A DNA stretch of 64,000 nt from Pseudactinotalea terrae (lineage in GTDB: Bacteria; Actinomycetota; Actinomycetes; Actinomycetales; Beutenbergiaceae), in the NCBI RefSeq assembly GCF_009733845.1, contig NZ_WNXZ01000002.1, positions 558,001-622,000 on the forward strand, in the 5' to 3' direction. Under the pieces are notes generated by a model. The model had not been told where the DNA came from, ran no database searches, and saw nothing but the letters and a program-made list of their open reading frames with translations. Shown in pieces: positions 1 to 64,000 of this stretch. The position numbers and the translations under genes were made by a program. Each line of letters starts with the position of its first letter. Position 1 is the first letter of the stretch.

Positions 1-2
1 CA

Positions 3-2375
3 CCCGCTGACCTGGTGATCGAGATGCGCACGCAGGCCGAGGATGTGTGGGGCGAGTGGGAGCCGCTTCATGTCGAGGCCACCGAGACCCGTGACGACGA
101 GGCCGAGCTCGCCGACGCGCGTGACGGCACGCTGCCGACGGCGCTGATCGGTGCCGACGCTGTCGAGGTGAGGCTCGCGAGCGACACGACGTTGCCCGCC
201 TCTCCGAGCCTGGCGCTGGTGGACCCGGGAGAGTCCACCGCTGATGCCGCGCCGGTGACCACCGCTGCCATGACGACCACCTCGACGAACCGCCCGACGA
301 TCTACTCACGTGCCCAGTGGGGCGCCGACGAGTCCAAGATGACCTGGAACCCGTCACAGGGCCGGGTGCAGGGCATCGACATCCACCACACGGTGAACGC
401 GAACGACTACACAGCGGCACAGGTGCCTGCTCTGATGCGGTCGATCTACGCCTACCACGCCGAGGACTGGGGGCGCGGCTGGGGCGACATCGGCTACAAC
501 TTCGTGGTCGACCGGTTCGGTCGGATCTGGGAGGGGCGCTACGGGGGTGTCGACCAGGCTCCGGTCGGCGCGCACGCCACCGGGCTGAACTCGAACTTCT
601 CAGGGATCTCGCTGCTGGGCAACTTCGACACGGTTGCGGTGCCGGCGGCCGCGTTCACCTCGGTGGCCCGGCTGGCCGCGTGGAAGCTCGCGATGCACGG
701 CAACACCACGGCCTCCGGCACTGTGACCGTCGACGCCGGCACGTTCAGTCGGGTCAACGGTCACCGGGACTCGAAGCAGACCACCTGCCCGGGGCGGTAC
801 ATGTACAACCGCCTGGGCGAGATGCGCACCAGGATCAGCTCGTATATCGGGTCGTTCGCCGATCGTCAGCTCGATCGTGATCTGGACGGTGACGGATGGC
901 CGGACCTTGTCGTCACGCAGGGGACGACCGTGTCTCTGGCCTCAAGTGTCGATCGGGGCCGTTGGACGAAGCAGACCGAAGGCAGCGGTTGGTCGAGCTG
1001 GCGGACGGTCAGCGCCGGTGACTTCGACGGGAATGGGACGTCCGACCTGATGCTTGTCGGAAGCGATGGTCGGCTGTGGCTGTATCCAGGTGACTCGAAC
1101 GGCTCGTTGACCGGTGCGAGGCGGCAGGTCGGCGTCGGTTGGAACATCTTCGACTTCGTCCTCGGCACCAATGACTGGAACGGGGACGGCAATCCCGATC
1201 TTCTGGCCCGCCGCGCGGACGGTTCGCTGTGGCTGTACCGCGGAAACGGCCGCGGTGGCTTTCAGAGCGGCTCGGTGAAGGTCGGCGTCGGCTGGCACCT
1301 GATGGCGGATCTGAGTGTGTCGGATGACTTCGTCGGTGATCGCCCGGCGTTACTCGCCACCGACCGCGCCGGTAACCTCTACGCCTATCCGTCCGACGGT
1401 GCAGGGGGGTTCTCCAGCAGGATTCTCGTGAGTCGCACGTGGTCGTCGATGCAACAGACAGTCGGTGTACCCGACGCCACGGGTGACGGCAAGGGTGATC
1501 TCGCGGCTGTCGACAGCGGGGGACGTCTCTGGCTGTACCCAGGGACCGGTGCGGGTCGGCTCAACACGCTCGAGCGTGTGCCATTCGGGCCTGGATGGGG
1601 CGCGATGCGCGTGCTTCCGTTCGGGACCGTGGGGGGCGAGGATCTCGCAGTCGTCGCCGTCAATGTCTCGGCGGCGCTCCTCCGATACGGCTATACCAAT
1701 ACACGTACGGCCTACACCGACCTCGCGAGCACGGGTGTGCGCGTGAGTACAGGCGCGCGTGTCGTCGCCCCCGGCGACTGGAACGGCGATGGGCGTGCAG
1801 ACCTGATGGTCATCACCTCGGGCGGGGCGCTCATGCTCCACCCCGGCCTTGGCGGTGGGCGGTTTGCGGCGTCAGGCACCCAGATCGGGGTTGGCTGGTC
1901 GGGAATGGTGACGGTCGTCGGTGCCGGAAACTGGCGCGGCGACGGACGCCCGGGGCTCGTCGCCCACGAACGCGCCTCGGGACGACTACTCCTGTATCCG
2001 AGCGACGGCACGGGCCGATTCCTTCCAAGGGTTGTCGTTTCCACCGGTGCGACCGGCATGAACTACCTGGTCAATGCCGGTCGTTGGGACTCTGGCGGCG
2101 CGCCTGATCTGTTCATGCGAGGGGCTGATAGCGGCAGACTGTTCTTCTACAACGGGAACGGCCCGGGGTTGGCCCTTCCACCGGTCGCACAGGGCCCTGG
2201 CTGGGCAGGGATGCGCGGCGTCGTGGGACTCAACGACGTGACCGGCGACGGCGCAGCGGACCTGGTTGCTGTCACAGGGACAGGTGCTGTGCTCGTGTAC
2301 CCAGGCAACCGGGTCGGAGGCTTCCTCCCGGCCATCCCGCGCGGCGAGCTGCCTGTCTCAGTCGTCGTCTCCTGA
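3..2375 (+). CDS. Secreted PGRP/N-acetylmuramoyl-L-alanine amidase with C-terminal FG-GAP array (5' partial)
   Basis: The frame is open to the window edge, so the true start and signal peptide lie upstream. Numbering from the GTG at 15, a peptidoglycan-recognition/Amidase_2 domain spans about residues 92-280. The zinc ligands expected for a T7-lysozyme-like amidase are present: the HHT motif (124-126), H250 in GHRDS and C258 in TTCPG, plus the catalytic-type Tyr in GYNF (161). Known members cleave the MurNAc-L-Ala bond of peptidoglycan outside the cell. Residues about 288-786 are roughly ten FG-GAP/VCBS-like repeats of about 47 residues, with DxNGDGxPDL, LWLYPG and GxGW signatures. The next gene starts 1 nt after the stop, so the two are probably cotranscribed. 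The same tail recurs in three other secreted proteins of this window. Activity is inferred from motifs only. Confidence 0.9.
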   Translation, partial: PADLVIEMRTQAEDVWGEWEPLHVEATETRDDEAELADARDGTLPTALIGADAVEVRLASDTTLPASPSLALVDPGESTADAAPVTTAAMTTTSTNRPTIYSRAQWGADESKMTWNPSQGRVQGIDIHHTVNANDYTAAQVPALMRSIYAYHAEDWGRGWGDIGYNFVVDRFGRIWEGRYGGVDQAPVGAHATGLNSNFSGISLLGNFDTVAVPAAAFTSVARLAAWKLAMHGNTTASGTVTVDAGTFSRVNGHRDSKQTTCPGRYMYNRLGEMRTRISSYIGSFADRQLDRDLDGDGWPDLVVTQGTTVSLASSVDRGRWTKQTEGSGWSSWRTVSAGDFDGNGTSDLMLVGSDGRLWLYPGDSNGSLTGARRQVGVGWNIFDFVLGTNDWNGDGNPDLLARRADGSLWLYRGNGRGGFQSGSVKVGVGWHLMADLSVSDDFVGDRPALLATDRAGNLYAYPSDGAGGFSSRILVSRTWSSMQQTVGVPDATGDGKGDLAAVDSGGRLWLYPGTGAGRLNTLERVPFGPGWGAMRVLPFGTVGGEDLAVVAVNVSAALLRYGYTNTRTAYTDLASTGVRVSTGARVVAPGDWNGDGRADLMVITSGGALMLHPGLGGGRFAASGTQIGVGWSGMVTVVGAGNWRGDGRPGLVAHERASGRLLLYPSDGTGRFLPRVVVSTGATGMNYLVNAGRWDSGGAPDLFMRGADSGRLFFYNGNGPGLALPPVAQGPGWAGMRGVVGLNDVTGDGAADLVAVTGTGAVLVYPGNRVGGFLPAIPRGELPVSVVVS

Positions 2376-2376
2376 C

Positions 2377-3543
2377 ATGCGGGCCGCGGTCGTCACGCGC
2401 ATCTACGCACCGGAGGTGGCGGCGGCCGCGTTCCGCCTCGGCAAGATGGTCTCGGCTCTAGCCAGGCATGGTCAGGTCGACGTGCTGACGGTGATCGCAG
2501 CGGGCGAGCACCACCACCCGCCCGCCGCGGTACGGGTGCGGCGCTGGCCGGTCCTCCGCGACCGTTCGGGCTACGTGCGTGGCTATCTGCCATACCTGTC
2601 CTTCGATGTACCGCTGCTGCTCCGGCTGATCTTGATGAGGAAGCCGACTGTCTTCGTGGTCGAGCCTCCGCCAACCACCGGGGTAGCCGTACGGATCGTA
2701 TGTGCCGTGCGGCGGGTGCCGTACGCCTGGTACGCCGCGGACGTGTGGTCGGACGCCACGGCCTCGACCGGAGCACCCGCGATCGTCACGAAGGTCGTTC
2801 GCGCCCTCGAGTCGTGGGTGCTGAAGGGCGCTGCTGTCTCGCTGGCCGTCTCCGAGGAGGTCGCGGACCGAGTTCGCGAGCTCGGCGCACCGCACGTGGT
2901 GACTGTCGGCAACGGCATCGACACGGAGATCTTCTGTCCGCAGGGCGAACGGCTCGCTGGACCCCGAACGTTCGTGTACGCCGGGACAGCCTCGGAGTGG
3001 CAAGGCGCCGATGTCTTTGCCCGCGCGATGCCGCAGGTGCTGGCTGCGGTCCCTGACGCTCGCCTGGTCTACCTCGGGCACGGGAGTGCATGGCCGACCA
3101 TCGGCACAGTCGCCGCATCGCTTCCTCAGGGCGCCGTCACGATGCACGCCAGCGTGCCGCCCGAGCGCAGCGCAGCGTGGCTACGGGGGGCTGCGGCAGC
3201 AGTCGTGAGCATCGTGCCCGGCCAGGGGTACGACTTCGCTCTCCCGACCAAGCTCTTCGCTGCGCTCGGGACCGGCACCCCCGTCATCCACGCGGGTGTT
3301 GGCGCGGCGGCCGACCTGGTGCGCGAGCACGAGCTCGGTTGGGTGGCCGATCACGACGTCGACGCCGTCGCCGCGGCGATGATCGCGGCGCTCCGAGCAC
3401 CCGACGGCGAGCACGAGCGCAGCAGGCGCGCTGCCTGGGTGGCCGAGCACCGTTCGCTGGCGGCGGCCGCCGAGCGAGCGGCCGCCGCCGTCGTCGAGGC
3501 TGCGAGGGGTGGCAGCGCTAGGCGGCGGGGCTCGTCAGCTTGA
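2377..3543 (+). CDS. Glycosyltransferase family 4 (GT-B)
   Basis: Predicted 388-residue GT-B glycosyltransferase. The ATG at 2377 lies one base after the stop of the amidase gene, and the N-terminus MRAAVVTRIYAPEVAAAAF matches the start of the N-terminal Rossmann half (GT4-like acceptor domain). The C-terminal half carries the usual sugar-nucleotide-binding features: a YAGTASEWQG segment opening the second Rossmann fold, and a DFALPTKLFAALGTGTPVI region equivalent to the GT4 motif that precedes the donor-binding loop. It ends in an Ala/Arg-rich tail. It probably adds a sugar to the surface polymer encoded by the cluster. Donor and acceptor cannot be read from sequence. Its 3' end overlaps the convergent exporter gene by 26 nt. 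Confidence 0.85.
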   Translation: MRAAVVTRIYAPEVAAAAFRLGKMVSALARHGQVDVLTVIAAGEHHHPPAAVRVRRWPVLRDRSGYVRGYLPYLSFDVPLLLRLILMRKPTVFVVEPPPTTGVAVRIVCAVRRVPYAWYAADVWSDATASTGAPAIVTKVVRALESWVLKGAAVSLAVSEEVADRVRELGAPHVVTVGNGIDTEIFCPQGERLAGPRTFVYAGTASEWQGADVFARAMPQVLAAVPDARLVYLGHGSAWPTIGTVAASLPQGAVTMHASVPPERSAAWLRGAAAAVVSIVPGQGYDFALPTKLFAALGTGTPVIHAGVGAAADLVREHELGWVADHDVDAVAAAMIAALRAPDGEHERSRRAAWVAEHRSLAAAAERAAAAVVEAARGGSARRRGSSA

Positions 3544-3847
3544 GGCCGACGATCCCACCCACGATGGCGACCAGGCAGACGATCCGCGCGACCGAGACCG
3601 CCTCACCGAGCGCGGCGATCCCGTAGATCGCGGTGCCGACGACACCAATGCCGACCCACACCGCGTAACCGGTGCCCAGCGGGATCGACTTCAGCGCATA
3701 GCCGAGCCCGGCCATGCTTGCTACCAGCGCGATACCGAAGATCACCGAGGGCCACAGCTTCGTGAAGCCCTCCGACCGGGTCAGGGCACCCGCCCACACG
3801 CTTTCGAGCACACCGGAGATGACCAGAACGATCCATGCAGCAACCAT
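3518..3847 (-). CDS. gdx: SMR-family guanidinium exporter (Gdx/SugE type)
   Basis: A 109-residue protein with four hydrophobic segments, the full length of the small multidrug resistance family. The proton/substrate-coupling glutamate is E15 in the first helix (GVLESVWA). The signature features fit the SugE/Gdx subgroup, which exchanges protons for guanidinium, rather than the EmrE/Qac subgroup: WxGxxxxG-like VWAGAL, YAVWVGIGVVG, and the GLKL ending. The ATG at 3847 has a strong GGGAGGGG ribosome-binding site 7 nt upstream. The gene follows a guanidine-III type riboswitch and its own promoter, which strongly supports guanidinium as substrate. It acts as an antiparallel or dual-topology dimer in known relatives. 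It is unrelated to the surrounding polysaccharide genes and convergent with the neighbouring glycosyltransferase. Confidence 0.93.
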   Translation of the reverse strand: MVAAWIVLVISGVLESVWAGALTRSEGFTKLWPSVIFGIALVASMAGLGYALKSIPLGTGYAVWVGIGVVGTAIYGIAALGEAVSVARIVCLVAIVGGIVGLKLTSPAA

Positions 3848-3870
3848 GACGCGCCCCTCCCAGGGCGATC

Positions 3871-3911
3871 ACGCCGTCGTCGTGTCCGGGTACGGCGCGC
3901 CTCGTCCGGGG
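3871..3911 (-). ncRNA. Guanidine-III riboswitch (mini-ykkC-III class) upstream of gdx
   Basis: On the minus strand the RNA reads CCGGACGAGGCGCGCCG, then UACCCGG, then a short linker and GACGGCG. This matches, by memory, the class-III guanidine riboswitch of Thermobifida at nearly every position. The P1-like pairing CCGG/CCGG closes a loop, and CGCCGU pairs with ACGGCG to make the diagnostic pseudoknot. It ends 23 nt before the gdx start codon. Downstream, CGCCC (3867-3863) can pair with GGGCG (3856-3852) across the ribosome-binding site, while GGCG (3875-3872) can pair with CGCC (3867-3864). The expression platform is therefore probably translational, but I cannot decide the switching polarity from sequence. 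Class members turn on guanidinium efflux. Confidence 0.92.
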
Positions 3912-3939
3912 AACCGCCGACCTGCGGCGTCCGACATCA

Positions 3940-3968
3940 ACGGTACCGACCGAGCGGGCGAGAGTCAC
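3940..3968 (-). promoter_or_regulatory. Candidate promoter of gdx
   Basis: On the minus strand GTGACT (3968-3963), a 17-nt spacer and TACCGT (3945-3940) form a plausible -35/-10 pair. Transcription would start around 3932, just before the riboswitch aptamer. Based on pattern only. Confidence 0.5.
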
Positions 3969-4014
3969 CTCATGGCGAGGAACATCACCGTTGCGGCAAC
4001 CGCACGGCCACGGC

Positions 4015-5151
4015 TCAGGAACCCCGAAGAAGGGCTTCGACGGCGTCGTTCCAGCCGGTGACCTGCCGCTCGGCGCACAGCGTGGTCGAGGCGGCGTCGC
4101 TCGCAGCCTTCAGCTCGGCGGCTCGCTCAGGGGTGAGCGCATCGATCGCTGCAGCGAGCGCCTCAGCCGTGAAGTCGGTGGTGACGACGCCGAGCCCGTG
4201 CTCGCGGACCAGTGCCGCCATGTCGGGGCTGGGGCCGATGACAAGACCGAGGCGCGCCTGCACGAAGTCGAAGAACTTGTTCGGCAGTGCATGGCGGAAG
4301 TTGAAGGAGATCGGCGGGAGCACGTAGACGCCGAGGTCGTAGTCGTTGAGTGTCCTGACGATCGCATCGGTCGGCACCGGTTCATGGATGCGGACGCGGT
4401 CGCTGTCGGCGTACCGGTCGCGCAGCGAGGACACGTAGCCCGTTCCCTGGTCGATGAGGTACAGGTCGAGCGTGGCGCCTGAGGTCACCGAGTCCATCGC
4501 CGTCAGCATCGTCTCCAGCCGTTCCGGCACCCCGTTGCCCGCGTGCACGAGCCGGATCGGGTTCCCCACCGGCGTGGGCGCGAGATCGATCAGAGACGGT
4601 GCGTTCATCACCAGCCGGGTGTCGATCCCGAACTCGCGCCAGTATTCCGAGGCCAGACCGGGGGAGACGGTCGTCACCGAGTCGGCACGTCTGACCCAGG
4701 TCCGCACCAGCCAGCGGAAATAGGGCGCGACCACGAGTCGCCACGGCAGGCTCTCCTCGTTCTGCCGAGAGGCGTACTCGTGCAGGTCCGCGTGCACGCC
4801 GCGCCGGGGCTTCAGCTGGATCGCGAGCGGCACCGTGTCGACGTCGTTGGCGAGGACCACGTCGTGCTCGCCGACCGGGAGTCGCCCGCGCAGCCACCGC
4901 TGCACCGGCATCGTGTCGTAGGTGCGCTGGTAGGCCCGCGCCAGCAGCAGCCGCCGGTCCTTGTGCCAGTAGACGATCTCGTCGGGTATCCGGAGGTGAC
5001 TGGCTACCCCCTCCGGTGCCTCTCCGTACCCGACGGTGCTCACCTCGTAGCGATCCTTCAGCAGCCGGATCTGCCGCAGCACGCGTGCGTCGCGGTACAG
5101 CGGTGAGTAGCTGATGATGAGGACGCGGGGCCGCGCGCCGGCCGGCGTCAC
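4015..5151 (-). CDS. Glycosyltransferase family 4 (GT-B)
   Basis: A 378-residue GT-B glycosyltransferase. The GTG start overlaps the stop of the upstream gene in a GTGA, so the two are translationally coupled. The N-terminus (RVLIISYSPLYRDARVLRQI) has the D-RV-R/K pattern shared by several glycosyltransferases in this cluster. HADLHEYA (mid protein) is equivalent to the YDAHEL segment of its paralogues. In the C-terminal half, FNFRHALPNKFFDFVQARLGL is the GT4 donor-side loop. It is the last gene of the operon that begins with the ABC exporter at 8295. It probably builds the surface glycan. Sugar specificity is unknown. Confidence 0.85.
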   Translation of the reverse strand: MTPAGARPRVLIISYSPLYRDARVLRQIRLLKDRYEVSTVGYGEAPEGVASHLRIPDEIVYWHKDRRLLLARAYQRTYDTMPVQRWLRGRLPVGEHDVVLANDVDTVPLAIQLKPRRGVHADLHEYASRQNEESLPWRLVVAPYFRWLVRTWVRRADSVTTVSPGLASEYWREFGIDTRLVMNAPSLIDLAPTPVGNPIRLVHAGNGVPERLETMLTAMDSVTSGATLDLYLIDQGTGYVSSLRDRYADSDRVRIHEPVPTDAIVRTLNDYDLGVYVLPPISFNFRHALPNKFFDFVQARLGLVIGPSPDMAALVREHGLGVVTTDFTAEALAAAIDALTPERAAELKAASDAASTTLCAERQVTGWNDAVEALLRGS

Positions 5152-6497
5152 CGCGAGGCGCCCAGCACATCGGCGTACAACGCCACCAGGGCATCTGCCT
5201 CCTGGCGCCAGTCGAGCTCGTCGGCTGCGGCGACCGAGGCGGCACGGTACCGGGCTTCGTCAGCGATGACGCGTTCGATCGCCGCCGCCAGTTGGTCGGG
5301 TCGATCGGCGCCGAACACCTCGCCGACGCCATAGCCCTGGACGATCGCCGCGGTGTCCGGCAGGTCGGCCGCGACGATCGGCAGCCCGGCATGGATGGAC
5401 TCGAACAGCTTGTTCGGCAGCGAGTAGCGGTACGACAAGCAGATCGGTCGCACGTAGACGACCGCCACATCGGCATCGGCCAAGGTCATCGGGACCTCAG
5501 GTCCCGGGACGGGTCCGACGAGGTGCACGCGGGCACCGAGGCCGAGGTCGCGCGCCTGCCCGAGCAGCCGCGTCACGTAGCTGGGGTCCCCGTAGCCCAA
5601 CATCACCAGGTGGGTGTCAGCATCCAGCTCGGTGAGTGCGTGCAGCATCTCCTCAAGACCCCGCCCGGTGGTGACGCCACCTGCGTAGCCGACGAGCCGC
5701 GCGTGGCTGGGCAGGCGCGCGAGCTCACGAAGGCGGCCCTGCTGGGGGTCGGGGACCGCCCCGCGCCGGTGCGGGATGTTCCGCACCAGCGTGGGCGCCG
5801 TGCGCAGCCGGAAACGGCGTCGCATCCACGTGACGATCGACGGTGACACGGTCACCACCCCGGCGCTCGCGCGAACCCCGAGCCACTCGATCACCGACTC
5901 GACGAGCGGCGCCAGCAGTCGGTCGGGTCGCACGTTGCGTCGCGTCCACAGTTCGTGCGCGTCGTAGACGATCCGGCAGCCGACCGCCCGCTTGAGCAAC
6001 ATCGCCGGCAGCAGGGTGTTGCCGTCGTTCGCGTGCACGACGTCGGGTCGCATGCGACGCAGCTTGCGCATCACGCCTCCCCAGAACCACATCAGCCGGA
6101 CGACCTGGTACAGGCGCATCCACAGGTCGCCGGCGACGGATCCGACCGATGCTCGGGCCGACGTCGGGGGTGTCGACGGCGGAGCATCCTCGATCTCCGG
6201 GCTCGGCCTGGCGCCATCAGGGTCCTGGCCACGCAGCCGGCGCACCCCCCGGGCGAGCCAGGGGAGCAGCTCGACGAGGTCGAAGTCGCGGGCTCGGTGG
6301 ATCGAGAGGCCGTCTCCCACCAGATCGTCACCGGCGGGGTAGCCGGGTCGAGCACTGCCGACGATCAGCACGTCCGCGCCCGCGTCACGGAGCGAGGCTG
6401 CCGTCTTGAGGACCCGGTTGTCGTTCGAGACCTGGTTGTACACGAGCAGCGCCACCCGCGGCGCGCGCCCCTGCACGCGTGGCAGGCGCTCAGGCAT
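5148..6497 (-). CDS. Glycosyltransferase family 4 (GT-B)
   Basis: A 449-residue GT-B glycosyltransferase. I chose the ATG at 6497 because it has a GGAGG ribosome-binding site 5 nt upstream and overlaps the stop of the ABC exporter gene by only 8 nt (ATGCCTGA). An in-frame ATG at 6521 lacks that signal. The N-terminal Rossmann half shows NQVSNDNRVLKTAASL and IVYDAHELW; the C-terminal half shows GYAGGVTTGRGLEEML and the YRYSLPNKLFESIHAGLPIV donor loop typical of GT4. An insert rich in charged and Pro residues (about 80-120) separates the first strands. It is closely similar in layout to the genes at 11183 and 28202, which suggests duplication within the locus. Confidence 0.87.
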   Translation of the reverse strand: MPERLPRVQGRAPRVALLVYNQVSNDNRVLKTAASLRDAGADVLIVGSARPGYPAGDDLVGDGLSIHRARDFDLVELLPWLARGVRRLRGQDPDGARPSPEIEDAPPSTPPTSARASVGSVAGDLWMRLYQVVRLMWFWGGVMRKLRRMRPDVVHANDGNTLLPAMLLKRAVGCRIVYDAHELWTRRNVRPDRLLAPLVESVIEWLGVRASAGVVTVSPSIVTWMRRRFRLRTAPTLVRNIPHRRGAVPDPQQGRLRELARLPSHARLVGYAGGVTTGRGLEEMLHALTELDADTHLVMLGYGDPSYVTRLLGQARDLGLGARVHLVGPVPGPEVPMTLADADVAVVYVRPICLSYRYSLPNKLFESIHAGLPIVAADLPDTAAIVQGYGVGEVFGADRPDQLAAAIERVIADEARYRAASVAAADELDWRQEADALVALYADVLGASR

Positions 6498-8295
6498 CGG
6501 ATCCTCCAGTAAGGCCGGCAAGCATCGCTTGCTCGGCGAAATCCGGCACGCCGGCCACGACCTCGGCGAAGGTGCCGCTCGCCACGAGGTGCCCGTCGCG
6601 CATGAAGCACACCTGCTCGCTGTGCCGGATCGTGGCCAGGCGGTGGGCCACGACGATCACGCTGATCTCGCCGGCCAGCTCGCGGATCGCAGCGGTGACC
6701 GCGGCCTCGGTGCTGGTGTCGAGCGCCGAGGTCGCCTCGTCCATCACCAGCACCAGCGGGTCGGTGTAGAGCGCGCGCGCCATGCCGAGCCGTTGGCGTT
6801 GACCACCCGAGAGCGCCAGGCCACGGTCACCGACCGGTGCATGGATCCCCTCGGGCCGTGCTTCGACGACGTCGAGAAGCTGCGCACGTGCCAGGGCACG
6901 ACGCACGCGGTCCTCATCGATGTTCTCGTCGGACCATGTCAGCGCCACGTTGTGAGCCACGGAGGCGTCGAACAACGACACGTCCTGCGGGACGTAGCCC
7001 ACCCGCGAGCGCCAGTCGATGAGGACCCGGCCCAAGGGCTGGTCACCGATCCAGATCGTGCCGGCGTCGGGCTCGAGCAAGCCCAGCATGAGATCCACGA
7101 GCGTCGACTTCCCCGAGCCGGAGGCGCCGACGAGCGCGAGCGTCTGCCCGAAAGGCAGCTCGAGACTGACGTCGTTCACCGCCGGAGTCGCGCCGCCGGG
7201 GTAGGAGAACGTCACGTGCTCGAGGCGCAAGGTGCGACTGCCCTCGGCCAGCTTCTCGGTCGAGGTGGCGGCCGGCTCCGGGTACTCGCGGCTGCGGTCG
7301 ATCTCGGCCAGCACCTGATCGGCATAGGGCATGTTCGCGCCGGTCTGCGCAAGGATCGTCTGGAATCGGGTGAGTGAGGGAACGATCCGGAACCCGGCGA
7401 CCCCGAAGAGGGCGACGGCCGCGAGCGCGCCCGCGACGCCGTCGTCCGGGTGGGAGAGGTAGCCGATCGCGGCCCCGATCCCGAGGCCGCCGATCAGTGC
7501 CGCTTCGAGGACGTAGCGGGGGATCGCGCCGAGAAAGGTCTGGTCGGCGCGGGCACGGGAGGAACGCGACCGTACGCTCAGCACGAGGTCGGCCAGCTCG
7601 TCGGAGCGGCCTCGGAGCGTGATCTCCTTGAGTGCGTGGATCATCTCGGCCATCAGCCGTACAGCGCGGGCTGAGTACGTGCGGTTGTCCTGGCCGGCTC
7701 GCACGGCGCGGCGGAGCACCCACAGGTAGAGCCCGGCCGCGACGATCGCGAAGTAGATCACGGTGGCGCTCGCGAGCAGCGGCTCGGCGACGATCAGCAC
7801 ACCCAGCACCGCGACGAACGTGACCACCTCGCCCGCGAGCTGACAGAACGGGATCAGCACGCCGGAGATCGTGGCGCCGACGCCGACGTCGGTGGAACGC
7901 ACGATGTCGGTCGCGTTGCGCGACAGGCGCTCGGTCCACGGCGCTCGGAACGTGCCGGCGAGCAGCTGGGCGCCCAGCACCTGCTCGAACGCGGCGAACC
8001 GCTTCGTCGCCCAGCGCTGCAGCAGGATCGCCAGCACGCTCTTGGCGATGACGAGACCGCCGACGGCGAGCAGCACGTTGCGGAACTGCGTCGGCTCGCT
8101 GATCTCGCCGAGCACCGGCAGCGCTGCGCTACCGCCTGTCAGCATCGGCGCGAGGATGAGCGCGAGCAGCCCGATCGCCGCCACATCGAGGATCGCGAGC
8201 GCACTCTGGAGCACGGCGAAGGTGATGACGAAGCGGCTCGTACCTTCCGGCAGCGTCGCGAGCAAGCGGCGCACGATCTGCCACAGCGCGAGCAA
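6490..8295 (-). CDS. ABC exporter, fused membrane and ATPase domains (PglK/MsbA-like)
   Basis: A 601-residue half-transporter. Residues about 20-320 hold six membrane segments of a type IV ABC exporter and about 355-595 the nucleotide-binding domain. That domain carries Walker A GASGSGKST (390-398), signature LSGGQ (495-499), Walker B VLVMDE ending at 520, and switch His 551. The start is TTG at 8295, supported by AGGAG six bases upstream; no ATG fits. It is first in an operon with two glycosyltransferases that overlap end to start. Homologues of this layout in glycan loci flip lipid-linked oligosaccharides (PglK) or export lipids. The context favours a glycolipid substrate, but drug or lipid export cannot be excluded. 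Confidence 0.85.
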   Translation of the reverse strand: MLALWQIVRRLLATLPEGTSRFVITFAVLQSALAILDVAAIGLLALILAPMLTGGSAALPVLGEISEPTQFRNVLLAVGGLVIAKSVLAILLQRWATKRFAAFEQVLGAQLLAGTFRAPWTERLSRNATDIVRSTDVGVGATISGVLIPFCQLAGEVVTFVAVLGVLIVAEPLLASATVIYFAIVAAGLYLWVLRRAVRAGQDNRTYSARAVRLMAEMIHALKEITLRGRSDELADLVLSVRSRSSRARADQTFLGAIPRYVLEAALIGGLGIGAAIGYLSHPDDGVAGALAAVALFGVAGFRIVPSLTRFQTILAQTGANMPYADQVLAEIDRSREYPEPAATSTEKLAEGSRTLRLEHVTFSYPGGATPAVNDVSLELPFGQTLALVGASGSGKSTLVDLMLGLLEPDAGTIWIGDQPLGRVLIDWRSRVGYVPQDVSLFDASVAHNVALTWSDENIDEDRVRRALARAQLLDVVEARPEGIHAPVGDRGLALSGGQRQRLGMARALYTDPLVLVMDEATSALDTSTEAAVTAAIRELAGEISVIVVAHRLATIRHSEQVCFMRDGHLVASGTFAEVVAGVPDFAEQAMLAGLTGGSDA

Positions 8296-8369
8296 ATGCG
8301 TCTCCTAGGGCCGGCTCACGAGCACCTTGCTCGCGTCGGCCAGCCTAGTTGGCCCGCGGTGCAGTGGGT

Positions 8370-8633
8370 CTAGCCCAGCCAGGTCCACGTCCCGCAGCCC
8401 TCGCTGAAGAAGCCCTCGTCCCCTGGAAGTACTTCGACGTAGGTTGTGGAGTACGTGAACTAGTTGTCGAGAATCTGAGAGCCGTCTCCGAGGAAGCCAG
8501 AAAGGCACTCCCAAATAGCAACCCTCGCTCGAATCAGAGTTGACCCACAGCCCTGGCGAGACATCTGTGCCGACCAGGTAGGCGCCTCCCGGTAGCGGAA
8601 CGATCCAGAACTCACGCGACTGCGGCGCGCCAA
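8370..8633 (-). pseudogene. Remnant of a secreted-protein C-terminal domain (PGLW...CYWE...GF...CGTW type), frameshifted and with an internal stop
   Basis: Reading the minus strand just after the SpoIID gene gives GGAYLVGTDVSPGLWVNSDS and SSEGCY in one frame. After an apparent extra T (CTATTTGG for CTATTGG) it continues in another frame as CLSGFLGDGSQILDN, then a TAG codon, then FTYSTTYVEVLPGDEGFF and SEGCGTWTWLG before a natural TAG at 8372-8370. The combined text reads as a small disulfide-bearing domain found at the C-termini of actinobacterial surface proteins. Two independent lesions make a single sequencing error an insufficient explanation. No start codon or upstream part remains. I infer decay after deletion or fusion. 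The domain function is not known to me. Confidence 0.7.
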
Positions 8634-10610
8634 TCAGGTAATCAGGCTGAAGCTCGACCACCCGACGCCGATCTGTTGACGCGGGCGGAAACCGCCGACC
8701 CCATTCCCGGCATAGAGCCACAGGCGTCCGCTGCTGTCGGTTGCCAGCAGGTCGAGGACGCCGTCACCGTTCCAGTCCGAGCCGCCCACCAAGGACGCCA
8801 TGCCGGACCAGCCGTGCCCAAGTTGCTGGCGGGGCAGGAAGGTCCCAGCACCGGAACCGGGATAGAGCCAGAGCCGCCCGGACTGGTCTACTGCCATCAC
8901 GTCAGGACCGCCGTCGCCATTCCAGTCTCCAGCGAACAGGACGTGGGACATCGTGTTCCACCCAACGCCTATCCGGCCCGCGGAACGCAAGATGCCGTTG
9001 CTGCCGAGCACGTAGAAATACAGAGCGCCGGTCGATGCGTGACGCGCGATGAGGCCGTTGCTGCCAGGCCCGTTCCAGCCGAGCCCGCTCAGCAGAACAT
9101 CCATCGACTGCCAGCCCGCAGATCCGATCACCAAGGGTGAGGCGAACCTGCCCGCACCGTTGGAGGGGTAGCGCAGGAGGCGGCCAGAACTAGCATCGAC
9201 GGCCACCAGCTCGGTGCTCGCCGTACCGCCGAGCCCCGCAGTCACGGTGCGGGCCCCCATCCGCTGCCAGCCCGGACCGATGAGCGTGCGGGGGAGGAAG
9301 GTAGCGTCGCCGCGGCCCATCCAGCGGTAGAGCGCACCGGAAGGTGTGGTGGCCAGCAGATCAGCGGTTCCGTTCCCGTCGAGGTCTCGCGGGAGCGAAG
9401 GTAGCTCGTTGATGGTCACAGCGAACAGTGTCGAACGGAGGCCGAAGGCGGTGCGGAACGCGGCACCGCTCACGCTGACACTTCCGTCCGTGCCAGAGAC
9501 CCTTACTGTCTGTGCCCGGCCACCGTAGCTCCCACGTCCGTCTCTGGTGACGCTGAGGGTCCGGAAGCTGCCGATCGCAGGGTAGGCGGTCTCCAGGCGG
9601 GAACTCGTCAGCTCGACGGTCCACGTCGGATACTTGTCAAAGGGGTCCGGCGCCGCTGCCAAGTAGGGCCGAGATCCGGCGACTGAGTATCCACCGTTGC
9701 TCGCGGAGAACTGCGTGAAGGCAGGTCCAGCGGTGTCGCGAACGTAGCGGCCAGCCGTCGCCGTCACGGCCGCCCGGGTCGACGCGGTCGGCCACGTGCG
9801 CACCAGCGACCCCGCTGCGGAATAGTCCGCTTCGCCGTTGAACACCTGGCACTGGACGCTGTCGCAGGTGTCGTACGTTGCACCGGCCGTCTTGGAACTC
9901 TGGTCGAACAGCGCGTATGAGCGTGCTGCGACCGCCTGAGCTGCGAGCGCCTGCGCGTGCCACGAGGTGGGCATCTCGGAGGCCACCACCGCAGGCAGGT
10001 AGGACGCGTAGGTCGTCACGACAACGGTGCGCTGTGGTGCACCTACCACGGCCCGTACCGCCCCCCGGTACTCACGGAAAGTGCTGCCGAGCTGGAGCTG
10101 GATGGTGCCATCGGTTGTGGCCAGATCCGCACTCGCGGCACCCGCCAACAGGCTGCTGATACCTGGCGTCCCATGGGGACGCCAGGTGGTACCTACCAGG
10201 GCCTCGAGCGTCAACGTACCCGCGACGGTACGCAGACGCCACTGCGCCGGGACGCCGCCCGACACCGACCCGGGCAGTGCGGCGGTGCCGCTCGTGGTCG
10301 TCACGGTCATGCCGGTCTCAGCGCGAACGCTCGCCTGACCATCTGTGTCGCTCGTCACCAAGACGCGGAGCGTCTGCGAGTCGCTTCCCGTCGCGAGGGA
10401 GGTACCCGGGTAGTACGCAGCCACGATCTGGGCGTATCCGTGGCCAGCCTGCGCGCGGCCCAGCGCGCCATATTGACTCATCCCGATCCCGTGGCCGTAG
10501 CCACTTCCTGTCAGGGTGATCTGTGCGGCGGCAGTAGCGGAGGGCGGGTGCGCCATGGTGAGCATGACGGCCACCAAGAGCACGGCCACGCTGGCGGCGA
10601 GAGCGCGCAT
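8634..10610 (-). CDS. Secreted SpoIID-domain protein with C-terminal FG-GAP array
   Basis: A 658-residue exported protein. I place the start at the ATG at 10610, preceded by AGGGAGG, because a clean signal peptide follows (MRALAASVAVLLVAVMLTMA, cleavage near ATA-AAQ at about residue 29). The SpoIID module runs from about 33 to 390. It has the GYGHGIGMSQYGALG motif (38-52) and the catalytic-type glutamate E212 in SEMPTSWHAQALAAQAVAAR. In Firmicutes SpoIID is a lytic transglycosylase acting on stem-peptide-free glycan strands during engulfment. Actinobacteria use relatives in other wall processes. Residues about 405-658 are five FG-GAP-like repeats with GxGW motifs shared with three other proteins here. 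It lies 40 nt downstream of a small hypothetical gene, probably as an operon. Confidence 0.9.
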   Translation of the reverse strand: MRALAASVAVLLVAVMLTMAHPPSATAAAQITLTGSGYGHGIGMSQYGALGRAQAGHGYAQIVAAYYPGTSLATGSDSQTLRVLVTSDTDGQASVRAETGMTVTTTSGTAALPGSVSGGVPAQWRLRTVAGTLTLEALVGTTWRPHGTPGISSLLAGAASADLATTDGTIQLQLGSTFREYRGAVRAVVGAPQRTVVVTTYASYLPAVVASEMPTSWHAQALAAQAVAARSYALFDQSSKTAGATYDTCDSVQCQVFNGEADYSAAGSLVRTWPTASTRAAVTATAGRYVRDTAGPAFTQFSASNGGYSVAGSRPYLAAAPDPFDKYPTWTVELTSSRLETAYPAIGSFRTLSVTRDGRGSYGGRAQTVRVSGTDGSVSVSGAAFRTAFGLRSTLFAVTINELPSLPRDLDGNGTADLLATTPSGALYRWMGRGDATFLPRTLIGPGWQRMGARTVTAGLGGTASTELVAVDASSGRLLRYPSNGAGRFASPLVIGSAGWQSMDVLLSGLGWNGPGSNGLIARHASTGALYFYVLGSNGILRSAGRIGVGWNTMSHVLFAGDWNGDGGPDVMAVDQSGRLWLYPGSGAGTFLPRQQLGHGWSGMASLVGGSDWNGDGVLDLLATDSSGRLWLYAGNGVGGFRPRQQIGVGWSSFSLIT

Positions 10611-10650
10611 CCTCTGCCTCCCTAACGCGGCGATCACCTCCGACCGGTCC

Positions 10651-11061
10651 CTATGCAGCACCCGCATGCGCGTCGAACTCACCCCGCGCTGTTGCCGCGG
10701 ACGTCGAGACGATGCAGGTCGGAAGCCGCTTTGCAAGCCGCCATCCGGTGTAGATGGCGGTCTCGTCGAGAGCGATGATGACGTCCGCCTGCTCCACCGC
10801 CCCCTTGGCAGCGGGGTCGTCGCGGAACCGTAACCAGAGCTTCCAGCTCTCCGAAGCGAGTGCATGCGGCCGCTGATCGCTGAGGTGATCACGGCCCACA
10901 CCGCTGAGCACGATGGTCGTCGGCACAGGTGACAGACCTCTCGCCCTCCAGGCCTTGGGCGCGACGATCGTGACAGAGAACTGTGGTTCGGCGAAGTGGC
11001 CGCACGCGTTGCTCAGTGCGTCGTCGTCGACCTCGGCGGCGATGATCACGACCCGTGGCAC
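10651..11061 (-). CDS. Small hypothetical protein resembling the N-terminal Rossmann half of a GT-B enzyme
   Basis: A 136-residue protein from a GTG start with GGGAG seven bases upstream. It begins with an alternating beta-strand pattern (MPRVVIIAAEVDDDALSNAC), has a second strand block (FSVTIVAPK), and ends with QADVIIALDETAIYTGWRLA then LPTCIVSTSA. That is the strand-loop-helix rhythm of a half GT-B or other Rossmann domain, without a donor-binding half. I do not recognise a specific family. It sits directly upstream of the SpoIID-like gene and divergent from a glycosyltransferase. It could be a stand-alone partner subunit or a truncated glycosyltransferase. Confidence 0.65.
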   Translation of the reverse strand: MPRVVIIAAEVDDDALSNACGHFAEPQFSVTIVAPKAWRARGLSPVPTTIVLSGVGRDHLSDQRPHALASESWKLWLRFRDDPAAKGAVEQADVIIALDETAIYTGWRLAKRLPTCIVSTSAATARGEFDAHAGAA

Positions 11062-11182
11062 GTGATGCTCCCAACTCTCGCAGACAATGTTCTGCGCCTA
11101 GAGTAATGGCATCGTTCGGCGGTGCCTGGGCGGAGAGGCTGCTGGACCTCTCGTTGCTGTGTTCGTGATGGAAGGATGTGTA

Positions 11183-12520
11183 GTGGACTCGGGGGATCGT
11201 GCTGCGGCACCTGCGCGACCACGGGTCGTCATGCTCGTCGGGAACCAGATCACCGTCGACACCCGAGTGCGCAAGACGGCGGTGTCGGTCGCACGGCTAG
11301 GACTCGACGTCACCCTCCTCGGCACAGCACCCGACAACGTGCGGACAGTCGACATGATGGCCGGGGTCACCGTCATCCGGATCCCGATGCAGTGGCGTCA
11401 CAGGGATGAGGGGCGCATCGAGCCAGCCGTCCCCCCTCAACCTGACGTCGAAGCTGTTCTTCCTTGGCGCGAGACCGTGCCGATCGCGCTCGACTATCTC
11501 GAGGCTTTCGTCGATGAGGTGGTCGCCCTCGATCCGGACGTCATCCACGCTCACGACGTCCACATGATTCCGGTCGCAGCCGCAGCCGTGGAAGCATGTC
11601 GGGAACGTGGAAGAACGGCGGTGAGATGGGTATACGACGCGCACGAGTTCATCGCGGGCCTGTCTCTGTACGGCACTCGTGACGCCACCGAACGAGCCGG
11701 TTGGCTCGACCTCGAGCGCGAGATAGCGCCGCTAGCCGATGCGATCATCACAGTCAGTCCGGTGCTTGAGGATGAGTTGCGTGAGCGCTACGGCGAGGTG
11801 CCTACCAGCGTCGTCACGCTCAACGCGCCTTGGCAGAGCGAGGGAACCACGGAGGTGGATGGCGGCGTGCGGTCGGCCTGCGGTCTGGACGATGCGGTGC
11901 CGCTGCTTGTCTACAGTGGCGTGGTCACACCTGCCCGAGGAGTCGAGACGATCATCGACGCCCTTCCCGCCATGAACGATGTTCATGTCGCAGTCGTGTC
12001 GACAACGTTTGCATCCCGCGTGACCACCTCGCTTGGAGAGCGCGCCGCTGCGCTCGAGGTCGGCGACAGGGTGCATCTGCTGCCCCCGGTGGAGCCCGAC
12101 CGCGTGATCTCTTACCTGAGGTCGGCCGATATAGGCCTCATCCCGCTCAAGCGGTTCCCGTCCCACGACGTTGCGCTCACAAACAAGCTCTTCGAGTACA
12201 TCCACGCAGGGTTGCCTGTGGTCGTCAGCGACTGTCCCGCGCAGCAGCAGTTCGTCCGGGAGCACGACATCGGCGCAGTGCACCTCAGTGAGGATGCGAC
12301 CGACGCCGCACTGGCGGTGGGTGAGGTGCTTCGCCGATTGGTTTACTACCGCGAGCGGATCCGGACCCTACGCGACGAGGAACGGTTCTCGTGGCAAGGT
12401 GCAGAGGCGAAGCTTCGTGACTTGTACGAGGACGTGCTGGGGATGCCGCTGGAGCAGCCTTCGCGTGTCACCTACCCACAGCTGACGCTGCACCGTGTGT
12501 CGGTGCCGATGGAGAACTGA
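11183..12520 (+). CDS. Glycosyltransferase family 4 (GT-B)
   Basis: A 445-residue GT-B glycosyltransferase. Several in-frame starts exist between 11159 and 11183. I chose the GTG at 11183 because GGAAGGA lies six bases upstream. The N-terminal half has VGNQITVDTRVRKTAVSVAR and WVYDAHEFIAGL; the C-terminal half has LVYSGVVTPARGVETI and the DVALTNKLFEYIHAGLPVVV donor loop of GT4. The layout matches the proteins at 5148-6497 and 28202-29686. Its stop shares one base with the next start (TGATG), so it is coupled to the large two-domain glycosyltransferase. It probably acts in assembly of the same glycan. Specificity is unknown. Confidence 0.87.
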   Translation: MDSGDRAAAPARPRVVMLVGNQITVDTRVRKTAVSVARLGLDVTLLGTAPDNVRTVDMMAGVTVIRIPMQWRHRDEGRIEPAVPPQPDVEAVLPWRETVPIALDYLEAFVDEVVALDPDVIHAHDVHMIPVAAAAVEACRERGRTAVRWVYDAHEFIAGLSLYGTRDATERAGWLDLEREIAPLADAIITVSPVLEDELRERYGEVPTSVVTLNAPWQSEGTTEVDGGVRSACGLDDAVPLLVYSGVVTPARGVETIIDALPAMNDVHVAVVSTTFASRVTTSLGERAAALEVGDRVHLLPPVEPDRVISYLRSADIGLIPLKRFPSHDVALTNKLFEYIHAGLPVVVSDCPAQQQFVREHDIGAVHLSEDATDAALAVGEVLRRLVYYRERIRTLRDEERFSWQGAEAKLRDLYEDVLGMPLEQPSRVTYPQLTLHRVSVPMEN

Positions 12521-15312
12521 TGACTGCCCAGCACACCACCGAACTCACTACCGGACACGCGCTGTACGTGGCCTGGGGATTTCCGCCGGCCAAGAGCGGC
12601 GGCGTCTTCCGGATGATGGAGACGGCGAACGCTCTGGTCGAGCTCGGATGGCGTGTCACGGTGCTTGCCTGCGACATCGACGATCTCCGTCGCTACGCCG
12701 GCGTCGACATGACCACCTTGCAGGGTGTGAACCCTGCGGTCGAGGTCGTCCGGGTACCGTTCGAGCTTGGCGCCGCCGAGACGGATCTCCACCGATGGGA
12801 TGAGCTTCGCGCGATCGATCCCGCTGCCTGGCGCAAGCAGTTCCACGCCCGGATCGCTGCTGCGTTCCCCAACAGCACCTACGGATTGTGGGAGCGGCCG
12901 TTGTGGGAGGCGGCAGAGGCTATCCACGCCAAACATCCGATCGATGTGACGTTGGCGTCTGGAGGCCCCTTCGTCACCTACTCGGTGGGCCGGCGGCTGC
13001 AGCGCTTGCACGGAGTGCCGTATATCCTCGATTACCGCGACTCCTGGTCTTTGCAGCAGTTCACCGACGAGCGCATCTTTGACCGTGGCTCGGCCGTCAC
13101 CAGGGTCGAGGCCGACCTCGTCGCTCATGCGAGCGAGGTGTGGTTCGTCAACGATGCGATGAGGGTGTGGCACGAAGACGTCTATCCCGCGATCACCGGA
13201 CGCACGAGGGTCGTGACCAACGGCTACGACCGGGAGGTTCTGAAAGGTCTGAGCGCTCCGAAGCGAGTCGATCAGATCCGCTTCGTCTTTCTCGGGACCT
13301 GCACGCCGTCCGTACCCCTGCGCGAGTGTCTCGACGGCTATGTCGCCGCACGCGAGAGCGATCCTGCGATGTGTGACTCCGTCCTGGAGTTCCATGGCTA
13401 CCTGGGGTTCTACCCGACGCCAGATCGACACCTGGCAGCAGAGATCTCGCGAGCATCCGGCTCCGGTGTCAGCTATCACGGGCCTGTGCCGAAGGCCGAT
13501 GTCGGAGCGGTCTACGAACAGGCGGATGCCCTCGTCCTGACCTTCGGCGGGTCGAAGTACATCACCTCAGGCAAGGTGTTCGAGTATATGGCTACGGGTC
13601 GGCCGATCGTCTCGGTGCACGCGCCCGAGAACGCAGTCCGCGACGTGCTCGCTGGCTATCCGCTGTGGTTCGCGGCGGCGAGCCTCGAGCCCGAGGACGT
13701 GGCAGACGCATTTGCGCGCGCCGCTGCTGCCGTACGCTCGGGCGCTGCCTCCGATTCCGCGATGGTCGAGCGTGCCCTCTTCCATGCCCACAGGTATGAG
13801 CGGCGCGGGGTCCTGAAGGATGCCCTGACTGAGCTGCCTGCGCTGGTGCACAGCGCGCGGGCGTTCGAACGACTCTTGCCTTCGGCACCCGCCGAGCGTC
13901 CGGCGATCAACGTCTATGAGATGCCGGTGCCGAGTACACGAACGGTGCGGATGGCGGACACCTTGCGCGCCGCCGGCGTCGAGCTGCGGTCGGTTCACAA
14001 CGCCGACGAGGACATCGTCCGCGGGTTGGGCTTCGTCAGCACGCCGTTCAGGAACCGCCGGTTTGCCTTGTACTCGAAGATCAACGCGGCGGCGAAGACG
14101 CTCGCACTTGCCGAGCCGGGGACCGCTGACGGGCGGATGCGCGACGTGCACCGGGCGATGTTGGAGATCCCGGTTCCGGCGACGCGGCCCATCTGGAATG
14201 ACACCAACATCCTCTCCCAGGACTGGTACGACGCGGCGCGGCTGATGGTGGAGAAGCCCACGCCGATCCTCTGGGCAGCCGACCTCGATGCTCTGCCGCC
14301 GGTGATCTGGGCCAAGCACGCGCTGCCGGGAACGCGCGTCATCTTCGACGCGCACGAGCTCTTCAGCTTGGTCGACTACCTCGATCCGACCCAGGTCGAG
14401 GAGTGGGAGGAAATCGCGCGGACCTTCATCCCCGAGGTCGATCTGGTCATCACTGTCGGTGATGGCATCGCAGAAGAGCTCCGCCGGCGCTACGGCGCCA
14501 AGCGGATCGAGGTCATCGAGAGCCTGGCGGTACCAACCCGATTCCCGGGTGAGGACGTCAGGTCGAACGTGGGCCTGGCTGCCGACGTTCCACTGGCCAT
14601 TCACATCGGGAACGTGTCGCCCAATCGGAACCCCTTGCTAGCCGTAGAGCTGCTGGTCTCCATGCCCGAGCTGCATTTCGCTTTCGTCGGCACAGTGCGC
14701 GGCAACCTGCATGACCTGCTCGACGAGGCTGCGGTCGAGCAAGGCGTCCGTGATCGTCTCCATTTCACCGGGAACGTGGGACGAGGCCAGCTACAACATT
14801 TCCTCACGACCGCTGACGTCGCGACGATTCTCTACAGTCCGGACACGTCGGAGAATCTCCGACTCGCTATGCCCAACAAGCTCTTCGACGCGTTGTCGGC
14901 CGGACTGCCGGGGGTCGCGACGGCGGGGACCGCAGCTGCTGAGTACCTCGAACGGGAGGGATTGGGCAAGGCGTTCGTGAACGGCGACGCAGGATCGCTC
15001 GCGGGCGCGATCCGTGCCGTCCTGAGCGACGAACGTATCCGCGAGAACGCAGCGAGCAGCGCCGAGTCGGCCGTTTGGGCTGCCACGGAGCCACGATTGC
15101 TGGAGCTCGTCGCTGCCGAGTACGCCGCGGCTCAGGTGCCGCCCCTGCGAGCTGCGCGTGGTCCGCGCCTGGCTAGCCCAGTGGTGACCGCCGGGACGAA
15201 GGCGGCGCGGCGCAAGCCTCGATACTCATGGCGCAAGCAGCCTCGTCAGCGCGCGAAGGCCGCACTGGTGTGGCGACTGCGCAAGTTGCTGCTGCGCCTC
15301 GAGGGTAAGTAA
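12520..15312 (+). CDS. Tandem two-domain glycosyltransferase (two GT-B modules in one chain)
   Basis: A 930-residue protein, about twice the usual GT4 length. Module 1 (about 12-455) resembles the products of 15340-16653 and 19692-20996: AWGFPPAKSGGVFRMMETAN, ILDYRDSWSLQQF, and SKYITSGKVFEYMATGRPIV. Module 2 starts near 462 (INVYEMPVPSTRTVRMADTL) and resembles the other glycosyltransferase group: IFDAHELFSLVDYL, IHIGNVSPNRNPLLAVEL, and RLAMPNKLFDALSAGLPG. A basic tail (about 885-930, rich in Arg/Lys) may touch the membrane surface. The ATG at 12520 overlaps the preceding stop by one base. A double enzyme may add two consecutive residues. Each module keeps its own donor-side loop, so neither is plainly dead. 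Acceptor and sugars are unknown. Confidence 0.87.
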   Translation: MTAQHTTELTTGHALYVAWGFPPAKSGGVFRMMETANALVELGWRVTVLACDIDDLRRYAGVDMTTLQGVNPAVEVVRVPFELGAAETDLHRWDELRAIDPAAWRKQFHARIAAAFPNSTYGLWERPLWEAAEAIHAKHPIDVTLASGGPFVTYSVGRRLQRLHGVPYILDYRDSWSLQQFTDERIFDRGSAVTRVEADLVAHASEVWFVNDAMRVWHEDVYPAITGRTRVVTNGYDREVLKGLSAPKRVDQIRFVFLGTCTPSVPLRECLDGYVAARESDPAMCDSVLEFHGYLGFYPTPDRHLAAEISRASGSGVSYHGPVPKADVGAVYEQADALVLTFGGSKYITSGKVFEYMATGRPIVSVHAPENAVRDVLAGYPLWFAAASLEPEDVADAFARAAAAVRSGAASDSAMVERALFHAHRYERRGVLKDALTELPALVHSARAFERLLPSAPAERPAINVYEMPVPSTRTVRMADTLRAAGVELRSVHNADEDIVRGLGFVSTPFRNRRFALYSKINAAAKTLALAEPGTADGRMRDVHRAMLEIPVPATRPIWNDTNILSQDWYDAARLMVEKPTPILWAADLDALPPVIWAKHALPGTRVIFDAHELFSLVDYLDPTQVEEWEEIARTFIPEVDLVITVGDGIAEELRRRYGAKRIEVIESLAVPTRFPGEDVRSNVGLAADVPLAIHIGNVSPNRNPLLAVELLVSMPELHFAFVGTVRGNLHDLLDEAAVEQGVRDRLHFTGNVGRGQLQHFLTTADVATILYSPDTSENLRLAMPNKLFDALSAGLPGVATAGTAAAEYLEREGLGKAFVNGDAGSLAGAIRAVLSDERIRENAASSAESAVWAATEPRLLELVAAEYAAAQVPPLRAARGPRLASPVVTAGTKAARRKPRYSWRKQPRQRAKAALVWRLRKLLLRLEGK

Positions 15313-15339
15313 CCGCTCGTTGCACGTGTCCGTGTCAGC

Positions 15340-16653
15340 TCATATGGCCGCTCGCAGGCGCTGCAGCGCGGGTGCGAGAACTTGATCGCGACGATAGCGG
15401 TGGGCGATCCGCTGGCGCTCTGCGAGATCACCCGCGCCGGTCTCTCGCCAGGTGCGAACCGCAGCCGCCAGTGCGTCCGCGATGTCCTGCGGTTCAGCGG
15501 ACTTTGACTGGACCGCACCGGGATACCCAGCCAGCACGGCTGTCGCCGCGCTCGTGGGTGAGAACACTGCAACGATCGGACGGCTGGTGGCGATGTACTC
15601 GTACACCTTGCCGCTCGTGACGTAACGTCCGTCACCCAGCGCGAGCACCAGGATGTCGATCTCGTCGTAGAAAGACGAGACCTCCCGCTTGGGGACCGGG
15701 CCACGAATCTCGATTCCGCGCGCCGCGGCGTCCTCGAGCGCTGATGTCACCCGGGCGTCTGGGTCGGAGAAGTATCCGGCGTGACCTGCCAGCACCAGCC
15801 GCGATCCCTCGGGCAGGATCGCACGCGCGAGCTCCCATCCCTGAGCGAGCTGCGCTACCGGTACCTTGGCGCTGATTGTGCCGAGATAGCCGAAGGTGGG
15901 TGGGTGATCCGCCGGCCGTGGTGGCGCGACATGCCCGACTGCCTCGCGATCCCAGCCATTGAGGACGACGTGCATCTTCGCGGCTGCCTCCGGGTAACGC
16001 TGCTGATGCCATTCGCGGATCGGCTCGTTCACGAACCACAGCTCTGTGGCGCCGGTCACCATCCGTCGCTCCCAGCGAGCCTCCCGCGATCTGCTCGGTT
16101 TCACGGTGGCACCGGAGAAGACGTCAAGAAGCCAGGCATCGCGGTGGTCGAGAACTGACGGGATCGATGCACTTTGGGAGAGGGCGTGTGCTGCGGCGAA
16201 CGTGACGTTCGGGTTGGCCGTGGCCACGACGAGATCGACGGGTTCCTCCGCATGGATCGCTAGTGCCGCGTGGGTGAGCGGCCGGAGCCAGTGACCGTAG
16301 TTGGTCTCCGGGAAGGGGAGTCGACCCCAGAGCGCTATGGCTTTGCGTCGTAGCCGGCGCAAGGTATCTCGGAACGAGCCATCACCAGTGACAGGAACCT
16401 CCCGCACGGGCCAGCGGAACGGAATGCGCCTCACGTTGACGTCAGGATCCAGCAGTTCGAGCAGACTATCGTCCGAGCCCGTGTATCGCCGAAACGCCTG
16501 CGCCTCGGCAGTCAGAACCGTCACCCGAAAGCCGGCACGCACCGCTTCGTTGGCGGTGGCCAGTGCGCGGTAGACACCGCCCCCTCGGCTCGGTGGGAAC
16601 CCCCACACGATGTAGAGCATGTGAGGACGGGTGGAATCCCCGGGCTTCGACAT
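15340..16653 (-). CDS. Glycosyltransferase family 4 (GT-B)
   Basis: A 437-residue GT-B glycosyltransferase. The ATG at 16653 is favoured over upstream in-frame codons because a TAGACT box ends seven bases before it, the leaderless pattern common in this window. Features: YIVWGFPPSRGGGVYRALAT, VLDHRDAWLLDVFS, LWFVNEPIREWHQQRYPE, and the donor-side loop GRYVTSGKVYEYIATSRPIV. These align with module 1 of the tandem enzyme and with 19692-20996, forming a paralogous trio. Probable role is sugar transfer in surface glycan assembly. It converges on the tandem enzyme gene with 27 nt between them, and diverges from the glycosyltransferase starting at 16701. Confidence 0.87.
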   Translation of the reverse strand: MSKPGDSTRPHMLYIVWGFPPSRGGGVYRALATANEAVRAGFRVTVLTAEAQAFRRYTGSDDSLLELLDPDVNVRRIPFRWPVREVPVTGDGSFRDTLRRLRRKAIALWGRLPFPETNYGHWLRPLTHAALAIHAEEPVDLVVATANPNVTFAAAHALSQSASIPSVLDHRDAWLLDVFSGATVKPSRSREARWERRMVTGATELWFVNEPIREWHQQRYPEAAAKMHVVLNGWDREAVGHVAPPRPADHPPTFGYLGTISAKVPVAQLAQGWELARAILPEGSRLVLAGHAGYFSDPDARVTSALEDAAARGIEIRGPVPKREVSSFYDEIDILVLALGDGRYVTSGKVYEYIATSRPIVAVFSPTSAATAVLAGYPGAVQSKSAEPQDIADALAAAVRTWRETGAGDLAERQRIAHRYRRDQVLAPALQRLRAAI

Positions 16654-16660
16654 CCCCACT

Positions 16661-16666
16661 AGTCTA
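16661..16666 (-). promoter_or_regulatory. Leaderless-type -10 box TAGACT
   Basis: TAGACT is followed by 7 nt and the ATG at 16653. No Shine-Dalgarno sequence is present with usual spacing, so transcription likely starts at or next to the start codon. Confidence 0.55.
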
Positions 16667-16700
16667 GGAGACCAACCCATCTTCTCCGTGGAGCACACGC

Positions 16701-17921
16701 TTGCGCCAGGCCTTGACCAGGATTTCCAGGGTGATGACATCGCTGTCGGTGCGCGCGAGGTTGCTCGCCCACCAGGTGCCTCCCGCCGTTCGATCGGCGG
16801 CGCTCCGGATCCGGTGGTGGCTCAAGGGCGCTCCGAGGGTCGAGACGGCCCGGCCAGTTGTGGCGCCGGGTGAACCGAGGCTGCTCGTGGCGCCGGCGAA
16901 CTTTGCCGGTCAGGGGTATGCCTGGTCACACGCAGTGACGTCGAATCTCTCTGGCGCGAGCGCCGTCTGTGTAGAGATCGGCGCCGGTGCCTTGGCGATG
17001 CCCAGCGACCAGCGCATTCCATCGGTTGTGGCTGACGGCGATCGCGAGTGGGCCCGGCAGCAACTGGCGTGGGTCAGGGCGAACTTCTCGCATGTACTCC
17101 TAGAGGCTGGGAGACCGCTGTTCGGCGCGCTCTTTCATCGAGACGTCCAGGCAGAGATCGCGGCGCTTCGAGAGTCAGGGCTTGCTGTCGCGCTGATCGC
17201 GCATGGAACGGACGTGAGGTTGCCTTCGCAGCACGCCGTGCGCGACGCATGGTCACCCTTCAGGGGGGAGGTGCTCGCGGATCTGCCGCTCCGAGAGCAC
17301 CGGGCTCGAACGGTCGCTGCGGTTTTCGCGGCGTTCGACGGTCCGACGTTCGTCTCGACGCCCGACCTTCTCGACGACGTGAGAGGTGCGACCTGGTGTC
17401 CGGTTGTTGTCGATCACGCTCGGTGGATGGAGATGCCGGCACCGGCCCTGGATGCGGTCCCGAGCGTGCTTCATCTGCCCAGCCGGGGACCGATGAAGGG
17501 GTCGGACCTGGTCGACCCGGTGATGCGACGCATGGGCGAGGCGGGTTTGATCCGGTACCTCCGTGCACGCCAAGTGGCATCGCACAAGGTGCCTGAGGTA
17601 GTCCAGGCGGCGGATATCGTGCTCGACCAGTTCCGGATCGGGAGCTACGGCGTGGCAGCGTGTGAAGCGATGGGGGCCGGGCGCGTCGTCGTCGGGCACG
17701 TGCGTGAAGATGTACGTGAAAGGGTCAGGGCAACCACGGGCATCGAGTTACCCATAGTCGAAGCGACTCCAGATGATCTTGAGGATGTCATCAACGGTCT
17801 TGCTGCAGATCCTGAGCGTCGCGCTCGCATTGGACGAAGGGGCCAGCGCTATGTCTCAGAGGTGCACGACGGTCGTGCGTCGGCTCAGGCGCTCGGCGGT
17901 TGGTTGGCCGGGCTCTCCTGA
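16701..17921 (+). CDS. Putative GT-B glycosyltransferase
   Basis: A 406-residue protein from a TTG at 16701 with GGAG seven bases upstream. An ATG at 16734 is the alternative, with a weaker site. After a basic N-terminus it has the alternating strands of a GT-B fold (PRLLVAPANFAGQGYAWSHA, VALIAHGTDVRLPSQHA). A C-terminal donor-like segment reads ADIVLDQFRIGSYGVAACEA followed by MGAGRVVVGHV, the position where GT4 enzymes carry the E-x7-E region. It belongs to no paralogous group seen in the cluster. Its 3' end overlaps the convergent gene by 37 nt. Likely a glycosyltransferase of the same pathway; the donor is unknown. Confidence 0.75.
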   Translation: MRQALTRISRVMTSLSVRARLLAHQVPPAVRSAALRIRWWLKGAPRVETARPVVAPGEPRLLVAPANFAGQGYAWSHAVTSNLSGASAVCVEIGAGALAMPSDQRIPSVVADGDREWARQQLAWVRANFSHVLLEAGRPLFGALFHRDVQAEIAALRESGLAVALIAHGTDVRLPSQHAVRDAWSPFRGEVLADLPLREHRARTVAAVFAAFDGPTFVSTPDLLDDVRGATWCPVVVDHARWMEMPAPALDAVPSVLHLPSRGPMKGSDLVDPVMRRMGEAGLIRYLRARQVASHKVPEVVQAADIVLDQFRIGSYGVAACEAMGAGRVVVGHVREDVRERVRATTGIELPIVEATPDDLEDVINGLAADPERRARIGRRGQRYVSEVHDGRASAQALGGWLAGLS

Positions 17922-19699
17922 GCTAACGACCACAGGTCCTGGACGTTCGGCACACCCAGGATCTGGAGGTCAGGGAACTCGCGCGCCAGCCGCCAGGCAA
18001 CGGGGCGTGTCGTCGTGTCGAGCATGGCCACCGCCACCACGGGATGCTCGCGCACCCGCTCGATGATGTGGTCAGTCCAGCGCCAGCCGGAGTACCAGGG
18101 GTCGACGTAGGAGTACCCGAACCGGTACAAGCCGCGGTCGTGGATTGCTCGGGCCACGCGGGCGTGGCGGCCCTGGACCCGTTCCGCGCGCCGCCGCCAA
18201 GTCTCCTCGCGTGAGCCGCCGCCCGTCACCTTCGCGGCGAAGGCACCGACGTCGGTGGCCCGGCGCAGCAGCCACGCGGGGAGCTCGCTGATGAGCGCAC
18301 GCTCGGGCAGGTGCCAGGGCGCGTTGCTCGTCGTGCCGCTGAAGTCGAGAACGTCGACGCGAGGGTCACAGGCGTCGCGCTCGCCCGGCTCGTCCGTCAC
18401 CTGAATCAGTCGGATTCCGGCATGAGTCGCCATGAGGACGAGCTGGTGCATCCGGCGGTACGCGCGCGGAGAATTGGCCAGCGCCACGAGCGTGGGGGCG
18501 TCGTCAGGAAGATTCGGCGCCGCCGGGCCCCCTTTGAGGACGGCGAGCAGCCGAGCCCCGAACGCCTCCTCGCCGTATCGCTCGAGCAGGTCTGCCCTGA
18601 TCCGCGACGAATCGGCCCCTGGGGCAGACGACTCCAGGACGCGTGCGGCGGCCACGACATCGGCGACGCTCGGTCGGATTCCCACGAACCTGGCCAGGCC
18701 GGCCGACGCTGCCTCGGCGAGAGTCTCTTCCGGACCGCCGGATGTCGTCGTGATGACCGGGAGGCCGGTCAACGCAGCCTCGACCAGTGTGAGCCCGAAG
18801 GTCTCCAACGTCGACAGGTGAACCAGGACGTCGGCCGTCAGGAAGTGCGGGGGGAGGTCCGCGGGGGCTACCGGACCCTTGAACGTGACCGAGTCAGCGA
18901 CGCCGAGCTCAACTGCGCGCTCCCGCAGCTTCGTGTCCAGCTCTCCACCACCCACGAACGTGAGGCTCGTCGCGCGGTCGGGGTGTTCCTCGCTCCAACG
19001 CGCGAAGGACTCCAGAGTCCTCATGACGCCCTTGCGCTCGATCAGGTTGCCGACGAAGAGCCAGCGGTCGAGGGAGCCAGGTTCCGATGCGCGCAGCGGC
19101 AGCGTCCGCGATCGCACGGGATTGCCGAACGCCGCCACCTTGGTGCGGTGCTCAGGGAACGTCCGGCGGATGCGGCGCGCCTCCGCATCGCCGACCGCAA
19201 GGACGTGCGCGGAACGCGCCAGGACCTCGCGATACATCTGACGACCAGCAGGGTGGGTGAGCTCCCGTGCCAGATAGGTGGCGTGCTCGGTCACGATAAG
19301 GCGCGTTTCGGGCCGGACGACGCCAGCCACAGCCCAGCCTGCGGGAATCCCGACGTGCGCGTGCACGACGTCCGCACCCTGGATCAGCTCGCGTGCGTGC
19401 TCCAGCAGCGCGCTCTGCTGGTTTCGGCCCATCTGCTGCCGGCTCGTACGGGGCGGCGTCGACACAGGGATGCGAAGCACGTCGATGTCGCCGTAGCGCT
19501 CCCAGGCTGGGGGCGTGCAGTCTTCAGGAAGGCGGTTGTCGACGTGAACGACCGGCGGAAGCGTGCCGCCGAGCGCGTGGCCGAGGGAGCGAACAGTGTC
19601 CGCCACGAACACCCCCGCGAAGGGGTGGTCAACGCTTGGGAACCACGGTGTGACGACGACCAGCGGCGCGCCCTCCCGTTGCAGGACTGACTCAACCAT
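17885..19699 (-). CDS. GT4 glycosyltransferase fused to a C-terminal domain of unknown function
   Basis: A 604-residue protein. The ATG at 19699 has GGAGG seven bases upstream and overlaps the preceding stop by 8 nt. Residues 1 to about 380 are a canonical GT4 enzyme: TPWFPSVDHPFAGVFVADTV, VVHAHVGIPAGWAVAG, FVGNLIERKGVMRTLESFAR, and STLETFGLTLVEAALTGLPV followed by TTTSGGPEE, so the E-x7-E motif is intact. Residues about 393-604 are an extra region with alternating strands (APTLVALANSPRAYRRMHQL, GIRLIQVTDEPGERD) and aromatic-rich YSYVDPWYSGWRWTDHII. I do not recognise it; it may be a half GT-B or sensor domain. The gene is in an operon with the glycosyltransferases at 19692 and 20993 and the ABC exporter at 22093-23788. 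Confidence 0.85.
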   Translation of the reverse strand: MVESVLQREGAPLVVVTPWFPSVDHPFAGVFVADTVRSLGHALGGTLPPVVHVDNRLPEDCTPPAWERYGDIDVLRIPVSTPPRTSRQQMGRNQQSALLEHARELIQGADVVHAHVGIPAGWAVAGVVRPETRLIVTEHATYLARELTHPAGRQMYREVLARSAHVLAVGDAEARRIRRTFPEHRTKVAAFGNPVRSRTLPLRASEPGSLDRWLFVGNLIERKGVMRTLESFARWSEEHPDRATSLTFVGGGELDTKLRERAVELGVADSVTFKGPVAPADLPPHFLTADVLVHLSTLETFGLTLVEAALTGLPVITTTSGGPEETLAEAASAGLARFVGIRPSVADVVAAARVLESSAPGADSSRIRADLLERYGEEAFGARLLAVLKGGPAAPNLPDDAPTLVALANSPRAYRRMHQLVLMATHAGIRLIQVTDEPGERDACDPRVDVLDFSGTTSNAPWHLPERALISELPAWLLRRATDVGAFAAKVTGGGSREETWRRRAERVQGRHARVARAIHDRGLYRFGYSYVDPWYSGWRWTDHIIERVREHPVVAVAMLDTTTRPVAWRLAREFPDLQILGVPNVQDLWSLAQESPANQPPSA

Positions 19700-20996
19700 G
19701 GGCGAGCCTCCGCAGCTCGAGCTCGAAGGGTGCCAAAAGGTTCGCGCGACGATACAGCTCGGCGTGCTCGAGCGCGGCGGCATGGTCTGCAAGCGTGACG
19801 GTTCGGGCCGCGCGCGCGGCGGCGACATATGCCTCCGCGGCAGCTTCGATCGAGAGCTCGGCGACCGGGAACCAGAGCGGATAGCCACGGAGCGGGCCGC
19901 TCGCGGCTGTCTCGGGGGTGTGGATCGCGACGATGGGTTTGCCGGTCGCCATCGCCTCGTAGACCTTGCCCGCAGTCACGTACCGCGACGACGGGATCGC
20001 TATGACCACGACGTCCATCTCGTCGTACACGCGGCGTAGGTCAGTCTTGCTGACGGCGCCGCGCCAGACCACCCCCGACGCCGAGGAGGGCAGCAGCTTG
20101 CGGATGATCGGGACGGCATGCGGGAAGAAACCGAGGTGCCCGTACAGGTCGAACGCCGCCCCCTGGAGCTCGGGTGCCGTGCGTGCGCGCTCCCACCCTC
20201 GCCATGCCTGCGTGTGCGGCCAGACCTCCGTGATCGTGCCGACGCTGCCGAACCGTAACGGTTGGTCAGGATCCGGGCGTCGGAACGGTGGAGCATCGAA
20301 CAGGTCCGGGTCGTACCCGTTCTCGAGGACCAGCATCCGGTCAGCTTTGTCTGGGTAACGTTCGGCGTGCCACTGGCGCATCGGCTCGTTGACGAACACG
20401 GCGGCCGCAGCGCTCGCCATCACGGTGGCCTCGGCGGCGCGTGCAGGGTGGCCGGGCGGGAACGCGTCCGACTCCGTGAACTGGCTCAGCGTCCAGGAGT
20501 CGCGGTAGTCGAGCACGTAGGGCACCCGTGTGGCACGGTGGATCAGGCGGGCTGCCTCGAAGCCGCTCCACGGGTTCCCAGTCGCGAGCACGAGATCGAT
20601 GCGCTCACGACGATGCAGCCGGAGCGCGTCGGCCACGACGCCGGGGATCCAGCGTGTGTACTTGTCGGGGAAGAACTTGCCCACCAGCCCGTCGATGTGG
20701 GCCGCTGGCTTGGGGAAGTTGGCTCGCCACCAGCCCACCTTTCGGAGGTCGGATTGTAGGTGGCCGCGCGGCATCCGCACACGACGGATCCTGACCTCGG
20801 GGTGGATCCGCTCGAGCAGATCGGGGTCGGCAGAGCCAGTGACCTCGTCGAAGTACGCATTGTCGACGGTGATCACAGTCACCCGCCAGCCGTGCGTGGC
20901 CAGGTAGTTGGCGAGCGCAAGCGCGCGGTACACGCCGGAGGCGCGCGAGGGGGGAAAGTACATCGCGATCAGCAGCAGATGAGGCCTCGTCGTCAT
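19692..20996 (-). CDS. Glycosyltransferase family 4 (GT-B)
   Basis: A 434-residue GT-B glycosyltransferase of the same paralogous trio as 15340-16653 and module 1 of 12520-15312. Features: IAMYFPPSRASGVYRALALA, YVLDYRDSWTLSQFTES, VFVNEPMRQWHAERYPDK, FGSVGTITEVWPHTQAW, and SRYVTAGKVYEAMATGKPIV. Its ATG overlaps the upstream stop (ATGA), and its own stop overlaps the downstream start by 8 nt, so it sits inside a tightly coupled operon. That operon starts with the two-component ABC polysaccharide exporter at 22093-23788. Presumably it acts in the cytoplasm on a lipid-linked or polymeric acceptor before export. Confidence 0.87.
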   Translation of the reverse strand: MTTRPHLLLIAMYFPPSRASGVYRALALANYLATHGWRVTVITVDNAYFDEVTGSADPDLLERIHPEVRIRRVRMPRGHLQSDLRKVGWWRANFPKPAAHIDGLVGKFFPDKYTRWIPGVVADALRLHRRERIDLVLATGNPWSGFEAARLIHRATRVPYVLDYRDSWTLSQFTESDAFPPGHPARAAEATVMASAAAAVFVNEPMRQWHAERYPDKADRMLVLENGYDPDLFDAPPFRRPDPDQPLRFGSVGTITEVWPHTQAWRGWERARTAPELQGAAFDLYGHLGFFPHAVPIIRKLLPSSASGVVWRGAVSKTDLRRVYDEMDVVVIAIPSSRYVTAGKVYEAMATGKPIVAIHTPETAASGPLRGYPLWFPVAELSIEAAAEAYVAAARAARTVTLADHAAALEHAELYRRANLLAPFELELRRLAHG

Positions 20997-22096
20997 GATG
21001 ACGCCTTCCCGCTCAGTGCCTTCACGGCGGTTGCGAACGCCGCGAGATCCGTCGGTTCATCAGGCGTCCCGGCGCGCCAGTTGCGTGCTGCCCGATGCAA
21101 TGACGCGAGATCGGCAGGTCTGCTCGACCATGCGCGCAGCTGCTCAGCGACGTCGGCCGCCGAACCGGAGACCACACCGTTGCCCCAGGTGTGCAGGAGA
21201 TCCACGACCCGGGGGAGCGGTGTCGCGACGACAGCGAGCCCTACCGCCGTGTACTCGTACAACTTGCTGGGCACCGCCTCCCGAAACGCCGGTGTGTCCT
21301 CGAGAAGGAGCATGCCTGCCCACGCACCCTGCGCCAGCTGCCATGCCTGTCGCGGTGGCAGCTGACCGTGCACGCGCACCCGGCCGCCGAGGTCGCGATC
21401 GGCCTGGACACGGTCCAGCAGCTCTCGGCCGGCCGCGGTGCCGACCCGCCCGACGAGATCGAGCGTCCAGCCCGGGGCCCTGCGGATCGCCTCGATCATC
21501 GCGTCGAGGCCGCGGCTGGAGCGGATGTCCCCGATGTAGATGGCGCGAGGTTGCGGCTCAGGGTCGGCAGGCGCGGGGAGGAAGCTGAGGTCAGCATTGT
21601 TGCTGAGCACGATCCGGCGTGGTGCCTCGGGCAGCAGATGGCTGTCCGCGACGACCGTCAGGTCGGCGTGAGCGGCCGCCCAGGATCCCAGCCGCGCCCA
21701 TGCCCGACCGAGCAGGCCGGCGATGCCGCGAGCCCACGCGCGGTCGCGGAGCAGTGCCGCGTAGTCCTCATGGACGTCGGCAACGATCCGGCGACCTCGC
21801 CCGGGACCGAGCAGGCGATGTAGAACGGTCACGAACGCCATGTCTGGGTCGAGCGTGATTACGATGCGTGCGCGAGTGCGCCACGGCAGGGACGCGGCGT
21901 GGATAGCTCTCTGCACGGGATTGCCGCGATTCCAGGTGCGCACGGTGGCGCCGTCCGGCCCGTCCGAGCTCGAGCCCAGTGCCAGCACCTCGACGGCGAG
22001 CCCGCGCCGTTGCAGAGCCGCTGTCTCTCGGTGGAGGCGAGCATCGGCTGCGTCGTGCCCCGAGGTGAGCACGGCGACGTCGGCTCGCCCACTCAT
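20993..22096 (-). CDS. Glycosyltransferase family 4 (GT-B)
   Basis: A 367-residue GT-B glycosyltransferase. The ATG at 22096 overlaps the stop of the ABC ATPase gene in an ATGA, which fixes the start. The N-terminal half has VAVLTSGHDAADARLHRETA and IVADVHEDYAAL (equivalent to the DAHEL segment of other members). The C-terminal half has AIYIGDIRSSRGLDAMIEAI and the REAVPSKLYEYTAVGLAVVA donor loop. At 367 residues it is compact. Translational coupling to the exporter gene supports a role in making the exported polymer. Confidence 0.86.
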   Translation of the reverse strand: MSGRADVAVLTSGHDAADARLHRETAALQRRGLAVEVLALGSSSDGPDGATVRTWNRGNPVQRAIHAASLPWRTRARIVITLDPDMAFVTVLHRLLGPGRGRRIVADVHEDYAALLRDRAWARGIAGLLGRAWARLGSWAAAHADLTVVADSHLLPEAPRRIVLSNNADLSFLPAPADPEPQPRAIYIGDIRSSRGLDAMIEAIRRAPGWTLDLVGRVGTAAGRELLDRVQADRDLGGRVRVHGQLPPRQAWQLAQGAWAGMLLLEDTPAFREAVPSKLYEYTAVGLAVVATPLPRVVDLLHTWGNGVVSGSAADVAEQLRAWSSRPADLASLHRAARNWRAGTPDEPTDLAAFATAVKALSGKASS

Positions 22097-22944
22097 AGAT
22101 CTTCGAGCGTGAAGGCGTTCTCTCCGACCTCGAGGAACTTCGTGTACGCCTTGATGCAGGCATCGGGCGTGTCGTGCATCATCAACTTGCCCTTGTGGAT
22201 CCATAGCGCGTCGTCACACATCTCGCGGACGGCGTTCAGCGAGTGCGACACGAGGAACATGGCGCGGGCCGACTTCATCAGCTCGGCCATCTTCGCGTTG
22301 GCCTTGACCTTGAAGCTGGCGTCGCCGGCAGAGAGGGCCTCGTCGATCAACAGGATATCGGGGTCCATGTGCACGGAGACGGAGAACGCCAGCCGCTGGT
22401 ACATGCCGGATGAGTATGTCCGCACCGGCACATCGATGAACTCACCGATCTCTGCGAACGCAGCAACCTCTTCGGCGCGCGCCACGACTTCCTTGCGACT
22501 CAGGCCCGACGCAAGACCTCCCAGGATGACGTTCTCGCGACCGGTCAGCGCGGAGTTGAATCCCACGCCGAGCGCGAGCAAGGCGCTGATACGTCCTCGC
22601 ACCTCGACCCGACCGGATGACGGTGGCAGGACCCCCGCGATCGCCCTCATCAACGTGGACTTGCCGGCTCCGTTCGCGCCGATGATCCCGACTGACGAGC
22701 CTCGTGTGACGTCGAAGCTGACGCCGCGAAGCGCCTCGACGACATGCACGGCACGCTCCCCTCGTCCGAAACGGACGATCGCGGACTTGAGAGTCGGGAC
22801 CTTCTCGAACGTGGTGCGATACGTGATCGAGACATCCTGGACGCTGACGACCGGGGGCTCGCCAGGGCTCGGTTTCTGAGCTGAGTGAGCGATGTCCATC
22901 TCAGCGTCGTCGTAGGTGCTATCAGAGACGGACAGTGAAATCAC
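22093..22944 (-). CDS. ABC polysaccharide exporter, ATPase subunit (Wzt/TagH/KpsT-like)
   Basis: A 283-residue ATPase. Walker A is GANGAGKST (89-97), the signature is YSSGMYQRLAFS (177-188), Walker B is ILLIDE (197-202) and the switch histidine is H234. The YSSGM signature in place of LSGGQ is typical of the polysaccharide/teichoic-acid export branch. It ends at the core domain and lacks the extra C-terminal carbohydrate-binding domain of O-antigen Wzt proteins, so it is the short TagH/KpsT type. The GTG at 22944 overlaps the permease gene by 23 nt. The ATG at 22899 is an alternative start that would remove a variable N-terminal segment. It partners the permease at 22922-23788. Confidence 0.92.
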   Translation of the reverse strand: MISLSVSDSTYDDAEMDIAHSAQKPSPGEPPVVSVQDVSITYRTTFEKVPTLKSAIVRFGRGERAVHVVEALRGVSFDVTRGSSVGIIGANGAGKSTLMRAIAGVLPPSSGRVEVRGRISALLALGVGFNSALTGRENVILGGLASGLSRKEVVARAEEVAAFAEIGEFIDVPVRTYSSGMYQRLAFSVSVHMDPDILLIDEALSAGDASFKVKANAKMAELMKSARAMFLVSHSLNAVREMCDDALWIHKGKLMMHDTPDACIKAYTKFLEVGENAFTLEDL

Positions 22945-23788
22945 GCTCCCGGGACATGAACAGCAGCGAACCGACGACGAACATGACGACTGCCCAGACG
23001 GCGCCCATCACCCAGGTCGTCGGGCTCGGCATGACGCCGTTGAGGCTGAGCTCAACCCAGCCACCGACGATGGAGTAGAGAGGATTGACGATGCGGTTGA
23101 CGGCCATCAAAGTCCCGAACTGTCCGGCCGTGTCATGCACGGCCCAGAGGATCGGAGAGACATACAGCCAGATCCTGCTGAAGTAGGGCAAGAAGCTCGA
23201 TGTGTCCCGGAAGTAGACCTGGAGCGTCGCCAGGAGGGCGGCGATCCCCATGGCGAAGATCACGGCATATCCGAGAAAGACGACCGACAGCAGCATCGTC
23301 CACGACCAGCCTGCTCCGGAGAGCAGATGGAGCAGGACGTACACCGGGAGGGTAGGCAGGAACCTGAACCAAGCGGTCCTGACCGCAGCGAAGGGCATCA
23401 GGAGTCGTGGGAAGTTCATGTTCATGATCAGGCGCCCGCCACCCGTGACTGAACTTGCTCCCGAGGACATGCTTCCTGACACGAATGTAAAGAGGAACAG
23501 ACCGCCTGTCAGATTGGCCAGGCGTGGGAGTCCCCCTGAGTCGCCCCCACGCAGCACCGCGATCAGGAAGTAGTAGACGAGCGCGAGCAGGAGGGGGTTC
23601 AGTACCAGCCAGAGCTGCCCGAAGACTGTCTGCGTGTTGGCTGCCCGGATGCCGGACTTCGAGAACTCAGCAGCGAACTCTCGCCGCGTCCACAGACCGC
23701 GGAAATAGGGAACGAGTGGAGGGATGCCTGCGCGATGAGGTTCATAGACATGCACCTCGTCCGCGGTATCCGTGGCCAACCTTGCCAA
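22922..23788 (-). CDS. ABC-2 type polysaccharide exporter permease (Wzm/TagG-like)
   Basis: A 288-residue permease with six hydrophobic segments between about residue 60 and 280, the usual size for Wzm/TagG. Family-type features are FSKSGIRAANTQTVFGQLWL before the first membrane helix and YVSPILWAVH followed by VNPLYSIV near the end. TTG at 23788 is the start: GGAGGG lies six bases upstream and no ATG fits. It is the first gene of an operon of five (permease, ATPase, three glycosyltransferases). The operon diverges from the nucleotide-sugar operon at 23990, so synthesis of a sugar precursor and export are likely co-regulated from the 201-nt gap between them. Confidence 0.92.
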   Translation of the reverse strand: MARLATDTADEVHVYEPHRAGIPPLVPYFRGLWTRREFAAEFSKSGIRAANTQTVFGQLWLVLNPLLLALVYYFLIAVLRGGDSGGLPRLANLTGGLFLFTFVSGSMSSGASSVTGGGRLIMNMNFPRLLMPFAAVRTAWFRFLPTLPVYVLLHLLSGAGWSWTMLLSVVFLGYAVIFAMGIAALLATLQVYFRDTSSFLPYFSRIWLYVSPILWAVHDTAGQFGTLMAVNRIVNPLYSIVGGWVELSLNGVMPSPTTWVMGAVWAVVMFVVGSLLFMSRERDFTVRL

Positions 23789-23989
23789 CTCTCACCCTCC
23801 TCGTCCCCGACCGGGCGGCCAATGGACGTCGGTCAGGATACCCACCATCTCTGCCGCGGGGCGGGTGGTGGCGTCCATCGCTGCCAGGCGTGGTGCGACT
23901 CACAGGCTGTCGCCCACTGTGCTGGCAGGCCGCCCGGCTACGCTTGCGGCGGCGTCCATCCGGACACGGCTTTGCCAGGGAGGGTCACA
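23789..23989. promoter_or_regulatory. Divergent promoter region between exporter and nucleotide-sugar operons
   Basis: A 201-nt gap between two divergent operons. On the plus strand TACGCT at 23939-23944 could be a -10 box, giving a leader of about 40 nt before the ATG at 23990. No convincing operator was recognised. Confidence 0.4.
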
Positions 23990-24595
23990 ATGAGTATCAG
24001 GATCGCTGAGTCTGCAGACGTCGATGCTCGCGCCACGATCGGCGATGGAACTTCCGTATGGCACCTGGCTCAAGTTCGTGAAGATGCCGTGCTCGGCGAG
24101 AGTTGTGTGATTGGTCGCGGCGCCTACGTGGGCAGCGGTGTGACCATGGGCGCCAACTGCAAGATCCAGAACTACGCGCTGGTCTACGAGCCGGCGGTTC
24201 TGGAGGATGGTGTCTTCATCGGGCCGGCAGTGGTGCTGACCAACGACACCTTCCCTCGCGCGATCAACCCGGATGGCTCGCTCAAGAGCGGTCACGACTG
24301 GGAGGCGGTCGGCGTCACCCTGCGGCGCGGCGCGTCGGTGGGTGCCCGTGCCGTGTGCGTGGCACCTGTCACGATCGGGCGTTTCGCCACCGTCGCCGCG
24401 GGTGCCGTGGTCACGAAGGACGTGCCAGACTTCGCCCTCGTTGCGGGCGTTCCGGCGCGTCGCCTCAAGTGGGTCGGTCGTGCGGGCCTTCCTCTAGTGT
24501 CAGTCGGTGACGGGCGTTGGCAGTGTCCACGCACGTCGGAGATCTATATCGAGAGCGGCGAGACCTTGACGCCGCAGGACGAGGAGCAAGCGTGA
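23990..24595 (+). CDS. wbpD: UDP-3-amino-sugar N-acetyltransferase, left-handed beta-helix (WbpD/WlbB type)
   Basis: A 201-residue hexapeptide-repeat acyltransferase. The ATG at 23990 has GGGAGGG five bases upstream; the open frame upstream of it is not coding. Imperfect hexapeptide turns run from about 12 to 160 (IGDGTSVWHLAQVREDAVLG, IGRGAYVGSGVTMGANCKIQ, VTIGRFATVAAGAVVTKDVP). The loop ALVYEPAVLEDGVFIGPAVV followed by TNDTFPRAINPDG is characteristic of WbpD/WlbB. That enzyme acetylates the 3-amino group of UDP-2-acetamido-3-amino-2,3-dideoxy-glucuronate using acetyl-CoA. It is first of four coupled genes that complete this pathway, which strengthens the specific call. Confidence 0.88.
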   Translation: MSIRIAESADVDARATIGDGTSVWHLAQVREDAVLGESCVIGRGAYVGSGVTMGANCKIQNYALVYEPAVLEDGVFIGPAVVLTNDTFPRAINPDGSLKSGHDWEAVGVTLRRGASVGARAVCVAPVTIGRFATVAAGAVVTKDVPDFALVAGVPARRLKWVGRAGLPLVSVGDGRWQCPRTSEIYIESGETLTPQDEEQA

Positions 24596-25689
24596 ACGAC
24601 CTGATCCCGGCCGCGAAGCCGATCATCGGCGACGACGAGCGCGCCGCGGTCGACCGCGTGATGCGCAGCGGCATGATCGCCCAGGGTCCCGAGGTTGCCG
24701 CCTTCGAGAAAGAGTTCGGCGAGCAGCTGGCGGGCGGGCGCGAGTCGGTCGCCGTCAACTCGGGGACCGCGGGGCTCCACCTCGGCCTGCTCGCAGCGGG
24801 CATCGGCGCCGGCGACGAGGTGATCGTGCCGTCCTTCACCTTCGCCGCGACGGGTAACTCGGTCGCGCTCGCGGGTGCCACGCCGGTCTTCGCCGACATC
24901 GAGCCCGATCAGTTCTGCCTCGACGTCGAGTCGGTGCGCGCCTCGATCACCGATCGCACCAAGGCGATCATGCCGGTCCACCTCTACGGCCACCCGGCCG
25001 ACATGGCCGCCCTCACGGCGCTGGCGGACGAGCACGGGCTGCAGATCTTCGAGGACGCGGCACAGGCGCACGGAGCTTCGCTCAACGGACAGCAGGTCGG
25101 GACGTTCGGCTCCTTCGCCATGTTCTCGCTGTACCCCACCAAGAACATGACCTCCGGTGAGGGCGGGATGGTCTCCTGCGCGAACGGTGACATCGCGCGC
25201 CAGGTGCGCCTCCTGCGCAACCAGGGGATGGAGCGGCAGTACGCGAACGAGGTCATCGGATTCAACGCCCGCATGACCGACATCCACGCCGCCATCGGTC
25301 GCGTCCAGCTCACCAAGGTGGGCGGCTGGACCGCGGACCGGCAGCGCAATGCCGCGTTCCTCGACGCGAACCTCGAGGGCGTCGTCGTCCCGCCGGTCGC
25401 CGAGGGCGCGACGCACGTCTACCACCAGTACACGATCCGGGTCGCCGAGGATCGCGACCGGGTCGTGACGGCCTTGCGCGAGGAGCACGGCGTCGGGAGC
25501 GGTGTGTACTACCCGATCCCGAACCACCGCCTGGAGTCGCTCGCACCGTTCGCACCCGGGCTGGACCTGCCCGAGACGGAGCGGGCGGCGCGAGAGGTGA
25601 TCTCGCTCCCGGTCCACCCCTCGTTGACGCAGGAGCACCTCGACCGGATCGTGACGGCGGTCAACACCGTCGTGAAGGCAGGTGCCTGA
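24592..25689 (+). CDS. wbpE: PLP-dependent nucleotide-sugar aminotransferase, DegT/DnrJ/EryC1 family (WbpE/WlbC type)
   Basis: A 365-residue aminotransferase. The GTG at 24592 overlaps the previous stop (GTGA) and has GAGGAG five bases upstream. The Schiff-base lysine is K184 in SLYPTKNMTSGEGGM. The phosphate-binding NSGTAGLHLGL (56-66) and the EDAAQAHGA segment (154-162) are typical of the family. In the WbpA-B-E-D pathway this enzyme transaminates the 3-keto group of UDP-2-acetamido-3-keto-glucuronate with L-glutamate. The dehydrogenase that makes that ketone is encoded immediately downstream with a one-base overlap, so context and family agree. Confidence 0.9.
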   Translation: MNDLIPAAKPIIGDDERAAVDRVMRSGMIAQGPEVAAFEKEFGEQLAGGRESVAVNSGTAGLHLGLLAAGIGAGDEVIVPSFTFAATGNSVALAGATPVFADIEPDQFCLDVESVRASITDRTKAIMPVHLYGHPADMAALTALADEHGLQIFEDAAQAHGASLNGQQVGTFGSFAMFSLYPTKNMTSGEGGMVSCANGDIARQVRLLRNQGMERQYANEVIGFNARMTDIHAAIGRVQLTKVGGWTADRQRNAAFLDANLEGVVVPPVAEGATHVYHQYTIRVAEDRDRVVTALREEHGVGSGVYYPIPNHRLESLAPFAPGLDLPETERAAREVISLPVHPSLTQEHLDRIVTAVNTVVKAGA

Positions 25690-26681
25690 TGGCCAACCTC
25701 CGCGCCGGCCTCATCGGCTTGGGCATGATGGGTCGCCACCACGCGCGCGTGCTGCGCTCCCTCGAGGGCGTCGACCTCGTCGCCGTCGCTGACCCCGGCG
25801 GGGACCCGCACGGGGTGGCGGGCGGCCTTCCGGTGCTGCCGGATGTCCACGCCCTGATCGAGGCAGGCATCGACTACGCGATGGTCGCGGCCCCCACGCA
25901 GTTCCACACCGAGGCGGGGCTCGCGCTGGCGGAGGCCGGCGTGCACGCGATGGTGGAGAAGCCGCTCGCCAAGGACACCGAGGGTGCGCGCGCGCTTGCC
26001 GATGCGTTCGAGGCCAAGGGCCTGGTCGGCGCCGTCGGGCACATCGAGCGTTACAACCCCGCGCTGCAGTCGCTTCGCGAGCGACTCGACGGCGGCGAGC
26101 TGGGCGAGGTCTACCAGATCGCCACGCGCCGGCAGGGTCCGTTCCCGGCCCGGATCGCCGACGTGGGCGTCGTCAAGGACCTGGCGACGCACGACATCGA
26201 TCTGACGGCGTGGGTCACGCAGCAGCAGTTCACCGCGGTGTCGGCCCGCACCGCCTACAAGAGCGGACGCGAGCACGAGGACCTGGTCGCGATCACCGGC
26301 ATGCTGTCTGGCGGCACGGTCAGCAACCACCTCGTCAACTGGCTCTCGCCCATGAAGGAGCGACTCACCGTCGTCACCGGTGAGAAGGGCACGTTCATCG
26401 CTGACACGCTGCTGGCCGACCTTACGTTCTACGCCAACGGCCTGATCAAGACCGTCTGGGAGGACGTCGCGCAGTTCCGTGGCGTCTCCGAGGGGGACGT
26501 GGTCCGCTACGCCATCTCCAAGCGCGAGCCCCTGCTCGTCGAGCACGAGTCGTTCCGCGATGCGGTCCTCGGCAAGGAAAGTGACATCGTGACCATGCGG
26601 CAGGGCTACGCGACGGTGGCTGTGGCCGAGGCTGTGCTCGCGTCGGCCGCTGACGGAACTACTGTTCCCATCAAGGTCTGA
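25689..26681 (+). CDS. wbpB: UDP-GlcNAcA 3-dehydrogenase, Gfo/Idh/MocA family (WbpB/WlbA type)
   Basis: A 330-residue NAD-dependent oxidoreductase. The N-terminal Rossmann fold opens with GLIGLGMMGRHHARVL. EKP (90-92) and the C-terminal-domain KDLATHDIDL (about 163-172, with the family's His/Asp) are the catalytic hallmarks of Gfo/Idh/MocA proteins. ATG at 25689 overlaps the aminotransferase stop by one base. WbpB/WlbA oxidises C3 of UDP-N-acetylglucosaminuronate and works in a coupled cycle with the aminotransferase, consistent with their fused translation here. Specificity for this sugar rests on the operon rather than on residues I can verify. Confidence 0.88.
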   Translation: MANLRAGLIGLGMMGRHHARVLRSLEGVDLVAVADPGGDPHGVAGGLPVLPDVHALIEAGIDYAMVAAPTQFHTEAGLALAEAGVHAMVEKPLAKDTEGARALADAFEAKGLVGAVGHIERYNPALQSLRERLDGGELGEVYQIATRRQGPFPARIADVGVVKDLATHDIDLTAWVTQQQFTAVSARTAYKSGREHEDLVAITGMLSGGTVSNHLVNWLSPMKERLTVVTGEKGTFIADTLLADLTFYANGLIKTVWEDVAQFRGVSEGDVVRYAISKREPLLVEHESFRDAVLGKESDIVTMRQGYATVAVAEAVLASAADGTTVPIKV

Positions 26682-26770
26682 CAAACCGTCATGGCCGCCG
26701 GTCTGGCTCCGAGGCCGGCAACGCGGCGCCGCCGCATTGAGATCGATCGTCCTGAAGGAAGGAACCGCGA

Positions 26771-28087
26771 GTGAAGATCGCTGTCGTGGCGCTGGGCAAG
26801 ATCGGGCTGCCCCTCGCAGTTCAGTTCGCATCCAAGGGTCACCAGGTCGTCGGTGTCGACGTCAACCAGAAGCTCGTGGAGGTGGTCAACGCGGGCCGAG
26901 AGCCGTTCCCGGGTGAGGCGCACCTCCAGGAGAAGATCGCCGAGACGGTGGCCGCGGGCACCCTCCGCGCAACGACCGACTACGGCGACGCCATCCCTGG
27001 CGCCGACGCGATCGTCATCGTGGTACCGCTCTTCGTCAACGACGAGACATGGGAACCGGATTTCGGTTGGATGGACAGCGCGACGCGATCGTTTGCGGAG
27101 CACCTCACGCCGGGCACGCTGATCTCCTACGAGACGACGCTCCCGGTCGGTACCACGCGTACCCGCTGGAAGCCGCTCATCGAGGAGATCTCCGGCCTCG
27201 CGGAAGGCACCGACTTCCACCTGGTGTTCTCCCCCGAGCGCGTGCTCACTGGTCGCGTTTTTGCCGACCTGAGGAAGTACCCGAAGCTGGTCGGGGGCCT
27301 CAGCGATGCCGGGGCTCTGCTCGCGACCAAGTTCTACGAGGCCGTGCTCGACTTCGACGAGCGGCCCGACCTCGAGCGGGGCAACGGGGTCTGGGACCTC
27401 GGAAGCGCCGAGGCCGCCGAGATGGCGAAGCTGGCCGAGACCACTTATCGTGACGTCAACATCGGGCTGGCGAACCAGTTCGGGAAGTTCGCCGCGAGCA
27501 AGGGCATCGACGTCTTCCAGGTCATCGATGCGTCCAACTCGCAGCCCTACAGCCACATCCACCGTCCAGGTGTCGCTGTGGGCGGACACTGCATCCCGGT
27601 GTATCCGCGGCTCTACCTCTGGACCGACCCGGACGCGACGGTCGTGCGCGCGGCACGCGAGGCGAACATGGCGATGCCGGGCTACACCGTCGGCCTGCTT
27701 GAGGGCGCCCTGGGGGGCCTCGCAGGTCGCCGAATCGCGGTGCTGGGCGCTTCCTACCGGGGTCGCGTGAAGGAGACGGCGTTCTCAGGAGTCTTCCCGA
27801 TCGTGGCTACGCTGCGTGACGCTGGTGCCGAGGTCGTTGTCCACGACCCGATGTACACAGCAGAAGAGCTTGGCGCCTACGGATTCGACGCGTACGAGCT
27901 GGGCACGCCGATCGATGGGGCAATCATCCAGGCTGACCACCCGGAGTACTCCGGGCTCGGTGCTGCGATGCTGCCGGGTGTGCAGGTTCTCGTCGACGGC
28001 CGCAACATGACGACGGACGAGGGCTGGGAAGGTGTGAAGCGGATCGTCGTTGGTCAGGGTGAGGGCCGAGCGCTACCCCGGCTTTGA
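26771..28087 (+). CDS. wbpA: UDP-N-acetylglucosamine 6-dehydrogenase (WbpA type, UDP-glucose/GDP-mannose dehydrogenase superfamily)
   Basis: A 438-residue NAD-dependent four-electron dehydrogenase. The GTG at 26771 has AAGGAAGGA seven bases upstream. Features are the N-terminal dinucleotide fold (VVALGKIGLPLAVQFASKGH), conserved K220 in AEMAKLAETTYRDVN, and the catalytic cysteine C274 in VGGHCIPVYP. A C-terminal UDP-binding third domain contains VLGASYRGRVKETAFSG, matching the family's GxxYKxxxxDxR-like region but with VKETAFSG at the sugar-nucleotide side, as in WbpA/WecC-like enzymes. It oxidises UDP-GlcNAc to UDP-GlcNAcA, the first step of the pathway completed by the three preceding genes. 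An 89-nt gap separates it from them, still probably one operon. Confidence 0.88.
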   Translation: MKIAVVALGKIGLPLAVQFASKGHQVVGVDVNQKLVEVVNAGREPFPGEAHLQEKIAETVAAGTLRATTDYGDAIPGADAIVIVVPLFVNDETWEPDFGWMDSATRSFAEHLTPGTLISYETTLPVGTTRTRWKPLIEEISGLAEGTDFHLVFSPERVLTGRVFADLRKYPKLVGGLSDAGALLATKFYEAVLDFDERPDLERGNGVWDLGSAEAAEMAKLAETTYRDVNIGLANQFGKFAASKGIDVFQVIDASNSQPYSHIHRPGVAVGGHCIPVYPRLYLWTDPDATVVRAAREANMAMPGYTVGLLEGALGGLAGRRIAVLGASYRGRVKETAFSGVFPIVATLRDAGAEVVVHDPMYTAEELGAYGFDAYELGTPIDGAIIQADHPEYSGLGAAMLPGVQVLVDGRNMTTDEGWEGVKRIVVGQGEGRALPRL

Positions 28088-28201
28088 GGTAGCGGGGGCG
28101 CCTGCGCCGCGCACGGACCAAGTCGGCTCGGATCGTGCAGGAGAGTGTTCGCCGTCCAGTAGCCTGACGCTCTCGCAGTGAAGCACACCTGGGGAATAAT
28201 T

Positions 28202-29686
28202 GTGGACGACGTGGTTCCTGAACCACCTGAAGATCGAGCCGTGAGCCCCCTCAAGGTCGTCATGGTCGTTCACACTGACATCGTCGCCGACGCGCGGGTC
28301 CGCAAGTCCGCCCAGACGGTCCACAAGCTCGGCTACGACGTGACCCTCATCCATGGACTTCCGCGAGGAGCGACCGAGCGGGTCGAGGGGTGCCTCGACG
28401 GTATCCCTACCATCGGACTTCCGGTCCCCTTCCCGACGACCGCGCTCAAGGCGGAGAGGGAACGCGCTCGCCGGGCGCGCCGCCGAGGATTCCCTGGGTA
28501 TCGTTCCAAGGCCGAAGCCGAGTGGGTGCGGCAGCAGAACGTCATCGCCGGCCTGCGCGCCTCGCGGCACTCACGGCCAGTGCGCGCGATACTCCGTCTG
28601 TACCGCTTCCTGACTGCCTTGCGTCTGCATTACCACGATGGCCGGGAGGCTCGGCTCGAGCGACGCTGGGCCGCGATCGACGACAAGGACCGCCCAGTCC
28701 GACGGCTGGACTGGAACTACGAAGTGCCGGCCTTTTCTGACATCAGCATTGCATTGACTCGGGAGATATGGCGCCACGATCCCACGATCATCCACGCACA
28801 CGATGCCGCAGTTCTGGAGGCCGCTGTCAACGCGACCAACCACCTCCGTGCTCAGGGCGGCCGTCGACGCCTGATCTACGACGCGCACGAGTTCGTGGCC
28901 GGTGCCGTCCGGCCGAATGAGCGGCTGCGACGTGCGTGGCAGCAGATGGAGTCGCATTACATCAAGAGCGTGGACGCGGTGATCACCGTCAGTGAGCCCA
29001 TTGCCGAGGCGCTCCATCGCAACTATCACCTGGCTGTCCGGCCGACCGTCGTCCTGAACGCGCCAGTCGTCACCAATCGCGTCGAGGCGACGTCCGACGT
29101 CCGCCGTGACTGCCAGCTCGGGCCGGAGACACCGTTGATCGTCTATTCCGGTGTGACGGCGCCCAAGCGCGGAGTCGCCACCGTGGTCGACGCTCTCGCG
29201 CAGCTCCCAGGCGTACACCTGGCTCTCATCTGTGTTCCGAGCCCTACAGCTCCCTTCGCCCCGGAGCTCGCGCGTCGTGGCGCAGAGATGGGTGTAGCTG
29301 ATCGGATGCACCTGCTGGAGCCCGTGGAGCCCGAAGCCGTGCTCGACTACCTGCGGACAGCTGACCTCGGCGTCCACCCCATGATCGGTGGGATAAGAAA
29401 TCACGAGATGGCTCTGCCCAACAAGTTGTTCGACTATGTCTTTGCCGGGCTGCCCATTGTCACGAGCGACCTGGCAGAGATGGGAGATTTCGTGCGCCGC
29501 ACCGGCGTCGGAGAGGTCTTTCCCCACGGAGATGTGGATGCCTGCGCGAAGGCTCTAGCCATGGCGTTGACGGCGCTGCCGCAGTATCGGGCACGCATCG
29601 CGCAAGGCAACCTGCAGGAGACGTACTCGTGGGAGAGCCAAGAGGCGAAGCTGGCGTCGTTGTATAGGGTTCTTTCAGAGGGGTGA
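28202..29686 (+). CDS. Glycosyltransferase family 4 (GT-B)
   Basis: A 494-residue GT-B glycosyltransferase. I prefer the GTG at 28202 because CTGGGGA lies seven bases upstream and a TAGCCT -10-like box at 28161-28166 would give a leader of about 33 nt. A GTG at 28178 is possible but has no ribosome-binding site. The N-terminal half shows VVHTDIVADARVRKSAQTVH and LIYDAHEFVAGA; the C-terminal half shows VYSGVTAPKRGVATVVDALA and the HEMALPNKLFDYVFAGLPIV donor loop. A long basic insert (about 85-150) distinguishes it from its paralogues at 5148 and 11183. It follows the nucleotide-sugar operon, so a diacetamido-glucuronate donor is a reasonable but unproven guess. Confidence 0.86.
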   Translation: MDDVVPEPPEDRAVSPLKVVMVVHTDIVADARVRKSAQTVHKLGYDVTLIHGLPRGATERVEGCLDGIPTIGLPVPFPTTALKAERERARRARRRGFPGYRSKAEAEWVRQQNVIAGLRASRHSRPVRAILRLYRFLTALRLHYHDGREARLERRWAAIDDKDRPVRRLDWNYEVPAFSDISIALTREIWRHDPTIIHAHDAAVLEAAVNATNHLRAQGGRRRLIYDAHEFVAGAVRPNERLRRAWQQMESHYIKSVDAVITVSEPIAEALHRNYHLAVRPTVVLNAPVVTNRVEATSDVRRDCQLGPETPLIVYSGVTAPKRGVATVVDALAQLPGVHLALICVPSPTAPFAPELARRGAEMGVADRMHLLEPVEPEAVLDYLRTADLGVHPMIGGIRNHEMALPNKLFDYVFAGLPIVTSDLAEMGDFVRRTGVGEVFPHGDVDACAKALAMALTALPQYRARIAQGNLQETYSWESQEAKLASLYRVLSEG

Positions 29687-29782
29687 GGACCCGCAGTGAG
29701 TGTCAAGTCATGACCGCTCCGTCGGCGGATCGCCCGTCGCGGGCTTGGGGTGGTTTCGCCGACACCGCGCCGAGGTCCTGGC

Positions 29783-29788
29783 TAGGCT
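29783..29788 (+). promoter_or_regulatory. Leaderless-type -10 box TAGGCT
   Basis: TAGGCT is followed by 6 nt and the ATG at 29795. There is no Shine-Dalgarno sequence in front of that start. Confidence 0.55.
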
Positions 29789-29794
29789 GCGAAC

Positions 29795-31075
29795 ATGGTT
29801 GACGACCCGGATGCCGACCATCCGTCCGATGCCGACCATCGGTCGAATCGTGTAGAGCGTCGACGATCTTCGGTTCTTGCCCTCGCGGCCGTAGCGCTGG
29901 TCACCTTGGGTCTCAGCGTCGCGCCAGCGGCTCCCGCGCATGCGGTCACCGAGAGCACGGCCACTGCCCGGATCTACGCCGATACCAATACGCACCGCAG
30001 TAGCAACGGGCGTACGCTCCTGGTGCGCAACGCTCAGCTCGACGCCGTCGCCGCCTCGTGGTCGGATGTGCAATGCAGTCGCGGTGAGATGGGGCACAAC
30101 CCGCGTCTCGCCCAGCAGATCCCACCAGGCTGGTCGGCAGCAGCGGAGAATGTCGCTCGCGGCTACTCCTATGACCGCGTGGTCGCGGCCTGGATCGGTT
30201 CTCCCGGGCACAACGCCAACCTGCTGGGCAACTACACCCATGTGGGCATCGGGTATTGCGAATTGAACGGCGACCGCTACTACACGCAGGTGTTTGCTCG
30301 CTATCCGGGCTCGTTGCCCGGCGATGGCACTGCCAGCGGCTCGTCCGTGCTAGCGATCTCTCCGGACGGCGTGCTCTACCGGTATCCAGGAAACGGTGCG
30401 GGTCTCTTCGGTACTCGGCAGCAGATCGGCGTCGGTTGGGGTGGGATGAGCCTGGTGACAGGCGTCGGTGACATCACGGGTGACGGAAACGGTGACGTCG
30501 TGGCGCGCGACAGCATGGGGCGCCTCGTTCTCTACGCAGGCACGGCGACGGGTGGGTTGGTGCGCGGCGCCGTGATGGGGCCCGGCTGGGGCCAGATGAA
30601 CCTCCTGCTCGGCGTCGGCGACTTCACCGGAGACGGACGGGCCGACCTCCTGGCGAGGGACACGGTCGGCCGTCTGTGGCTGTACGCCGGCCGGGGTAGT
30701 GGTCAGCTTGCAGGAGGAGTGCAGATCGGCGTGGGTTGGGGGGTGATGACGGCTGTGGCAGCGCCGGGAGATGTCAACTCGGACGGTCGGCCGGACGTCG
30801 TCGCACGGGACGCCGGAGGCCGATTGTGGCTGTATCCGGGTCGCGGCAATGGCAGGTTCCAGGGTTCCCAGCAGGTGGGCCACGGTTGGCAGATCTTCGA
30901 TGCCATCGTGGCTCCTGGCGATTTTTCCGGCGACGGCCTGCCAGACCTGCTCGCGCGCACAGCGAGCGGCGCGCTGCTTCTCTATACAAGCACGAGTTCG
31001 GGCAGCTGGCGGTCAGGTCCGCAGGTCGGGAGCGGCTGGACCGGTTTTCGCGTCGTCGGGCCCGGCGCTGACTGA
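29795..31075 (+). CDS. Secreted CAP/SCP (PR-1 like) domain protein with C-terminal FG-GAP array
   Basis: A 426-residue exported protein. A 25-residue acidic then basic N-region precedes the hydrophobic signal core, with cleavage likely after AHA at about residue 50. Residues about 57-170 form a CAP domain: the cavity histidines in GHNP and PGHNANLLG, the AAENVARGY segment and the terminal YYTQVFARY strand are all visible. CAP domains in bacteria are extracellular and often associated with spore or wall layers; their activity is poorly defined. Residues about 185-426 are five FG-GAP-like repeats with DxTGDGxxD, RLWLYxGxG and GxGW motifs. These are nearly the same as the last repeats of the beta-helix protein at 32183-33853, implying recent duplication. 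Confidence 0.9.
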   Translation: MVDDPDADHPSDADHRSNRVERRRSSVLALAAVALVTLGLSVAPAAPAHAVTESTATARIYADTNTHRSSNGRTLLVRNAQLDAVAASWSDVQCSRGEMGHNPRLAQQIPPGWSAAAENVARGYSYDRVVAAWIGSPGHNANLLGNYTHVGIGYCELNGDRYYTQVFARYPGSLPGDGTASGSSVLAISPDGVLYRYPGNGAGLFGTRQQIGVGWGGMSLVTGVGDITGDGNGDVVARDSMGRLVLYAGTATGGLVRGAVMGPGWGQMNLLLGVGDFTGDGRADLLARDTVGRLWLYAGRGSGQLAGGVQIGVGWGVMTAVAAPGDVNSDGRPDVVARDAGGRLWLYPGRGNGRFQGSQQVGHGWQIFDAIVAPGDFSGDGLPDLLARTASGALLLYTSTSSGSWRSGPQVGSGWTGFRVVGPGAD

Positions 31076-31089
31076 CCGTCGATCTACGA

Positions 31090-31791
31090 TCAGAAACTGG
31101 CAGCGGTCATCGCGCTGATCGAGCGGGTTTGACCCATCTGGGTGACCCCGAGCATTCCAAGAACTGCCAGTAGAGCGACGATGGCTCCCGCCATCTCGAG
31201 GAGTTCCTCGAGGCCAGCCATGGCCTGATAGGCGCTGCCACCGGCGGTGACACGCCACACCATGCCTCCGACAGCTTCGACGACGACAACTCCGCTGCCG
31301 TAGAGCACCACTGCCAACCGCAGACCGCGCCGAGTGGTGGTGGGCTGCCGACCCGACCAGATCCAGAGCATCACGGCTCCGGCCAGGGCAATCAGGACGC
31401 CGGGAATCAGCCAGGTGAAGGTGGGAAAGGTGACACCCAGCCAGGTCTGGATCGCATTGCCGAGCCCTCGGAGATGCTCGTGGATCTGGACTGTCTCGTC
31501 GAGACTCATCAACGTGGCGACACCCGCCGTGACCCACCAGCCCACGGCACGGCCGGGACTGAGATAGGCGACGAGCGCTGCTGCGGCACCCACCCAGAGC
31601 AGCAACGCAGCGTTCCAGAACGTCGGCACGTTCCCCTCTCGCGTGACATCGAAGTAGATGTAGAGCAACGCGTCGAGCTTCTCGCCGGGCCGGATGTTGA
31701 ACAGGAGCTGATCCAGCGCGATGAGGAGCAAGGTGACCCCTCCGAGAACGATCCCCATCGACTTCAAGGGCAAGGTCTGTTGCGCGGGCAT
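31090..31791 (-). CDS. Polytopic membrane protein of unknown function
   Basis: A 233-residue protein with about six to seven hydrophobic helices. Noticeable polar motifs lie near helix ends: SLDETVQIHEHLRGLG and MAGLEELLEMAGAIVALL, giving paired acidic/His residues that could bind a metal or form an active site. I have seen similar small membrane proteins annotated only as hypothetical and do not assign a function. The ATG at 31791 is preceded by TACGTT and 7 nt, the leaderless pattern. It lies between the CAP and beta-helix protein genes and converges on the former with a 14-nt gap. Confidence 0.75.
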   Translation of the reverse strand: MPAQQTLPLKSMGIVLGGVTLLLIALDQLLFNIRPGEKLDALLYIYFDVTREGNVPTFWNAALLLWVGAAAALVAYLSPGRAVGWWVTAGVATLMSLDETVQIHEHLRGLGNAIQTWLGVTFPTFTWLIPGVLIALAGAVMLWIWSGRQPTTTRRGLRLAVVLYGSGVVVVEAVGGMVWRVTAGGSAYQAMAGLEELLEMAGAIVALLAVLGMLGVTQMGQTRSISAMTAASF

Positions 31792-32182
31792 GGTGCCGAA
31801 CGTAGTTGTCCAGCGTGAGAACGAGGTGAGAACAGGAAGGAAACGGCGTGTCGTCGATCTCAGATGCGGTGATTGCGCCCGGTACCGGGCCGCCGATGTC
31901 GTGACCTGGAGAGCCCGTCGTGAGCGACGGCATGCGGCTGCTGTTATCGTTTCGTTGCCTCACGGCGCGGCCCGAACACATCTGACAGATGCTGGGAGAG
32001 CATGTGCTGTGACGGTCGGAGGTGCCGACTCCCATGAGTCGGCAGCTCTGGGTCGGGGGGCGGCTCGCGCCGCACGACCGCAAGGCCTGGGCGAGTCCGC
32101 TTGTTCTGGCTTGGGCAGTCGGTGAGTAGCCGGATTGAAGGCCAACGTTGGCACATCCCACCAAGGTCCAAGGAGATCAGAC
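31792..32182. other. 391-nt intergenic region with several strong inverted repeats
   Basis: No plausible gene is seen. On the plus strand it holds the perfect palindrome CCCGGTACCGGG (31878-31889) and CCGTCG-TGAG-CGACGG (31915-31930). It also holds GCCGACTC-CCAT-GAGTCGGC (32024-32043) and a nested hairpin GGTCG...GCGGC-TCGC-GCCGC...CGACC (32051-32079). The left end carries the leaderless -10 of the membrane-protein gene. The rest is probably the promoter and a structured leader of the beta-helix gene. Confidence 0.5.
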
Positions 32183-33853
32183 GTGCTCCACTCTGCCCAC
32201 GATCAGCGACGCGAGGGCGAGCCTCAGCTGCGCTCGCGTTCCCGCGCCCGACACACGATCTCCATCCTCGTCGCGACGATCGCGCTCCTGCTGTCTGCAG
32301 CGATCGTCGCGCCCGAACCAGCGAGCGCTGCGCCCATGACTCCGCCCGGGTTCCCCAACGCGAGCAACACCGGCGTACCAGCAGGCGTGACGCTACGCAC
32401 GTCGGGCAGTCTGGTGATCACCCGCGACGGGACGGTCGTGAGCGGTCTCCGCGTCAACGGCACGATCACGGTCAGGGCCGACAACGTGACCATCCGCAAC
32501 ACTTTGGTCCAGGGCGGTGGGAACGGTTACCCCATCCGGATCGCCGGTGATGCGGCCAACACCTTGATCGAACACGTCGAGATCGACAACGAGCGCAGCA
32601 CCGGCATCGGGATCCTCGTCGGCGGCGGCCCCGGTACCGTCATCCGCTACGCCGACATCCACTCCGCGGAGGACGGGATCCGCATCGAGGCCGACAACGT
32701 CAGGGTCGAACGGTCGTACATCCACGACCTGACGCGTCAGTCCGGAGGTCATCACGACTGCATCCAGATCCGCTCGGGCGACAACGTCATGCTGCGAGAC
32801 AACAACCTGCAGGCCTTCGTCGCATCGACCGATGATCCGATGAACGCTGCCCTCCAGATCGGATCCCTCCTGGGCAGAGACCGCATCTCCAATCTGCTCG
32901 TGAGCGGCAACCTGATGAACGGCGGCAACTTCACCATCAACGGTGGGGGTCGCAACGAGGTCGACAGCGCCCGGTATGCCGGCAACATGTTCGGCCGTGA
33001 CTTCCGGTATGGCGTTGCCGGGAATCTCGACAACAGCGTCTGGACATCCACCAACGTCTGGTACGACAGCAAGAGACCGGCAGGACCTCGTGCCGACACC
33101 GGGCCCGGTGCCGATGACCCGGGAGTGCTTGCTATCAGGCCGAACGCCAATCTCGTGAGGTACCCCGGCACCGGGACGGGCGGCTTCGGCCCATCCCGGG
33201 TGGTCGGGTGGGGGTGGTCATCGATGAGTCTGGTCACCGGCGTCGGGTATCTGACCAACGACACCTACCGTGATGTAGTCGCGCGTGACACGAGTGGTCG
33301 CCTGCGGATCTACACCGGCACGGCCTCCGGCGGGTACACGGGGCCGATCGTGCTCGGACCAGGGTGGGGGCGGATAGATCTCTTGGTCGGAGCCGGCGAC
33401 ATGTCGGGTGACGGTCGACCCGATCTCCTCGCCCGTGACGATGACGGTCGACTGTGGCTCTACGCGGGAACCTCCAATGGGCGGATCGCCGGTGGCGTGC
33501 AGATCGGTCACGGCTGGTCCGGCATGACCGCGATCCTCGGGACCGGTGACGTCACGTCGGACGGGCGCCCGGACATCGTCGCGCGAGACAGTCAGGGGAG
33601 GCTCTGGTTGTACCCCGGGCGCGGTGGTGGCAGCCTCGGTGCTCGCCAGCAGGTTGGTCATGGGTGGCAGGTCTTCAGCAGCATCGTTGCGCCAGGGGAC
33701 TTCTCCGGTGATGGTCGACCGGACCTCTTGGCGAGGACCAGCAGCGGGGATCTCATGCTCTACACGAGCACGGCATCCGGTAGCTGGCGCTCGGGCGGCC
33801 AGGTCGGGCACGGCTGGAACGGGCTCCGGATACTCGGGGCTGGCGCGGCGTAG
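32183..33853 (+). CDS. Secreted right-handed parallel beta-helix protein with C-terminal FG-GAP array
   Basis: A 556-residue exported protein. The GTG at 32183 has AAGGAG seven bases upstream and is followed by a basic N-region and hydrophobic core (TISILVATIALLLSAA), with cleavage near PASA at about residue 50. Residues about 66-300 show short repeating coils with NxVTIRNT, NTLIEHVEIDN, NVRVERSYIHD and NVMLRDNNLQ, the pattern of pectate-lyase-like right-handed beta-helices that bind or cleave polysaccharide. A GGHHDCIQIRSG segment could be catalytic. Residues about 325-556 are five FG-GAP-like repeats closely related to those of the CAP protein. A role on the local surface glycan is an inference from fold and location. 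Confidence 0.88.
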   Translation: MLHSAHDQRREGEPQLRSRSRARHTISILVATIALLLSAAIVAPEPASAAPMTPPGFPNASNTGVPAGVTLRTSGSLVITRDGTVVSGLRVNGTITVRADNVTIRNTLVQGGGNGYPIRIAGDAANTLIEHVEIDNERSTGIGILVGGGPGTVIRYADIHSAEDGIRIEADNVRVERSYIHDLTRQSGGHHDCIQIRSGDNVMLRDNNLQAFVASTDDPMNAALQIGSLLGRDRISNLLVSGNLMNGGNFTINGGGRNEVDSARYAGNMFGRDFRYGVAGNLDNSVWTSTNVWYDSKRPAGPRADTGPGADDPGVLAIRPNANLVRYPGTGTGGFGPSRVVGWGWSSMSLVTGVGYLTNDTYRDVVARDTSGRLRIYTGTASGGYTGPIVLGPGWGRIDLLVGAGDMSGDGRPDLLARDDDGRLWLYAGTSNGRIAGGVQIGHGWSGMTAILGTGDVTSDGRPDIVARDSQGRLWLYPGRGGGSLGARQQVGHGWQVFSSIVAPGDFSGDGRPDLLARTSSGDLMLYTSTASGSWRSGGQVGHGWNGLRILGAGAA

Positions 33854-33933
33854 TCGCGCACTCGCGTGGACAGACGGCCACCATCCAGGGCCCCGCTAGA
33901 GGTCACCAATCGATGGCCGCCGCGCGGTGGGTC

Positions 33934-34716
33934 TCAGACCCTTCGGTTCCTGAACGACCGCACCGTCGACGTGGTGAGCGCGAGCGCCGACCGGGGCAGC
34001 GACAGCCCCTCGACCTCCCGATACAGCTGCCAGTTGTACGTCACGAGCGAGAGCTTGTCGCCCGAGACCGATCCTGCGCCCGCCTCGCGGTAGAGCGCGA
34101 GCGGCTCCTGGATGCCGTGTGCGACATGGCCGTCGCGCAGGATCGACAGCCACAGCGCGTAATCCTGCCGTTTGCGGAGCTCGGGCATGAGGCGCGTGCC
34201 CAGGGCGTCGCGGTCGTACATCGCCGTCAGGCACCCGATGAAGTTCGCGTCGAGCATCCGCCGGTACGTGAGGTGGTCGCGAGTGTGGATGATCCGTTCG
34301 TTCGGTTGGAAGTCCTTGGCCTCGTCTGCGAAATCTGCGGCGACCTTGTAGTAGGCGCTGTAGCTCAGCACCGCGCTGGTATCGCGTGCGAACTGCAGCT
34401 GTCGCTCCAGCTTCTCGGGGAGCCAGAGGTCGTCGCTGTCGAGGAAGGCCACCCAGGATCCGCTCGCACGCGCGATCGCCTTGTTCCTGGCTACCGCTGG
34501 ACCGCCGGCGCTCTCCGAGCGCTGCGGCTTGATCCGATCGTCCTGCGCCGCGAACGCGCTCAGCCGCTCCCACGAGGAGTCCGCGGACCCGTCGTCGGTG
34601 ATCAGCAGCTCCCAGTCCTGGTGGCCCTGCGCGAGGACGGACCGCACGGCTTGACCCACGGTGCCAGCGCTGTTGTGGACGGGCATGATGATCGATACCA
34701 GTCCGCCGTCCGCCAC
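33934..34716 (-). CDS. Glycosyltransferase family 2 (GT-A)
   Basis: A 260-residue GT-A glycosyltransferase, the only inverting family-2 type in the cluster. SIIMPVHNSAGTVGQAVRSV opens the fold, TDDGSADSSWE is the nucleotide-binding Asp motif, and AFLDSDDLWLPEKLERQLQF contains the metal-binding DxD (DSD). The likely catalytic-base region is near RKRQDYALWLSIL, where family-2 enzymes carry an (E/Q)DY(E/A) motif; here it reads QDYALW. The GTG start at 34716 is preceded by TATGCT and 6 nt, suggesting a leaderless mRNA. The gene follows the acyltransferase gene with a 28-nt gap. Sugar specificity is unknown. Confidence 0.88.
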   Translation of the reverse strand: MADGGLVSIIMPVHNSAGTVGQAVRSVLAQGHQDWELLITDDGSADSSWERLSAFAAQDDRIKPQRSESAGGPAVARNKAIARASGSWVAFLDSDDLWLPEKLERQLQFARDTSAVLSYSAYYKVAADFADEAKDFQPNERIIHTRDHLTYRRMLDANFIGCLTAMYDRDALGTRLMPELRKRQDYALWLSILRDGHVAHGIQEPLALYREAGAGSVSGDKLSLVTYNWQLYREVEGLSLPRSALALTTSTVRSFRNRRV

Positions 34717-34722
34717 CGAGCC

Positions 34723-34728
34723 AGCATA
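34723..34728 (-). promoter_or_regulatory. Leaderless-type -10 box TATGCT
   Basis: TATGCT is followed by 6 nt and the GTG at 34716, within the short gap behind the acyltransferase gene. The family-2 glycosyltransferase may therefore have its own promoter. Confidence 0.5.
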
Positions 34729-34744
34729 AGTGAGTTCACGCCTC

Positions 34745-36853
34745 TTAGGCGGCCCGCTCGACGAGCGGCACCAGCTGCTCCGAGAGTGCCCCCGTGAGCG
34801 TGCGGGCGTAGGTGTCGGTGAGGTGCGTGCCCTGCCGCCAGAGGAGAACGTTGCCGATCACGGGAACGCACTCGGCGAACGGGCAGATGCTCTGCTCGAG
34901 GTCGATGAGCTGAACCTCGGGCACGCGCTTCGCCGCAGCCACCTGGGTGGGCGCACTGCTGGCCGCCACTGCTTCCTCACGGTCGAACGCGCACGCGGCC
35001 AGCGCACCGGGGTTCTCGGCCACGCACTGGTAACCGTCCGTCGCGGGCCCAGGGTTGTCGAGGATCACGATCACCTCGACACCCTGCTCGACCAGCGCCG
35101 TCCAGGAGGTCGTCAGCCCGTCCACCATCGCCGCCGCGATCCTCGACGTCGGGTCCGCGGGATTCGACAACGCGTAGGGCTCGCCCTGGGAGGTCACCAC
35201 GACATCAGGTGAGAGCGCATCGAGCTCGGCGCGAACAGCATCGTTCCAGGCCGTGCAAGCCGTGTACGCGGCACCTTGCAGCTCCTGCACCGCGCCGTGG
35301 AAGCCGCACGACGACTTCGTGTACGAGATCACCCGCCAGCCCTCGGCGTCGGCGATCGCCTCCAAGGTCGACTGCCACTGGAGGATCTTGGAGTCGCCGA
35401 CGACGGCGACCACCACATCGCTCGCCGGGTCCCCGTACTCGCACCGCACGGGGTCGGGGGAGTCTGCCCCCACCTGGCAACCATCGGCGTAGGCATCCGG
35501 AAGGTCTTTGGGTGCCGCCGTCGGGCTGGGCACGAACCACTCGACGCTCACCAGGCTCTCGATGGTGCCGTCACCGCCCGTCGTACCCGTGTCGCTGCCC
35601 TGCGCCAGGACCGTGCCGCCGGCACCCTCGAGCGCTGCGACGACCTTTCCGAGCCCCGGCACCACGCTGAGGGCGACCACGAGGCCGGCGACGGCACCGG
35701 CCAGAGCGACGCCGACGCCGGGCGCTATCGACTGCCGGCGGTTGCGCGCCACACGGCGGATCGGGTTCTCCACGAACCTGTGAGTGAGGTACGCGGGGAT
35801 GAACGACGCAGCCACCACGAGCAGGCCACGCTTGGCACCTAGCTCCCCCCAGACCGACATCGCGGCGACCAACAACGGCCAGTGCCAGAGATACAGCGAG
35901 TACGACAGCCCCCCGATCCAGACGGCCGGTCGCCACGCGAGCAGCCTCGACGCGCCACCAGCGCTGCTCGCGACCCCACCGACGATCACGGCCGCGGTCC
36001 CGAGCGTCGGCAGCAGCGCACGGTGGCCGGGCCACGGCATCGCCGAGCTGAGCACGAGCGCCGAGGCGAGGATGGCACCCAGCCCCAGCCAGCCCAGGAC
36101 GATCGAGCCGGCACGGGGGAGTCGGCGCCATGCGGTCGCGCCCACGGCCACCAACGCTCCGACGCCGAGCTCCCACAGCCGGGTCGTCGTAGCGAAGAAC
36201 GCCGTCGAGGGGTCGTTCGGGACGAGGATGATCGACCACACGAACGACAGCACGACGATCAGCCCGATGGCGAGCGCCAGCACGGGCCGAAGCCGCGCGT
36301 GCCGCCGTCGGCGCCACCACCATGCGGCAGCCAGGATCAGCAACGGCCAGAGGAGGGAGAACTGACCCCCGACGGCCACTGCCCAGAGGTGCTGCACCGG
36401 TGATACGTCGACGTCGATGACGAACGGGTCCACGGAACGACTCGCCAGCCGCCAGTTCACGACCGAGAACGCGGCGGCGACGATGTCCGCACCGAAGACC
36501 CGCCGCCCGGTGTCGGTCGCGGTCCACCACGTCAGGGCCGCGGCCGCCAGCAGCACGACACCAGCGGCAGGGAGACGGCGCGCCGCCCGTCGGCGATAGA
36601 ACCGGCGCAGCGACAGCCGGCCGCGGCTCTCCACCTCGTGAGTTAGGAGACCAGTGACCAGGAAACCGGAGATCACGAAGAAGACATCGATCCCCACGCC
36701 GCCGCCGGGCAGCTGGCTCACGCCCGCGTGCGAGACGAGCACGAGACCGACCGCAACGGCGCGCAGGCCTTGGATGTCCGGTCGGAGACCCGTGTGCCTG
36801 GCCCCGATGGCTGCGCCCGCGGGGTCGGTCACGGCCAAGTCCTCTGTGCTCAA
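34745..36853 (-). CDS. Membrane acyltransferase-3 with C-terminal SGNH domain (OafA-like), some key residues altered
   Basis: A 702-residue protein. Residues about 20-400 form the ten-helix acyltransferase-3 domain (RPDIQGLRAVAV, catalytic-type H42 in LVSHAG, GIDVFFVISGF). Residues about 450-702 form a periplasm-side SGNH domain with GDSK near 485 and a terminal GTHLTDTYA block. Family members move acetyl groups onto surface glycans or peptidoglycan. Two deviations stand out. The strongly conserved Glu pair of HxWSLxxEExF is QHLWAVAVGGQF here (GG at 162-163). The Asp of the SGNH Asp-x-x-His dyad is replaced by Gln (RQGTH). Start is TTG at 36853 with GGAG eight bases upstream. It probably decorates the polymer, but activity is uncertain. 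Confidence 0.85.
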   Translation of the reverse strand: MSTEDLAVTDPAGAAIGARHTGLRPDIQGLRAVAVGLVLVSHAGVSQLPGGGVGIDVFFVISGFLVTGLLTHEVESRGRLSLRRFYRRRAARRLPAAGVVLLAAAALTWWTATDTGRRVFGADIVAAAFSVVNWRLASRSVDPFVIDVDVSPVQHLWAVAVGGQFSLLWPLLILAAAWWWRRRRHARLRPVLALAIGLIVVLSFVWSIILVPNDPSTAFFATTTRLWELGVGALVAVGATAWRRLPRAGSIVLGWLGLGAILASALVLSSAMPWPGHRALLPTLGTAAVIVGGVASSAGGASRLLAWRPAVWIGGLSYSLYLWHWPLLVAAMSVWGELGAKRGLLVVAASFIPAYLTHRFVENPIRRVARNRRQSIAPGVGVALAGAVAGLVVALSVVPGLGKVVAALEGAGGTVLAQGSDTGTTGGDGTIESLVSVEWFVPSPTAAPKDLPDAYADGCQVGADSPDPVRCEYGDPASDVVVAVVGDSKILQWQSTLEAIADAEGWRVISYTKSSCGFHGAVQELQGAAYTACTAWNDAVRAELDALSPDVVVTSQGEPYALSNPADPTSRIAAAMVDGLTTSWTALVEQGVEVIVILDNPGPATDGYQCVAENPGALAACAFDREEAVAASSAPTQVAAAKRVPEVQLIDLEQSICPFAECVPVIGNVLLWRQGTHLTDTYARTLTGALSEQLVPLVERAA

Positions 36854-37021
36854 GTGGTGTTCTCCGAACGAGCGTCATCGCGATCGCTGGCGGCGATGAG
36901 CCGCGACGGGTCGACACGGGATCGTACCCGCCGACACCACGACAATCAGCGCGGCGGATCGGCCTGGCGCGACATCACGACGTCGAAGAGAAAAGACCGC
37001 TCAAGTCCGCGAGCGACCGGA

Positions 37022-38194
37022 TCAGGCGCCGAGGGCGTCCTCCTCCTGCGCACGCGGCGACGGCTCGTCCCGCTGGGGGTCGACGGCGTCCTCCCGCCGG
37101 GAGTCGCCCGACATGCTGCCGATCCGGTTCGAGGGCGTGGCGTCGTCCTTCCAGCGCAGCAGCGCGCCGACACCCTCGGGAAGGTCGACAGTCTCCAGGT
37201 CGAGCGCGGAGATGGCCGCATCGGTCAGCAGGGCGTCGCGCAGGAGCTGCTCGATGTTCTCCGGCTCGTGGCCGGAGAGGAAGATCAGCTCGTCGACCTG
37301 GCCTCGCTCGAGGGCCTGGGCGACCTCCGCAGCGCCACCGACCGAGGCGGCGTCGCGCGCCTGGCTCTCCTGGAACCGGTCGGCGAGCTCCTGCTGTCGC
37401 GCTGCGATGAACTCGTCGGTGACGCGGGCGATCTCGTCGCGGAACGAGGCCCGCTCGAGCCCGACGCCGCGGGTACCGCCCTGGACCTCGATCAGCCGTT
37501 CGCGCGGCTCGCGGCCCAGCGCGTCCTTGAACAGCCCCATGGCCCGCACGTCACCCGAGAGCATCACCATGTCCGGGTCACGTTCGCGCAGGATCCGCTC
37601 AACGGTGTCGGCAACCGTGTCGGCGTTGCGTTCCCAGGAGTCCTCGACCCGCGCTTCGTAGTTGTTCGCGCGCCAACCGTGATGGCTGCCGCCACCGATG
37701 TTCGCCTTGTGCAGCTCGTCATGGCCACCGTCGACCGACGCATCCTCTCCCAGGGCATTGGGCCCCTGGGCGATCGAGGGGTTCTCCGGCGCACGGAGGT
37801 GAAGGTCCGCCCCGGCGCGGTCCACCACGATCAGCAGCTGGCTCACGGCGAACGGCGTCAGTTGCAGCAGCGGCAGCAACCGGGGGAGGTCACCGCGCTG
37901 TGCGGACTCCAGCAGCGGAGGCACCGGCAGCACCCGGTCCACGAGGATCTGCCGATCCGTGGCGATGATCGCCCGGCCGTGCCGGCCCCCGAGCGACGAC
38001 GGCTCGAGCAGCGAGTCCTCGATCTCCGCGAGCAGGCCGTCGGGAGTGCCCTCGGCAGCGAGGGACGAGCGCAAGTTCGACCAGCGCGTCTCGAGCTCGG
38101 CGGCAGCGTTCGGGTCGATCCGGGTGGTGTCCAGGTAGACCGTGGTGAACGGTCCGGACTTCTCGACGGCGGACTTGAGCCATGGCAGTTTCAC
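37022..38194 (-). CDS. Vms1/baeRF-type eRF1-like protein (Rv2629-like)
   Basis: A 390-residue protein. The GTG at 38194 has AAGGAGG six bases upstream; the frame extends far upstream antisense to putA, but that part is a shadow. The N-terminal part has VYLDTTRIDPNAA and LRSSLAAEG. The middle has LLQLTPFAVSQLLIVVDRAG and HHGWRANNYEARVEDSWERN. The rest continues as MVMLSGDVRAMGLFKDAL and the C-terminal ELIFLSGHEPENIEQLLRDA. This is the bacterial/archaeal release-factor-like (baeRF) family that includes mycobacterial Rv2629, related to Vms1/ANKZF1 peptidyl-tRNA hydrolases. A ribosome-rescue or translation-stress role is inferred from the family. It is transcribed divergently from putA. Confidence 0.85.
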   Translation of the reverse strand: MKLPWLKSAVEKSGPFTTVYLDTTRIDPNAAAELETRWSNLRSSLAAEGTPDGLLAEIEDSLLEPSSLGGRHGRAIIATDRQILVDRVLPVPPLLESAQRGDLPRLLPLLQLTPFAVSQLLIVVDRAGADLHLRAPENPSIAQGPNALGEDASVDGGHDELHKANIGGGSHHGWRANNYEARVEDSWERNADTVADTVERILRERDPDMVMLSGDVRAMGLFKDALGREPRERLIEVQGGTRGVGLERASFRDEIARVTDEFIAARQQELADRFQESQARDAASVGGAAEVAQALERGQVDELIFLSGHEPENIEQLLRDALLTDAAISALDLETVDLPEGVGALLRWKDDATPSNRIGSMSGDSRREDAVDPQRDEPSPRAQEEDALGA

Positions 38195-38380
38195 AGGCGA
38201 CCTCCTTGCTCGACGAGCGGGGAAGGACCGAGCTCCGACTCGGTCTCGAAGCACCGCGTGGAACCGTCCACCCTTCCACGCCTGACGGACCACCGCAAGG
38301 AATCCGCTGCCCGGGACGCAGCGGCCGCGTCGGCCGTCGCATGGGGCCTCAGATGCCCACCGATGAGTCAGGATGGGTCC

Positions 38381-41300
38381 ATGGTCATGACGCCCGCGGA
38401 AGAGGTAGTCGAGGAGGCGGTCGTGCTCGCCCGCCGCTGGGCGGAGAGCACCACCTCGCAGCAGACGCCGGCCGAGCGCCGGACCTCGGGACGGCTCGCA
38501 CGCCTGGTCGCCAACCCTGCCGGGCTCGATCTCGCGGTCCGGTTCGTCGACCGCGTGGCCCGCCCCGAGGACCAGGAGGTCGCCGCCCGTGAGCTCGCCG
38601 CGCTCGCCGGCGCCGCCGGCTCGGCCAGCTTCCTCTCGCCCGCGGACAAGGTGCTGCTGGGCGTCGGCTCGCGCATCGCCACCCGCGCCCCCACGATCGT
38701 GGTGCCGCTCGCCCTGGCGCGGTTGCGTCAGCTCGTGGGGCACCTCGTGGTCGATGCCGAGGACCCCGCGCTCGCCAAGCACCTCGCGGCGGCGCGCGCC
38801 GAGGGGTTCCGGCTCAACCTCAACCTCCTCGGCGAGGCCGTGCTCGGCGAGAACGAGGCGGCCGCTCGTGCCGAGCGCACCCGCCGACTGCTCGAGCGCG
38901 ACGACGTCGACTACGTCTCGATCAAGGTCTCCTCGCTGGTCTCCCAGATCAGCACGTGGGACACCGTCGGCACCACCGCGCGGGTGCTCGACCGGCTCCG
39001 GCCGATCTATCGCACCGCGGCGGCGGCGAACCCGCAGAAGTTCGTCAACCTCGACATGGAGGAGTATCGCGACCTCGAGCTCACGCTCGACGTGTTCGAG
39101 GCGATGCTGAGCGAGCCCGAGTTCGCCGAGCTCGAGGCCGGCATCGTGCTGCAGGCCTATCTGCCCGACACCCCGGCCGCGCTCGAGCGCCTGATCGCGT
39201 TCGCGCAGCAGCGTCACGAGCAGGGCGGGGGCCGCATCAAGATCCGCCTCGTCAAGGGCGCCAACCTCGCGATGGAGCGCGTCGAGGCCGAGCTTCACGG
39301 CTGGCCGCAGGCGCCCTACCCCACCAAGGACGAGGTCGACGCCAACTACCTCCGACTCCTCGAGCGCGCCCTGCGCCCCGAGGTGTGCGAGTCGGTCCGG
39401 CTCGGCGTGGCCTCGCACAACCTGTTCGACGTCGCGTTCGCCTCCCTGCTCGCCACCCGCCGCGGGGTCGCCGCCGCGATGGACGTCGAGATGCTGCAGG
39501 GCATGGCGCCCTCGCAGGCGCGGGCCGTGCGTGCCGACGTCGGTCACACCAGCCCCGTGATCCTCTACACGCCGGTGGTGGCGCGGGCCGACTTCGACGT
39601 CGCCGTCTCCTACCTCGTGCGCCGCCTCGAGGAGAACGCCGCGCCCGAGAACTTCCTGCACGCGCTCTTCGCCGGCGGCGACGGCGATCGCATGGCCGAT
39701 CAGGAACGCCGCTTCCGGCGCAGCGTCGCCGCCTACGCCACGACCGCGCGCGGCCCCCGCCGCACCGCGCACCGCCCCGCGATCACCGAGTCGTTCGCCA
39801 ACACCCCCGACTCCGATCCCGCCGTCGCGGAGGTCCGGGACCGGGCCGCCGACCTCGTGGTCGCCTATCCGGGGGCACCGACCTCTCCCGTGCTCGCCGA
39901 TGAGGCAGCGGTCGACGGCGTGGTCTCGCGTGCCCTCGTGGTCCAGCCCGGGTGGTCCATCCGTTCCGGGCGCGACCGTGCCCGCACCCTCCGCGCGGCT
40001 GCCGCCGCGCTCGAGCGGGCTCGCGGCGACCTCGTGACCGCGATGGCCGCCGAGGGCGGCAAGACGATCGGCGAGGCCGATCCCGAGGTCAGCGAGGCGG
40101 TCGACTTCGCCCGCTACTACGCCGACGCGGCCGAGCGGCTCGACGACGTCGCGCTCGCGGACGGCCTCGAGCACCAGCCGGACCGCGTCGTGCTGGTGAC
40201 CCCGCCCTGGAACTTCCCGGTCGCCATCCCCACCGGCGGGGTGCTGGCCGCGCTCGCGGCAGGCTCCGCCGTCGTCATCAAGCCCGCGCCCGCCACGCCC
40301 AGGTGCACCGAGATCGCCGTCGAGGCCGTCCGGGAGGCACTGACCGAGACCGGTGCCGAGGCCGATCTGGTGCAGGTGGTGCGCACCGACGAGGGCGAGG
40401 TCGGCCGCGCTCTCGTGGCGCACGAGCACGTGGACACCGTGATCCTCACCGGCGCCTACGAGACCGCCCGGATGTTCACCCGGTGGCGCGCCGACCGGCC
40501 GCACGGGCCGCGCGTGTACGGCGAGACCAGCGGCAAGAACGCGCTGATCGTGACGCCGAGCGCTGACTACGACCTCGCCGTCGCCGACGCGGTGCGGTCG
40601 GCGTTCGGGCACGCCGGGCAGAAGTGCTCGGCCGCCTCCTTGCTGATCCTGGTCGGCTCGGTGGGGAGCTCGGAACGCTTCCGCCGCCAGCTCACCGACG
40701 CCGTGAGCTCGCTGCGCGTGGGCTGGCCGAGCGACCTCGGTTCCGGCATGGGCCCCGTGATCGAGCAGCCCCAGGGCAAGCTCGCCGAGGCGCTCACCAC
40801 GCTCGGGCCAGGGGAGGTATGGGCGGTCGAGCCACGCCGGCTGGACGAGACGGGGCGGCTGTGGTCGCCGGGCCTGCGCGCAGGAGTGCAGCCCGGCTCG
40901 CCGTTCCACCTGACGGAGTACTTCGGCCCCGTGCTCGGGATCATGGTCGCGGCGGACCTCGATGAGGCGATCGCCTGGCAGAACGCCGGAGCCTATGGGC
41001 TCACGGGCGGTCTCCACAGCCTCGACGAGCGCGAGATCGCCCACTGGCTGAGCGCCGTCGAGGTGGGTAACGCCTACGTCAACCGGCACACGACGGGCGC
41101 GATCGTGCAGCGGCAGTCCTTCGGCGGCTGGAAGCGCTCCGCCGTCGGGCCGGGTGCCAAGGCCGGCGGGCCGAACTACGTGGCCCAGCTCGGGTCCTGG
41201 AGCCAGGTGGGCTCACCCACCACGGTCGGCGAGATCGGTCCGCGCGTGGCAGCGATCCTCGACGCCGCTCATCGCTGGGTAACCCGCGCCGAGCACTCGT

Positions 41301-41806
41301 GGCTGCGCGAGGCGGCGGGCTCGGACGCTCACGCGCGCGGCCTGTACTCGGTCGAGATCGACCGCAGCGGGCTGCGCGCCGAGGCGAACATCTTCCGCTA
41401 CCGGCCGATGCCGAACCTGCAGGTGCGTGGCAGCGCCGACGCGGGGATCGCGCCCCTGCTCCGCGTGCTGCTCGCGGCCGAGTGCGCGGGCGTGCCGACG
41501 CAGGTGAGCATCTCGCCCGAGCTGGCCCTGCCCGAGCAGATGGCTGCGTGGGCGAGGGCGCAGGAGTGGGTGATCGAGTCCGACGACGAGCTCGGCGAGC
41601 GGATCGCCCGCGGCGAGATCCGGGGCCGGGTCCGCGTGGTCGGCAACGCTGCCGGGATCTGGCCCGCCGCGCTTCAGGCCGACGCCGACGTGACGATCCT
41701 GCAGGGCCCGGTGCTCGCCTCGGGGCGCCGGGAGCTGCTCACGGTGCTGCGGGAGCAGGCGATCAGCCGCACGATGCACCGGTTCGGTCACCTGAGCGCC
41801 CGGTAG
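38381..41806 (+). CDS. putA: Bifunctional proline dehydrogenase / L-glutamate gamma-semialdehyde dehydrogenase
   Basis: A 1141-residue PutA. Residues about 130-460 are the FAD-dependent proline dehydrogenase barrel (SIKVSSLVSQIS, IKIRLVKGANLAMERVEAEL, and substrate-binding RRLEEN near 414-419). Residues about 470-980 are the NAD-dependent aldehyde dehydrogenase with the P5C-binding fold, base E715 in YGETSGKN and nucleophile C749 in GHAGQKCSAAS. About 160 C-terminal residues resemble the extra domain of long PutAs. No N-terminal ribbon-helix-helix DNA-binding domain is present, so it is enzymatic only. It converts proline to glutamate. ATG at 38381 has AGGA seven bases upstream; ATG 38363 is possible. 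It shares a 186-nt divergent promoter region with the Vms1-like gene. Confidence 0.95.
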   Translation: MVMTPAEEVVEEAVVLARRWAESTTSQQTPAERRTSGRLARLVANPAGLDLAVRFVDRVARPEDQEVAARELAALAGAAGSASFLSPADKVLLGVGSRIATRAPTIVVPLALARLRQLVGHLVVDAEDPALAKHLAAARAEGFRLNLNLLGEAVLGENEAAARAERTRRLLERDDVDYVSIKVSSLVSQISTWDTVGTTARVLDRLRPIYRTAAAANPQKFVNLDMEEYRDLELTLDVFEAMLSEPEFAELEAGIVLQAYLPDTPAALERLIAFAQQRHEQGGGRIKIRLVKGANLAMERVEAELHGWPQAPYPTKDEVDANYLRLLERALRPEVCESVRLGVASHNLFDVAFASLLATRRGVAAAMDVEMLQGMAPSQARAVRADVGHTSPVILYTPVVARADFDVAVSYLVRRLEENAAPENFLHALFAGGDGDRMADQERRFRRSVAAYATTARGPRRTAHRPAITESFANTPDSDPAVAEVRDRAADLVVAYPGAPTSPVLADEAAVDGVVSRALVVQPGWSIRSGRDRARTLRAAAAALERARGDLVTAMAAEGGKTIGEADPEVSEAVDFARYYADAAERLDDVALADGLEHQPDRVVLVTPPWNFPVAIPTGGVLAALAAGSAVVIKPAPATPRCTEIAVEAVREALTETGAEADLVQVVRTDEGEVGRALVAHEHVDTVILTGAYETARMFTRWRADRPHGPRVYGETSGKNALIVTPSADYDLAVADAVRSAFGHAGQKCSAASLLILVGSVGSSERFRRQLTDAVSSLRVGWPSDLGSGMGPVIEQPQGKLAEALTTLGPGEVWAVEPRRLDETGRLWSPGLRAGVQPGSPFHLTEYFGPVLGIMVAADLDEAIAWQNAGAYGLTGGLHSLDEREIAHWLSAVEVGNAYVNRHTTGAIVQRQSFGGWKRSAVGPGAKAGGPNYVAQLGSWSQVGSPTTVGEIGPRVAAILDAAHRWVTRAEHSWLREAAGSDAHARGLYSVEIDRSGLRAEANIFRYRPMPNLQVRGSADAGIAPLLRVLLAAECAGVPTQVSISPELALPEQMAAWARAQEWVIESDDELGERIARGEIRGRVRVVGNAAGIWPAALQADADVTILQGPVLASGRRELLTVLREQAISRTMHRFGHLSAR

Positions 41807-41810
41807 TCGG

Positions 41811-42089
41811 CTAGAGCGGCCGATACACATCCGCGCGGTGAGCGATCCGCACCACGTAGACGATGCGGTCGTCGCGGTCGATGCGGACGAGAATTCGGTA
41901 GGCGATGCCGACGTAGGCGCTGCGATAGTCGCTCAGGCGGCCGGTCAGTGGCTTCGTGACCCGTAGCGGGTTCTCGGCGAGAGCGCCACCGCACAGCTCG
42001 AGGACGGCGTCGGCAAGCTTCTCGGGGAGGCGGCCGAGCGCGCGGATCGCAGGGCCAGTCAGCTGGACGTCATAGGGGTCATCCGTCAC
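41811..42089 (-). CDS. RelE/ParE-superfamily toxin
   Basis: A 92-residue protein of the RelE mRNA interferase fold: YDVQLTGPAIRALGRLPEKL at the N-terminus, the NPLRVTKPLTGRLSDYRSAY strand pair, and a terminal YRILVRIDRDDRIVYVVRIA then HRADVYR with the basic/His residues typical of RelE-type toxins. Its GTG start overlaps the antitoxin stop (GTGA), the usual antitoxin-first operon. Known relatives cut mRNA in the ribosomal A site. It converges on putA with only four bases between the stop codons. Confidence 0.92.
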   Translation of the reverse strand: MTDDPYDVQLTGPAIRALGRLPEKLADAVLELCGGALAENPLRVTKPLTGRLSDYRSAYVGIAYRILVRIDRDDRIVYVVRIAHRADVYRPL

Positions 42090-42361
42090 TGGCGGCCGCG
42101 CCGTAGGGCTGTCCGAGCATCGTCGACGCTCAAGGTGCGGCCATCAGCGATGTCCGCGGTCGCCTCGGCGACCTCCGGAGCCGTGAGCGGATCGTTCAGC
42201 CATTCGACCGTGTCGGTCAGCTGTTGCAGGTCGTCGGCCGACACCAGCACGGCGGCGGCCTTACCGTGGCGGGTGATGGTGATGGCGTCGTGGGTGGACC
42301 CCACCGCCTCGACGAGTTGCGACAGCTTGTCCTTGGCCTCGCTCACGTTCATCGTTCGCAT
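42086..42361 (-). CDS. Phd/YefM-family antitoxin
   Basis: A 91-residue antitoxin. The N-terminal MRTMNVSEAKDKLSQLVEAV and DAITITRHGKAAAVLVSADD are the Phd/YefM DNA-binding and dimerisation half. The acidic C-terminal half (LNDPLTAPEVAEATADIADG) would wrap the toxin. ATG at 42361 is preceded by TACACT and 6 nt, so the operon is probably transcribed as a leaderless mRNA; the ATG at 42352 is the alternative. Members repress their own promoter, and an inverted repeat overlaps this promoter. It is translationally coupled to the RelE-type toxin. Confidence 0.92.
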   Translation of the reverse strand: MRTMNVSEAKDKLSQLVEAVGSTHDAITITRHGKAAAVLVSADDLQQLTDTVEWLNDPLTAPEVAEATADIADGRTLSVDDARTALRRGRQ

Positions 42362-42367
42362 GCGCCC

Positions 42368-42384
42368 AGTGTAGCCGGCCCGGC
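42368..42384 (-). promoter_or_regulatory. Toxin-antitoxin promoter: leaderless -10 TACACT and overlapping inverted repeat
   Basis: TACACT (42373-42368) lies 6 nt before the antitoxin ATG. The inverted repeat GCCGG-C-CCGGC (42374-42384) abuts it on the upstream side and is a candidate operator for the antitoxin or the complex. Confidence 0.5.
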
Positions 42385-42446
42385 CATATTTCGGGGTGGA
42401 CATGGCCGAAAAGCTAGCCGAACGGCCTCGGTTCGCCACGGCACGA

Positions 42447-43163
42447 TCACGGCCCGCGCAGGTGCCCTCCACGCGCCTCGTCCATGCTCATGGCGTGGGT
42501 CCGCTCCCGGGCCCAGGCCCGGGTCCAGCCGAGCTCGGTGAACAGGTGGTCGAGCAGGTTGCCGGTGAAACCCCACACCCAGCCGGAGTCGAGCCGGAAA
42601 CCGGCGCTGCCGTGACCGGCGATCGTCACGGTCGCGCGGTTCGCGGGGTCGAGCAGGTGCGCCACCGAGACCCGCAGGGTGTGCAGCACCTCGCCGGGGG
42701 TGATCGCGCTGACCTCCTCGGGTGCGTCGGTCCAGCCCAGCACCGGGTGCACCACGAAGCCGCTGATCGGCACCAGCACCGGGTCGAGCTCGGCGAGCAC
42801 CTCGATGTAGCGCGCCGGCAGCCCGATCTCCTCCTCGGTCTCCCGCAGCGCCGCCTCGACCTCGGTCTCACCCTTCTCGAGCCGCCCGCCGGGCAACGCG
42901 ATCTGACCCGGGTGGTGCCGCAGTGCGGGGGAGCGCTGGACCAGGAACAGGTCCAGCGCGTCGCTCACGCCGTTCGTCGCCCGGGCGCGCCTGTCGGTCG
43001 GGGTGAACAGCGCGAGCACCGCGGAGCTGCGGTACTGCGCGGCCAGCGTGGCGTCGTAGGAGTGGATGCCGCCGAGGGGCCGGATCCCGGCCGCCACGGC
43101 CTGCTCGATCAGGTCCTGCAGCGCCGCACGCCCCGGGTGGGCGGGTTCCGCTGGCGAGGTCAC
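42447..43163 (-). CDS. NUDIX hydrolase, CoA pyrophosphatase type (NudL-like)
   Basis: A 238-residue NUDIX protein. The Nudix box runs about 93-115 (GRLEKGETEVEAALRETEEE then IGL) with the metal-binding RETEEE. It is preceded by LFLVQRSPALRHHPGQIALP then GG, which is the CoA-hydrolase-specific motif that includes LRxHxGQ. Known members hydrolyse CoA and acyl-CoA to 3',5'-ADP and phosphopantetheine. The GTG start at 43163 has TAGGCT six bases before it, again a leaderless arrangement. The 3' end lies 85 nt from the antitoxin start. Confidence 0.9.
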   Translation of the reverse strand: MTSPAEPAHPGRAALQDLIEQAVAAGIRPLGGIHSYDATLAAQYRSSAVLALFTPTDRRARATNGVSDALDLFLVQRSPALRHHPGQIALPGGRLEKGETEVEAALRETEEEIGLPARYIEVLAELDPVLVPISGFVVHPVLGWTDAPEEVSAITPGEVLHTLRVSVAHLLDPANRATVTIAGHGSAGFRLDSGWVWGFTGNLLDHLFTELGWTRAWARERTHAMSMDEARGGHLRGP

Positions 43164-43169
43164 AGACCC

Positions 43170-43175
43170 AGCCTA
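43170..43175 (-). promoter_or_regulatory. Leaderless-type -10 box TAGGCT
   Basis: TAGGCT is followed by 6 nt and the GTG start at 43163 of the NUDIX gene. Confidence 0.55.
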
Positions 43176-43186
43176 CGATTCCAGGC

Positions 43187-43335
43187 GGTTCTGCCCCGGT
43201 CACACCCCAACTCACACCCCGAGTCATACCCCCAGTCGCACCCGCCGAGCAGGTGGTTCTGCCCGGATAGCAGGCGCATTCCGGGCAGAACCCCCTGTTC
43301 GGCCGTGCCACGCGGGCAGAACTCCCTGTTCGGCC
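43187..43335. repeat. Intergenic repeat cluster: inverted GGTTCTGCCCGG arms, direct 22-mers and tandem 12-mers
   Basis: GGTTCTGCCCGG (43255-43266) and CCGGGCAGAACC (43281-43292) are perfect 12-bp inverted arms around a 14-nt loop. A related copy with one extra C lies at 43187-43199. Two 22-nt copies beginning GGGCAGAAC and ending TGTTCGGCC (43283-43304 and 43314-43335) differ at one base. Between them and the NUDIX promoter lie four 12-nt units starting TCACACCCC or close variants (43200-43247). No T-run follows the hairpin, so it is not a classical terminator. It may be a REP-like element. Confidence 0.7.
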
Positions 43336-43353
43336 CCAGCGTGGGGAGCGAGG

Positions 43354-44217
43354 TCAGTCGCTGTAGCCGACGGTGGCGTCACCGGCGCTGACGTGGACGT
43401 CGAGCGTGTGCGGCGAGGCGGGGTCGGTGCGGACCTCGATCGTGCGGTCGCCTGCGGAGACCTCGCCGCTCTCGGCGTAGGCGCCGTCGGGCAGGTTGAC
43501 GATCGCGTCACCGGCGCTGACGTCCACGTAGGTGCTGTCTGGCTGTGGACCCGTGAAGGTGCCGGTGAAGCGCCCGGCGCTGACCTGCACGTCGATCGTC
43601 TCGGCGCCCTCGGTGGTCACGTTGGCCTCGCCCGCGCTGACCTGGCTCGAGACCGATGTGCTCGCGCCGTCGAACGTGAGCGAGCCTGCAGAGACATCGA
43701 TGACGACGTCCGTGAGGTCGCCGATGACGTCCATGCCGCCGGCGCTGACCTCGAGGTCGGCGGAGACGGCCCCTTCGAGCTCGTCGGGCAGCACGAGCGT
43801 GGCCGTGGTGCGGGAGGTGGTGCCGAAGTCCGGCCAGAAGCGCCACCAGTCGTTGTCCTCGCGGACGACCAGCCGGTTCCCATCGTTCTCGAGCACCCAG
43901 TCGGCGTTGCTCCGACGACCGGAGGCCACCACGTCGAGGCTGGCCTCCTCGACGTCCGCGAACGTCAGTGTGAGATCGCCCGCCTCGACCGTGATGTCCA
44001 GGTGCGTGACGCCGTCGACGGCGGCCGTGTAGGTAGCGCTGTGCCTGCCGCTGCCGGCGTTCACACCGACGGCGATGGCCTGCACGACCATGCCGATGAT
44101 GACGACGCCGCCGATGAGCGCCACCAGGATCGCGACCCAGCTGTGTCGCCGGGGCTGGCGAGGGCCGACGGGGGCATCGTTCGGTGCGTCGTCGGTGGGG
44201 AGCATGTCCGTGGTCAT
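43354..44217 (-). CDS. Membrane-anchored DUF4097-like beta-helical protein
   Basis: A 287-residue protein with a cytoplasmic Pro/Asp-rich N-terminus and one membrane helix (about 27-52, WVAILVALIGGVVIIGMVVQ). A long extracellular part (about 60-287) consists of short beta-turns repeating the motif VSAG (VSADLEVSAGGM, IDVSAGSLTF, SSQVSAGEANV, VQVSAGRFTG, VDVSAGDAIV, EVSAGDRTIEV, VHVSAGDATV). That is the DUF4097/putative-adhesin beta-helix. The ATG overlaps the response-regulator stop (ATGA), making it the third gene of a kinase-regulator-DUF4097 operon. In Bacillus, LiaG in the lia cell-envelope stress locus is a DUF4097 protein, so a role in envelope stress is an analogy. Confidence 0.82.
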   Translation of the reverse strand: MTTDMLPTDDAPNDAPVGPRQPRRHSWVAILVALIGGVVIIGMVVQAIAVGVNAGSGRHSATYTAAVDGVTHLDITVEAGDLTLTFADVEEASLDVVASGRRSNADWVLENDGNRLVVREDNDWWRFWPDFGTTSRTTATLVLPDELEGAVSADLEVSAGGMDVIGDLTDVVIDVSAGSLTFDGASTSVSSQVSAGEANVTTEGAETIDVQVSAGRFTGTFTGPQPDSTYVDVSAGDAIVNLPDGAYAESGEVSAGDRTIEVRTDPASPHTLDVHVSAGDATVGYSD

Positions 44218-44879
44218 CGGGGTTCCGTTCCGGGGTGTGAGTCGAGATGGGCGAGCACAGCCAGCACCCGGCGGTTGCCGGAGGTGCCGGGCTCGAGATC
44301 GAGCTTGGTGAACAGCGAGGAGATGTGCTTCTCCACGCTGCCCTCGGAGATGAAGAGCGACGCCGCGATCGCCTGGTTGGAGCGTCCCTCGGCCATCAGC
44401 CCCAGCACCTGGGACTCACGGTCGGTGAGCCGAGACAGCTTCGTGTCGCGGTGCCGCCGGGTCAGCAGCTGGGCGACGACCTCCGGGTCCAGGGCGGTGC
44501 CGCCCGCCCCGACGGTGGCCACGCTGGCGAGGAACTCCTCCACATCGGCGACGCGATCCTTGAGCAGATACCCGAGGCCGCCGGTGTTGGCCGCGATCAG
44601 CTCGGTGGCGTACCGCTCCTCGACGTACTGGCTGAGCACCAGCACCGCGAGGTCGGGGTGTGCAGCGCGCAGCCGCAGCGCCGCGCGGATGCCCTCGTCG
44701 GTGAACGTCGGGGGGAGCCGCACGTCGAGGATCGCCAGGTCCGGCTGCGTGGCCGCCACCTCGGCGTCCAGGCGCGAGGCGTCGGGAAGCGCAGCGACCA
44801 CCTCGTGCTCGCTGTCCGCGAGCAGCCGCACGATCCCCTCGCGGAGAAGGACCGAGTCTTCGCAGATCAGGATGCGCAC
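44214..44879 (-). CDS. NarL/LuxR-family response regulator (LiaR-like)
   Basis: A 221-residue response regulator. The GTG at 44879 overlaps the kinase stop by 13 nt; the longer frame upstream is antisense noise. The receiver domain (1 to about 125) opens with RILICEDSVLLREGIVRLLA, with phosphoacceptor D52 in LAILDVRLPP and conserved Lys in YLLKDRV. The C-terminal GerE helix-turn-helix (about 150-205) reads LSRLTDRESQVLGLMAEGRS and SLFISEGSVEKHISSLFTKL. It presumably activates its own operon, including the DUF4097 gene, in response to the upstream kinase. Confidence 0.92.
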   Translation of the reverse strand: MRILICEDSVLLREGIVRLLADSEHEVVAALPDASRLDAEVAATQPDLAILDVRLPPTFTDEGIRAALRLRAAHPDLAVLVLSQYVEERYATELIAANTGGLGYLLKDRVADVEEFLASVATVGAGGTALDPEVVAQLLTRRHRDTKLSRLTDRESQVLGLMAEGRSNQAIAASLFISEGSVEKHISSLFTKLDLEPGTSGNRRVLAVLAHLDSHPGTEPR

Positions 44880-46102
44880 GGGAGGCTCACTTCGATGGTC
44901 GTCGGCCCGCCGAGTGGGCTGGTCAAGGACAGGGTGCCGCCGGCGGCGGCGACGCGGTTGGCGACGCCGTCGATCCCGCCGCCGGGGATCCTTCGCGCGC
45001 CACCGGAGCCGTCGTCCTCGATGCGGGCCCAGATGTTGCCGCCCGGGCGCCGCATGATCGTCACGCGGCAGCTCTGCGCCTCGGAGTGCTTGGCCGCGTT
45101 GGTGAGGGCCTCGGCGACGGCGAAGTACATGGCGGCCTCGGTCTCGGGGGTACAGCGACCCTCGAGACGCACGTCGAGGTGCACGGGGATGTGGGAGCGG
45201 GCCGCGAGCGCCGACAGCGCGGCGTCGAGCCCACGGTCGGACAGCACCGCGGGGTGGATGCCGCGGGCGAGCTGGCGCAGCTCGGTGATCGCCGCCTTGG
45301 TCGAGGTGTGGGCCTCGTCGATGAGGGCTGCGGCGGCCTCCGGGTCTGAGGCCAGCTTGGACCGAGCCATGCCGAGGGTCATGCCGACCGAGACCAGGCG
45401 AGGCTGGACGCCGTCGTGCAGGTCGCGCTCGATGCGGGTGCGCTCCACCTCGGCGGCGCGCATGGCCTCGTTGCGCCGCTGGGTGGCGCTCTCGGCCCGC
45501 TGGGTCAGCTCCGCCTCCCGGGAGGGCACCATCAGCGACGGCGAGATCGAGCGGTGCGCGAGCGTCATCACGTAGACGCCGGCCGCTCCGATCAGCATCG
45601 CCGCGAACCCGATGCCGACGGCGGTGCCTCGGCCGGTCTCGAGCCCGAACCAGGGAGCCACGTACGTCTCCGCCGACATGACGGCGCTCGCGATGCCGTA
45701 GGCGGCACCGGTGACCATGAGCTGGATCAGCCACAGCGTGACGATGCCGAGCACACCGATGATCGTGAAGTGCAGCAGGCTGCGCAGGTTGGCGCGGTCG
45801 GTCACCTGGATCAGGAGCGTGTGGGGGATCCGCAGCCAGTCGGTCCGTTGCGAGCGCGGCATCGGCCGCTCCGGGACGCCGAGGTCGAGCAGCGAGGCGA
45901 CCCGCTGCTCCTCGAACCAGGCGATCCACCAGACGCCGAGCGCAGCCAGCGCCAGGGCGAGCACCCCGATGCCGAGGGCGAACAAGCCGCCGATGCCGAC
46001 CACGACTGCGGTGATCAGCAGCGCGATCGCCACGGTACCGATCAGTCCCATGGCGGCCAGGTGCGCGGCGATGGCCAGCAGCTGGCCGAGGCGTTTCCTC
46101 AT
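44867..46102 (-). CDS. Membrane sensor histidine kinase, HisKA_3 type (LiaS/NarX-like)
   Basis: A 411-residue kinase. It has about six hydrophobic segments in the first 200 residues (two N-terminal, then a central cluster) in the form of a membrane-embedded sensor with short loops. A coiled region (RSISPSLMVPSREAELTQRA) is followed by the phosphoacceptor H-box RTRIERDLHDGVQPRLVSVG and an HATPase_c domain: N-box EALTNAAKHS and G-box GGGIDGVANRVAAAGGTLSL. ATG at 46102 is preceded by TACCGT and 6 nt, a leaderless signal. It heads the operon with the regulator and the DUF4097 protein. The sensed signal is not evident. Confidence 0.9.
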   Translation of the reverse strand: MRKRLGQLLAIAAHLAAMGLIGTVAIALLITAVVVGIGGLFALGIGVLALALAALGVWWIAWFEEQRVASLLDLGVPERPMPRSQRTDWLRIPHTLLIQVTDRANLRSLLHFTIIGVLGIVTLWLIQLMVTGAAYGIASAVMSAETYVAPWFGLETGRGTAVGIGFAAMLIGAAGVYVMTLAHRSISPSLMVPSREAELTQRAESATQRRNEAMRAAEVERTRIERDLHDGVQPRLVSVGMTLGMARSKLASDPEAAAALIDEAHTSTKAAITELRQLARGIHPAVLSDRGLDAALSALAARSHIPVHLDVRLEGRCTPETEAAMYFAVAEALTNAAKHSEAQSCRVTIMRRPGGNIWARIEDDGSGGARRIPGGGIDGVANRVAAAGGTLSLTSPLGGPTTIEVSLPCAS

Positions 46103-46108
46103 GGGACC

Positions 46109-46114
46109 ACGGTA
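46109..46114 (-). promoter_or_regulatory. Leaderless-type -10 box TACCGT
   Basis: TACCGT is followed by 6 nt and the ATG at 46102 of the kinase operon. Confidence 0.5.
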
Positions 46115-46183
46115 GAAGCGTGGCGCCGCTCGCGGACACGGGGCGGGCCGGATCGTTTCCGGGGGATAGCCCCCGGTGGGCCG

Positions 46184-47107
46184 TCAGCGCGGCACGGGGA
46201 GGTGCGTGCGTGGCGCCATCCGGGCGCCGCGGCGCGGCCGGTGCACGCCGCCGAGCTCGATCAGCCGCTGGACCCGGTGCCGGTGCGGCGCATAGGGCGC
46301 GAGCAGCTCGGCCATGCCCGCGTCGTCGGTGGGGGTGCCGGTCAGTGCGTACCCGACGTTCCCCGCGATGTGGAAGTCGCCGAAGCTGACGGCGTCGGCG
46401 TCGCCGAGCACGCGGGCGCGGACCTCGGCGCTGGTCCAGATCCCGATGCCGCGGATGGTGCGCAGGCACCGATCGAGCTCGGCCGGACCGCGGCCGGCAG
46501 CCCGTTCCAGCGCAGGTGCCACCTGCGCGGCCCGTAGCAGCGGCGCCGAGCGACCGTGGTCGATCCCGAGCCGCAGCCACTCCCACGAGGGGATCGCGAG
46601 CAGCTGCGCCGGGCTAGGAGGCAGCTGCAGCCGCAGCTCCGGTGGCGCGCCCGGCGCCGGTTCGCCGTAGCGCTGCACCAGCCTCCGGTAGCCGCTGAAC
46701 GCCTCGGCACCGGTGACCTTCTGCTCGATGATCACCGGGACCAGCGACTCCATGAGCAGCCCGGTGGCGCCGAGCCGCCAGCTCGAGAACTGCCGCCAGA
46801 GCCGGGCGATGACCGGGTGCCGGGGAACGAAGCCGGAGGGGTCGTCGTCGGCCCCCAGCATGCGTGGGAGCGCCTCGAGGGCCCAGGCAGCGCCGTCGCC
46901 CCATGCCCGGGCGAGGATCTCGCCGTCGAGGAGCGGGGAGATCGCGATCGTGGCCCCACCTGCGGGGGTGGGCACGGCGCGCCAGATGGTGCCGTCAGGA
47001 GCGGTACGGAAGCTCGGGTCGCCGGGGCCGTGGCGTAGCTGTGCGAGCACCAGGCCAGGTGGGCAGGGCCAGCCCGGTCGCCACCTGCGTACCGTCGCGG
47101 ACCCCAT
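46184..47107 (-). CDS. HhH-GPD DNA glycosylase (AlkA-like 3-methyladenine DNA glycosylase)
   Basis: A 307-residue base-excision repair glycosylase. The helix-hairpin-helix and following catalytic segment are LRTIRGIGIWTSAEVRARVL and GDADAVSFGDFHIAGN, with catalytic-type D244. The EQKVTGAEAFSGYRRLVQRY block (about 129-147) is the usual AlkA core helix. There is no iron-sulfur cluster cysteine set, which fits AlkA rather than Nth/MutY. It would remove alkylated purines. ATG at 47107 follows TACGCT plus 6 nt, so it is probably leaderless. It is a single-gene unit upstream of the two-component operon. Confidence 0.9.
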   Translation of the reverse strand: MGSATVRRWRPGWPCPPGLVLAQLRHGPGDPSFRTAPDGTIWRAVPTPAGGATIAISPLLDGEILARAWGDGAAWALEALPRMLGADDDPSGFVPRHPVIARLWRQFSSWRLGATGLLMESLVPVIIEQKVTGAEAFSGYRRLVQRYGEPAPGAPPELRLQLPPSPAQLLAIPSWEWLRLGIDHGRSAPLLRAAQVAPALERAAGRGPAELDRCLRTIRGIGIWTSAEVRARVLGDADAVSFGDFHIAGNVGYALTGTPTDDAGMAELLAPYAPHRHRVQRLIELGGVHRPRRGARMAPRTHLPVPR

Positions 47108-47113
47108 CGTGGC

Positions 47114-47119
47114 AGCGTA
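47114..47119 (-). promoter_or_regulatory. Leaderless-type -10 box TACGCT
   Basis: TACGCT is followed by 6 nt and the ATG at 47107 of the glycosylase gene. Confidence 0.55.
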
Positions 47120-47138
47120 CGCGCGCGCCCGAGGCCGC

Positions 47139-48170
47139 TCAGCGCCGGCTGGTCGGGATGCTGGAGTCGCGGACGACCAGCTCGGTGGAGAGGGTGACGG
47201 CGGCGGGCACCACGTCGCCGTTCATGAGGCCGAGCAGCAGGCCGACCGCCTGGCGTGCCATCGCGGCGATCGGGTTGACGATGGTCGTCAGCGCGGGCGT
47301 CGCCTCGGCCGCGGTGTCGATGTTGTCGAAGCCGACCACGGAGACGTCGTCGGGTACCGACCTGCCGTGCGCTGACAGGACCTCCATCGCTGCCACGGCC
47401 ATGACGTCGGAGGCGACGAAGACGCCGTCGAGGTCAGGGTGACTCGCGAGCAGCGCCTCCATCGCGGCGCGCCCGCCGGCGGCGGTGAAGTCACCATGCG
47501 CCACGGCGTCGTCGCGCAGCCCGGCGCCACGCAGCTCGCCGCGCCAGCCCGCCAACCGGTCGGCGCCGGCGACCATATCGACCGGCCCGGCGATCGTGGC
47601 GATCCTGGTGCGGCGCTGCTCGAGCAGATGACGGACGGCGAGCGCCGCGCCGTGAGCGTTGTCGACATCGATGTACGGCATGCCCGGCACCGGTGCGAAC
47701 GGGCGGCCCAGGAACACCACAGGCAGCCCGGCAGCCTGCGCGGTGCGCCAGAACTCGTCCCGCCGGTGGTGCGAGGTGATGATCGCGCCGTCGGTGTGGC
47801 CGCCGCGCAGGTACTTGCTCAGGCGGCCGTCGCCGTCGTCGGGCTGGCCCATCACCAGGATCATCTGCAGCTCCGTGCGGGACAGCGCGGTGGCGATGCC
47901 GTGCAGGGTGCCGGCGAAGAACGGGTCGGAGAAGACCCTGGCGTCGGTCTCGGGGATGACGACGGCGATCGAGTCGGCCTGTCGTGTCACCAGCGAACGT
48001 GCGGCCCGGTTCGGTGCGTACCCGAGCTCGTCGATCGCGGCCAGCACGCGCTCGCGGGCGCTCTCGGAGACCCGGGGATCGGCGTTGACGACCCGCGAGA
48101 CGGTCGCCCGGGAGACGCCGGCCTCGGCAGCGACGTCCTCGAGGGTCGGTGCGCTTCCACGCTTGCTCAC
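47139..48170 (-). CDS. LacI-family transcriptional regulator
   Basis: A 343-residue repressor. GTG at 48170 has GAGAGGG seven bases upstream and places the helix-turn-helix right at the N-terminus: TLEDVAAEAGVSRATVSRVV followed by the hinge LGYAPNRAARSLVTR. The remaining about 280 residues form the periplasmic-binding-protein-like effector domain (SIAVVIPETDARVFSDPFFA, GVFVASDVMAVAAMEVL, DDVSVVGFDNIDTAAEATPA). LacI members normally regulate adjacent carbohydrate-use genes, but none is next to it. The divergent neighbour is a surface-protein remnant. It may be an orphan regulator acting elsewhere. Confidence 0.92.
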   Translation of the reverse strand: MSKRGSAPTLEDVAAEAGVSRATVSRVVNADPRVSESARERVLAAIDELGYAPNRAARSLVTRQADSIAVVIPETDARVFSDPFFAGTLHGIATALSRTELQMILVMGQPDDGDGRLSKYLRGGHTDGAIITSHHRRDEFWRTAQAAGLPVVFLGRPFAPVPGMPYIDVDNAHGAALAVRHLLEQRRTRIATIAGPVDMVAGADRLAGWRGELRGAGLRDDAVAHGDFTAAGGRAAMEALLASHPDLDGVFVASDVMAVAAMEVLSAHGRSVPDDVSVVGFDNIDTAAEATPALTTIVNPIAAMARQAVGLLLGLMNGDVVPAAVTLSTELVVRDSSIPTSRR

Positions 48171-48310
48171 GCCACTGCCCTCTCGTCGGCCCAGCGGCAA
48201 CATTAGTGCTGGTCAGGCGACTCCGCGACGCGTTGGGCCAGACGGGCCGGGGAGCTGCACAGCACGCCTTTCATACTCCACTCACCCTGAAATTCACCCT
48301 AAGAGCTGGG

Positions 48311-48662
48311 AGGATTTGCGATTGGTCGGCGACTTACCGACGGACCCCCGATGACCTCGAGGTGGACCAGGTCGTGACGATCACCTATTCGGTGACCGTG
48401 GGCGATGAGCCCGATGCCACCATCTACAACCGGGTCGCCAGCCCCGATCCCCGGGGCGTGTGCGTCCCGGCCGCAGATGGCAACCCGGACTGCGAGACCG
48501 AGCACACCACGGCTTCGGCGGCGAGCGCTGCCCTGCCCAACACCGGAGCCGACGGAATGCTGACGCTCGCCGTGGGTGGCGGCATCCTCACCCTGCTGGG
48601 TGCGGCCCTGCTCCTGGGCATCGCTCGTCGCAAGCGCCAGCAGGCGGAGCCCAACCGCCTGA
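48311..48662 (+). pseudogene. Remnant of an LPXTG-anchored surface protein (C-terminal Ig-like end plus sorting signal)
   Basis: The readable text is DDLEVDQVVTITYSVTVGDE, PDATIYNRVASPDPRG, a Cys pair (GVCVPAADGNPDCETE), then the cell-wall sorting signal: LPNTG, a hydrophobic helix (MLTLAVGGGILTLLGAALLL) and the basic tail RRKRQQ. Upstream there is no start, signal peptide or N-terminal domain. DWSATYRRTPDD looks frameshifted relative to an expected DWSGDLPTDD. Downstream the frame runs past the end and through a terminator hairpin; a TGA in another frame (48660-48662) probably marks the former stop. I infer 5' deletion with two frameshifts. It lies divergent to the LacI gene. Confidence 0.7.
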
Positions 48663-48678
48663 CGACCCATCCCGGGCA

Positions 48679-48714
48679 CTCCCGGGTGCCTCTGCTCGCA
48701 GAGGTACCCGGGAG
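48679..48714. terminator. Strong hairpin, likely bidirectional terminator
   Basis: Arms CTCCCGGGTGCCTCTG and CAGAGGTACCCGGGAG pair over 16 positions with one G-U and a CTCG loop. It sits between the LPXTG remnant on the plus strand and the DUF2505 gene on the minus strand. There is no T-run on the plus side. Confidence 0.6.
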
Positions 48715-48749
48715 CTGGCGTCTCGCCAGAGGCGTGGAAGGGGTCGAGG

Positions 48750-49253
48750 TCAGTGCTGAGCGAGCCAGGCGGATCCGACCGCCTGCTCGAGGTTCAGCAC
48801 CGTCTGCACCTGCTGGACCGCCTGCTGCTCGATCTTGCGGCCGAGCAGCGGGATCCGCGCCTCGACGCTGCCCTCGTAGGTCAGCACGGTCTGGTCGGCC
48901 CCGGCCGGCACCAGCGTCACGGTGCCCCGGGCGCTCGCGGGCTTGCCGAGGACGTCGAGATCCACGGAACCCTGCCGCGACCCGTCGGGTGCAGCAGCGT
49001 CCCAGCGCTCGATCAGCCGCAGCTCGATGGTGCGTCCGATGAGGTTCTGGACCGCCGGGGCCAGATCGTCGGTGGGCAGCGCGCGCTGCGTGGTCACGGT
49101 GAAGCCCTCTGCGGCCGTTCCTTGCAGCTCGACGGCGGAGCTGACCGGCTTGCTGGCCGCGACCTTGCGCTCCACGTAGGCCGGGTCGGCGAGCATCTCG
49201 GCCACCTCGGCAGCCGGCGCGGCATAGGTGATACGAGCGTTGAAAGGGGTCAT
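48750..49253 (-). CDS. DUF2505-family (SRPBCC-like) protein
   Basis: A 167-residue protein. The ATG at 49253 has TTGGAG six bases upstream. The sequence MTPFNARITYAAPAAEVAEM, LADPAYVERKVAAS, a central strand series, and SVEARIPLLGRKIEQQAVQQ then VQTVLNLEQAV matches the actinobacterial DUF2505 family. This is a START/SRPBCC-like fold that may bind a hydrophobic ligand. No enzyme activity is established. It diverges from pdtaS with a 41-nt gap, a common neighbourhood in actinobacteria as far as I recall. Confidence 0.85.
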   Translation of the reverse strand: MTPFNARITYAAPAAEVAEMLADPAYVERKVAASKPVSSAVELQGTAAEGFTVTTQRALPTDDLAPAVQNLIGRTIELRLIERWDAAAPDGSRQGSVDLDVLGKPASARGTVTLVPAGADQTVLTYEGSVEARIPLLGRKIEQQAVQQVQTVLNLEQAVGSAWLAQH

Positions 49254-49281
49254 CGAGTTCTCCAATGATCGGCAGCCCACT

Positions 49282-49287
49282 TACGCT
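49282..49287 (+). promoter_or_regulatory. Leaderless-type -10 box TACGCT
   Basis: TACGCT is followed by 7 nt and the GTG at 49295 of pdtaS. This fixes the start and matches the N-terminus MST of the mycobacterial protein. Confidence 0.55.
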
Positions 49288-49294
49288 ATCCACC

Positions 49295-50755
49295 GTGTCC
49301 ACGATGAGCGACCTGATCGACTCGCGGGGAAATCTCTCAGGCGCCGACAGCGAGTGGCTGCACTTGCTCGTGGGCGACTGGCAGGTCATCTCCGACCTTG
49401 CCTTTGCCGACATGGTGCTGTGGCTGCCGACCGACGACGACGACTTCGTCGCGATCGCGCAGTGCCGGCCGTCGACCGCGGCGACCGTGCACCACGAGGA
49501 CATCGTGGGGCGTGCCGCACCCCGCGGGTTCGTCTCGACGCTGCGGGCGGCAGCCGCCGCTCGCGAGATCGTCCGCGTGGGCGAGGCGCGCTGGACCGGT
49601 GCGTACGCGATCCGCGAGGAGGCGATCCCGGTGGTGCGTGCGGGCCGCACGATCGCCGTCATCGCACGCGAGACCCACCTGGGCGCGAGCCGCACGCCGA
49701 GCCGGCTGGAGATCAACTACGTCGAGTCCGCCGACGAGCTGTGCGCGATGATCGCGCGAGGCGAGTTCCCCGCGCCCAACGCCGCCACCGGACCGCGGCG
49801 CGGCGCGCCGCGCGTGGGTGATGGCCTGATCCGCCTCAACAGCGAGGGCGAGGTGCTCTACGCCAGCCCCAACGCGCTCTCGGCGTTCAACCGGCTGGGT
49901 GTCTCCGACGAGATCGTGGGCCGCTCGCTGGCCGAGGTGATCACGCCCCTGATCGAGGACTCCTCGCCGGTGGACGAGTCGATGCCGCTGGTCCTGATGG
50001 GGCGCGCGGCGTGGCGCACCGACGTGGAGTCGCGTGGGGTGTCGCTCTCGTTGCGTGCCCTGCCGGTGACCGAGCACGGTACCCGGATGGGCGCGGTGCT
50101 GCTCGTGCGCGACGTCTCCGAGCTCCGGCGGCGTGAGCGCGAGCTCATGACCAAGGACGCGACGATCCGGGAGATCCACCACCGTGTCAAGAACAACCTC
50201 CAGACGGTCGCGGCGCTGCTGCGGCTGCAGGCGCGCCGCAGCACCTCGCCCGAGGTCCGGGAGGCGCTCGACGGCGCCATGCGCAGGGTCGCGACCATCG
50301 CCACCGTGCACGAGGCGCTCTCCCAGACGATCGACGAGGTCGTCGACTTCGACGACGTGTTCGGCCGTGCGCTGCGCCTGGCGGCGGACGTCGCCGCCGT
50401 GGACAGCCCGCCGGTGACGTTCGTGCGCGAGGGCGCGTTCGGCCGCATCTCGGCCAGCGATGCCACCCCGCTCGCGGTGATCCTCACGGAGCTGGTGACC
50501 AACGCCGTCGAGCACGGGTTGAGCAAGACCGGCGGAACGGTGACCGTGCGCTCCCAGCGGGATGGGCGCAGGCTCTCGGTCCAGGTGATCGACGACGGCG
50601 TCGGCGTGGACGCCGCCTCGATGGACGGGCTCGGCACGCAGATCGTGACCACGCTCGTGGACACGGTCCTCAACGGCTCGATCGAGTGGGCGAGCCGCAG
50701 CACGGGTGGCACCGAGGTCAAGCTCGAGACCCGCATCGGTGAGATCAACGAGTAG
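49295..50755 (+). CDS. pdtaS: Cytoplasmic sensor histidine kinase PdtaS
   Basis: A 486-residue soluble kinase. The N-terminal GAF-like domain (1 to about 160) closely follows mycobacterial PdtaS: MSTMSDL, VGDWQVISDLAFADMVLWLP, AQCRPSTAATVHHEDIVG. A PAS domain follows (about 175-275, RLNSEGEVLYASPNALSAFN). Next is the HisKA_2 box IREIHHRVKNNLQTVAALLR (phosphoacceptor H295/H296) and an HATPase domain (LTELVTNAVEHGLS). In Mycobacterium it phosphorylates PdtaR, an ANTAR RNA-binding antiterminator; pdtaR is not in this window. Of the two cysteines reported to sense copper and nitric oxide there, C57 is kept while position 53 is Ala. The start at 49295 is supported by a leaderless -10 box. Confidence 0.92.
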   Translation: MSTMSDLIDSRGNLSGADSEWLHLLVGDWQVISDLAFADMVLWLPTDDDDFVAIAQCRPSTAATVHHEDIVGRAAPRGFVSTLRAAAAAREIVRVGEARWTGAYAIREEAIPVVRAGRTIAVIARETHLGASRTPSRLEINYVESADELCAMIARGEFPAPNAATGPRRGAPRVGDGLIRLNSEGEVLYASPNALSAFNRLGVSDEIVGRSLAEVITPLIEDSSPVDESMPLVLMGRAAWRTDVESRGVSLSLRALPVTEHGTRMGAVLLVRDVSELRRRERELMTKDATIREIHHRVKNNLQTVAALLRLQARRSTSPEVREALDGAMRRVATIATVHEALSQTIDEVVDFDDVFGRALRLAADVAAVDSPPVTFVREGAFGRISASDATPLAVILTELVTNAVEHGLSKTGGTVTVRSQRDGRRLSVQVIDDGVGVDAASMDGLGTQIVTTLVDTVLNGSIEWASRSTGGTEVKLETRIGEINE

Positions 50756-50798
50756 GCAGCAGGTCCGCCTGCTCGTCGGTGCCCGCTGGATCCGGCAG

Positions 50799-50843
50799 AA
50801 AAAACAAACCGCCCTGCGCACCCGAGAAGGGCGCACAGGGCGG
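50799..50843 (-). terminator. Rho-independent terminator of whiB1
   Basis: On the minus strand, just past the whiB1 stop, CCGCCCTGTGCGCCC pairs with GGGTGCGCAGGGCGG around a short loop and is followed by TTTGTTTTTT. This is the clearest intrinsic terminator in the window. Confidence 0.9.
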
Positions 50844-50862
50844 CGAATGCTGAATGCGGAAG

Positions 50863-51111
50863 TCAGCCGGCGCGACGCGCACGAGCCGTGCGGCGCTTGA
50901 GCGCTCGGCGCTCGTCCTCGGACATTCCGCCCCAGACGCCCGAGTCCTGGCCGGACTCGATCGCCCAGCGCAAGCAGGCGTCGACGACGTCACAGCGACG
51001 GCAGACGGCCTTCGCCTCCTCGATCTGCACGAGGGCCGGGCCGGTGTTCCCGATCGGGAAGAACAGCTCAGGGTCCTCGGTCAGGCAGGCTGCCTTGTGG
51101 CGCCAATCCAT
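50863..51111 (-). CDS. whiB1: WhiB1-type iron-sulfur transcription factor
   Basis: An 82-residue Wbl protein nearly superimposable on mycobacterial WhiB1. Cluster ligands are C9, C37, C40 and C46, followed by the G(V/I)WGG turn (GVWGGMSEDERRALKRRTAR) with the basic DNA-contacting tail. W3, F17 and F18, which contact region 4 of the primary sigma factor in WhiB1, are present. The [4Fe-4S] cluster reacts with nitric oxide in known members. ATG at 51111 has AGGAGG eight bases upstream, and the gene has an intrinsic terminator, so it is a single-gene unit with a 254-nt upstream region. Confidence 0.96.
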   Translation of the reverse strand: MDWRHKAACLTEDPELFFPIGNTGPALVQIEEAKAVCRRCDVVDACLRWAIESGQDSGVWGGMSEDERRALKRRTARARRAG

Positions 51112-51365
51112 ACGTGTGTCCTCCTAGCGAGCGTGGGTGTACGGCGAACAATGAGTAGCGCGATCCCGGTGATACCGGATGGGCGCTGGCGTCCCCGTTG
51201 CCCCGAAATTGACCGATATCCAGTGTCACACGCACCCCGTTCGCGCACAAGGGGTTGTTTCAGACGGGTGTCGGATTGATGATGAGACTTCTCTCACGTT
51301 GCATTCCCACGCACGTTCTGATCTCCGACGGCGGAGCGACCGATCCGGGGTCGTAGGCTGGCGGG
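51112..51365. promoter_or_regulatory. Divergent intergenic region upstream of whiB1
   Basis: A 254-nt gap without a gene. On the minus strand it holds the AGGAGG ribosome-binding site of whiB1 and a TGTGACACTGGATATCGGTCA stretch whose left half resembles a CRP half-site. No full palindrome was found. The plus strand carries TAGGCT at 51354-51359 for the neighbouring membrane-protein gene. Confidence 0.4.
51354..51359 (+). promoter_or_regulatory. Leaderless-type -10 box TAGGCT
   Basis: TAGGCT is followed by 6 nt and the GTG start at 51366. Confidence 0.55.
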
Positions 51366-51830
51366 GTGAGTGATCGCAGCTCCGCCGAAGGGCCGGCGCA
51401 CGTTCCGGCGCCGGCTCCCGTCGAGGACCCGTGGCGCAACCTGCCGCTGCTGATCGCCCTCGTGGTCGCCGGGCTCGAGGGACTGGTGCTGGTCGCGGCG
51501 GCCGTGTGGTCGATCGCGTCGACCGTGCGAGCCGGCTTCGACAACGCCGCGGTCGCCATCGCGCTCTCGGTCTTCATGCTCCTCTTCGTGGGGCTGCTGG
51601 TGCTCGGCATCCACGCGCTGTGGCTCGGGCGGCGCTGGGGCCGCGGTCCCGTGCTCACGTGGCAGCTGATCCAGGCAGCGATCGCGTTCAGCGTGATCGG
51701 CAAGGCGCCGGGCTGGGCGCTCTACCCGATGATCGTGGCGTCGATCGTCGTGGGGGTGGGGCTGCTGCTGCCGGCGTCGGTCGCCGCGACCAGCCGTTCC
51801 TCCGGGTCCTCCTCCGGCACCGTGCTCTGA
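51366..51830 (+). CDS. Small four-helix membrane protein, unknown function
   Basis: A 154-residue protein with a Pro-rich cytosolic N-terminus (about 1-24) and four membrane helices (LPLLIALVVAGLEGLVLVAA; AVAIALSVFMLLFVGLLVLG; VLTWQLIQAAIAFSVIG; LYPMIVASIVVGVGLLL), ending in a Ser-rich tail. It resembles small actinobacterial membrane proteins that lack assigned function. The GTG start at 51366 is 6 nt after TAGGCT, so translation is probably leaderless. Its 3' 109 nt overlap the convergent FtsK/EccC-like gene. Confidence 0.78.
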   Translation: MSDRSSAEGPAHVPAPAPVEDPWRNLPLLIALVVAGLEGLVLVAAAVWSIASTVRAGFDNAAVAIALSVFMLLFVGLLVLGIHALWLGRRWGRGPVLTWQLIQAAIAFSVIGKAPGWALYPMIVASIVVGVGLLLPASVAATSRSSGSSSGTVL

Positions 51831-54800
51831 GGCGCGCCACGGTCGACCTGGAGCGCGACGGCGCGACCCTGCGCCACCAGGACACCGCGGCCGGGGTGCT
51901 GGTGCGCGTCCACCAGGGGTCGCACGTCGATCCCGGTCCACGCGGTGGTGCCCGCGGTCTGACCGAGGACGAGCACGGCGTCGGGCTCGCGCAGTCTTCT
52001 GGCGAGCTCGTGGAAGGACGCGCCGAGCGGTTCGGGCCGGGCGGTGGCGATGAGCGTGGCCGAGCCGGCTGCATCGGCGGCCACACCGGCGGCGGCAGCC
52101 GAGAGGCGGTCGACGTCATCGAGCAGGAGCACGCCCGGTGTGCGTGGCGTGACGGCGGCGGGATCGGTCCAGACCTGCCAGCCGGCGGCGCGCAGGCGCG
52201 CGGCGAGCATCCGCAGCGTGGTGGTGCGCCCGGTGCGGGGAGCGCCCAGCACCAGCAGGGTGTCGCCCGCGCGCAGCGGCGCGTGTACCGGACCGTTGTC
52301 GGGGCCGCCGAGGCCCAGCAGCACCCGCTCGCCGGTAGGAACGGCACCGAGCCCGGGCGGCAAGGCGACCAAATCCGGCAGGGGCTCGATGCGCAACGGG
52401 GTCCTCGCGGGCCGCGGCCAGGGCCCCGTCAGCGGCGCCAGCGCGACGTGCCCGACCAGCGCGGTGGCGCCGTCGAGCAGCACCCCGCGGCCCGCTGGAG
52501 CGCCGAGCTGGATCAGCTCGCGCGGCACCCCGGCCACGAGGGCGTCGGAGAGGTCGCGCGGCGCGAGGACCAGGTGCGCATGCGTGGCCGCCGCCCACCG
52601 CGCGGCCGGCGGCGAGGCGGTGAGCACCACGCCGAGGCGACGCCGCCGCGCGGCACGCAGCAGGTCGATCATCGTCTCGAGCGCGGTGCCGAACGGGAGC
52701 ACGGAGTCCAGGGCGCGACACATGGCCTCGACGTCGTCGATGACCAGCAGCTCGCGGGCGGGGTGCGGTCGCTCGAGTGCCTGCAGCAGCAGCTGCACCC
52801 GGCGCACGTCGTCCGTGGCGCACGTGGTGCCACGCGTGGGCGCCTCCGGGGGCAGCAGCGGCTCGGAGGCCACCACATGGGTGGTGATCCCGCGCCGGAC
52901 GGCCTCGACCGCGAGCGTGCGCGCGGCAGCCGTACGGCCGCTGCGCGGTGGCCCGCTGATGAGCAGCGTGTCGCCGAGGTCGAGGTGGGCGGCGCCGAGC
53001 CGTTGCTCCTCGGGAAGGTCGAGGAGCAGGAACGGAACGGCGTCATCGCGAACCTCGGGAAGCTCCGCCGTCGAGATCGAGGCGGGGAGCGGGGGCGCCC
53101 ACGGGGCGCGCACACGGACGAGGGTGGGATCGGTCTGCGCTGCCAGGTCCCGCGCGGTCCGCAGCGTGGCGAGCAGGCGCGCGACACCGTCGTCGAGACT
53201 GCCGGGCCAGGCGATCTGGACGGTCGTGGAGCCGTCGGTCCGAACCACCGCACGCCCCGGCACCGCGGGCAGCCGGGCTGCGGAGTCCTCGCCGAGGACG
53301 TCGTGCGAGTCGGTCTGCTCGAGGACGCGTAGGCAGACCCGCACCGAGATGTTGGCGCGCATGTCGGCTGTCACGGCGCCGCCCGGTCGCTGGGTCGCGA
53401 GCACGAGATGGATGCCGAGCGAGCGGCCCTGGGCCGCGAGCCGGACCAGGGAGTCGAGCAGGTCGGGGTGCGCATCGGCCAGCGTGCGGAACTCGTCGAC
53501 GATGACGAGCAGTCGAGGCATCCCGCCGGGCAGCTCGCGCAGGGACCGCACCCCGGCGTCGGAGAGCACGCGCTCGCGGCGTGCGAGCTCGGCGCGGAGG
53601 CTAGCCAGCGCTCGCGCGGTGGTGCCGGCGTCGAGGTCGGTGAGGACGTCGACCACGTGCGGCAGCTCCGCCAGCGCACCGAACGTGGCACCACCCTTGT
53701 AGTCGATGAGCAGCACCTGCACGTCCCGCGGGGCGTAGGCGACCGTGAGCCCGAGCACCCACGTGGTCAACAGCTCGGACTTGCCGGATCCGGTGGTGCC
53801 CGCCACCAGCGCATGCGGGCCGGCCTCGGCGAGATCGAGCCACAGCGGGCCCTCCGGGCCCATGCCCAGCGGTGCTGTCAGGCCCGGCGGGCGGCGCTGC
53901 CAGCGTCGCAGCACCTGCTCGGGGCTGGGGCAGCGCAGGAGGTCCTGCAGCGGCACGAGGCTCGGGAGCCCCCCGGTGCCCGCGGCCGCCTGCGCGATCG
54001 CGGTCGCCACCTCGTGAGCCCAGGCGACCGAGACCCGCCGATCGTGCTGGGGATCGACCTCGATCACGGCGGTGCACCAGGTCGGCACCTCGGCGAGGGA
54101 GGTCGCCACGAGGATACCGACGGCGTCTCTCGCCGGGGCCGGGTGTGCGCCCGGTCGGGTCTCGATCACCCGGAGGGTCGCGGTGGCGTCCGGGTGCGGG
54201 CCGGTGTGCGGCAGCGGTGCTGTCCAGTCCCAGCTCGGCGGCACGTCGAGCCGGAGGTCGTCCGGAGCGGCGTGGTGGACGGCCTGGCACACGAGCCACC
54301 GGGCCATCGCGCGGCACGCCTCGGGAGCCCCGACGAGCGCGACCCCACGCCCAGGCGGGGGCGGTGCGATCGTGCGGGACCGCCGTCGTCCATGGTGCTG
54401 CTCGGTGCCGACGTCCCACTCAGGGGGCGGGCCCGAGCCGGGTCGGTCGGCGACCACGAGCAGAGCCGATGGGTCAGGCGGTGGGGGAGGGACGTCGTCG
54501 CTCGGGGCGTGTCGCGGGTCCGCCTGCCGCTTCCTTGCTCGCTCGCGGAGCCACGGCCACAGCGCCGAGACCACGAGGACCAGCGGGAGGATCAGCCAGG
54601 TGACGGTGCGCCACGGGCTGCCGGAGTTCGTGCTGAGCGCCAGCGGGAGCATGGTGGCCGACATCGCGAGCGGCACCAGCAGGCGCATGCCCAGCCCCTC
54701 GGACAGCTCGACCGAGCGGGGCTCGGGCGCCAGCGCGGGATGGTCGCGGACCTCGATGACGCTGCTGCCGAGCGTGAGGCGGGACCCGGGCGTCAGCGTG

Positions 54801-55090
54801 AGGCCACGGCTCCGCAGGCGGCGGCTGCGGCCGAGCCGGGTGCGGCCGCTGCGGGTGCGGCGGCCCGGCCGCGCGGTGGCGTCGCTGCCCCGGCGGACGT
54901 GCGCGACCAGGCGGCCGCGCCGGTGCCTGACCCGCAGGTGCCGGCGCGAGAGGCGGGGGTCGGCGAGGGCGAGATCGGCGTCGTCGCCCCTTCCGACGAC
55001 GACCTCGGTGTCCTCGGGCAGCGGGGCCACCCAGCCGACGTCGGGTCCGCCGACGACAGCCAGGTGGTACCTCGTCCCCACACGGCTCAC
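51722..55090 (-). CDS. FHA-domain EccC-like FtsK/SpoIIIE ATPase (type VII secretion-like)
   Basis: About 1122 residues from the GTG at 55090; a TTG at 55141 would add 17. Residues about 5-118 are an FHA domain (GRGDDADLALADPRLSRRHL), a phosphothreonine reader. Two membrane helices lie at about 135-180. Three FtsK-like ATPase modules follow: the first is canonical (P-loop GTTGSGKS at 431-438, Walker B LLVIVDE at 527-533). The second (GPPRSGRT at 713-720, LLVIDD) and third (GAPRTGRT at 949-956, VLLLDD) carry Arg in place of the P-loop Lys. The order matches EccC/YukB motors of type VII secretion, where modules 2 and 3 are degenerate. No esx, eccB, eccD or mycosin gene is in the window. It converges with the upstream membrane-protein gene. 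Confidence 0.85.
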   Translation of the reverse strand: MSRVGTRYHLAVVGGPDVGWVAPLPEDTEVVVGRGDDADLALADPRLSRRHLRVRHRRGRLVAHVRRGSDATARPGRRTRSGRTRLGRSRRLRSRGLTLTPGSRLTLGSSVIEVRDHPALAPEPRSVELSEGLGMRLLVPLAMSATMLPLALSTNSGSPWRTVTWLILPLVLVVSALWPWLRERARKRQADPRHAPSDDVPPPPPDPSALLVVADRPGSGPPPEWDVGTEQHHGRRRSRTIAPPPPGRGVALVGAPEACRAMARWLVCQAVHHAAPDDLRLDVPPSWDWTAPLPHTGPHPDATATLRVIETRPGAHPAPARDAVGILVATSLAEVPTWCTAVIEVDPQHDRRVSVAWAHEVATAIAQAAAGTGGLPSLVPLQDLLRCPSPEQVLRRWQRRPPGLTAPLGMGPEGPLWLDLAEAGPHALVAGTTGSGKSELLTTWVLGLTVAYAPRDVQVLLIDYKGGATFGALAELPHVVDVLTDLDAGTTARALASLRAELARRERVLSDAGVRSLRELPGGMPRLLVIVDEFRTLADAHPDLLDSLVRLAAQGRSLGIHLVLATQRPGGAVTADMRANISVRVCLRVLEQTDSHDVLGEDSAARLPAVPGRAVVRTDGSTTVQIAWPGSLDDGVARLLATLRTARDLAAQTDPTLVRVRAPWAPPLPASISTAELPEVRDDAVPFLLLDLPEEQRLGAAHLDLGDTLLISGPPRSGRTAAARTLAVEAVRRGITTHVVASEPLLPPEAPTRGTTCATDDVRRVQLLLQALERPHPARELLVIDDVEAMCRALDSVLPFGTALETMIDLLRAARRRRLGVVLTASPPAARWAAATHAHLVLAPRDLSDALVAGVPRELIQLGAPAGRGVLLDGATALVGHVALAPLTGPWPRPARTPLRIEPLPDLVALPPGLGAVPTGERVLLGLGGPDNGPVHAPLRAGDTLLVLGAPRTGRTTTLRMLAARLRAAGWQVWTDPAAVTPRTPGVLLLDDVDRLSAAAAGVAADAAGSATLIATARPEPLGASFHELARRLREPDAVLVLGQTAGTTAWTGIDVRPLVDAHQHPGRGVLVAQGRAVALQVDRGAPQSTVPEEDPEERLVAATDAGSSSPTPTTIDATIIG

Positions 55091-55147
55091 ACCGCCAGCC
55101 TGCCCCGAGAGACCCCCGCCCCGCTCAGCCCCTGTGGACAACCACGG

Positions 55148-57718
55148 TCAGTCGGTGGCGAGGGCTGCCACCGGGGACTGACGGACGGCGCTGCGCGCGG
55201 GCAGCACCGAGGCGAGCAGCCCCGCCGTCACCGCGATCACCGCGACGGCGCCCAGCTGCAGCCACGGCACGCCGAGCTCGAGCGAACCGAGCCCCCCGAG
55301 CACGATCGCCGCACCGGCCCATCCGTAGAGGAGCCCGGCGATGGCGCCGACGGCGGCACCGACCGTCGCGATCAGCACCCCCTCGACAGCGAGCATGCCG
55401 CGCAGCTGACCACGGGTCAGGCCCATCGCCCGGAGGGTCGCGTTCTCGCGGCGGCGCTCCAGCACCGACAGCGACAACGTGTTCGCGACACCGACCAGCG
55501 CGATGACCACGGCCACGCCCAGCAGGCCCAGCACGACAGCCAGCAGCGTGTCGATCACCTGTCCGTACGCTGCACGCTCGATCGCGCTGCCGCCCACCTG
55601 CAGCACCGGGGCCTCGGGGTCGGCTGCGGTGAGCTCGTTGAGCGCGGACTGCAGTGCGTCGCTGACCGCGATCGCATCGGCGTCGTCCTCCATCTGTGCC
55701 CAGATGGTCGTGACCGGGGCGTCCGGGGCAAGTGCCGCGAAGACCTCCGGTGTGACGAAGGCGGCGTAGCGACCCACGTCCGCCTGGACCAGCGTGAGGT
55801 CGCGCTCGGTGCCGTCCGCGGAGGTCAGGGTGACCGTGTCACCGTCCTCGAGGGTGACATCGAACAGCGAGCCGAGGAGGATGGTGTCGTCGTCGAGGTC
55901 CGCGAGCACGTCCGAGCGCATCACGGCGTCAGGGTCACCCTCGGCGACGCTGTTGACGGTCACGCCGGTCCGGTACCCGTCCGCCAGCGTCAGGTCCGCG
56001 CTCGAGGTGCGCAGGGTGGCCACGGCCGCGACGCCGTCGGTCTGCCTCACGGCGTCGATCTGCGCCTGTGTGACCTCCTGGGAGGTGTCGCTCACTCCTG
56101 CCGCGAGGTCGACCGGGAACGACGAGTCGAGCTCGGTGAGCAGGGTCTGCCGTGCTGAGTAGGCGCCGGTGGACATCATCACCACGAGTGCGACGCCGAT
56201 GACCAGCGCGTTCGTGGTCGCGGCCGTGCGGCGGGGGTTGCGCACGGCGTTGGCCGTGGCGATCCGGGCCGGAGTGCCCTTGCCCGCGAGTCGACCGAGC
56301 ACCGGCAACAGCTTCGGGATGAGGAAGACCGAGCCGATGAGCAGGCCGCACAGCGAGATCAGCCCACCCAGCACGCCGAGCGCGAGACCACCGAGCATGC
56401 CGACGTCGGAGGAGTCGGTCTCCGAGAGCGCGAGAGCCAGGGCCACACCCCCGGCCAGCATCAGCGCGCCCAGCACGCTGGCCGTGATCGCGAGCACCAG
56501 GCGGCCGCGACCCGAGCGCTCGTCCACGGCACCCTCGATCGGGCGCAGCGCGGCGACCGGAGCGACCTGCGTGGCCATCCGGGCCGGGACGAGCGCGGCA
56601 AGCACGGTCACGAGGATCCCGACGATCAGCGTCACGACCGGGACGTACCAGCTGAACGGCACCGTGGTGCCGAGCAGGGCACCGGGGAAGAGGTTCTCGA
56701 GGACCTTCACGCCGCCGAGCACGATCCCCGTGCCGAGCGCGAGCCCCACGACCGAGGCGATGACCCCGAGCAGCGCGGCCTCGCCGAGCACCGAGGCGCG
56801 GATCTGAGCGCGGCTCGCGCCGACGCAGCGCAGCAGGGCCAGCGTCCGGGTGCGCTGCGCGACCAGCACCTGGAAGGTGTTGGTGATCACGAGGCCGGCG
56901 ACGGCGAGCGCGACCGAGGCGAATGCGAGCATCACCACGAGGAAGGTCACGTTGGAGCCGGTCTCGGCGGCCGTGCGCTCCTCGGCGAGCTCTGGGAGAG
57001 TCTGCACCGAGGCGTCAGCGATGCTGGGCAGCGCCTCGATCGAGGCGCGGACCGCTGCCGCATCGGCGCCGTCCTCGAACGCGATCAGCGCGCCCCAGAC
57101 GTCGTCGGTCCCGCTCGCCGCGATGCGCCACTCGTCGTACTGGCCCGCCTCGAGCCGGCCGCCGGATCCTGTGGAGAAGTAGTTGCCGGTCGCCTCGAGG
57201 AGACCGACGACCCTCAGCTGCTCGGTGCGGCTGTCGGTGATCTGGTTGTTCTCCCAGACGTCGAACGAGGTGCTGACCGTGTCGCCGATGTCGACGCCCA
57301 GGCGCTCAGCGACATCCGCAGACAGCACGAGCTGCCCAGGAGCGGTCGCCTCCACGCCCTCGGCGAGCGTCCCGACCGCGAGGGCGGGGTCGCTCGGCGT
57401 CGGGGCGAGCGCGACGTACTCAGCCGCATCGGCGCCCGCGATCTCCAGACCGAAGTACGACTCGATGTCGGCGCCCTTCACGCCGTCGACCGCTCGGATG
57501 TCCGCCAACGTGCTCGAGGTGAGCGGCGCGGACCGGGCGGTGACCACCAGGTCGGCGTCGGCGTAGGAAGCCGTGAAGGCATCGTGCGTGGCCTGCTCCA
57601 TGGTGGCGGAGGCCAGCAGGCTGGCCGCGACGAACGCGGTGCCCAACAGGATCGCGATGCCGGCGGCGGCGAGTCGCCCCGCCGAGGCCCGCATCTGGTC
57701 GAGCGTGGCGCGCAGCAT
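55148..57718 (-). CDS. FtsX/MacB-like ABC transporter permease (duplicated)
   Basis: An 856-residue permease with two FtsX-like halves. Each half has a large extracytoplasmic domain followed by three membrane helices, plus an N-terminal helix (about 12-38, RLAAAGIAILLGTAFVAASL). Family signatures are LVAQRTRTLALLRCVGASRA and SVLERRRENATLRAMGLTRG, the coupling helices that touch the ATPase. ATG at 57718 overlaps the ATPase stop by one base (TGATG). This 8-10 helix layout is common in actinobacterial transporters that move lipids, peptides or antibiotics or act as sensors. It is near a two-component system, as in Bce-type modules. Confidence 0.9.
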   Translation of the reverse strand: MLRATLDQMRASAGRLAAAGIAILLGTAFVAASLLASATMEQATHDAFTASYADADLVVTARSAPLTSSTLADIRAVDGVKGADIESYFGLEIAGADAAEYVALAPTPSDPALAVGTLAEGVEATAPGQLVLSADVAERLGVDIGDTVSTSFDVWENNQITDSRTEQLRVVGLLEATGNYFSTGSGGRLEAGQYDEWRIAASGTDDVWGALIAFEDGADAAAVRASIEALPSIADASVQTLPELAEERTAAETGSNVTFLVVMLAFASVALAVAGLVITNTFQVLVAQRTRTLALLRCVGASRAQIRASVLGEAALLGVIASVVGLALGTGIVLGGVKVLENLFPGALLGTTVPFSWYVPVVTLIVGILVTVLAALVPARMATQVAPVAALRPIEGAVDERSGRGRLVLAITASVLGALMLAGGVALALALSETDSSDVGMLGGLALGVLGGLISLCGLLIGSVFLIPKLLPVLGRLAGKGTPARIATANAVRNPRRTAATTNALVIGVALVVMMSTGAYSARQTLLTELDSSFPVDLAAGVSDTSQEVTQAQIDAVRQTDGVAAVATLRTSSADLTLADGYRTGVTVNSVAEGDPDAVMRSDVLADLDDDTILLGSLFDVTLEDGDTVTLTSADGTERDLTLVQADVGRYAAFVTPEVFAALAPDAPVTTIWAQMEDDADAIAVSDALQSALNELTAADPEAPVLQVGGSAIERAAYGQVIDTLLAVVLGLLGVAVVIALVGVANTLSLSVLERRRENATLRAMGLTRGQLRGMLAVEGVLIATVGAAVGAIAGLLYGWAGAAIVLGGLGSLELGVPWLQLGAVAVIAVTAGLLASVLPARSAVRQSPVAALATD

Positions 57719-58503
57719 CAGCGGACCACCGTCGCAGCGGGCTGGCGCAGTGCGTCGAGACCCGCGAGCACGCTCTCGGGCGTGGGGTCGGAGATCGAAC
57801 CGGCGATCTGGCCGTCGGCGAGCAGGACCACGCGGTCGGCGTAGGCCGCCGCGGCGGGGTCGTGCGTGACCATGACGATCGTCTGGCCCAGCTCGCGCAC
57901 GGAGCGGCGCAGGAAGGAGAGCACCTCGGTGCCCGAGCGGGAGTCGAGGTTGCCGGTGGGTTCGTCGGCGAACACCACGTCGGGCTTGGTGGACAGCGCC
58001 CGTGCGATCGCCACACGCTGCTGCTGGCCGCCCGAGAGCTCGTGGGGCTTGTGCGTGAGCCGGTCGCCGAGCCCGAGCGTGCTCACGAGGACGTCGGTCC
58101 ACTCCTTGTCGAGCTTCGCGCCCGAGAGCTGCGAGGGCAGGGCCATGTTCTGCTCGGCCGTGAACATCGGGAGCAGGTTGAAGGACTGGAACACGAACCC
58201 GACGCGCTCGCGGCGCAGGATGGTGAGCTGGTCGTCGTTGAGCGCGGTCAGCTCGGTGCCGCCGAGCCATGCCTGGCCGGCGGTCGCGGTGTCGAGGCCC
58301 GCGAGCAGGTGCATCAGCGTCGACTTGCCCGAGCCCGAGGGCCCCATGATCGCGGTGAACTCGCCGGAGGCGAACGTGACGTCCACGCCGTCGAGCGCGT
58401 GGACGGCGACGTCGCCACGGCCGTAGATCTTGGTGAGCCCGACGGCGCGCACGGCGCTGCGGGCGGACTGGTCGGTGGGCGGTGTGGGCAGTGTCTGCGT
58501 CAT
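57718..58503 (-). CDS. ABC transporter ATPase (MacB/LolD-like)
   Basis: A 261-residue ATPase. Features are Walker [11 protein letters not shown]-loop [10 protein letters not shown], signature [15 protein letters not shown], Walker [14 protein letters not shown] (the hallmark of the MacB/LolD/FtsE group) and switch His in [17 protein letters not shown] at 58503 has TAGCGT seven bases upstream, suggesting a leaderless mRNA. It is coupled to the FtsX-like permease. The response regulator gene lies 106 nt upstream on the same strand and may control it. Confidence 0.93.
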
Positions 58504-58510
58504 GGTGAAG

Positions 58511-58516
58511 ACGCTA
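58511..58516 (-). promoter_or_regulatory. Leaderless-type -10 box TAGCGT
   Basis: TAGCGT is followed by 7 nt and the ATG at 58503 of the ABC ATPase gene. Confidence 0.5.
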
Positions 58517-58609
58517 CGGACGGCAGCGGTGCAGCCGCGTCGAGCCGGGGTCGGTTTCTCGGGTCATCCCGTGGGTGGACCCGCAGGTCACGGCGTACAC
58601 CCGGCGCGC

Positions 58610-59299
58610 TCAGCTGCCGGGGCTGACCAGTCCGGTCTCGTACGCGACCACGACCGCCTGCACGCGATCGCGGGCGCTCAGCTTCGCGAGGACACGCCCC
58701 ACATGGGTCTTCACGGTGGCCTCGGCCACGAACAGATCGCTCGCGATCTCGGTGTTGCTGCGGCCGCGGGCCATCAGCACCAGCACCTCACGCTCACGAT
58801 CGGTCAGCGAGTCGAGCACCGCCGGGGGAGTGCGCTCGGCGTCGGGGAGCACGCTCGCGAGGTGCCCGATCAGCCTCTTGGTGGAGGACGGCGCGATCAC
58901 GGCCTCGCCGTGGTGCACGGTGCGGATCGCCGCCAGCATGTCCTCGGGCGGGGTGTCCTTGAGCAGGAACCCGGAGGCGCCTGCCTTGATCGCCCGCAGC
59001 ACGTACTCGTCGAGATCGAAGGTGGTCAGGATGATGACTTTGGGGCCGTCCCCGCCGGCCGGGTCTGTGAGCGCGGCCGTCGCGGCGAGGCCGTCCATGT
59101 TCGGCATGCGCACGTCCATCAGCACCACGTCGACCGGGTGACTGCCCAGCAGTCGGAGTGCCTGGGCGCCGTCGCCCGCCTCGACCACGACCTCCATGTC
59201 GGGCTGGGAGTTGATCACCAGCGCGAACCCGGCCCGCACGAGCTGCTGGTCGTCGACCAGGGCGACACGGATCGGGCTGTCAGGCAGGGGCTCGGTCAT
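58610..59299 (-). CDS. NarL/LuxR-family response regulator
   Basis: A 229-residue response regulator. The ATG at 59299 overlaps the kinase stop (ATGA). The receiver domain starts IRVALVDDQQLVRAGFALVI, with phosphoacceptor D62 in VVLMDVRMPNMDGLAA and Lys in FLLKDTPPEDM. The C-terminal GerE domain reads LDSLTDREREVLVLMARGRS and DLFVAEATVKTHVGRVLAKL. It pairs with the kinase at 59296-60573 and probably regulates the adjacent ABC transporter, as is common for this pairing in actinobacteria. That target is an inference from location. Confidence 0.93.
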   Translation of the reverse strand: MTEPLPDSPIRVALVDDQQLVRAGFALVINSQPDMEVVVEAGDGAQALRLLGSHPVDVVLMDVRMPNMDGLAATAALTDPAGGDGPKVIILTTFDLDEYVLRAIKAGASGFLLKDTPPEDMLAAIRTVHHGEAVIAPSSTKRLIGHLASVLPDAERTPPAVLDSLTDREREVLVLMARGRSNTEIASDLFVAEATVKTHVGRVLAKLSARDRVQAVVVAYETGLVSPGS

Positions 59300-60573
59300 G
59301 GTGTCCTCTGATCGATCGGCGGTGCTGGTGTGGTCGGTGGCTCTGGGCGCGGGCCGGAGGCTCCGCCCGGGACCGGGATCTCCGCGCGGACACGGTAGCC
59401 GCCCCCGGCGCGCGGGCCGGCACTCAGCGTGCCACCGAGCATCGCAGCGCGCTCGCGCATCCCGAGGACGCCGTGGCCGGCGCCGTCGGAGACCGCGGCG
59501 GCACCGCGGCCGTCGTCGTCGACCTGCAGCACCACGTGCTGGGGCGCCCACTGCATCAGCACGGTCGCCTTCACCTCGGGGCCGCCGTGCTTGAGGATGT
59601 TCGTGAGGGACTCCTGCGCGATCCGGTAGATGGTGGCGCCCGTGCCCGGCGGCAGCGCGCGCGGCGTACCCATCTCGATGAGGGAGACCGGGAGCGTGTC
59701 CTTCATGGACGTGACCAGGGTCGCGACGTCCGTGTCCCCGGGTTGCGGGACGAGATCGTTGGCGTCATGCCCGTCGGTGCGCAGCACACCGAGGATGCGC
59801 CGCATGTCGGCGAGCGCGGCACGGCCCGTCTCGGAGATCGTCAGCAGCGCACGCTCCGCTGCCTCGGGACTGGTCTTGGCGGCGTACCGACCGCCGTCGG
59901 CCTGGGCGATGACCACCGACAGCGAGTGGGCCACGATGTCGTGCATCTCCCGTGCGATGCGTGTGCGCTCGGCCTGGGTGGCGATCTGCTCGAGCTGGTC
60001 GCGCTCGCGCTCGAGGCGGGCGGCACGCTCGGCGAGCGACTCCTGCTGGAGGTAGCGGGCGCGTCGCACCAGCCCGAGTGCCCAGGCGGTCAGCGCGAGG
60101 GCAGCGCAGCCCACGAAGAGGAACGTGGCGATCGCGAGGGCCTGCCCCATCCCAGCCCAGTCGCTCAGCGCGAACCCAACCCCGACCATGACGGCGCCGC
60201 CCATGGCGATGAGCAGCCAGGTACGGCTGGAGCCACCGGGTCGGAACGCCGTCACGGAGTAGAGCGCCACCAGCACCGCGACGTCCGAGGGCTGCAGGAA
60301 CTGGCCGAGCGCGAAGTGGGCGACGGCCAGCGCCGCGACGACGGTCGCGGTCCGTTCCGGGTGCGAGCGCCGCCAGATCAGGGCGATCAGCTGCGCGATC
60401 CCGATCAGCGTCGAGATCGCCAGCACGGGCCTGGCGGCACCGCCGACCCCGCCGTAGGCGATCGGGACGAGGGCGAATGCGACCGTCAGGATGACCGCGA
60501 ACCAGATCTCTCCCGGCGTCGGCGCAGCGCCGCCGCTGGGCTGCGGCGAGGTCTCGGTGGGCGGGGCGGTCAC
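59296..60573 (-). CDS. Sensor histidine kinase, HisKA_3 type (DesK/NarX-like)
   Basis: A 425-residue kinase. Five to six membrane helices lie in about 22-165. A coiled coil (LQQESLAERAARLERERDQL) leads into the phosphoacceptor box RTRIAREMHDIVAHSLSVVI, then an HATPase_c domain (N-box RIAQESLTNILKHGG, G-box GHGVLGMRERAAMLGG). It ends in a Pro-rich tail. GTG at 60573 has TAGGCT seven bases upstream, a leaderless arrangement. No large extracellular sensor loop is present, so it may detect membrane state or work with the neighbouring transporter. Confidence 0.92.
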   Translation of the reverse strand: MTAPPTETSPQPSGGAAPTPGEIWFAVILTVAFALVPIAYGGVGGAARPVLAISTLIGIAQLIALIWRRSHPERTATVVAALAVAHFALGQFLQPSDVAVLVALYSVTAFRPGGSSRTWLLIAMGGAVMVGVGFALSDWAGMGQALAIATFLFVGCAALALTAWALGLVRRARYLQQESLAERAARLERERDQLEQIATQAERTRIAREMHDIVAHSLSVVIAQADGGRYAAKTSPEAAERALLTISETGRAALADMRRILGVLRTDGHDANDLVPQPGDTDVATLVTSMKDTLPVSLIEMGTPRALPPGTGATIYRIAQESLTNILKHGGPEVKATVLMQWAPQHVVLQVDDDGRGAAAVSDGAGHGVLGMRERAAMLGGTLSAGPRAGGGYRVRAEIPVPGGASGPRPEPPTTPAPPIDQRTP

Positions 60574-60580
60574 GCCGTTC

Positions 60581-60586
60581 AGCCTA
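60581..60586 (-). promoter_or_regulatory. Leaderless-type -10 box TAGGCT
   Basis: TAGGCT is followed by 7 nt and the GTG at 60573 of the kinase-regulator operon. Confidence 0.55.
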
Positions 60587-60654
60587 GGGACCCGCGCGCT
60601 CGTGGGCGTCGTGCTGCGGGACGAGTCACGCCTGCGACCTGCGGTGGACGCCGC

Positions 60655-61404
60655 TCAGGCCGGCTGCAGCAGCTCGGGACCGTTGTTGCGGACATTGCCG
60701 ACGGCGCGGCCCACCTCGTACCAGGACAGCTCGGGTGGGGGCTCGGCGAGCATCGCCAGTACCGCGTCGAGATCCGTGATCGAGGGATCGAGCCAGGACT
60801 CGGCGACCTCGCGCGTCAGCATCGCCGGCTCGCGATCGTGGATGGCCTCGAGGCCGTCCCGTGCCTCGGCGGTCACGATCGTGGTGGACAGCAGCCAGCG
60901 ATCCGGATCGTCGTCATCCTTGCTCGGGTCGCGCCACCAGGAGTAGAGGCCGGCGAACGCGATCGGCGAGCCATCGGTCGGGTGGATGTAGTGGGGCACC
61001 TTGATCGGCTTGGACTCGCCCGGCGGGGTGATCTTCTGCCACTCGTAGTAGCCGTCGGCGAGCACCAGGCAGCGCTTGGTCGCTGCCGGCTTCTTGAAGG
61101 CGGGCTTCTCGGTGAGGGTCTCGCTGCGCGCGTTGATCATGCGCGCGCCGATCGAGATGTCCTTCGCCCACGGCGGCACCAGGCCCCACCGAGCCAGGTG
61201 CATCTCGCGGCGGACTTTCGCCGGCTCCGCCTCGGCGGCATCACCATCGAGCTGGGGCGCCCGGTCGACGACGATCCGCGCGCCGTCCGTGGGTGCCACG
61301 TTCCAGCTGGCCATGACCTCCCGGGCCGCCTCGGTCATGTCCTCGACGTCGAACGCGTCAGCCAGGTCCTGGGACTCCTTGAACGAGGCGTATCTGCCGC
61401 ACAT
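60655..61404 (-). CDS. SRAP/HMCES family protein (YedK-like abasic-site DNA-protein crosslinker)
   Basis: A 249-residue protein starting MCGRYASFKESQDLADAF, so the catalytic Cys2, exposed after Met removal, is present. Other family landmarks are SWNVAPTD, RWGLVPPWAKD, MINARSETLTEKPAF (active-site Asn), LADGYYEWQK (active-site Glu) and the late AIHDREPAML with the conserved His. Known members form a thiazolidine crosslink with abasic sites in single-stranded DNA. The ATG at 61404 follows GAGGAT and 6 nt, which could be a weak leaderless -10 or a ribosome-binding site. The longer frame upstream is antisense to the next gene. Confidence 0.95.
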   Translation of the reverse strand: MCGRYASFKESQDLADAFDVEDMTEAAREVMASWNVAPTDGARIVVDRAPQLDGDAAEAEPAKVRREMHLARWGLVPPWAKDISIGARMINARSETLTEKPAFKKPAATKRCLVLADGYYEWQKITPPGESKPIKVPHYIHPTDGSPIAFAGLYSWWRDPSKDDDDPDRWLLSTTIVTAEARDGLEAIHDREPAMLTREVAESWLDPSITDLDAVLAMLAEPPPELSWYEVGRAVGNVRNNGPELLQPA

Positions 61405-61465
61405 ACGTCCATCCTCGCACCGGGTACCGACACTCGCGCGAGGGGGTACGGGGCACACTGGCCGC

Positions 61466-61924
61466 ATGTACCGACTCACCACGACCTGGCACCTCCCGGC
61501 AGCGCCGGAGCCGGTCTGGGGCGCGGTCGAGCAGGTGGCGGCATGGCCGCACTGGTGGCCCGGCATTGACGCGGCCGCCATGGTGCGTCACGCCGGCTCC
61601 GACGGCCTCGGGCAGCGGGTTCACCTCGTGGTCCGGAGCCCGTTCGGGTACCGGCTGCGCTTCGGCGTCGAGATCGTGGCAGCCGCGCCGCCGCGGTACG
61701 CGCGCGCCCGGGTGGTGGGCGACCTGGTCGGGTTGGGGTCCTGGAGGGTGGATCCGGCAGCCGACGGCTGCATCGCGACGATCCGCTGGGAGGTCACGCC
61801 TGCCCGTGGCCTGCTCCATGCGCTCGGTCCGCTCGTCGGCGCTCCGGCCCGCTGGGCCCACGCACGGGTGATGCATGAGGGGCAGCGGGGACTTGTGACC
61901 CACCTCACGCGATTCGGTGGTTGA
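61466..61924 (+). CDS. SRPBCC (polyketide cyclase/START-like) protein
   Basis: A 152-residue protein with the helix-grip pattern. The N-terminal strand MYRLTTTWHLPAAPEPVWGA is followed by WPHWWPGIDAAAMV. A series of beta-strands (VHLVVRSPFGYRLRFGVEIV, GDLVGLGSWRVDPA) and a long C-terminal helix (RVMHEGQRGLVTHLTRF) follow. Such proteins bind hydrophobic ligands; no specific function is evident. ATG at 61466 is preceded by CACACT and 6 nt, close to the leaderless pattern. It is divergent from the SRAP gene with a 61-nt gap. Confidence 0.82.
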   Translation: MYRLTTTWHLPAAPEPVWGAVEQVAAWPHWWPGIDAAAMVRHAGSDGLGQRVHLVVRSPFGYRLRFGVEIVAAAPPRYARARVVGDLVGLGSWRVDPAADGCIATIRWEVTPARGLLHALGPLVGAPARWAHARVMHEGQRGLVTHLTRFGG

Positions 61925-61942
61925 TAACGGTTTGGTTACGAT
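61925..61942 (+). promoter_or_regulatory. Direct-repeat box TAACG-N6-TTACG overlapping a -10 (possible MtrA-type site)
   Basis: TAACG (61925-61929) and TTACG (61936-61940) repeat with an 11-nt period, and TACGAT (61937-61942) could be a -10 box, about 35 nt before the wall-hydrolase start. The spacing recalls direct-repeat sites of envelope regulator MtrA upstream of actinobacterial wall hydrolases. This is an analogy from memory. Confidence 0.4.
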
Positions 61943-61980
61943 GCCATGTCCTTCCCGCTCATCCACCGTTGGGATCCCCT

Positions 61981-62946
61981 GTGCCTCAAGGCCGTCACCG
62001 CAGCGCTGAGACCCGGCGCCAGCCGCTCTCCCGCGCCTTCGGCGTCGCCTGCGTGGCGGCGCTGTCCCTCGCCACCCTGGGCGCTGCGCTCCCGCTGGGC
62101 GCGCACTCCTCCGGCTCGACGGCGGAGCCCACCGTGGTCTTCGGGCCCACCGAGGGCGCTGAGGGCGCCGGCGAGACCTTGCTCGAGGGTCGCGACGCCG
62201 CCGCTGCCGGGCGGTCCGCGGTGCGCGAGGGGGCGACCGAGCCCGAGCCGACCGCCGTCGAGGAGCCCGAGCCAGCCGCGGTCGAGGAGCCTCCGGTGGA
62301 GGAGCCCACGACCGAGGAACCCCTGCCCGAGGTGACTGGCCAGCTCTGGGCGACCTCCGCCGTCAACGTGCGCTCGGGTCCCTCCGTCGATCACGAGCAG
62401 CTGACCACGCTCGGGTGGGCGGACCCGGTGGACGTCACCGGTGAGAGCGCCGACGGCTGGACGCAGGTGATCTGGGACGAGCGTGTCGCCTGGGTGAGCT
62501 CGAGCTATCTCGCCGAGGAGGAGCCGCTCGCCGAGGAGCCGGCCGCCGAGCAGCCGGCGGAGACGTCCGAGGGCAGCGGCGTCTCGAGCGCTTCCTGCTC
62601 CACCAGCCCGGGGATCGAGGGCTCGCTCGCGGCCAACGCCGCGGCCACCTATCGTGCGGTGTGCGCAGCGTTCCCCGGTGTGGCCTCGGCCTACGGCGGC
62701 TACCGCGCCGGCGACGGCGGCGACCACGGCTCGGGACGCGCCCTCGACATCATGGTCAGCGGCGCCGCGGGCTGGGAGATCGCACGCTACCTGCAGGCGC
62801 ACGCGGGCGAGCTGGGGATCACGTACCTGATCTACGAGCAGCAGATGTGGATGGCGGGCGACTCCCACGGCGCCTGGGAGTACATGGCCGACCGCGGCAG
62901 CCCGACGGCGAACCACTACGACCACGTGCACGTCAGCACGTACTGA
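61981..62946 (+). CDS. Secreted SH3b plus VldE/M15-like domain protein, putative cell-wall hydrolase
   Basis: A 321-residue exported protein from the GTG at 61981 (GGGA six bases upstream). The signal region is basic then hydrophobic (LSRAFGVACVAALSLATLGA). A linker rich in EEP/AVEEP repeats (about 80-118) precedes an SH3b domain (about 119-180, LWATSAVNVRSGPSVDHEQL) that usually binds peptidoglycan. Residues about 205-321 form a domain with DHGSGRALDIMVSG and NHYDHVHVS. These are the His/Asp and HxH-like ligands of LD-carboxypeptidase-type or VldE/ARB_07466-like zinc proteins, and the domain ends at the terminus. Peptidoglycan hydrolysis is inferred from fold and export, not shown. Confidence 0.85.
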   Translation: MPQGRHRSAETRRQPLSRAFGVACVAALSLATLGAALPLGAHSSGSTAEPTVVFGPTEGAEGAGETLLEGRDAAAAGRSAVREGATEPEPTAVEEPEPAAVEEPPVEEPTTEEPLPEVTGQLWATSAVNVRSGPSVDHEQLTTLGWADPVDVTGESADGWTQVIWDERVAWVSSSYLAEEEPLAEEPAAEQPAETSEGSGVSSASCSTSPGIEGSLAANAAATYRAVCAAFPGVASAYGGYRAGDGGDHGSGRALDIMVSGAAGWEIARYLQAHAGELGITYLIYEQQMWMAGDSHGAWEYMADRGSPTANHYDHVHVSTY

Positions 62947-62967
62947 CTCGTGGTCGACCTGACGTTC

Positions 62968-62973
62968 TAGCGT
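62968..62973 (+). promoter_or_regulatory. Leaderless-type -10 box TAGCGT
   Basis: TAGCGT is followed by 7 nt and the ATG at 62981. This favours that ATG over the GTG at 62972. Confidence 0.5.
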
Positions 62974-62980
62974 GGCGGGC

Positions 62981-63847
62981 ATGACGGAGTCGAACACCCT
63001 GCCGCAGCCCGTGACCGTCCGCGTGGACGGCACCGACATCGCGACCTACGTGATCGAGCCCCGGCGCGGGGACGCTGCGGCGGACGTCGTGCTCTGCCAC
63101 GGGACGCCATGGTCTGCCGCAACCTTGATGCCCCTCGCTCGTGCGCTCGCCACCCGGTACCGCGTGTTCCTGTGGGACATGCCGGGGTATGGGGCATCGA
63201 TCGACGACGGCGACCCGCCACCGGTCGACCTCCCTCACCAGCAGCAGCGGCTCGCCGCCCTCCTGGACCACTGGGGCCTCGACCGGCCCCATGTGCTGGC
63301 CCACGACATCGGCGGTGCTGTTGCCCTCGGAGCCCACCTGCTGGGTGCTCGTGAGCTCGCCTCGCTCTACCTGCTCGACGTCGTGACGCTCGACCCGTGG
63401 GGCTCGCCCTTCTTCCGGCTGGTCGCCGACCACGAGGCGGTCTTCGCAGCGCTTCCCGCCAACCTGCACACGGCCCTCGTCCGGGAGTACATCGCCGGAG
63501 CGGCGGGTGCCGGTCTCGACGCCGCGTGGGTCGACGGGCTTGCGCGACCGTGGTGCTCAGCCGCCGGGCAGCGCGCCTTCTACCGCCAGATCGCGCAGCT
63601 GCGCCCCGAGCACACCAGCGGGCTCGTCGCTCGTCTCGACCAGACCCGCTGCCAGGTGCGCATCGGGTGGGGCGAGCGTGACCCGTGGATCCCAGCTGCC
63701 CAGGCCGCTGAGCTCGCGGACCGACTTCCAGGAGCGGTCGAGGTGTCCATGTTCCCCGGCGCCGGGCATCTCGTGCCGCTGGAGGCCACCGAGGCGCTCG
63801 CGCAGGATGTGCTGGCCTGGCTGACGGTGGTCACGCGGACGCCGTGA
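62981..63847 (+). CDS. Alpha/beta hydrolase with Asp nucleophile (haloalkane dehalogenase/epoxide hydrolase-like)
   Basis: A 288-residue alpha/beta hydrolase. The oxyanion region is CHGTPWSA (39-46) and the nucleophile elbow is AHDIGGAVALG with D109. An Asp here is the mark of haloalkane dehalogenases, fluoroacetate dehalogenases and epoxide hydrolases rather than Ser esterases. The acid is in GERDPWIPAAQAAELA and the catalytic His is in GAGHLVPLE. A tyrosine-containing cap domain lies in between. The substrate cannot be inferred. The ATG at 62981 is 7 nt after TAGCGT. It lies directly downstream of the wall-hydrolase gene but probably has its own promoter. Confidence 0.87.
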   Translation: MTESNTLPQPVTVRVDGTDIATYVIEPRRGDAAADVVLCHGTPWSAATLMPLARALATRYRVFLWDMPGYGASIDDGDPPPVDLPHQQQRLAALLDHWGLDRPHVLAHDIGGAVALGAHLLGARELASLYLLDVVTLDPWGSPFFRLVADHEAVFAALPANLHTALVREYIAGAAGAGLDAAWVDGLARPWCSAAGQRAFYRQIAQLRPEHTSGLVARLDQTRCQVRIGWGERDPWIPAAQAAELADRLPGAVEVSMFPGAGHLVPLEATEALAQDVLAWLTVVTRTP

Positions 63848-63856
63848 GCGCTGGGC

Positions 63857-64000
63857 TCAGCTGGTGGATCTCCGCGCGACGAACTCGGTCAGGTGGCCCA
63901 CCACCTCGGGCGCTCGGAGGATGCGGCGGTGGCCCAGGCCGTCAGTGAGCACCAGCTGCGCGCCCGGCCAGGCCCGCACCAGGCGTTCCGAGACCCGGGT
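63857..64000 (-). CDS. C-terminal fragment of an alpha/beta hydrolase (cut by window edge)
   Basis: The last 47 codons of a minus-strand gene are visible. They translate to RLVRAWPGAQLVLTDGLGHR followed by RILRAPEVVGHLTEFVAR and a TGA at 63859-63857. TDGLGHRRILR is the strand, loop and catalytic-histidine region at the end of alpha/beta hydrolases. The rest lies beyond the window. It converges on the previous hydrolase with a 9-nt gap. Confidence 0.7.
   Translation of the reverse strand, partial: TRVSERLVRAWPGAQLVLTDGLGHRRILRAPEVVGHLTEFVARRSTS

Follow-up and report, generated by a model that had tools for sequence, protein, structure and literature searches.

Gene content of the glycan locus

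The window, a stretch of 64,000 nucleotides from Pseudactinotalea terrae (contig NZ_WNXZ01000002.1, positions 558,001 to 622,000), contained genes for four secreted proteins lying among genes for glycosyltransferases, exporters and sugar-modifying enzymes (Table 1). Three LytR_cpsA_psr (LCP) genes also belonged to the locus, upstream of the window. Its gene content suggests that the locus directs the synthesis of a sugar polymer for the cell surface. Of the families expected in a teichuronic-type cluster for ManNAc3NAcA/GlcNAc3NAcA, candidates for four (6-dehydrogenase, 3-dehydrogenase, aminotransferase and N-acetyltransferase) stood in a row, none scoring above the cut-off of a named equivalog; the best solved matches of the aminotransferase were proteins other than WbpE, the 3-dehydrogenase-like oxidoreductase had no PDB match at 1e-25, and the two Epimerase_2 genes of the genome were both located away from the locus. 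The polymer is probably anionic and predicted to contain a diacetamido-uronic acid.

Table 1. Features of the glycan locus and of its four propeller proteins (positions within the window).
Feature	Position	Strand	Basis or remark
Secreted PGRP/Amidase_2 protein, two tandem five-blade propeller units	3..2375	+	Pfam, blade HMM
PGRP propeller unit 1	870..1628	+	Blade HMM, unit profile
PGRP propeller unit 2, more degenerate	1614..2372	+	Blade HMM, unit profile
GT4 glycosyltransferase	2266..3543	+	Pfam
GT4-like by eye, no Pfam match at 1e-5	4015-5151		Neighbour of 5148..6521
GT4 glycosyltransferase	5148..6521	-	
One-piece ABC exporter, MsbA/PglK-like	6490..8295	-	
SpoIID/LytB-domain protein with a single five-blade propeller; start probably near 10610	8634..10901	-	Pfam, blade HMM
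Seven ORFs with GT4-type domains, two barely above the Pfam cut-off	11159..22204		
Wzt/TagH-like ATPase of polymer ABC exporter	22093..22944	-	
Wzm-like permease	22922..23788	-	
Sugar N-acetyltransferase (WbpD-like step)	23735..24595	+	Best solved relative 3mqg
Sugar aminotransferase	24517..25689	+	Solved relatives include WbpE
UDP-GlcNAc 3-dehydrogenase-like oxidoreductase (WbpB-like step)	25689..26681	+	
UDP-sugar 6-dehydrogenase (WbpA-like step)	26771..28087	+	
Glycosyltransferase-like protein	28178..29686	+	Weak NCBIfam match
Secreted CAP protein, one five-blade propeller	29795..31075	+	Pfam, blade HMM, model
Secreted probable beta-helix protein, one five-blade propeller	32135..33853	+	FG-GAP_3 and FG-GAP (Pfam)
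GT2 glycosyltransferase	33934..34716	-	
Membrane acyltransferase with SGNH domain (OafA/SucT-like)	34745..36853	-	

A shared repeat tail on four unrelated secreted modules

The PGRP/Amidase_2, SpoIID, CAP and probable beta-helix modules are unrelated, and all four proteins ended in repeats of a single 50-residue family. These tails are not due to chance, since FG-GAP_3 (PF13517) scored 74.6-120.3 bits in the four proteins, far above the Pfam cut-off of 26.9. A blade HMM, built from the four window proteins and a fifth tail protein of the genome, resolved the CAP, beta-helix and SpoIID tails into four whole blades plus one split across both ends, five blades each, and gave ten matches, including two very weak ones, on the PGRP tail, which was arranged as two five-bladed units in tandem. 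A profile made from the six propeller units recovered them, as it must, with 312-358 bits. Between the CAP and beta-helix tails the identity was 65%.

An earlier note on this DNA had placed one tail family on four unrelated secreted modules and proposed an HMM of the arrays; Pfam and the blade HMM, which finds five-blade arrays, bear this out. The period of about 47 residues given there is corrected to 50 by the spacing of the GxGW motifs in the CAP protein (positions 212, 262, 312, 362 and 412). The PGRP protein, placed at 3-2375, does carry the domain and the tail, but its ORF is clipped by the window start, with an ATG 793 bases upstream (L004:19108) and an open frame of 1056 codons. For the protein described as a beta-helix the tail stands, but the helix fold is only probable: Pfam gave no domain for this region, a NosD match was weak (E 5.5e-5), and single-sequence AlphaFold reached a mean pLDDT of 57.9 (poor), better only in the first half. 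The first domain of this protein was absent from every other locus fetched. Finally, all four genes do lie among glycan genes, as had been stated, but three of the seven tail proteins of the genome were encoded outside the glycan locus, and M23-like and VanY-like proteins far from it bore the same tail.

Propeller fold and kinship with lectins

The CAP tail was modelled with a pLDDT of 90.8, a pTM of 0.89 and 21 strands, each at least 3 residues long; in this model, made for the CAP tail only, the tail is a closed five-bladed VCBS/FG-GAP propeller of four-stranded blades. Thirty-seven of 46 arrays (one gene counted twice) spanned 217-258 residues, three 474-482 and one 728; these 41 can be read as about 5, 10 or 15 blades and the other five do not fit. 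A seven-bladed propeller was rejected on these spans.

Foldseek placed the lectins PVL and PHL first for the CAP tail model, in loose superpositions (rmsd about 7-10); non-lectin propellers also ranked high, KICSTOR for example taking ranks 4 and 5, and the best 50 matches listed included no umbrella-toxin chain. PVL and PHL/PLL resemble the tail in fold, with chains of 338-401 residues against the 246-residue unit here. PVL and PLL are seven-bladed and tachylectin-2 is five-bladed; Pfam Tachylectin matched 3 of 48 tail proteins, and PF13517 was present in all 48 at E 1e-5. By sequence, the closest solved relative was a chain from the umbrella-toxin particle (8w20_C of deposit 8W20, E 3e-30 with the A2 profile), followed by the BP39L lectin (3.7e-8), which resembles the tail in both fold and sequence; both came ahead of integrins. 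Simple sugars are present in the crystals of several of the solved propeller relatives. Together, these comparisons support the tail as a lectin-like propeller common to wall-acting modules, whose kinship with lectins suggests carbohydrate binding.

Distribution of the tail in the order

The domains carried by the 48 tail proteins included SpoIID (6), Amidase_2 (5), M23 (4), CAP (4), VanY (2), GH25 (1) and Amidase_3 (1). Not all act on peptidoglycan: 3 of the 48 were subtilases, 2 had SLH domains, and others had no such domain. The tail was spread widely and patchily, in 17 of 59 genomes of the order; a profile search of contigs started from a two-sequence alignment found only 2 loci. A glycosyltransferase like those of the window lay near the tail in 6 of 42 neighbourhoods of the order (5 of 41 minus one duplicate), hand-picked from the match lists as a sample of those existing, and in none of 40 control stretches, set at round coordinates rather than drawn at random. 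It was absent from the remaining 36 neighbourhoods by BLAST with the window proteins, the search used for glycosyltransferases and other markers, which distant ones escape. In the family, 5 of 24 genomes had an ortholog of a GT4 glycosyltransferase of the locus, all five with the tail on both PGRP and SpoIID proteins; two more (G059 and G068) had the tail and no GT4 ortholog.

A tail exclusive to the locus was rejected on the genome copies elsewhere and on these counts in genomes and neighbourhoods. The earlier note had proposed a survey of the co-occurrence of tail and glycan cluster; with window-like glycosyltransferases as the marker, it was seen in all GT4-positive family genomes but in few of the sampled neighbourhoods of the order, and since most of these lacked such a glycosyltransferase, the wide spread which that note had named as contrary evidence was in part found. 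The idea of the tail as an anchor or reader is retained as regards a lectin-like propeller on wall-acting modules with matched partners (see below), but not as regards specificity for this cluster.

The same figures suit a propeller that is a general wall binder, recognizing peptidoglycan or a common wall sugar (e.g. GlcNAc) rather than the polymer of the locus. Clustering here would then come from the clustering of wall genes together with local duplication of the CAP and beta-helix tails, to which their high identity would correspond; the remote M23-like and VanY-like tail proteins, the patchy spread with few glycosyltransferase neighbourhoods, and the simple sugars of the solved relatives would also suit such a binder. 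Moreover, no window-like glycosyltransferase, Wzm or LCP gene was found in the fetched stretch of 27 of the 46 non-window PGRP/SpoIID pair loci among the matches listed, including G066 and G068. We nevertheless regard a general binder as unlikely, as it leaves unexplained the overlap of tail and GT4 ortholog in the five family genomes and the presence on both partners of the same kind of tail, a kind that varies by genome.

Matched tails on the PGRP and SpoIID partners

Fifty-three genomes were examined for the C-terminal tails of PGRP and SpoIID partners, N-terminal extensions being left out. Pairs were hand-chosen from match lists, so that others may exist, and the call for G067 was made solely from the coordinates of its matches. 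Both partners had such tails in 35 genomes, and the tails were of the same kind in 33 of these (among the matches listed), against a mean of 8.6 and a maximum of 20 in 20,000 shuffles. The mismatched pairs were those of G023 and G017; with a looser clustering that merged types A and B, 31 of 32 matched. SpoIID proteins lacked a C-terminal tail in 15 of 47 loci having both domains (among the matches listed) and in three f9 genomes.

The matched kinds were six: two FG-GAP-like types, LGFP, CWB2 (on two pairs), DUF4214 and one unnamed. Types A and B were assigned by HMM. For LGFP, CWB2 and DUF4214, Pfam was applied to a single genome of each kind, a check extended to three LGFP and two CWB2 genomes; the remainder were assigned by cluster. 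A single tail kind per genome was rejected as the cause of the matching: genomes rich in CWB2 repeats (55 matches in G007, 27 in G048, 29 each in G014 and G096) used type B (G007) or LGFP (the other three) on their pairs. Homogenisation of tails within a genome was also rejected, the own partner often not being the best match. Since tails of one locus were mostly no closer to each other than to those of other genomes, the fit between PGRP and SpoIID lies at the level of the module kind, and this matching across genomes argues for a ligand common to both.

Matching could instead reflect history alone: the two genes would have been inherited or transferred as a block, with the tails they already had and without selection for a common ligand. 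The fetched pairs were mostly linked and many were adjacent, the catalytic domains of G066 and G068 diverged together with their tails, and no more than 3 pairs with branch support were available to a tree-based independent-pairs test, too few for significance. Against this, the tails also matched in G221, G137 and G163, where the two genes lie far apart; in a quickly built tree, some of whose branches were long, the SpoIID catalytic domains bearing type B fell into three lineages and those bearing CWB2 into two; and the number of changes of tail kind required by parsimony was 7 for SpoIID and 8 for PGRP (trees from quick searches, several long branches). Block inheritance as the explanation of the matching seems to us rather less probable than not. 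A rule under which, across the order, amidase and SpoIID draw the same wall reader from a set of unrelated and exchangeable modules, both copies being swapped when the wall polymer changes, is quite possible, and we propose it tentatively.

This touches on how Actinobacteria confine wall hydrolases to the right wall and adjust them after a swap of surface polymer. If the matching holds, the kind of tail would predict the polymer class, a genomic read-out, and would supply ready wall-targeting domains; type B, type C and DUF4214 could, if the rule is true, be assigned as polymer readers from their place on the pair. Literature searches found no paper joining FG-GAP and SpoIID in Actinobacteria, none combining FG-GAP, amidase and lectin, and none pairing SpoIID with FG-GAP, LGFP, CWB2 or VCBS repeats. 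The combination, which the earlier note did not recognise as described, is preceded by Bacillus lytRABC and the Clostridioides Cwp proteins, which use another module.

Proposed role and comparison with known systems

We favour the propeller as a module that binds wall glycopolymer non-covalently and keeps wall-remodelling proteins on the wall of the producer, its likely ligand being the polymer of the locus; we consider this reading probable. The core would be formed by the PGRP amidase, with two propellers, and its SpoIID/LytB-family partner, with one: the amidase would strip stem peptides, and SpoIID may enhance the amidase or cut the denuded glycan. Because they would act on the same strands, both partners would have to read one wall component, presumably the anionic polymer with its probable diacetamido-uronic acid. 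The CAP and beta-helix proteins would borrow the same propeller.

In B. subtilis, we take LytC to bear the same wall-binding module as LytB, and TagU to be an LCP protein. The genes lytC, lytB and tagU stand among tua and tag genes, and LytB without its wall-binding domains loses much of its surface display; the title of a 1992 paper describes a modifier homologous to the major autolysin. The P. terrae locus resembles lytRABC in that an amidase and a SpoIID/LytB-family partner are encoded together (linked in other fetched loci too), in that the latter bears wall-binding domains, predicted ones in P. terrae, in that an LCP gene and teichuronic/teichoic genes, candidates in P. terrae, occur in one region, and in that both partners bear the same predicted wall binder. 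It differs in having a propeller on a PGRP/Amidase_2 protein instead of CWB2 rings with Amidase_3, and in the added CAP and beta-helix proteins. Because the P. terrae genome gave no CWB2 match and Amidase_2 takes the place of Amidase_3, the set is a variant of the lytRABC type and not a member of it. Its best reading is as a putative actinobacterial counterpart of lytRABC with a lectin-like propeller as module.

In C. difficile, CWB2 binds the wall polymer PSII, according to the accessible text of PMC5842191. The Cwp proteins likewise carry many modules on one wall-polymer-binding module, with genes beside the PSII (AP) locus, but the fold is another and they are mainly S-layer and surface proteins; a SpoIID/amidase couple was not seen in that text.

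The umbrella-toxin (UmbA) proteins of Streptomyces resemble the tails in propeller sequence. In the accessible text of PMC13274773, the ligand of the UmbA4 propeller is a teichuronic acid-like polymer containing ManNAc3NAcA, a sugar that the P. terrae locus may make, and the S. griseus UmbA gene lies beside a teichuronic acid cluster. The window set could instead be aimed at other bacteria, its propellers directing lysins to the wall polymer of a competitor as UmbA lectins aim umbrella toxins. Sequence kinship and the position of the S. griseus gene favour such a target, but the neighbouring genes here are for polymer synthesis, an exporter and LCP proteins of the producer itself, the core pair resembles LytC/LytB, and Pfam found no trypsin-like or toxin domain in the four proteins; we consider it very improbable. 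UmbA has a trypsin-like domain and other species as target, and an UmbA identity was not assigned to the window proteins, which lack that domain by Pfam. Own-wall action thus remains our preferred reading, and umbrella-toxin lectins and wall-remodelling tails may share ancestry. The same text gives five blades for twelve families of UmbA propellers and for UmbA5, and six for UmbA4 and the S. griseus UmbA.

Architecture of the tail and its structural relatives

The four tail proteins of the window (listed in the table) were as the earlier note had described them, save for corrections to the repeat unit and to the fold. The repeats, counted there as five to about ten per protein, make up a closed unit instead of an open array, a five-blade propeller of 50-residue FG-GAP/VCBS blades (type A), on the evidence of the blade HMM, the array lengths and a model of the CAP tail. 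The HMM matched four complete blades, preceded by an incomplete first one and followed by a closing strand, for each of the CAP, beta-helix, SpoIID and M23-like proteins; the PGRP protein carried two such units in tandem. Arrays in the fetched loci (n = 46, one gene being present twice) spanned 217-258 residues in 37 cases, 474-482 in three and 728 in one; the other five did not fit (97, 162, 174, 185 and 387 residues). AlphaFold modelled the tail of the CAP protein well (pLDDT 90.8, pTM 0.89).

The beta-helix fold of the fourth protein is uncertain. Its tail was 65% identical to that of the CAP protein and its first domain was absent from every other fetched locus, which suggests that the tail arose by local duplication. 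The module does not occur as a tail in every case: one protein from another locus (L012) had the propeller at the N-terminus and was VanY-like at the other end.

Foldseek searches with the CAP tail model returned the lectins PVL and PHL first, followed by further PLL-family lectins intermixed with non-lectin propellers such as KICSTOR (ranks 4 and 5) and Ski8. The structures superposed loosely, with TM scores of 0.48-0.57 in the PVL and PHL/PLL rows and an rmsd of about 7-10, and the matched lectins are larger propellers than the tail unit. A six-unit profile searched against solved structures matched 8w20_C (3e-30) and the BP39L lectin (3.7e-8). 8W20 is a deposit from the Streptomyces umbrella-toxin paper, where UmbA is described as a trypsin-like domain plus lectin domains, mostly of propeller fold (PMC11062931); we infer that its chain C is UmbA1.

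The glycan locus

The left 34 kb of the window contains a glycan locus and is lower in GC, with a content per 2 kb of 0.63-0.71 vs. 0.69-0.76 in the remainder. The propeller of UmbA4 is reported to bind a teichuronic acid-like polymer containing ManNAc3NAcA, for the synthesis of which five enzyme steps are named (PMC13274773), and consecutive genes of the window locus are candidates for four of these steps. The acetyltransferase was closest to 3mqg (E 8e-38); the aminotransferase matched WbpE (2e-61), though other matches were better. Two Epimerase_2 genes were found in the same genome, both outside the locus. ARAGORN also called a tRNA with an anticodon of four bases, lying within long ORFs of the window; this odd call is probably false.

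Features of the window, its upstream flank and the compared loci
Feature	Location	Coordinates (strand)
PGRP/Amidase_2 protein, tailed	window	3-2375
SpoIID protein, tailed	window	8634-10901
GT4 with orthologs in the family	window	19692-20996
CAP protein, tailed	window	29795-31075
Probable beta-helix protein, tailed	window	32135-33853
Odd tRNA (ARAGORN), probably false	window	40573-40667
GT4 genes, many	left 34 kb of window	
Wzm/Wzt-type exporter and one-piece ABC exporter	left 34 kb of window	
Nucleotide-sugar genes, four consecutive	left 34 kb of window	
GT2 and acyltransferase genes	window glycan locus	
Three LCP genes, DUF6541, acyltransferase, GT2 gene	directly upstream of window	
N-terminal propeller, VanY-like C-terminus	L012	1402-2817 (+)
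Type B tail on both partners	L127	8938-11127 (+)
Type B tail on both partners	L128	16506-18521 (-)
Type C tail on both partners (G018 and G035)	L162	7605-9731 and 8783-11812 (+)
DUF4214 on both partners (G051)	L165	6516-8759 and 8702-10660 (+)

Distribution of the tail inside and outside such loci

Besides the four tail proteins of the locus, the window genome (4.76 Mb) encoded three more, seven in all: two M23 + SH3-like proteins and one N-terminal propeller with a VanY-like C-terminus (names assigned by eye). A Pfam tally over 48 tail proteins, these three included, gave four M23 and two VanY domains. At E 1e-20 the tail was present in 17 of 59 genomes of the order. Among 42 sampled neighbourhoods of tail genes, six had a window-like glycosyltransferase, vs. 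0 of 40 control stretches. One gene enters this sample twice, as L044 and L046; these two and L043 account for three of the six and are SpoIID genes at loci of Occultella type, while L047, also among the six, is the opposite end of the locus of L046. These counts indicate that the tail is a general module of wall enzymes, present at such glycan loci and not restricted to them.

Matching tails on PGRP and SpoIID partners

Of 248 genomes, 109 had SpoIID and 143 had window-type PGRP. Forty-seven loci with both domains were examined, 32 of them with tails of at least 40 residues on both partners; six further genomes, three with both tails, brought the set to 53 genomes, 35 with both tails. SpoIID lacked a C-terminal tail in 18 of the 53, and the proteins scored tail-less had no A or B repeats by HMM. 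These 18 included four genomes of family f15 (G049, L177; G110, L175; G162, L178; G175, L176) with PGRP and SpoIID in one ORF of 1237-1451 residues, a fusion that hints at joint action of both domains.

The kinds of tail were A, B, LGFP (PF08310), CWB2 (PF04122), DUF4214 and C, an unnamed repeat. Both partners carried the same kind in 33 of 35 genomes (20,000 label shuffles: mean 8.6, maximum 20) and, collapsed to family-by-kind combinations, in 9 of 11 (shuffle mean 2.1; reached in 0 of 20,000). Tails matched even for partners far apart on the contig: 2.7 Mb in G221, and 225 and 249 kb in G137 and G163, both type A by HMM. The mismatches were G023 (PGRP type A, SpoIID type B) and G017, where PGRP fell in the LGFP cluster and SpoIID had another kind of tail. 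Types B (GDWDGNGTDT motif) and C (WSxGW-like motif) are repeats of about 45 residues with no Pfam match at E 1e-4, in the case of C for G018. The presence of DUF4214 on both partners in one genome hints at a wall-binding role for this domain.

Matching may be partly due to kinship. The catalytic-domain trees required at least seven (SpoIID) and eight (PGRP) changes of kind; type B lay on three SpoIID lineages, and the SpoIID of G066 and G068 grouped with LGFP-tailed ones. An independent-pairs test never pointed in the opposite direction, though with at most three pairs on supported branches it does not prove concerted change. One module kind per genome was rejected as the cause: G007, G048, G014 and G096 had 55, 27, 29 and 29 CWB2 repeat matches, yet their pairs carried B or LGFP. 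CWB2 gave no matches in the window genome or in the seven A-type relatives searched.

Among the 46 pair loci besides that of the window, an insensitive search found a window-like glycosyltransferase in 11, Wzm likewise in 11 and LCP in five; 19 loci had at least one of the three markers. A polymer locus next to the pair was thus seen for a minority only.

Relation to known wall-binding systems

In Bacillus subtilis, lytC, lytB and tagU are listed amid tua and tag genes (PMC8753576). LytB is described as the enhancer of LytC, displayed on the surface much less when its three wall-binding domains are missing (PMC7176660), and is listed as non-hydrolysing on peptidoglycan, with SpoIID as a lytic transglycosylase (PMC10653849). 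The CWB2 domains of Clostridioides difficile are reported to bind PSII, the polymer of the adjoining locus (PMC5842191). The four-protein set of the window fits this known plan but with a new module, for which binding to the polymer, the anchor or reader role put forward in the earlier note, is predicted. Searches of the open-access literature returned no paper linking FG-GAP tails to SpoIID or to amidase plus lectin, and nothing joining SpoIID with PGRP, Actinobacteria and cell wall binding.

Comparison within the family

Orthologs of one window GT4 (at least 58% identity) were present in 5 of 24 family genomes, all with the tail on both SpoIID and PGRP; seven of the 24 had this tail at all. 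The chance of all five falling among these seven is 21/42504, about 0.0005 (calculated by hand and ignoring kinship). G066 and G068, from the genus of the family genome G013, had linked SpoIID and PGRP genes, both ending in the type B repeat, in stretches with no window-like glycosyltransferase, Wzm or LCP marker.

In G069, from the genus of the window, the outer glycan genes were kept (L132-L133: the flanking LCP, DUF6541 and GT2 genes and several GT4), and the middle and the PGRP tail differed: the Wzm/Wzt genes were only distantly similar, the 31 kb contig had no match to the acetyltransferase, aminotransferase or 3-dehydrogenase, SpoIID had no tail and the PGRP tail was Ig-like (named by eye). 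This difference looks like a switch of polymer type.
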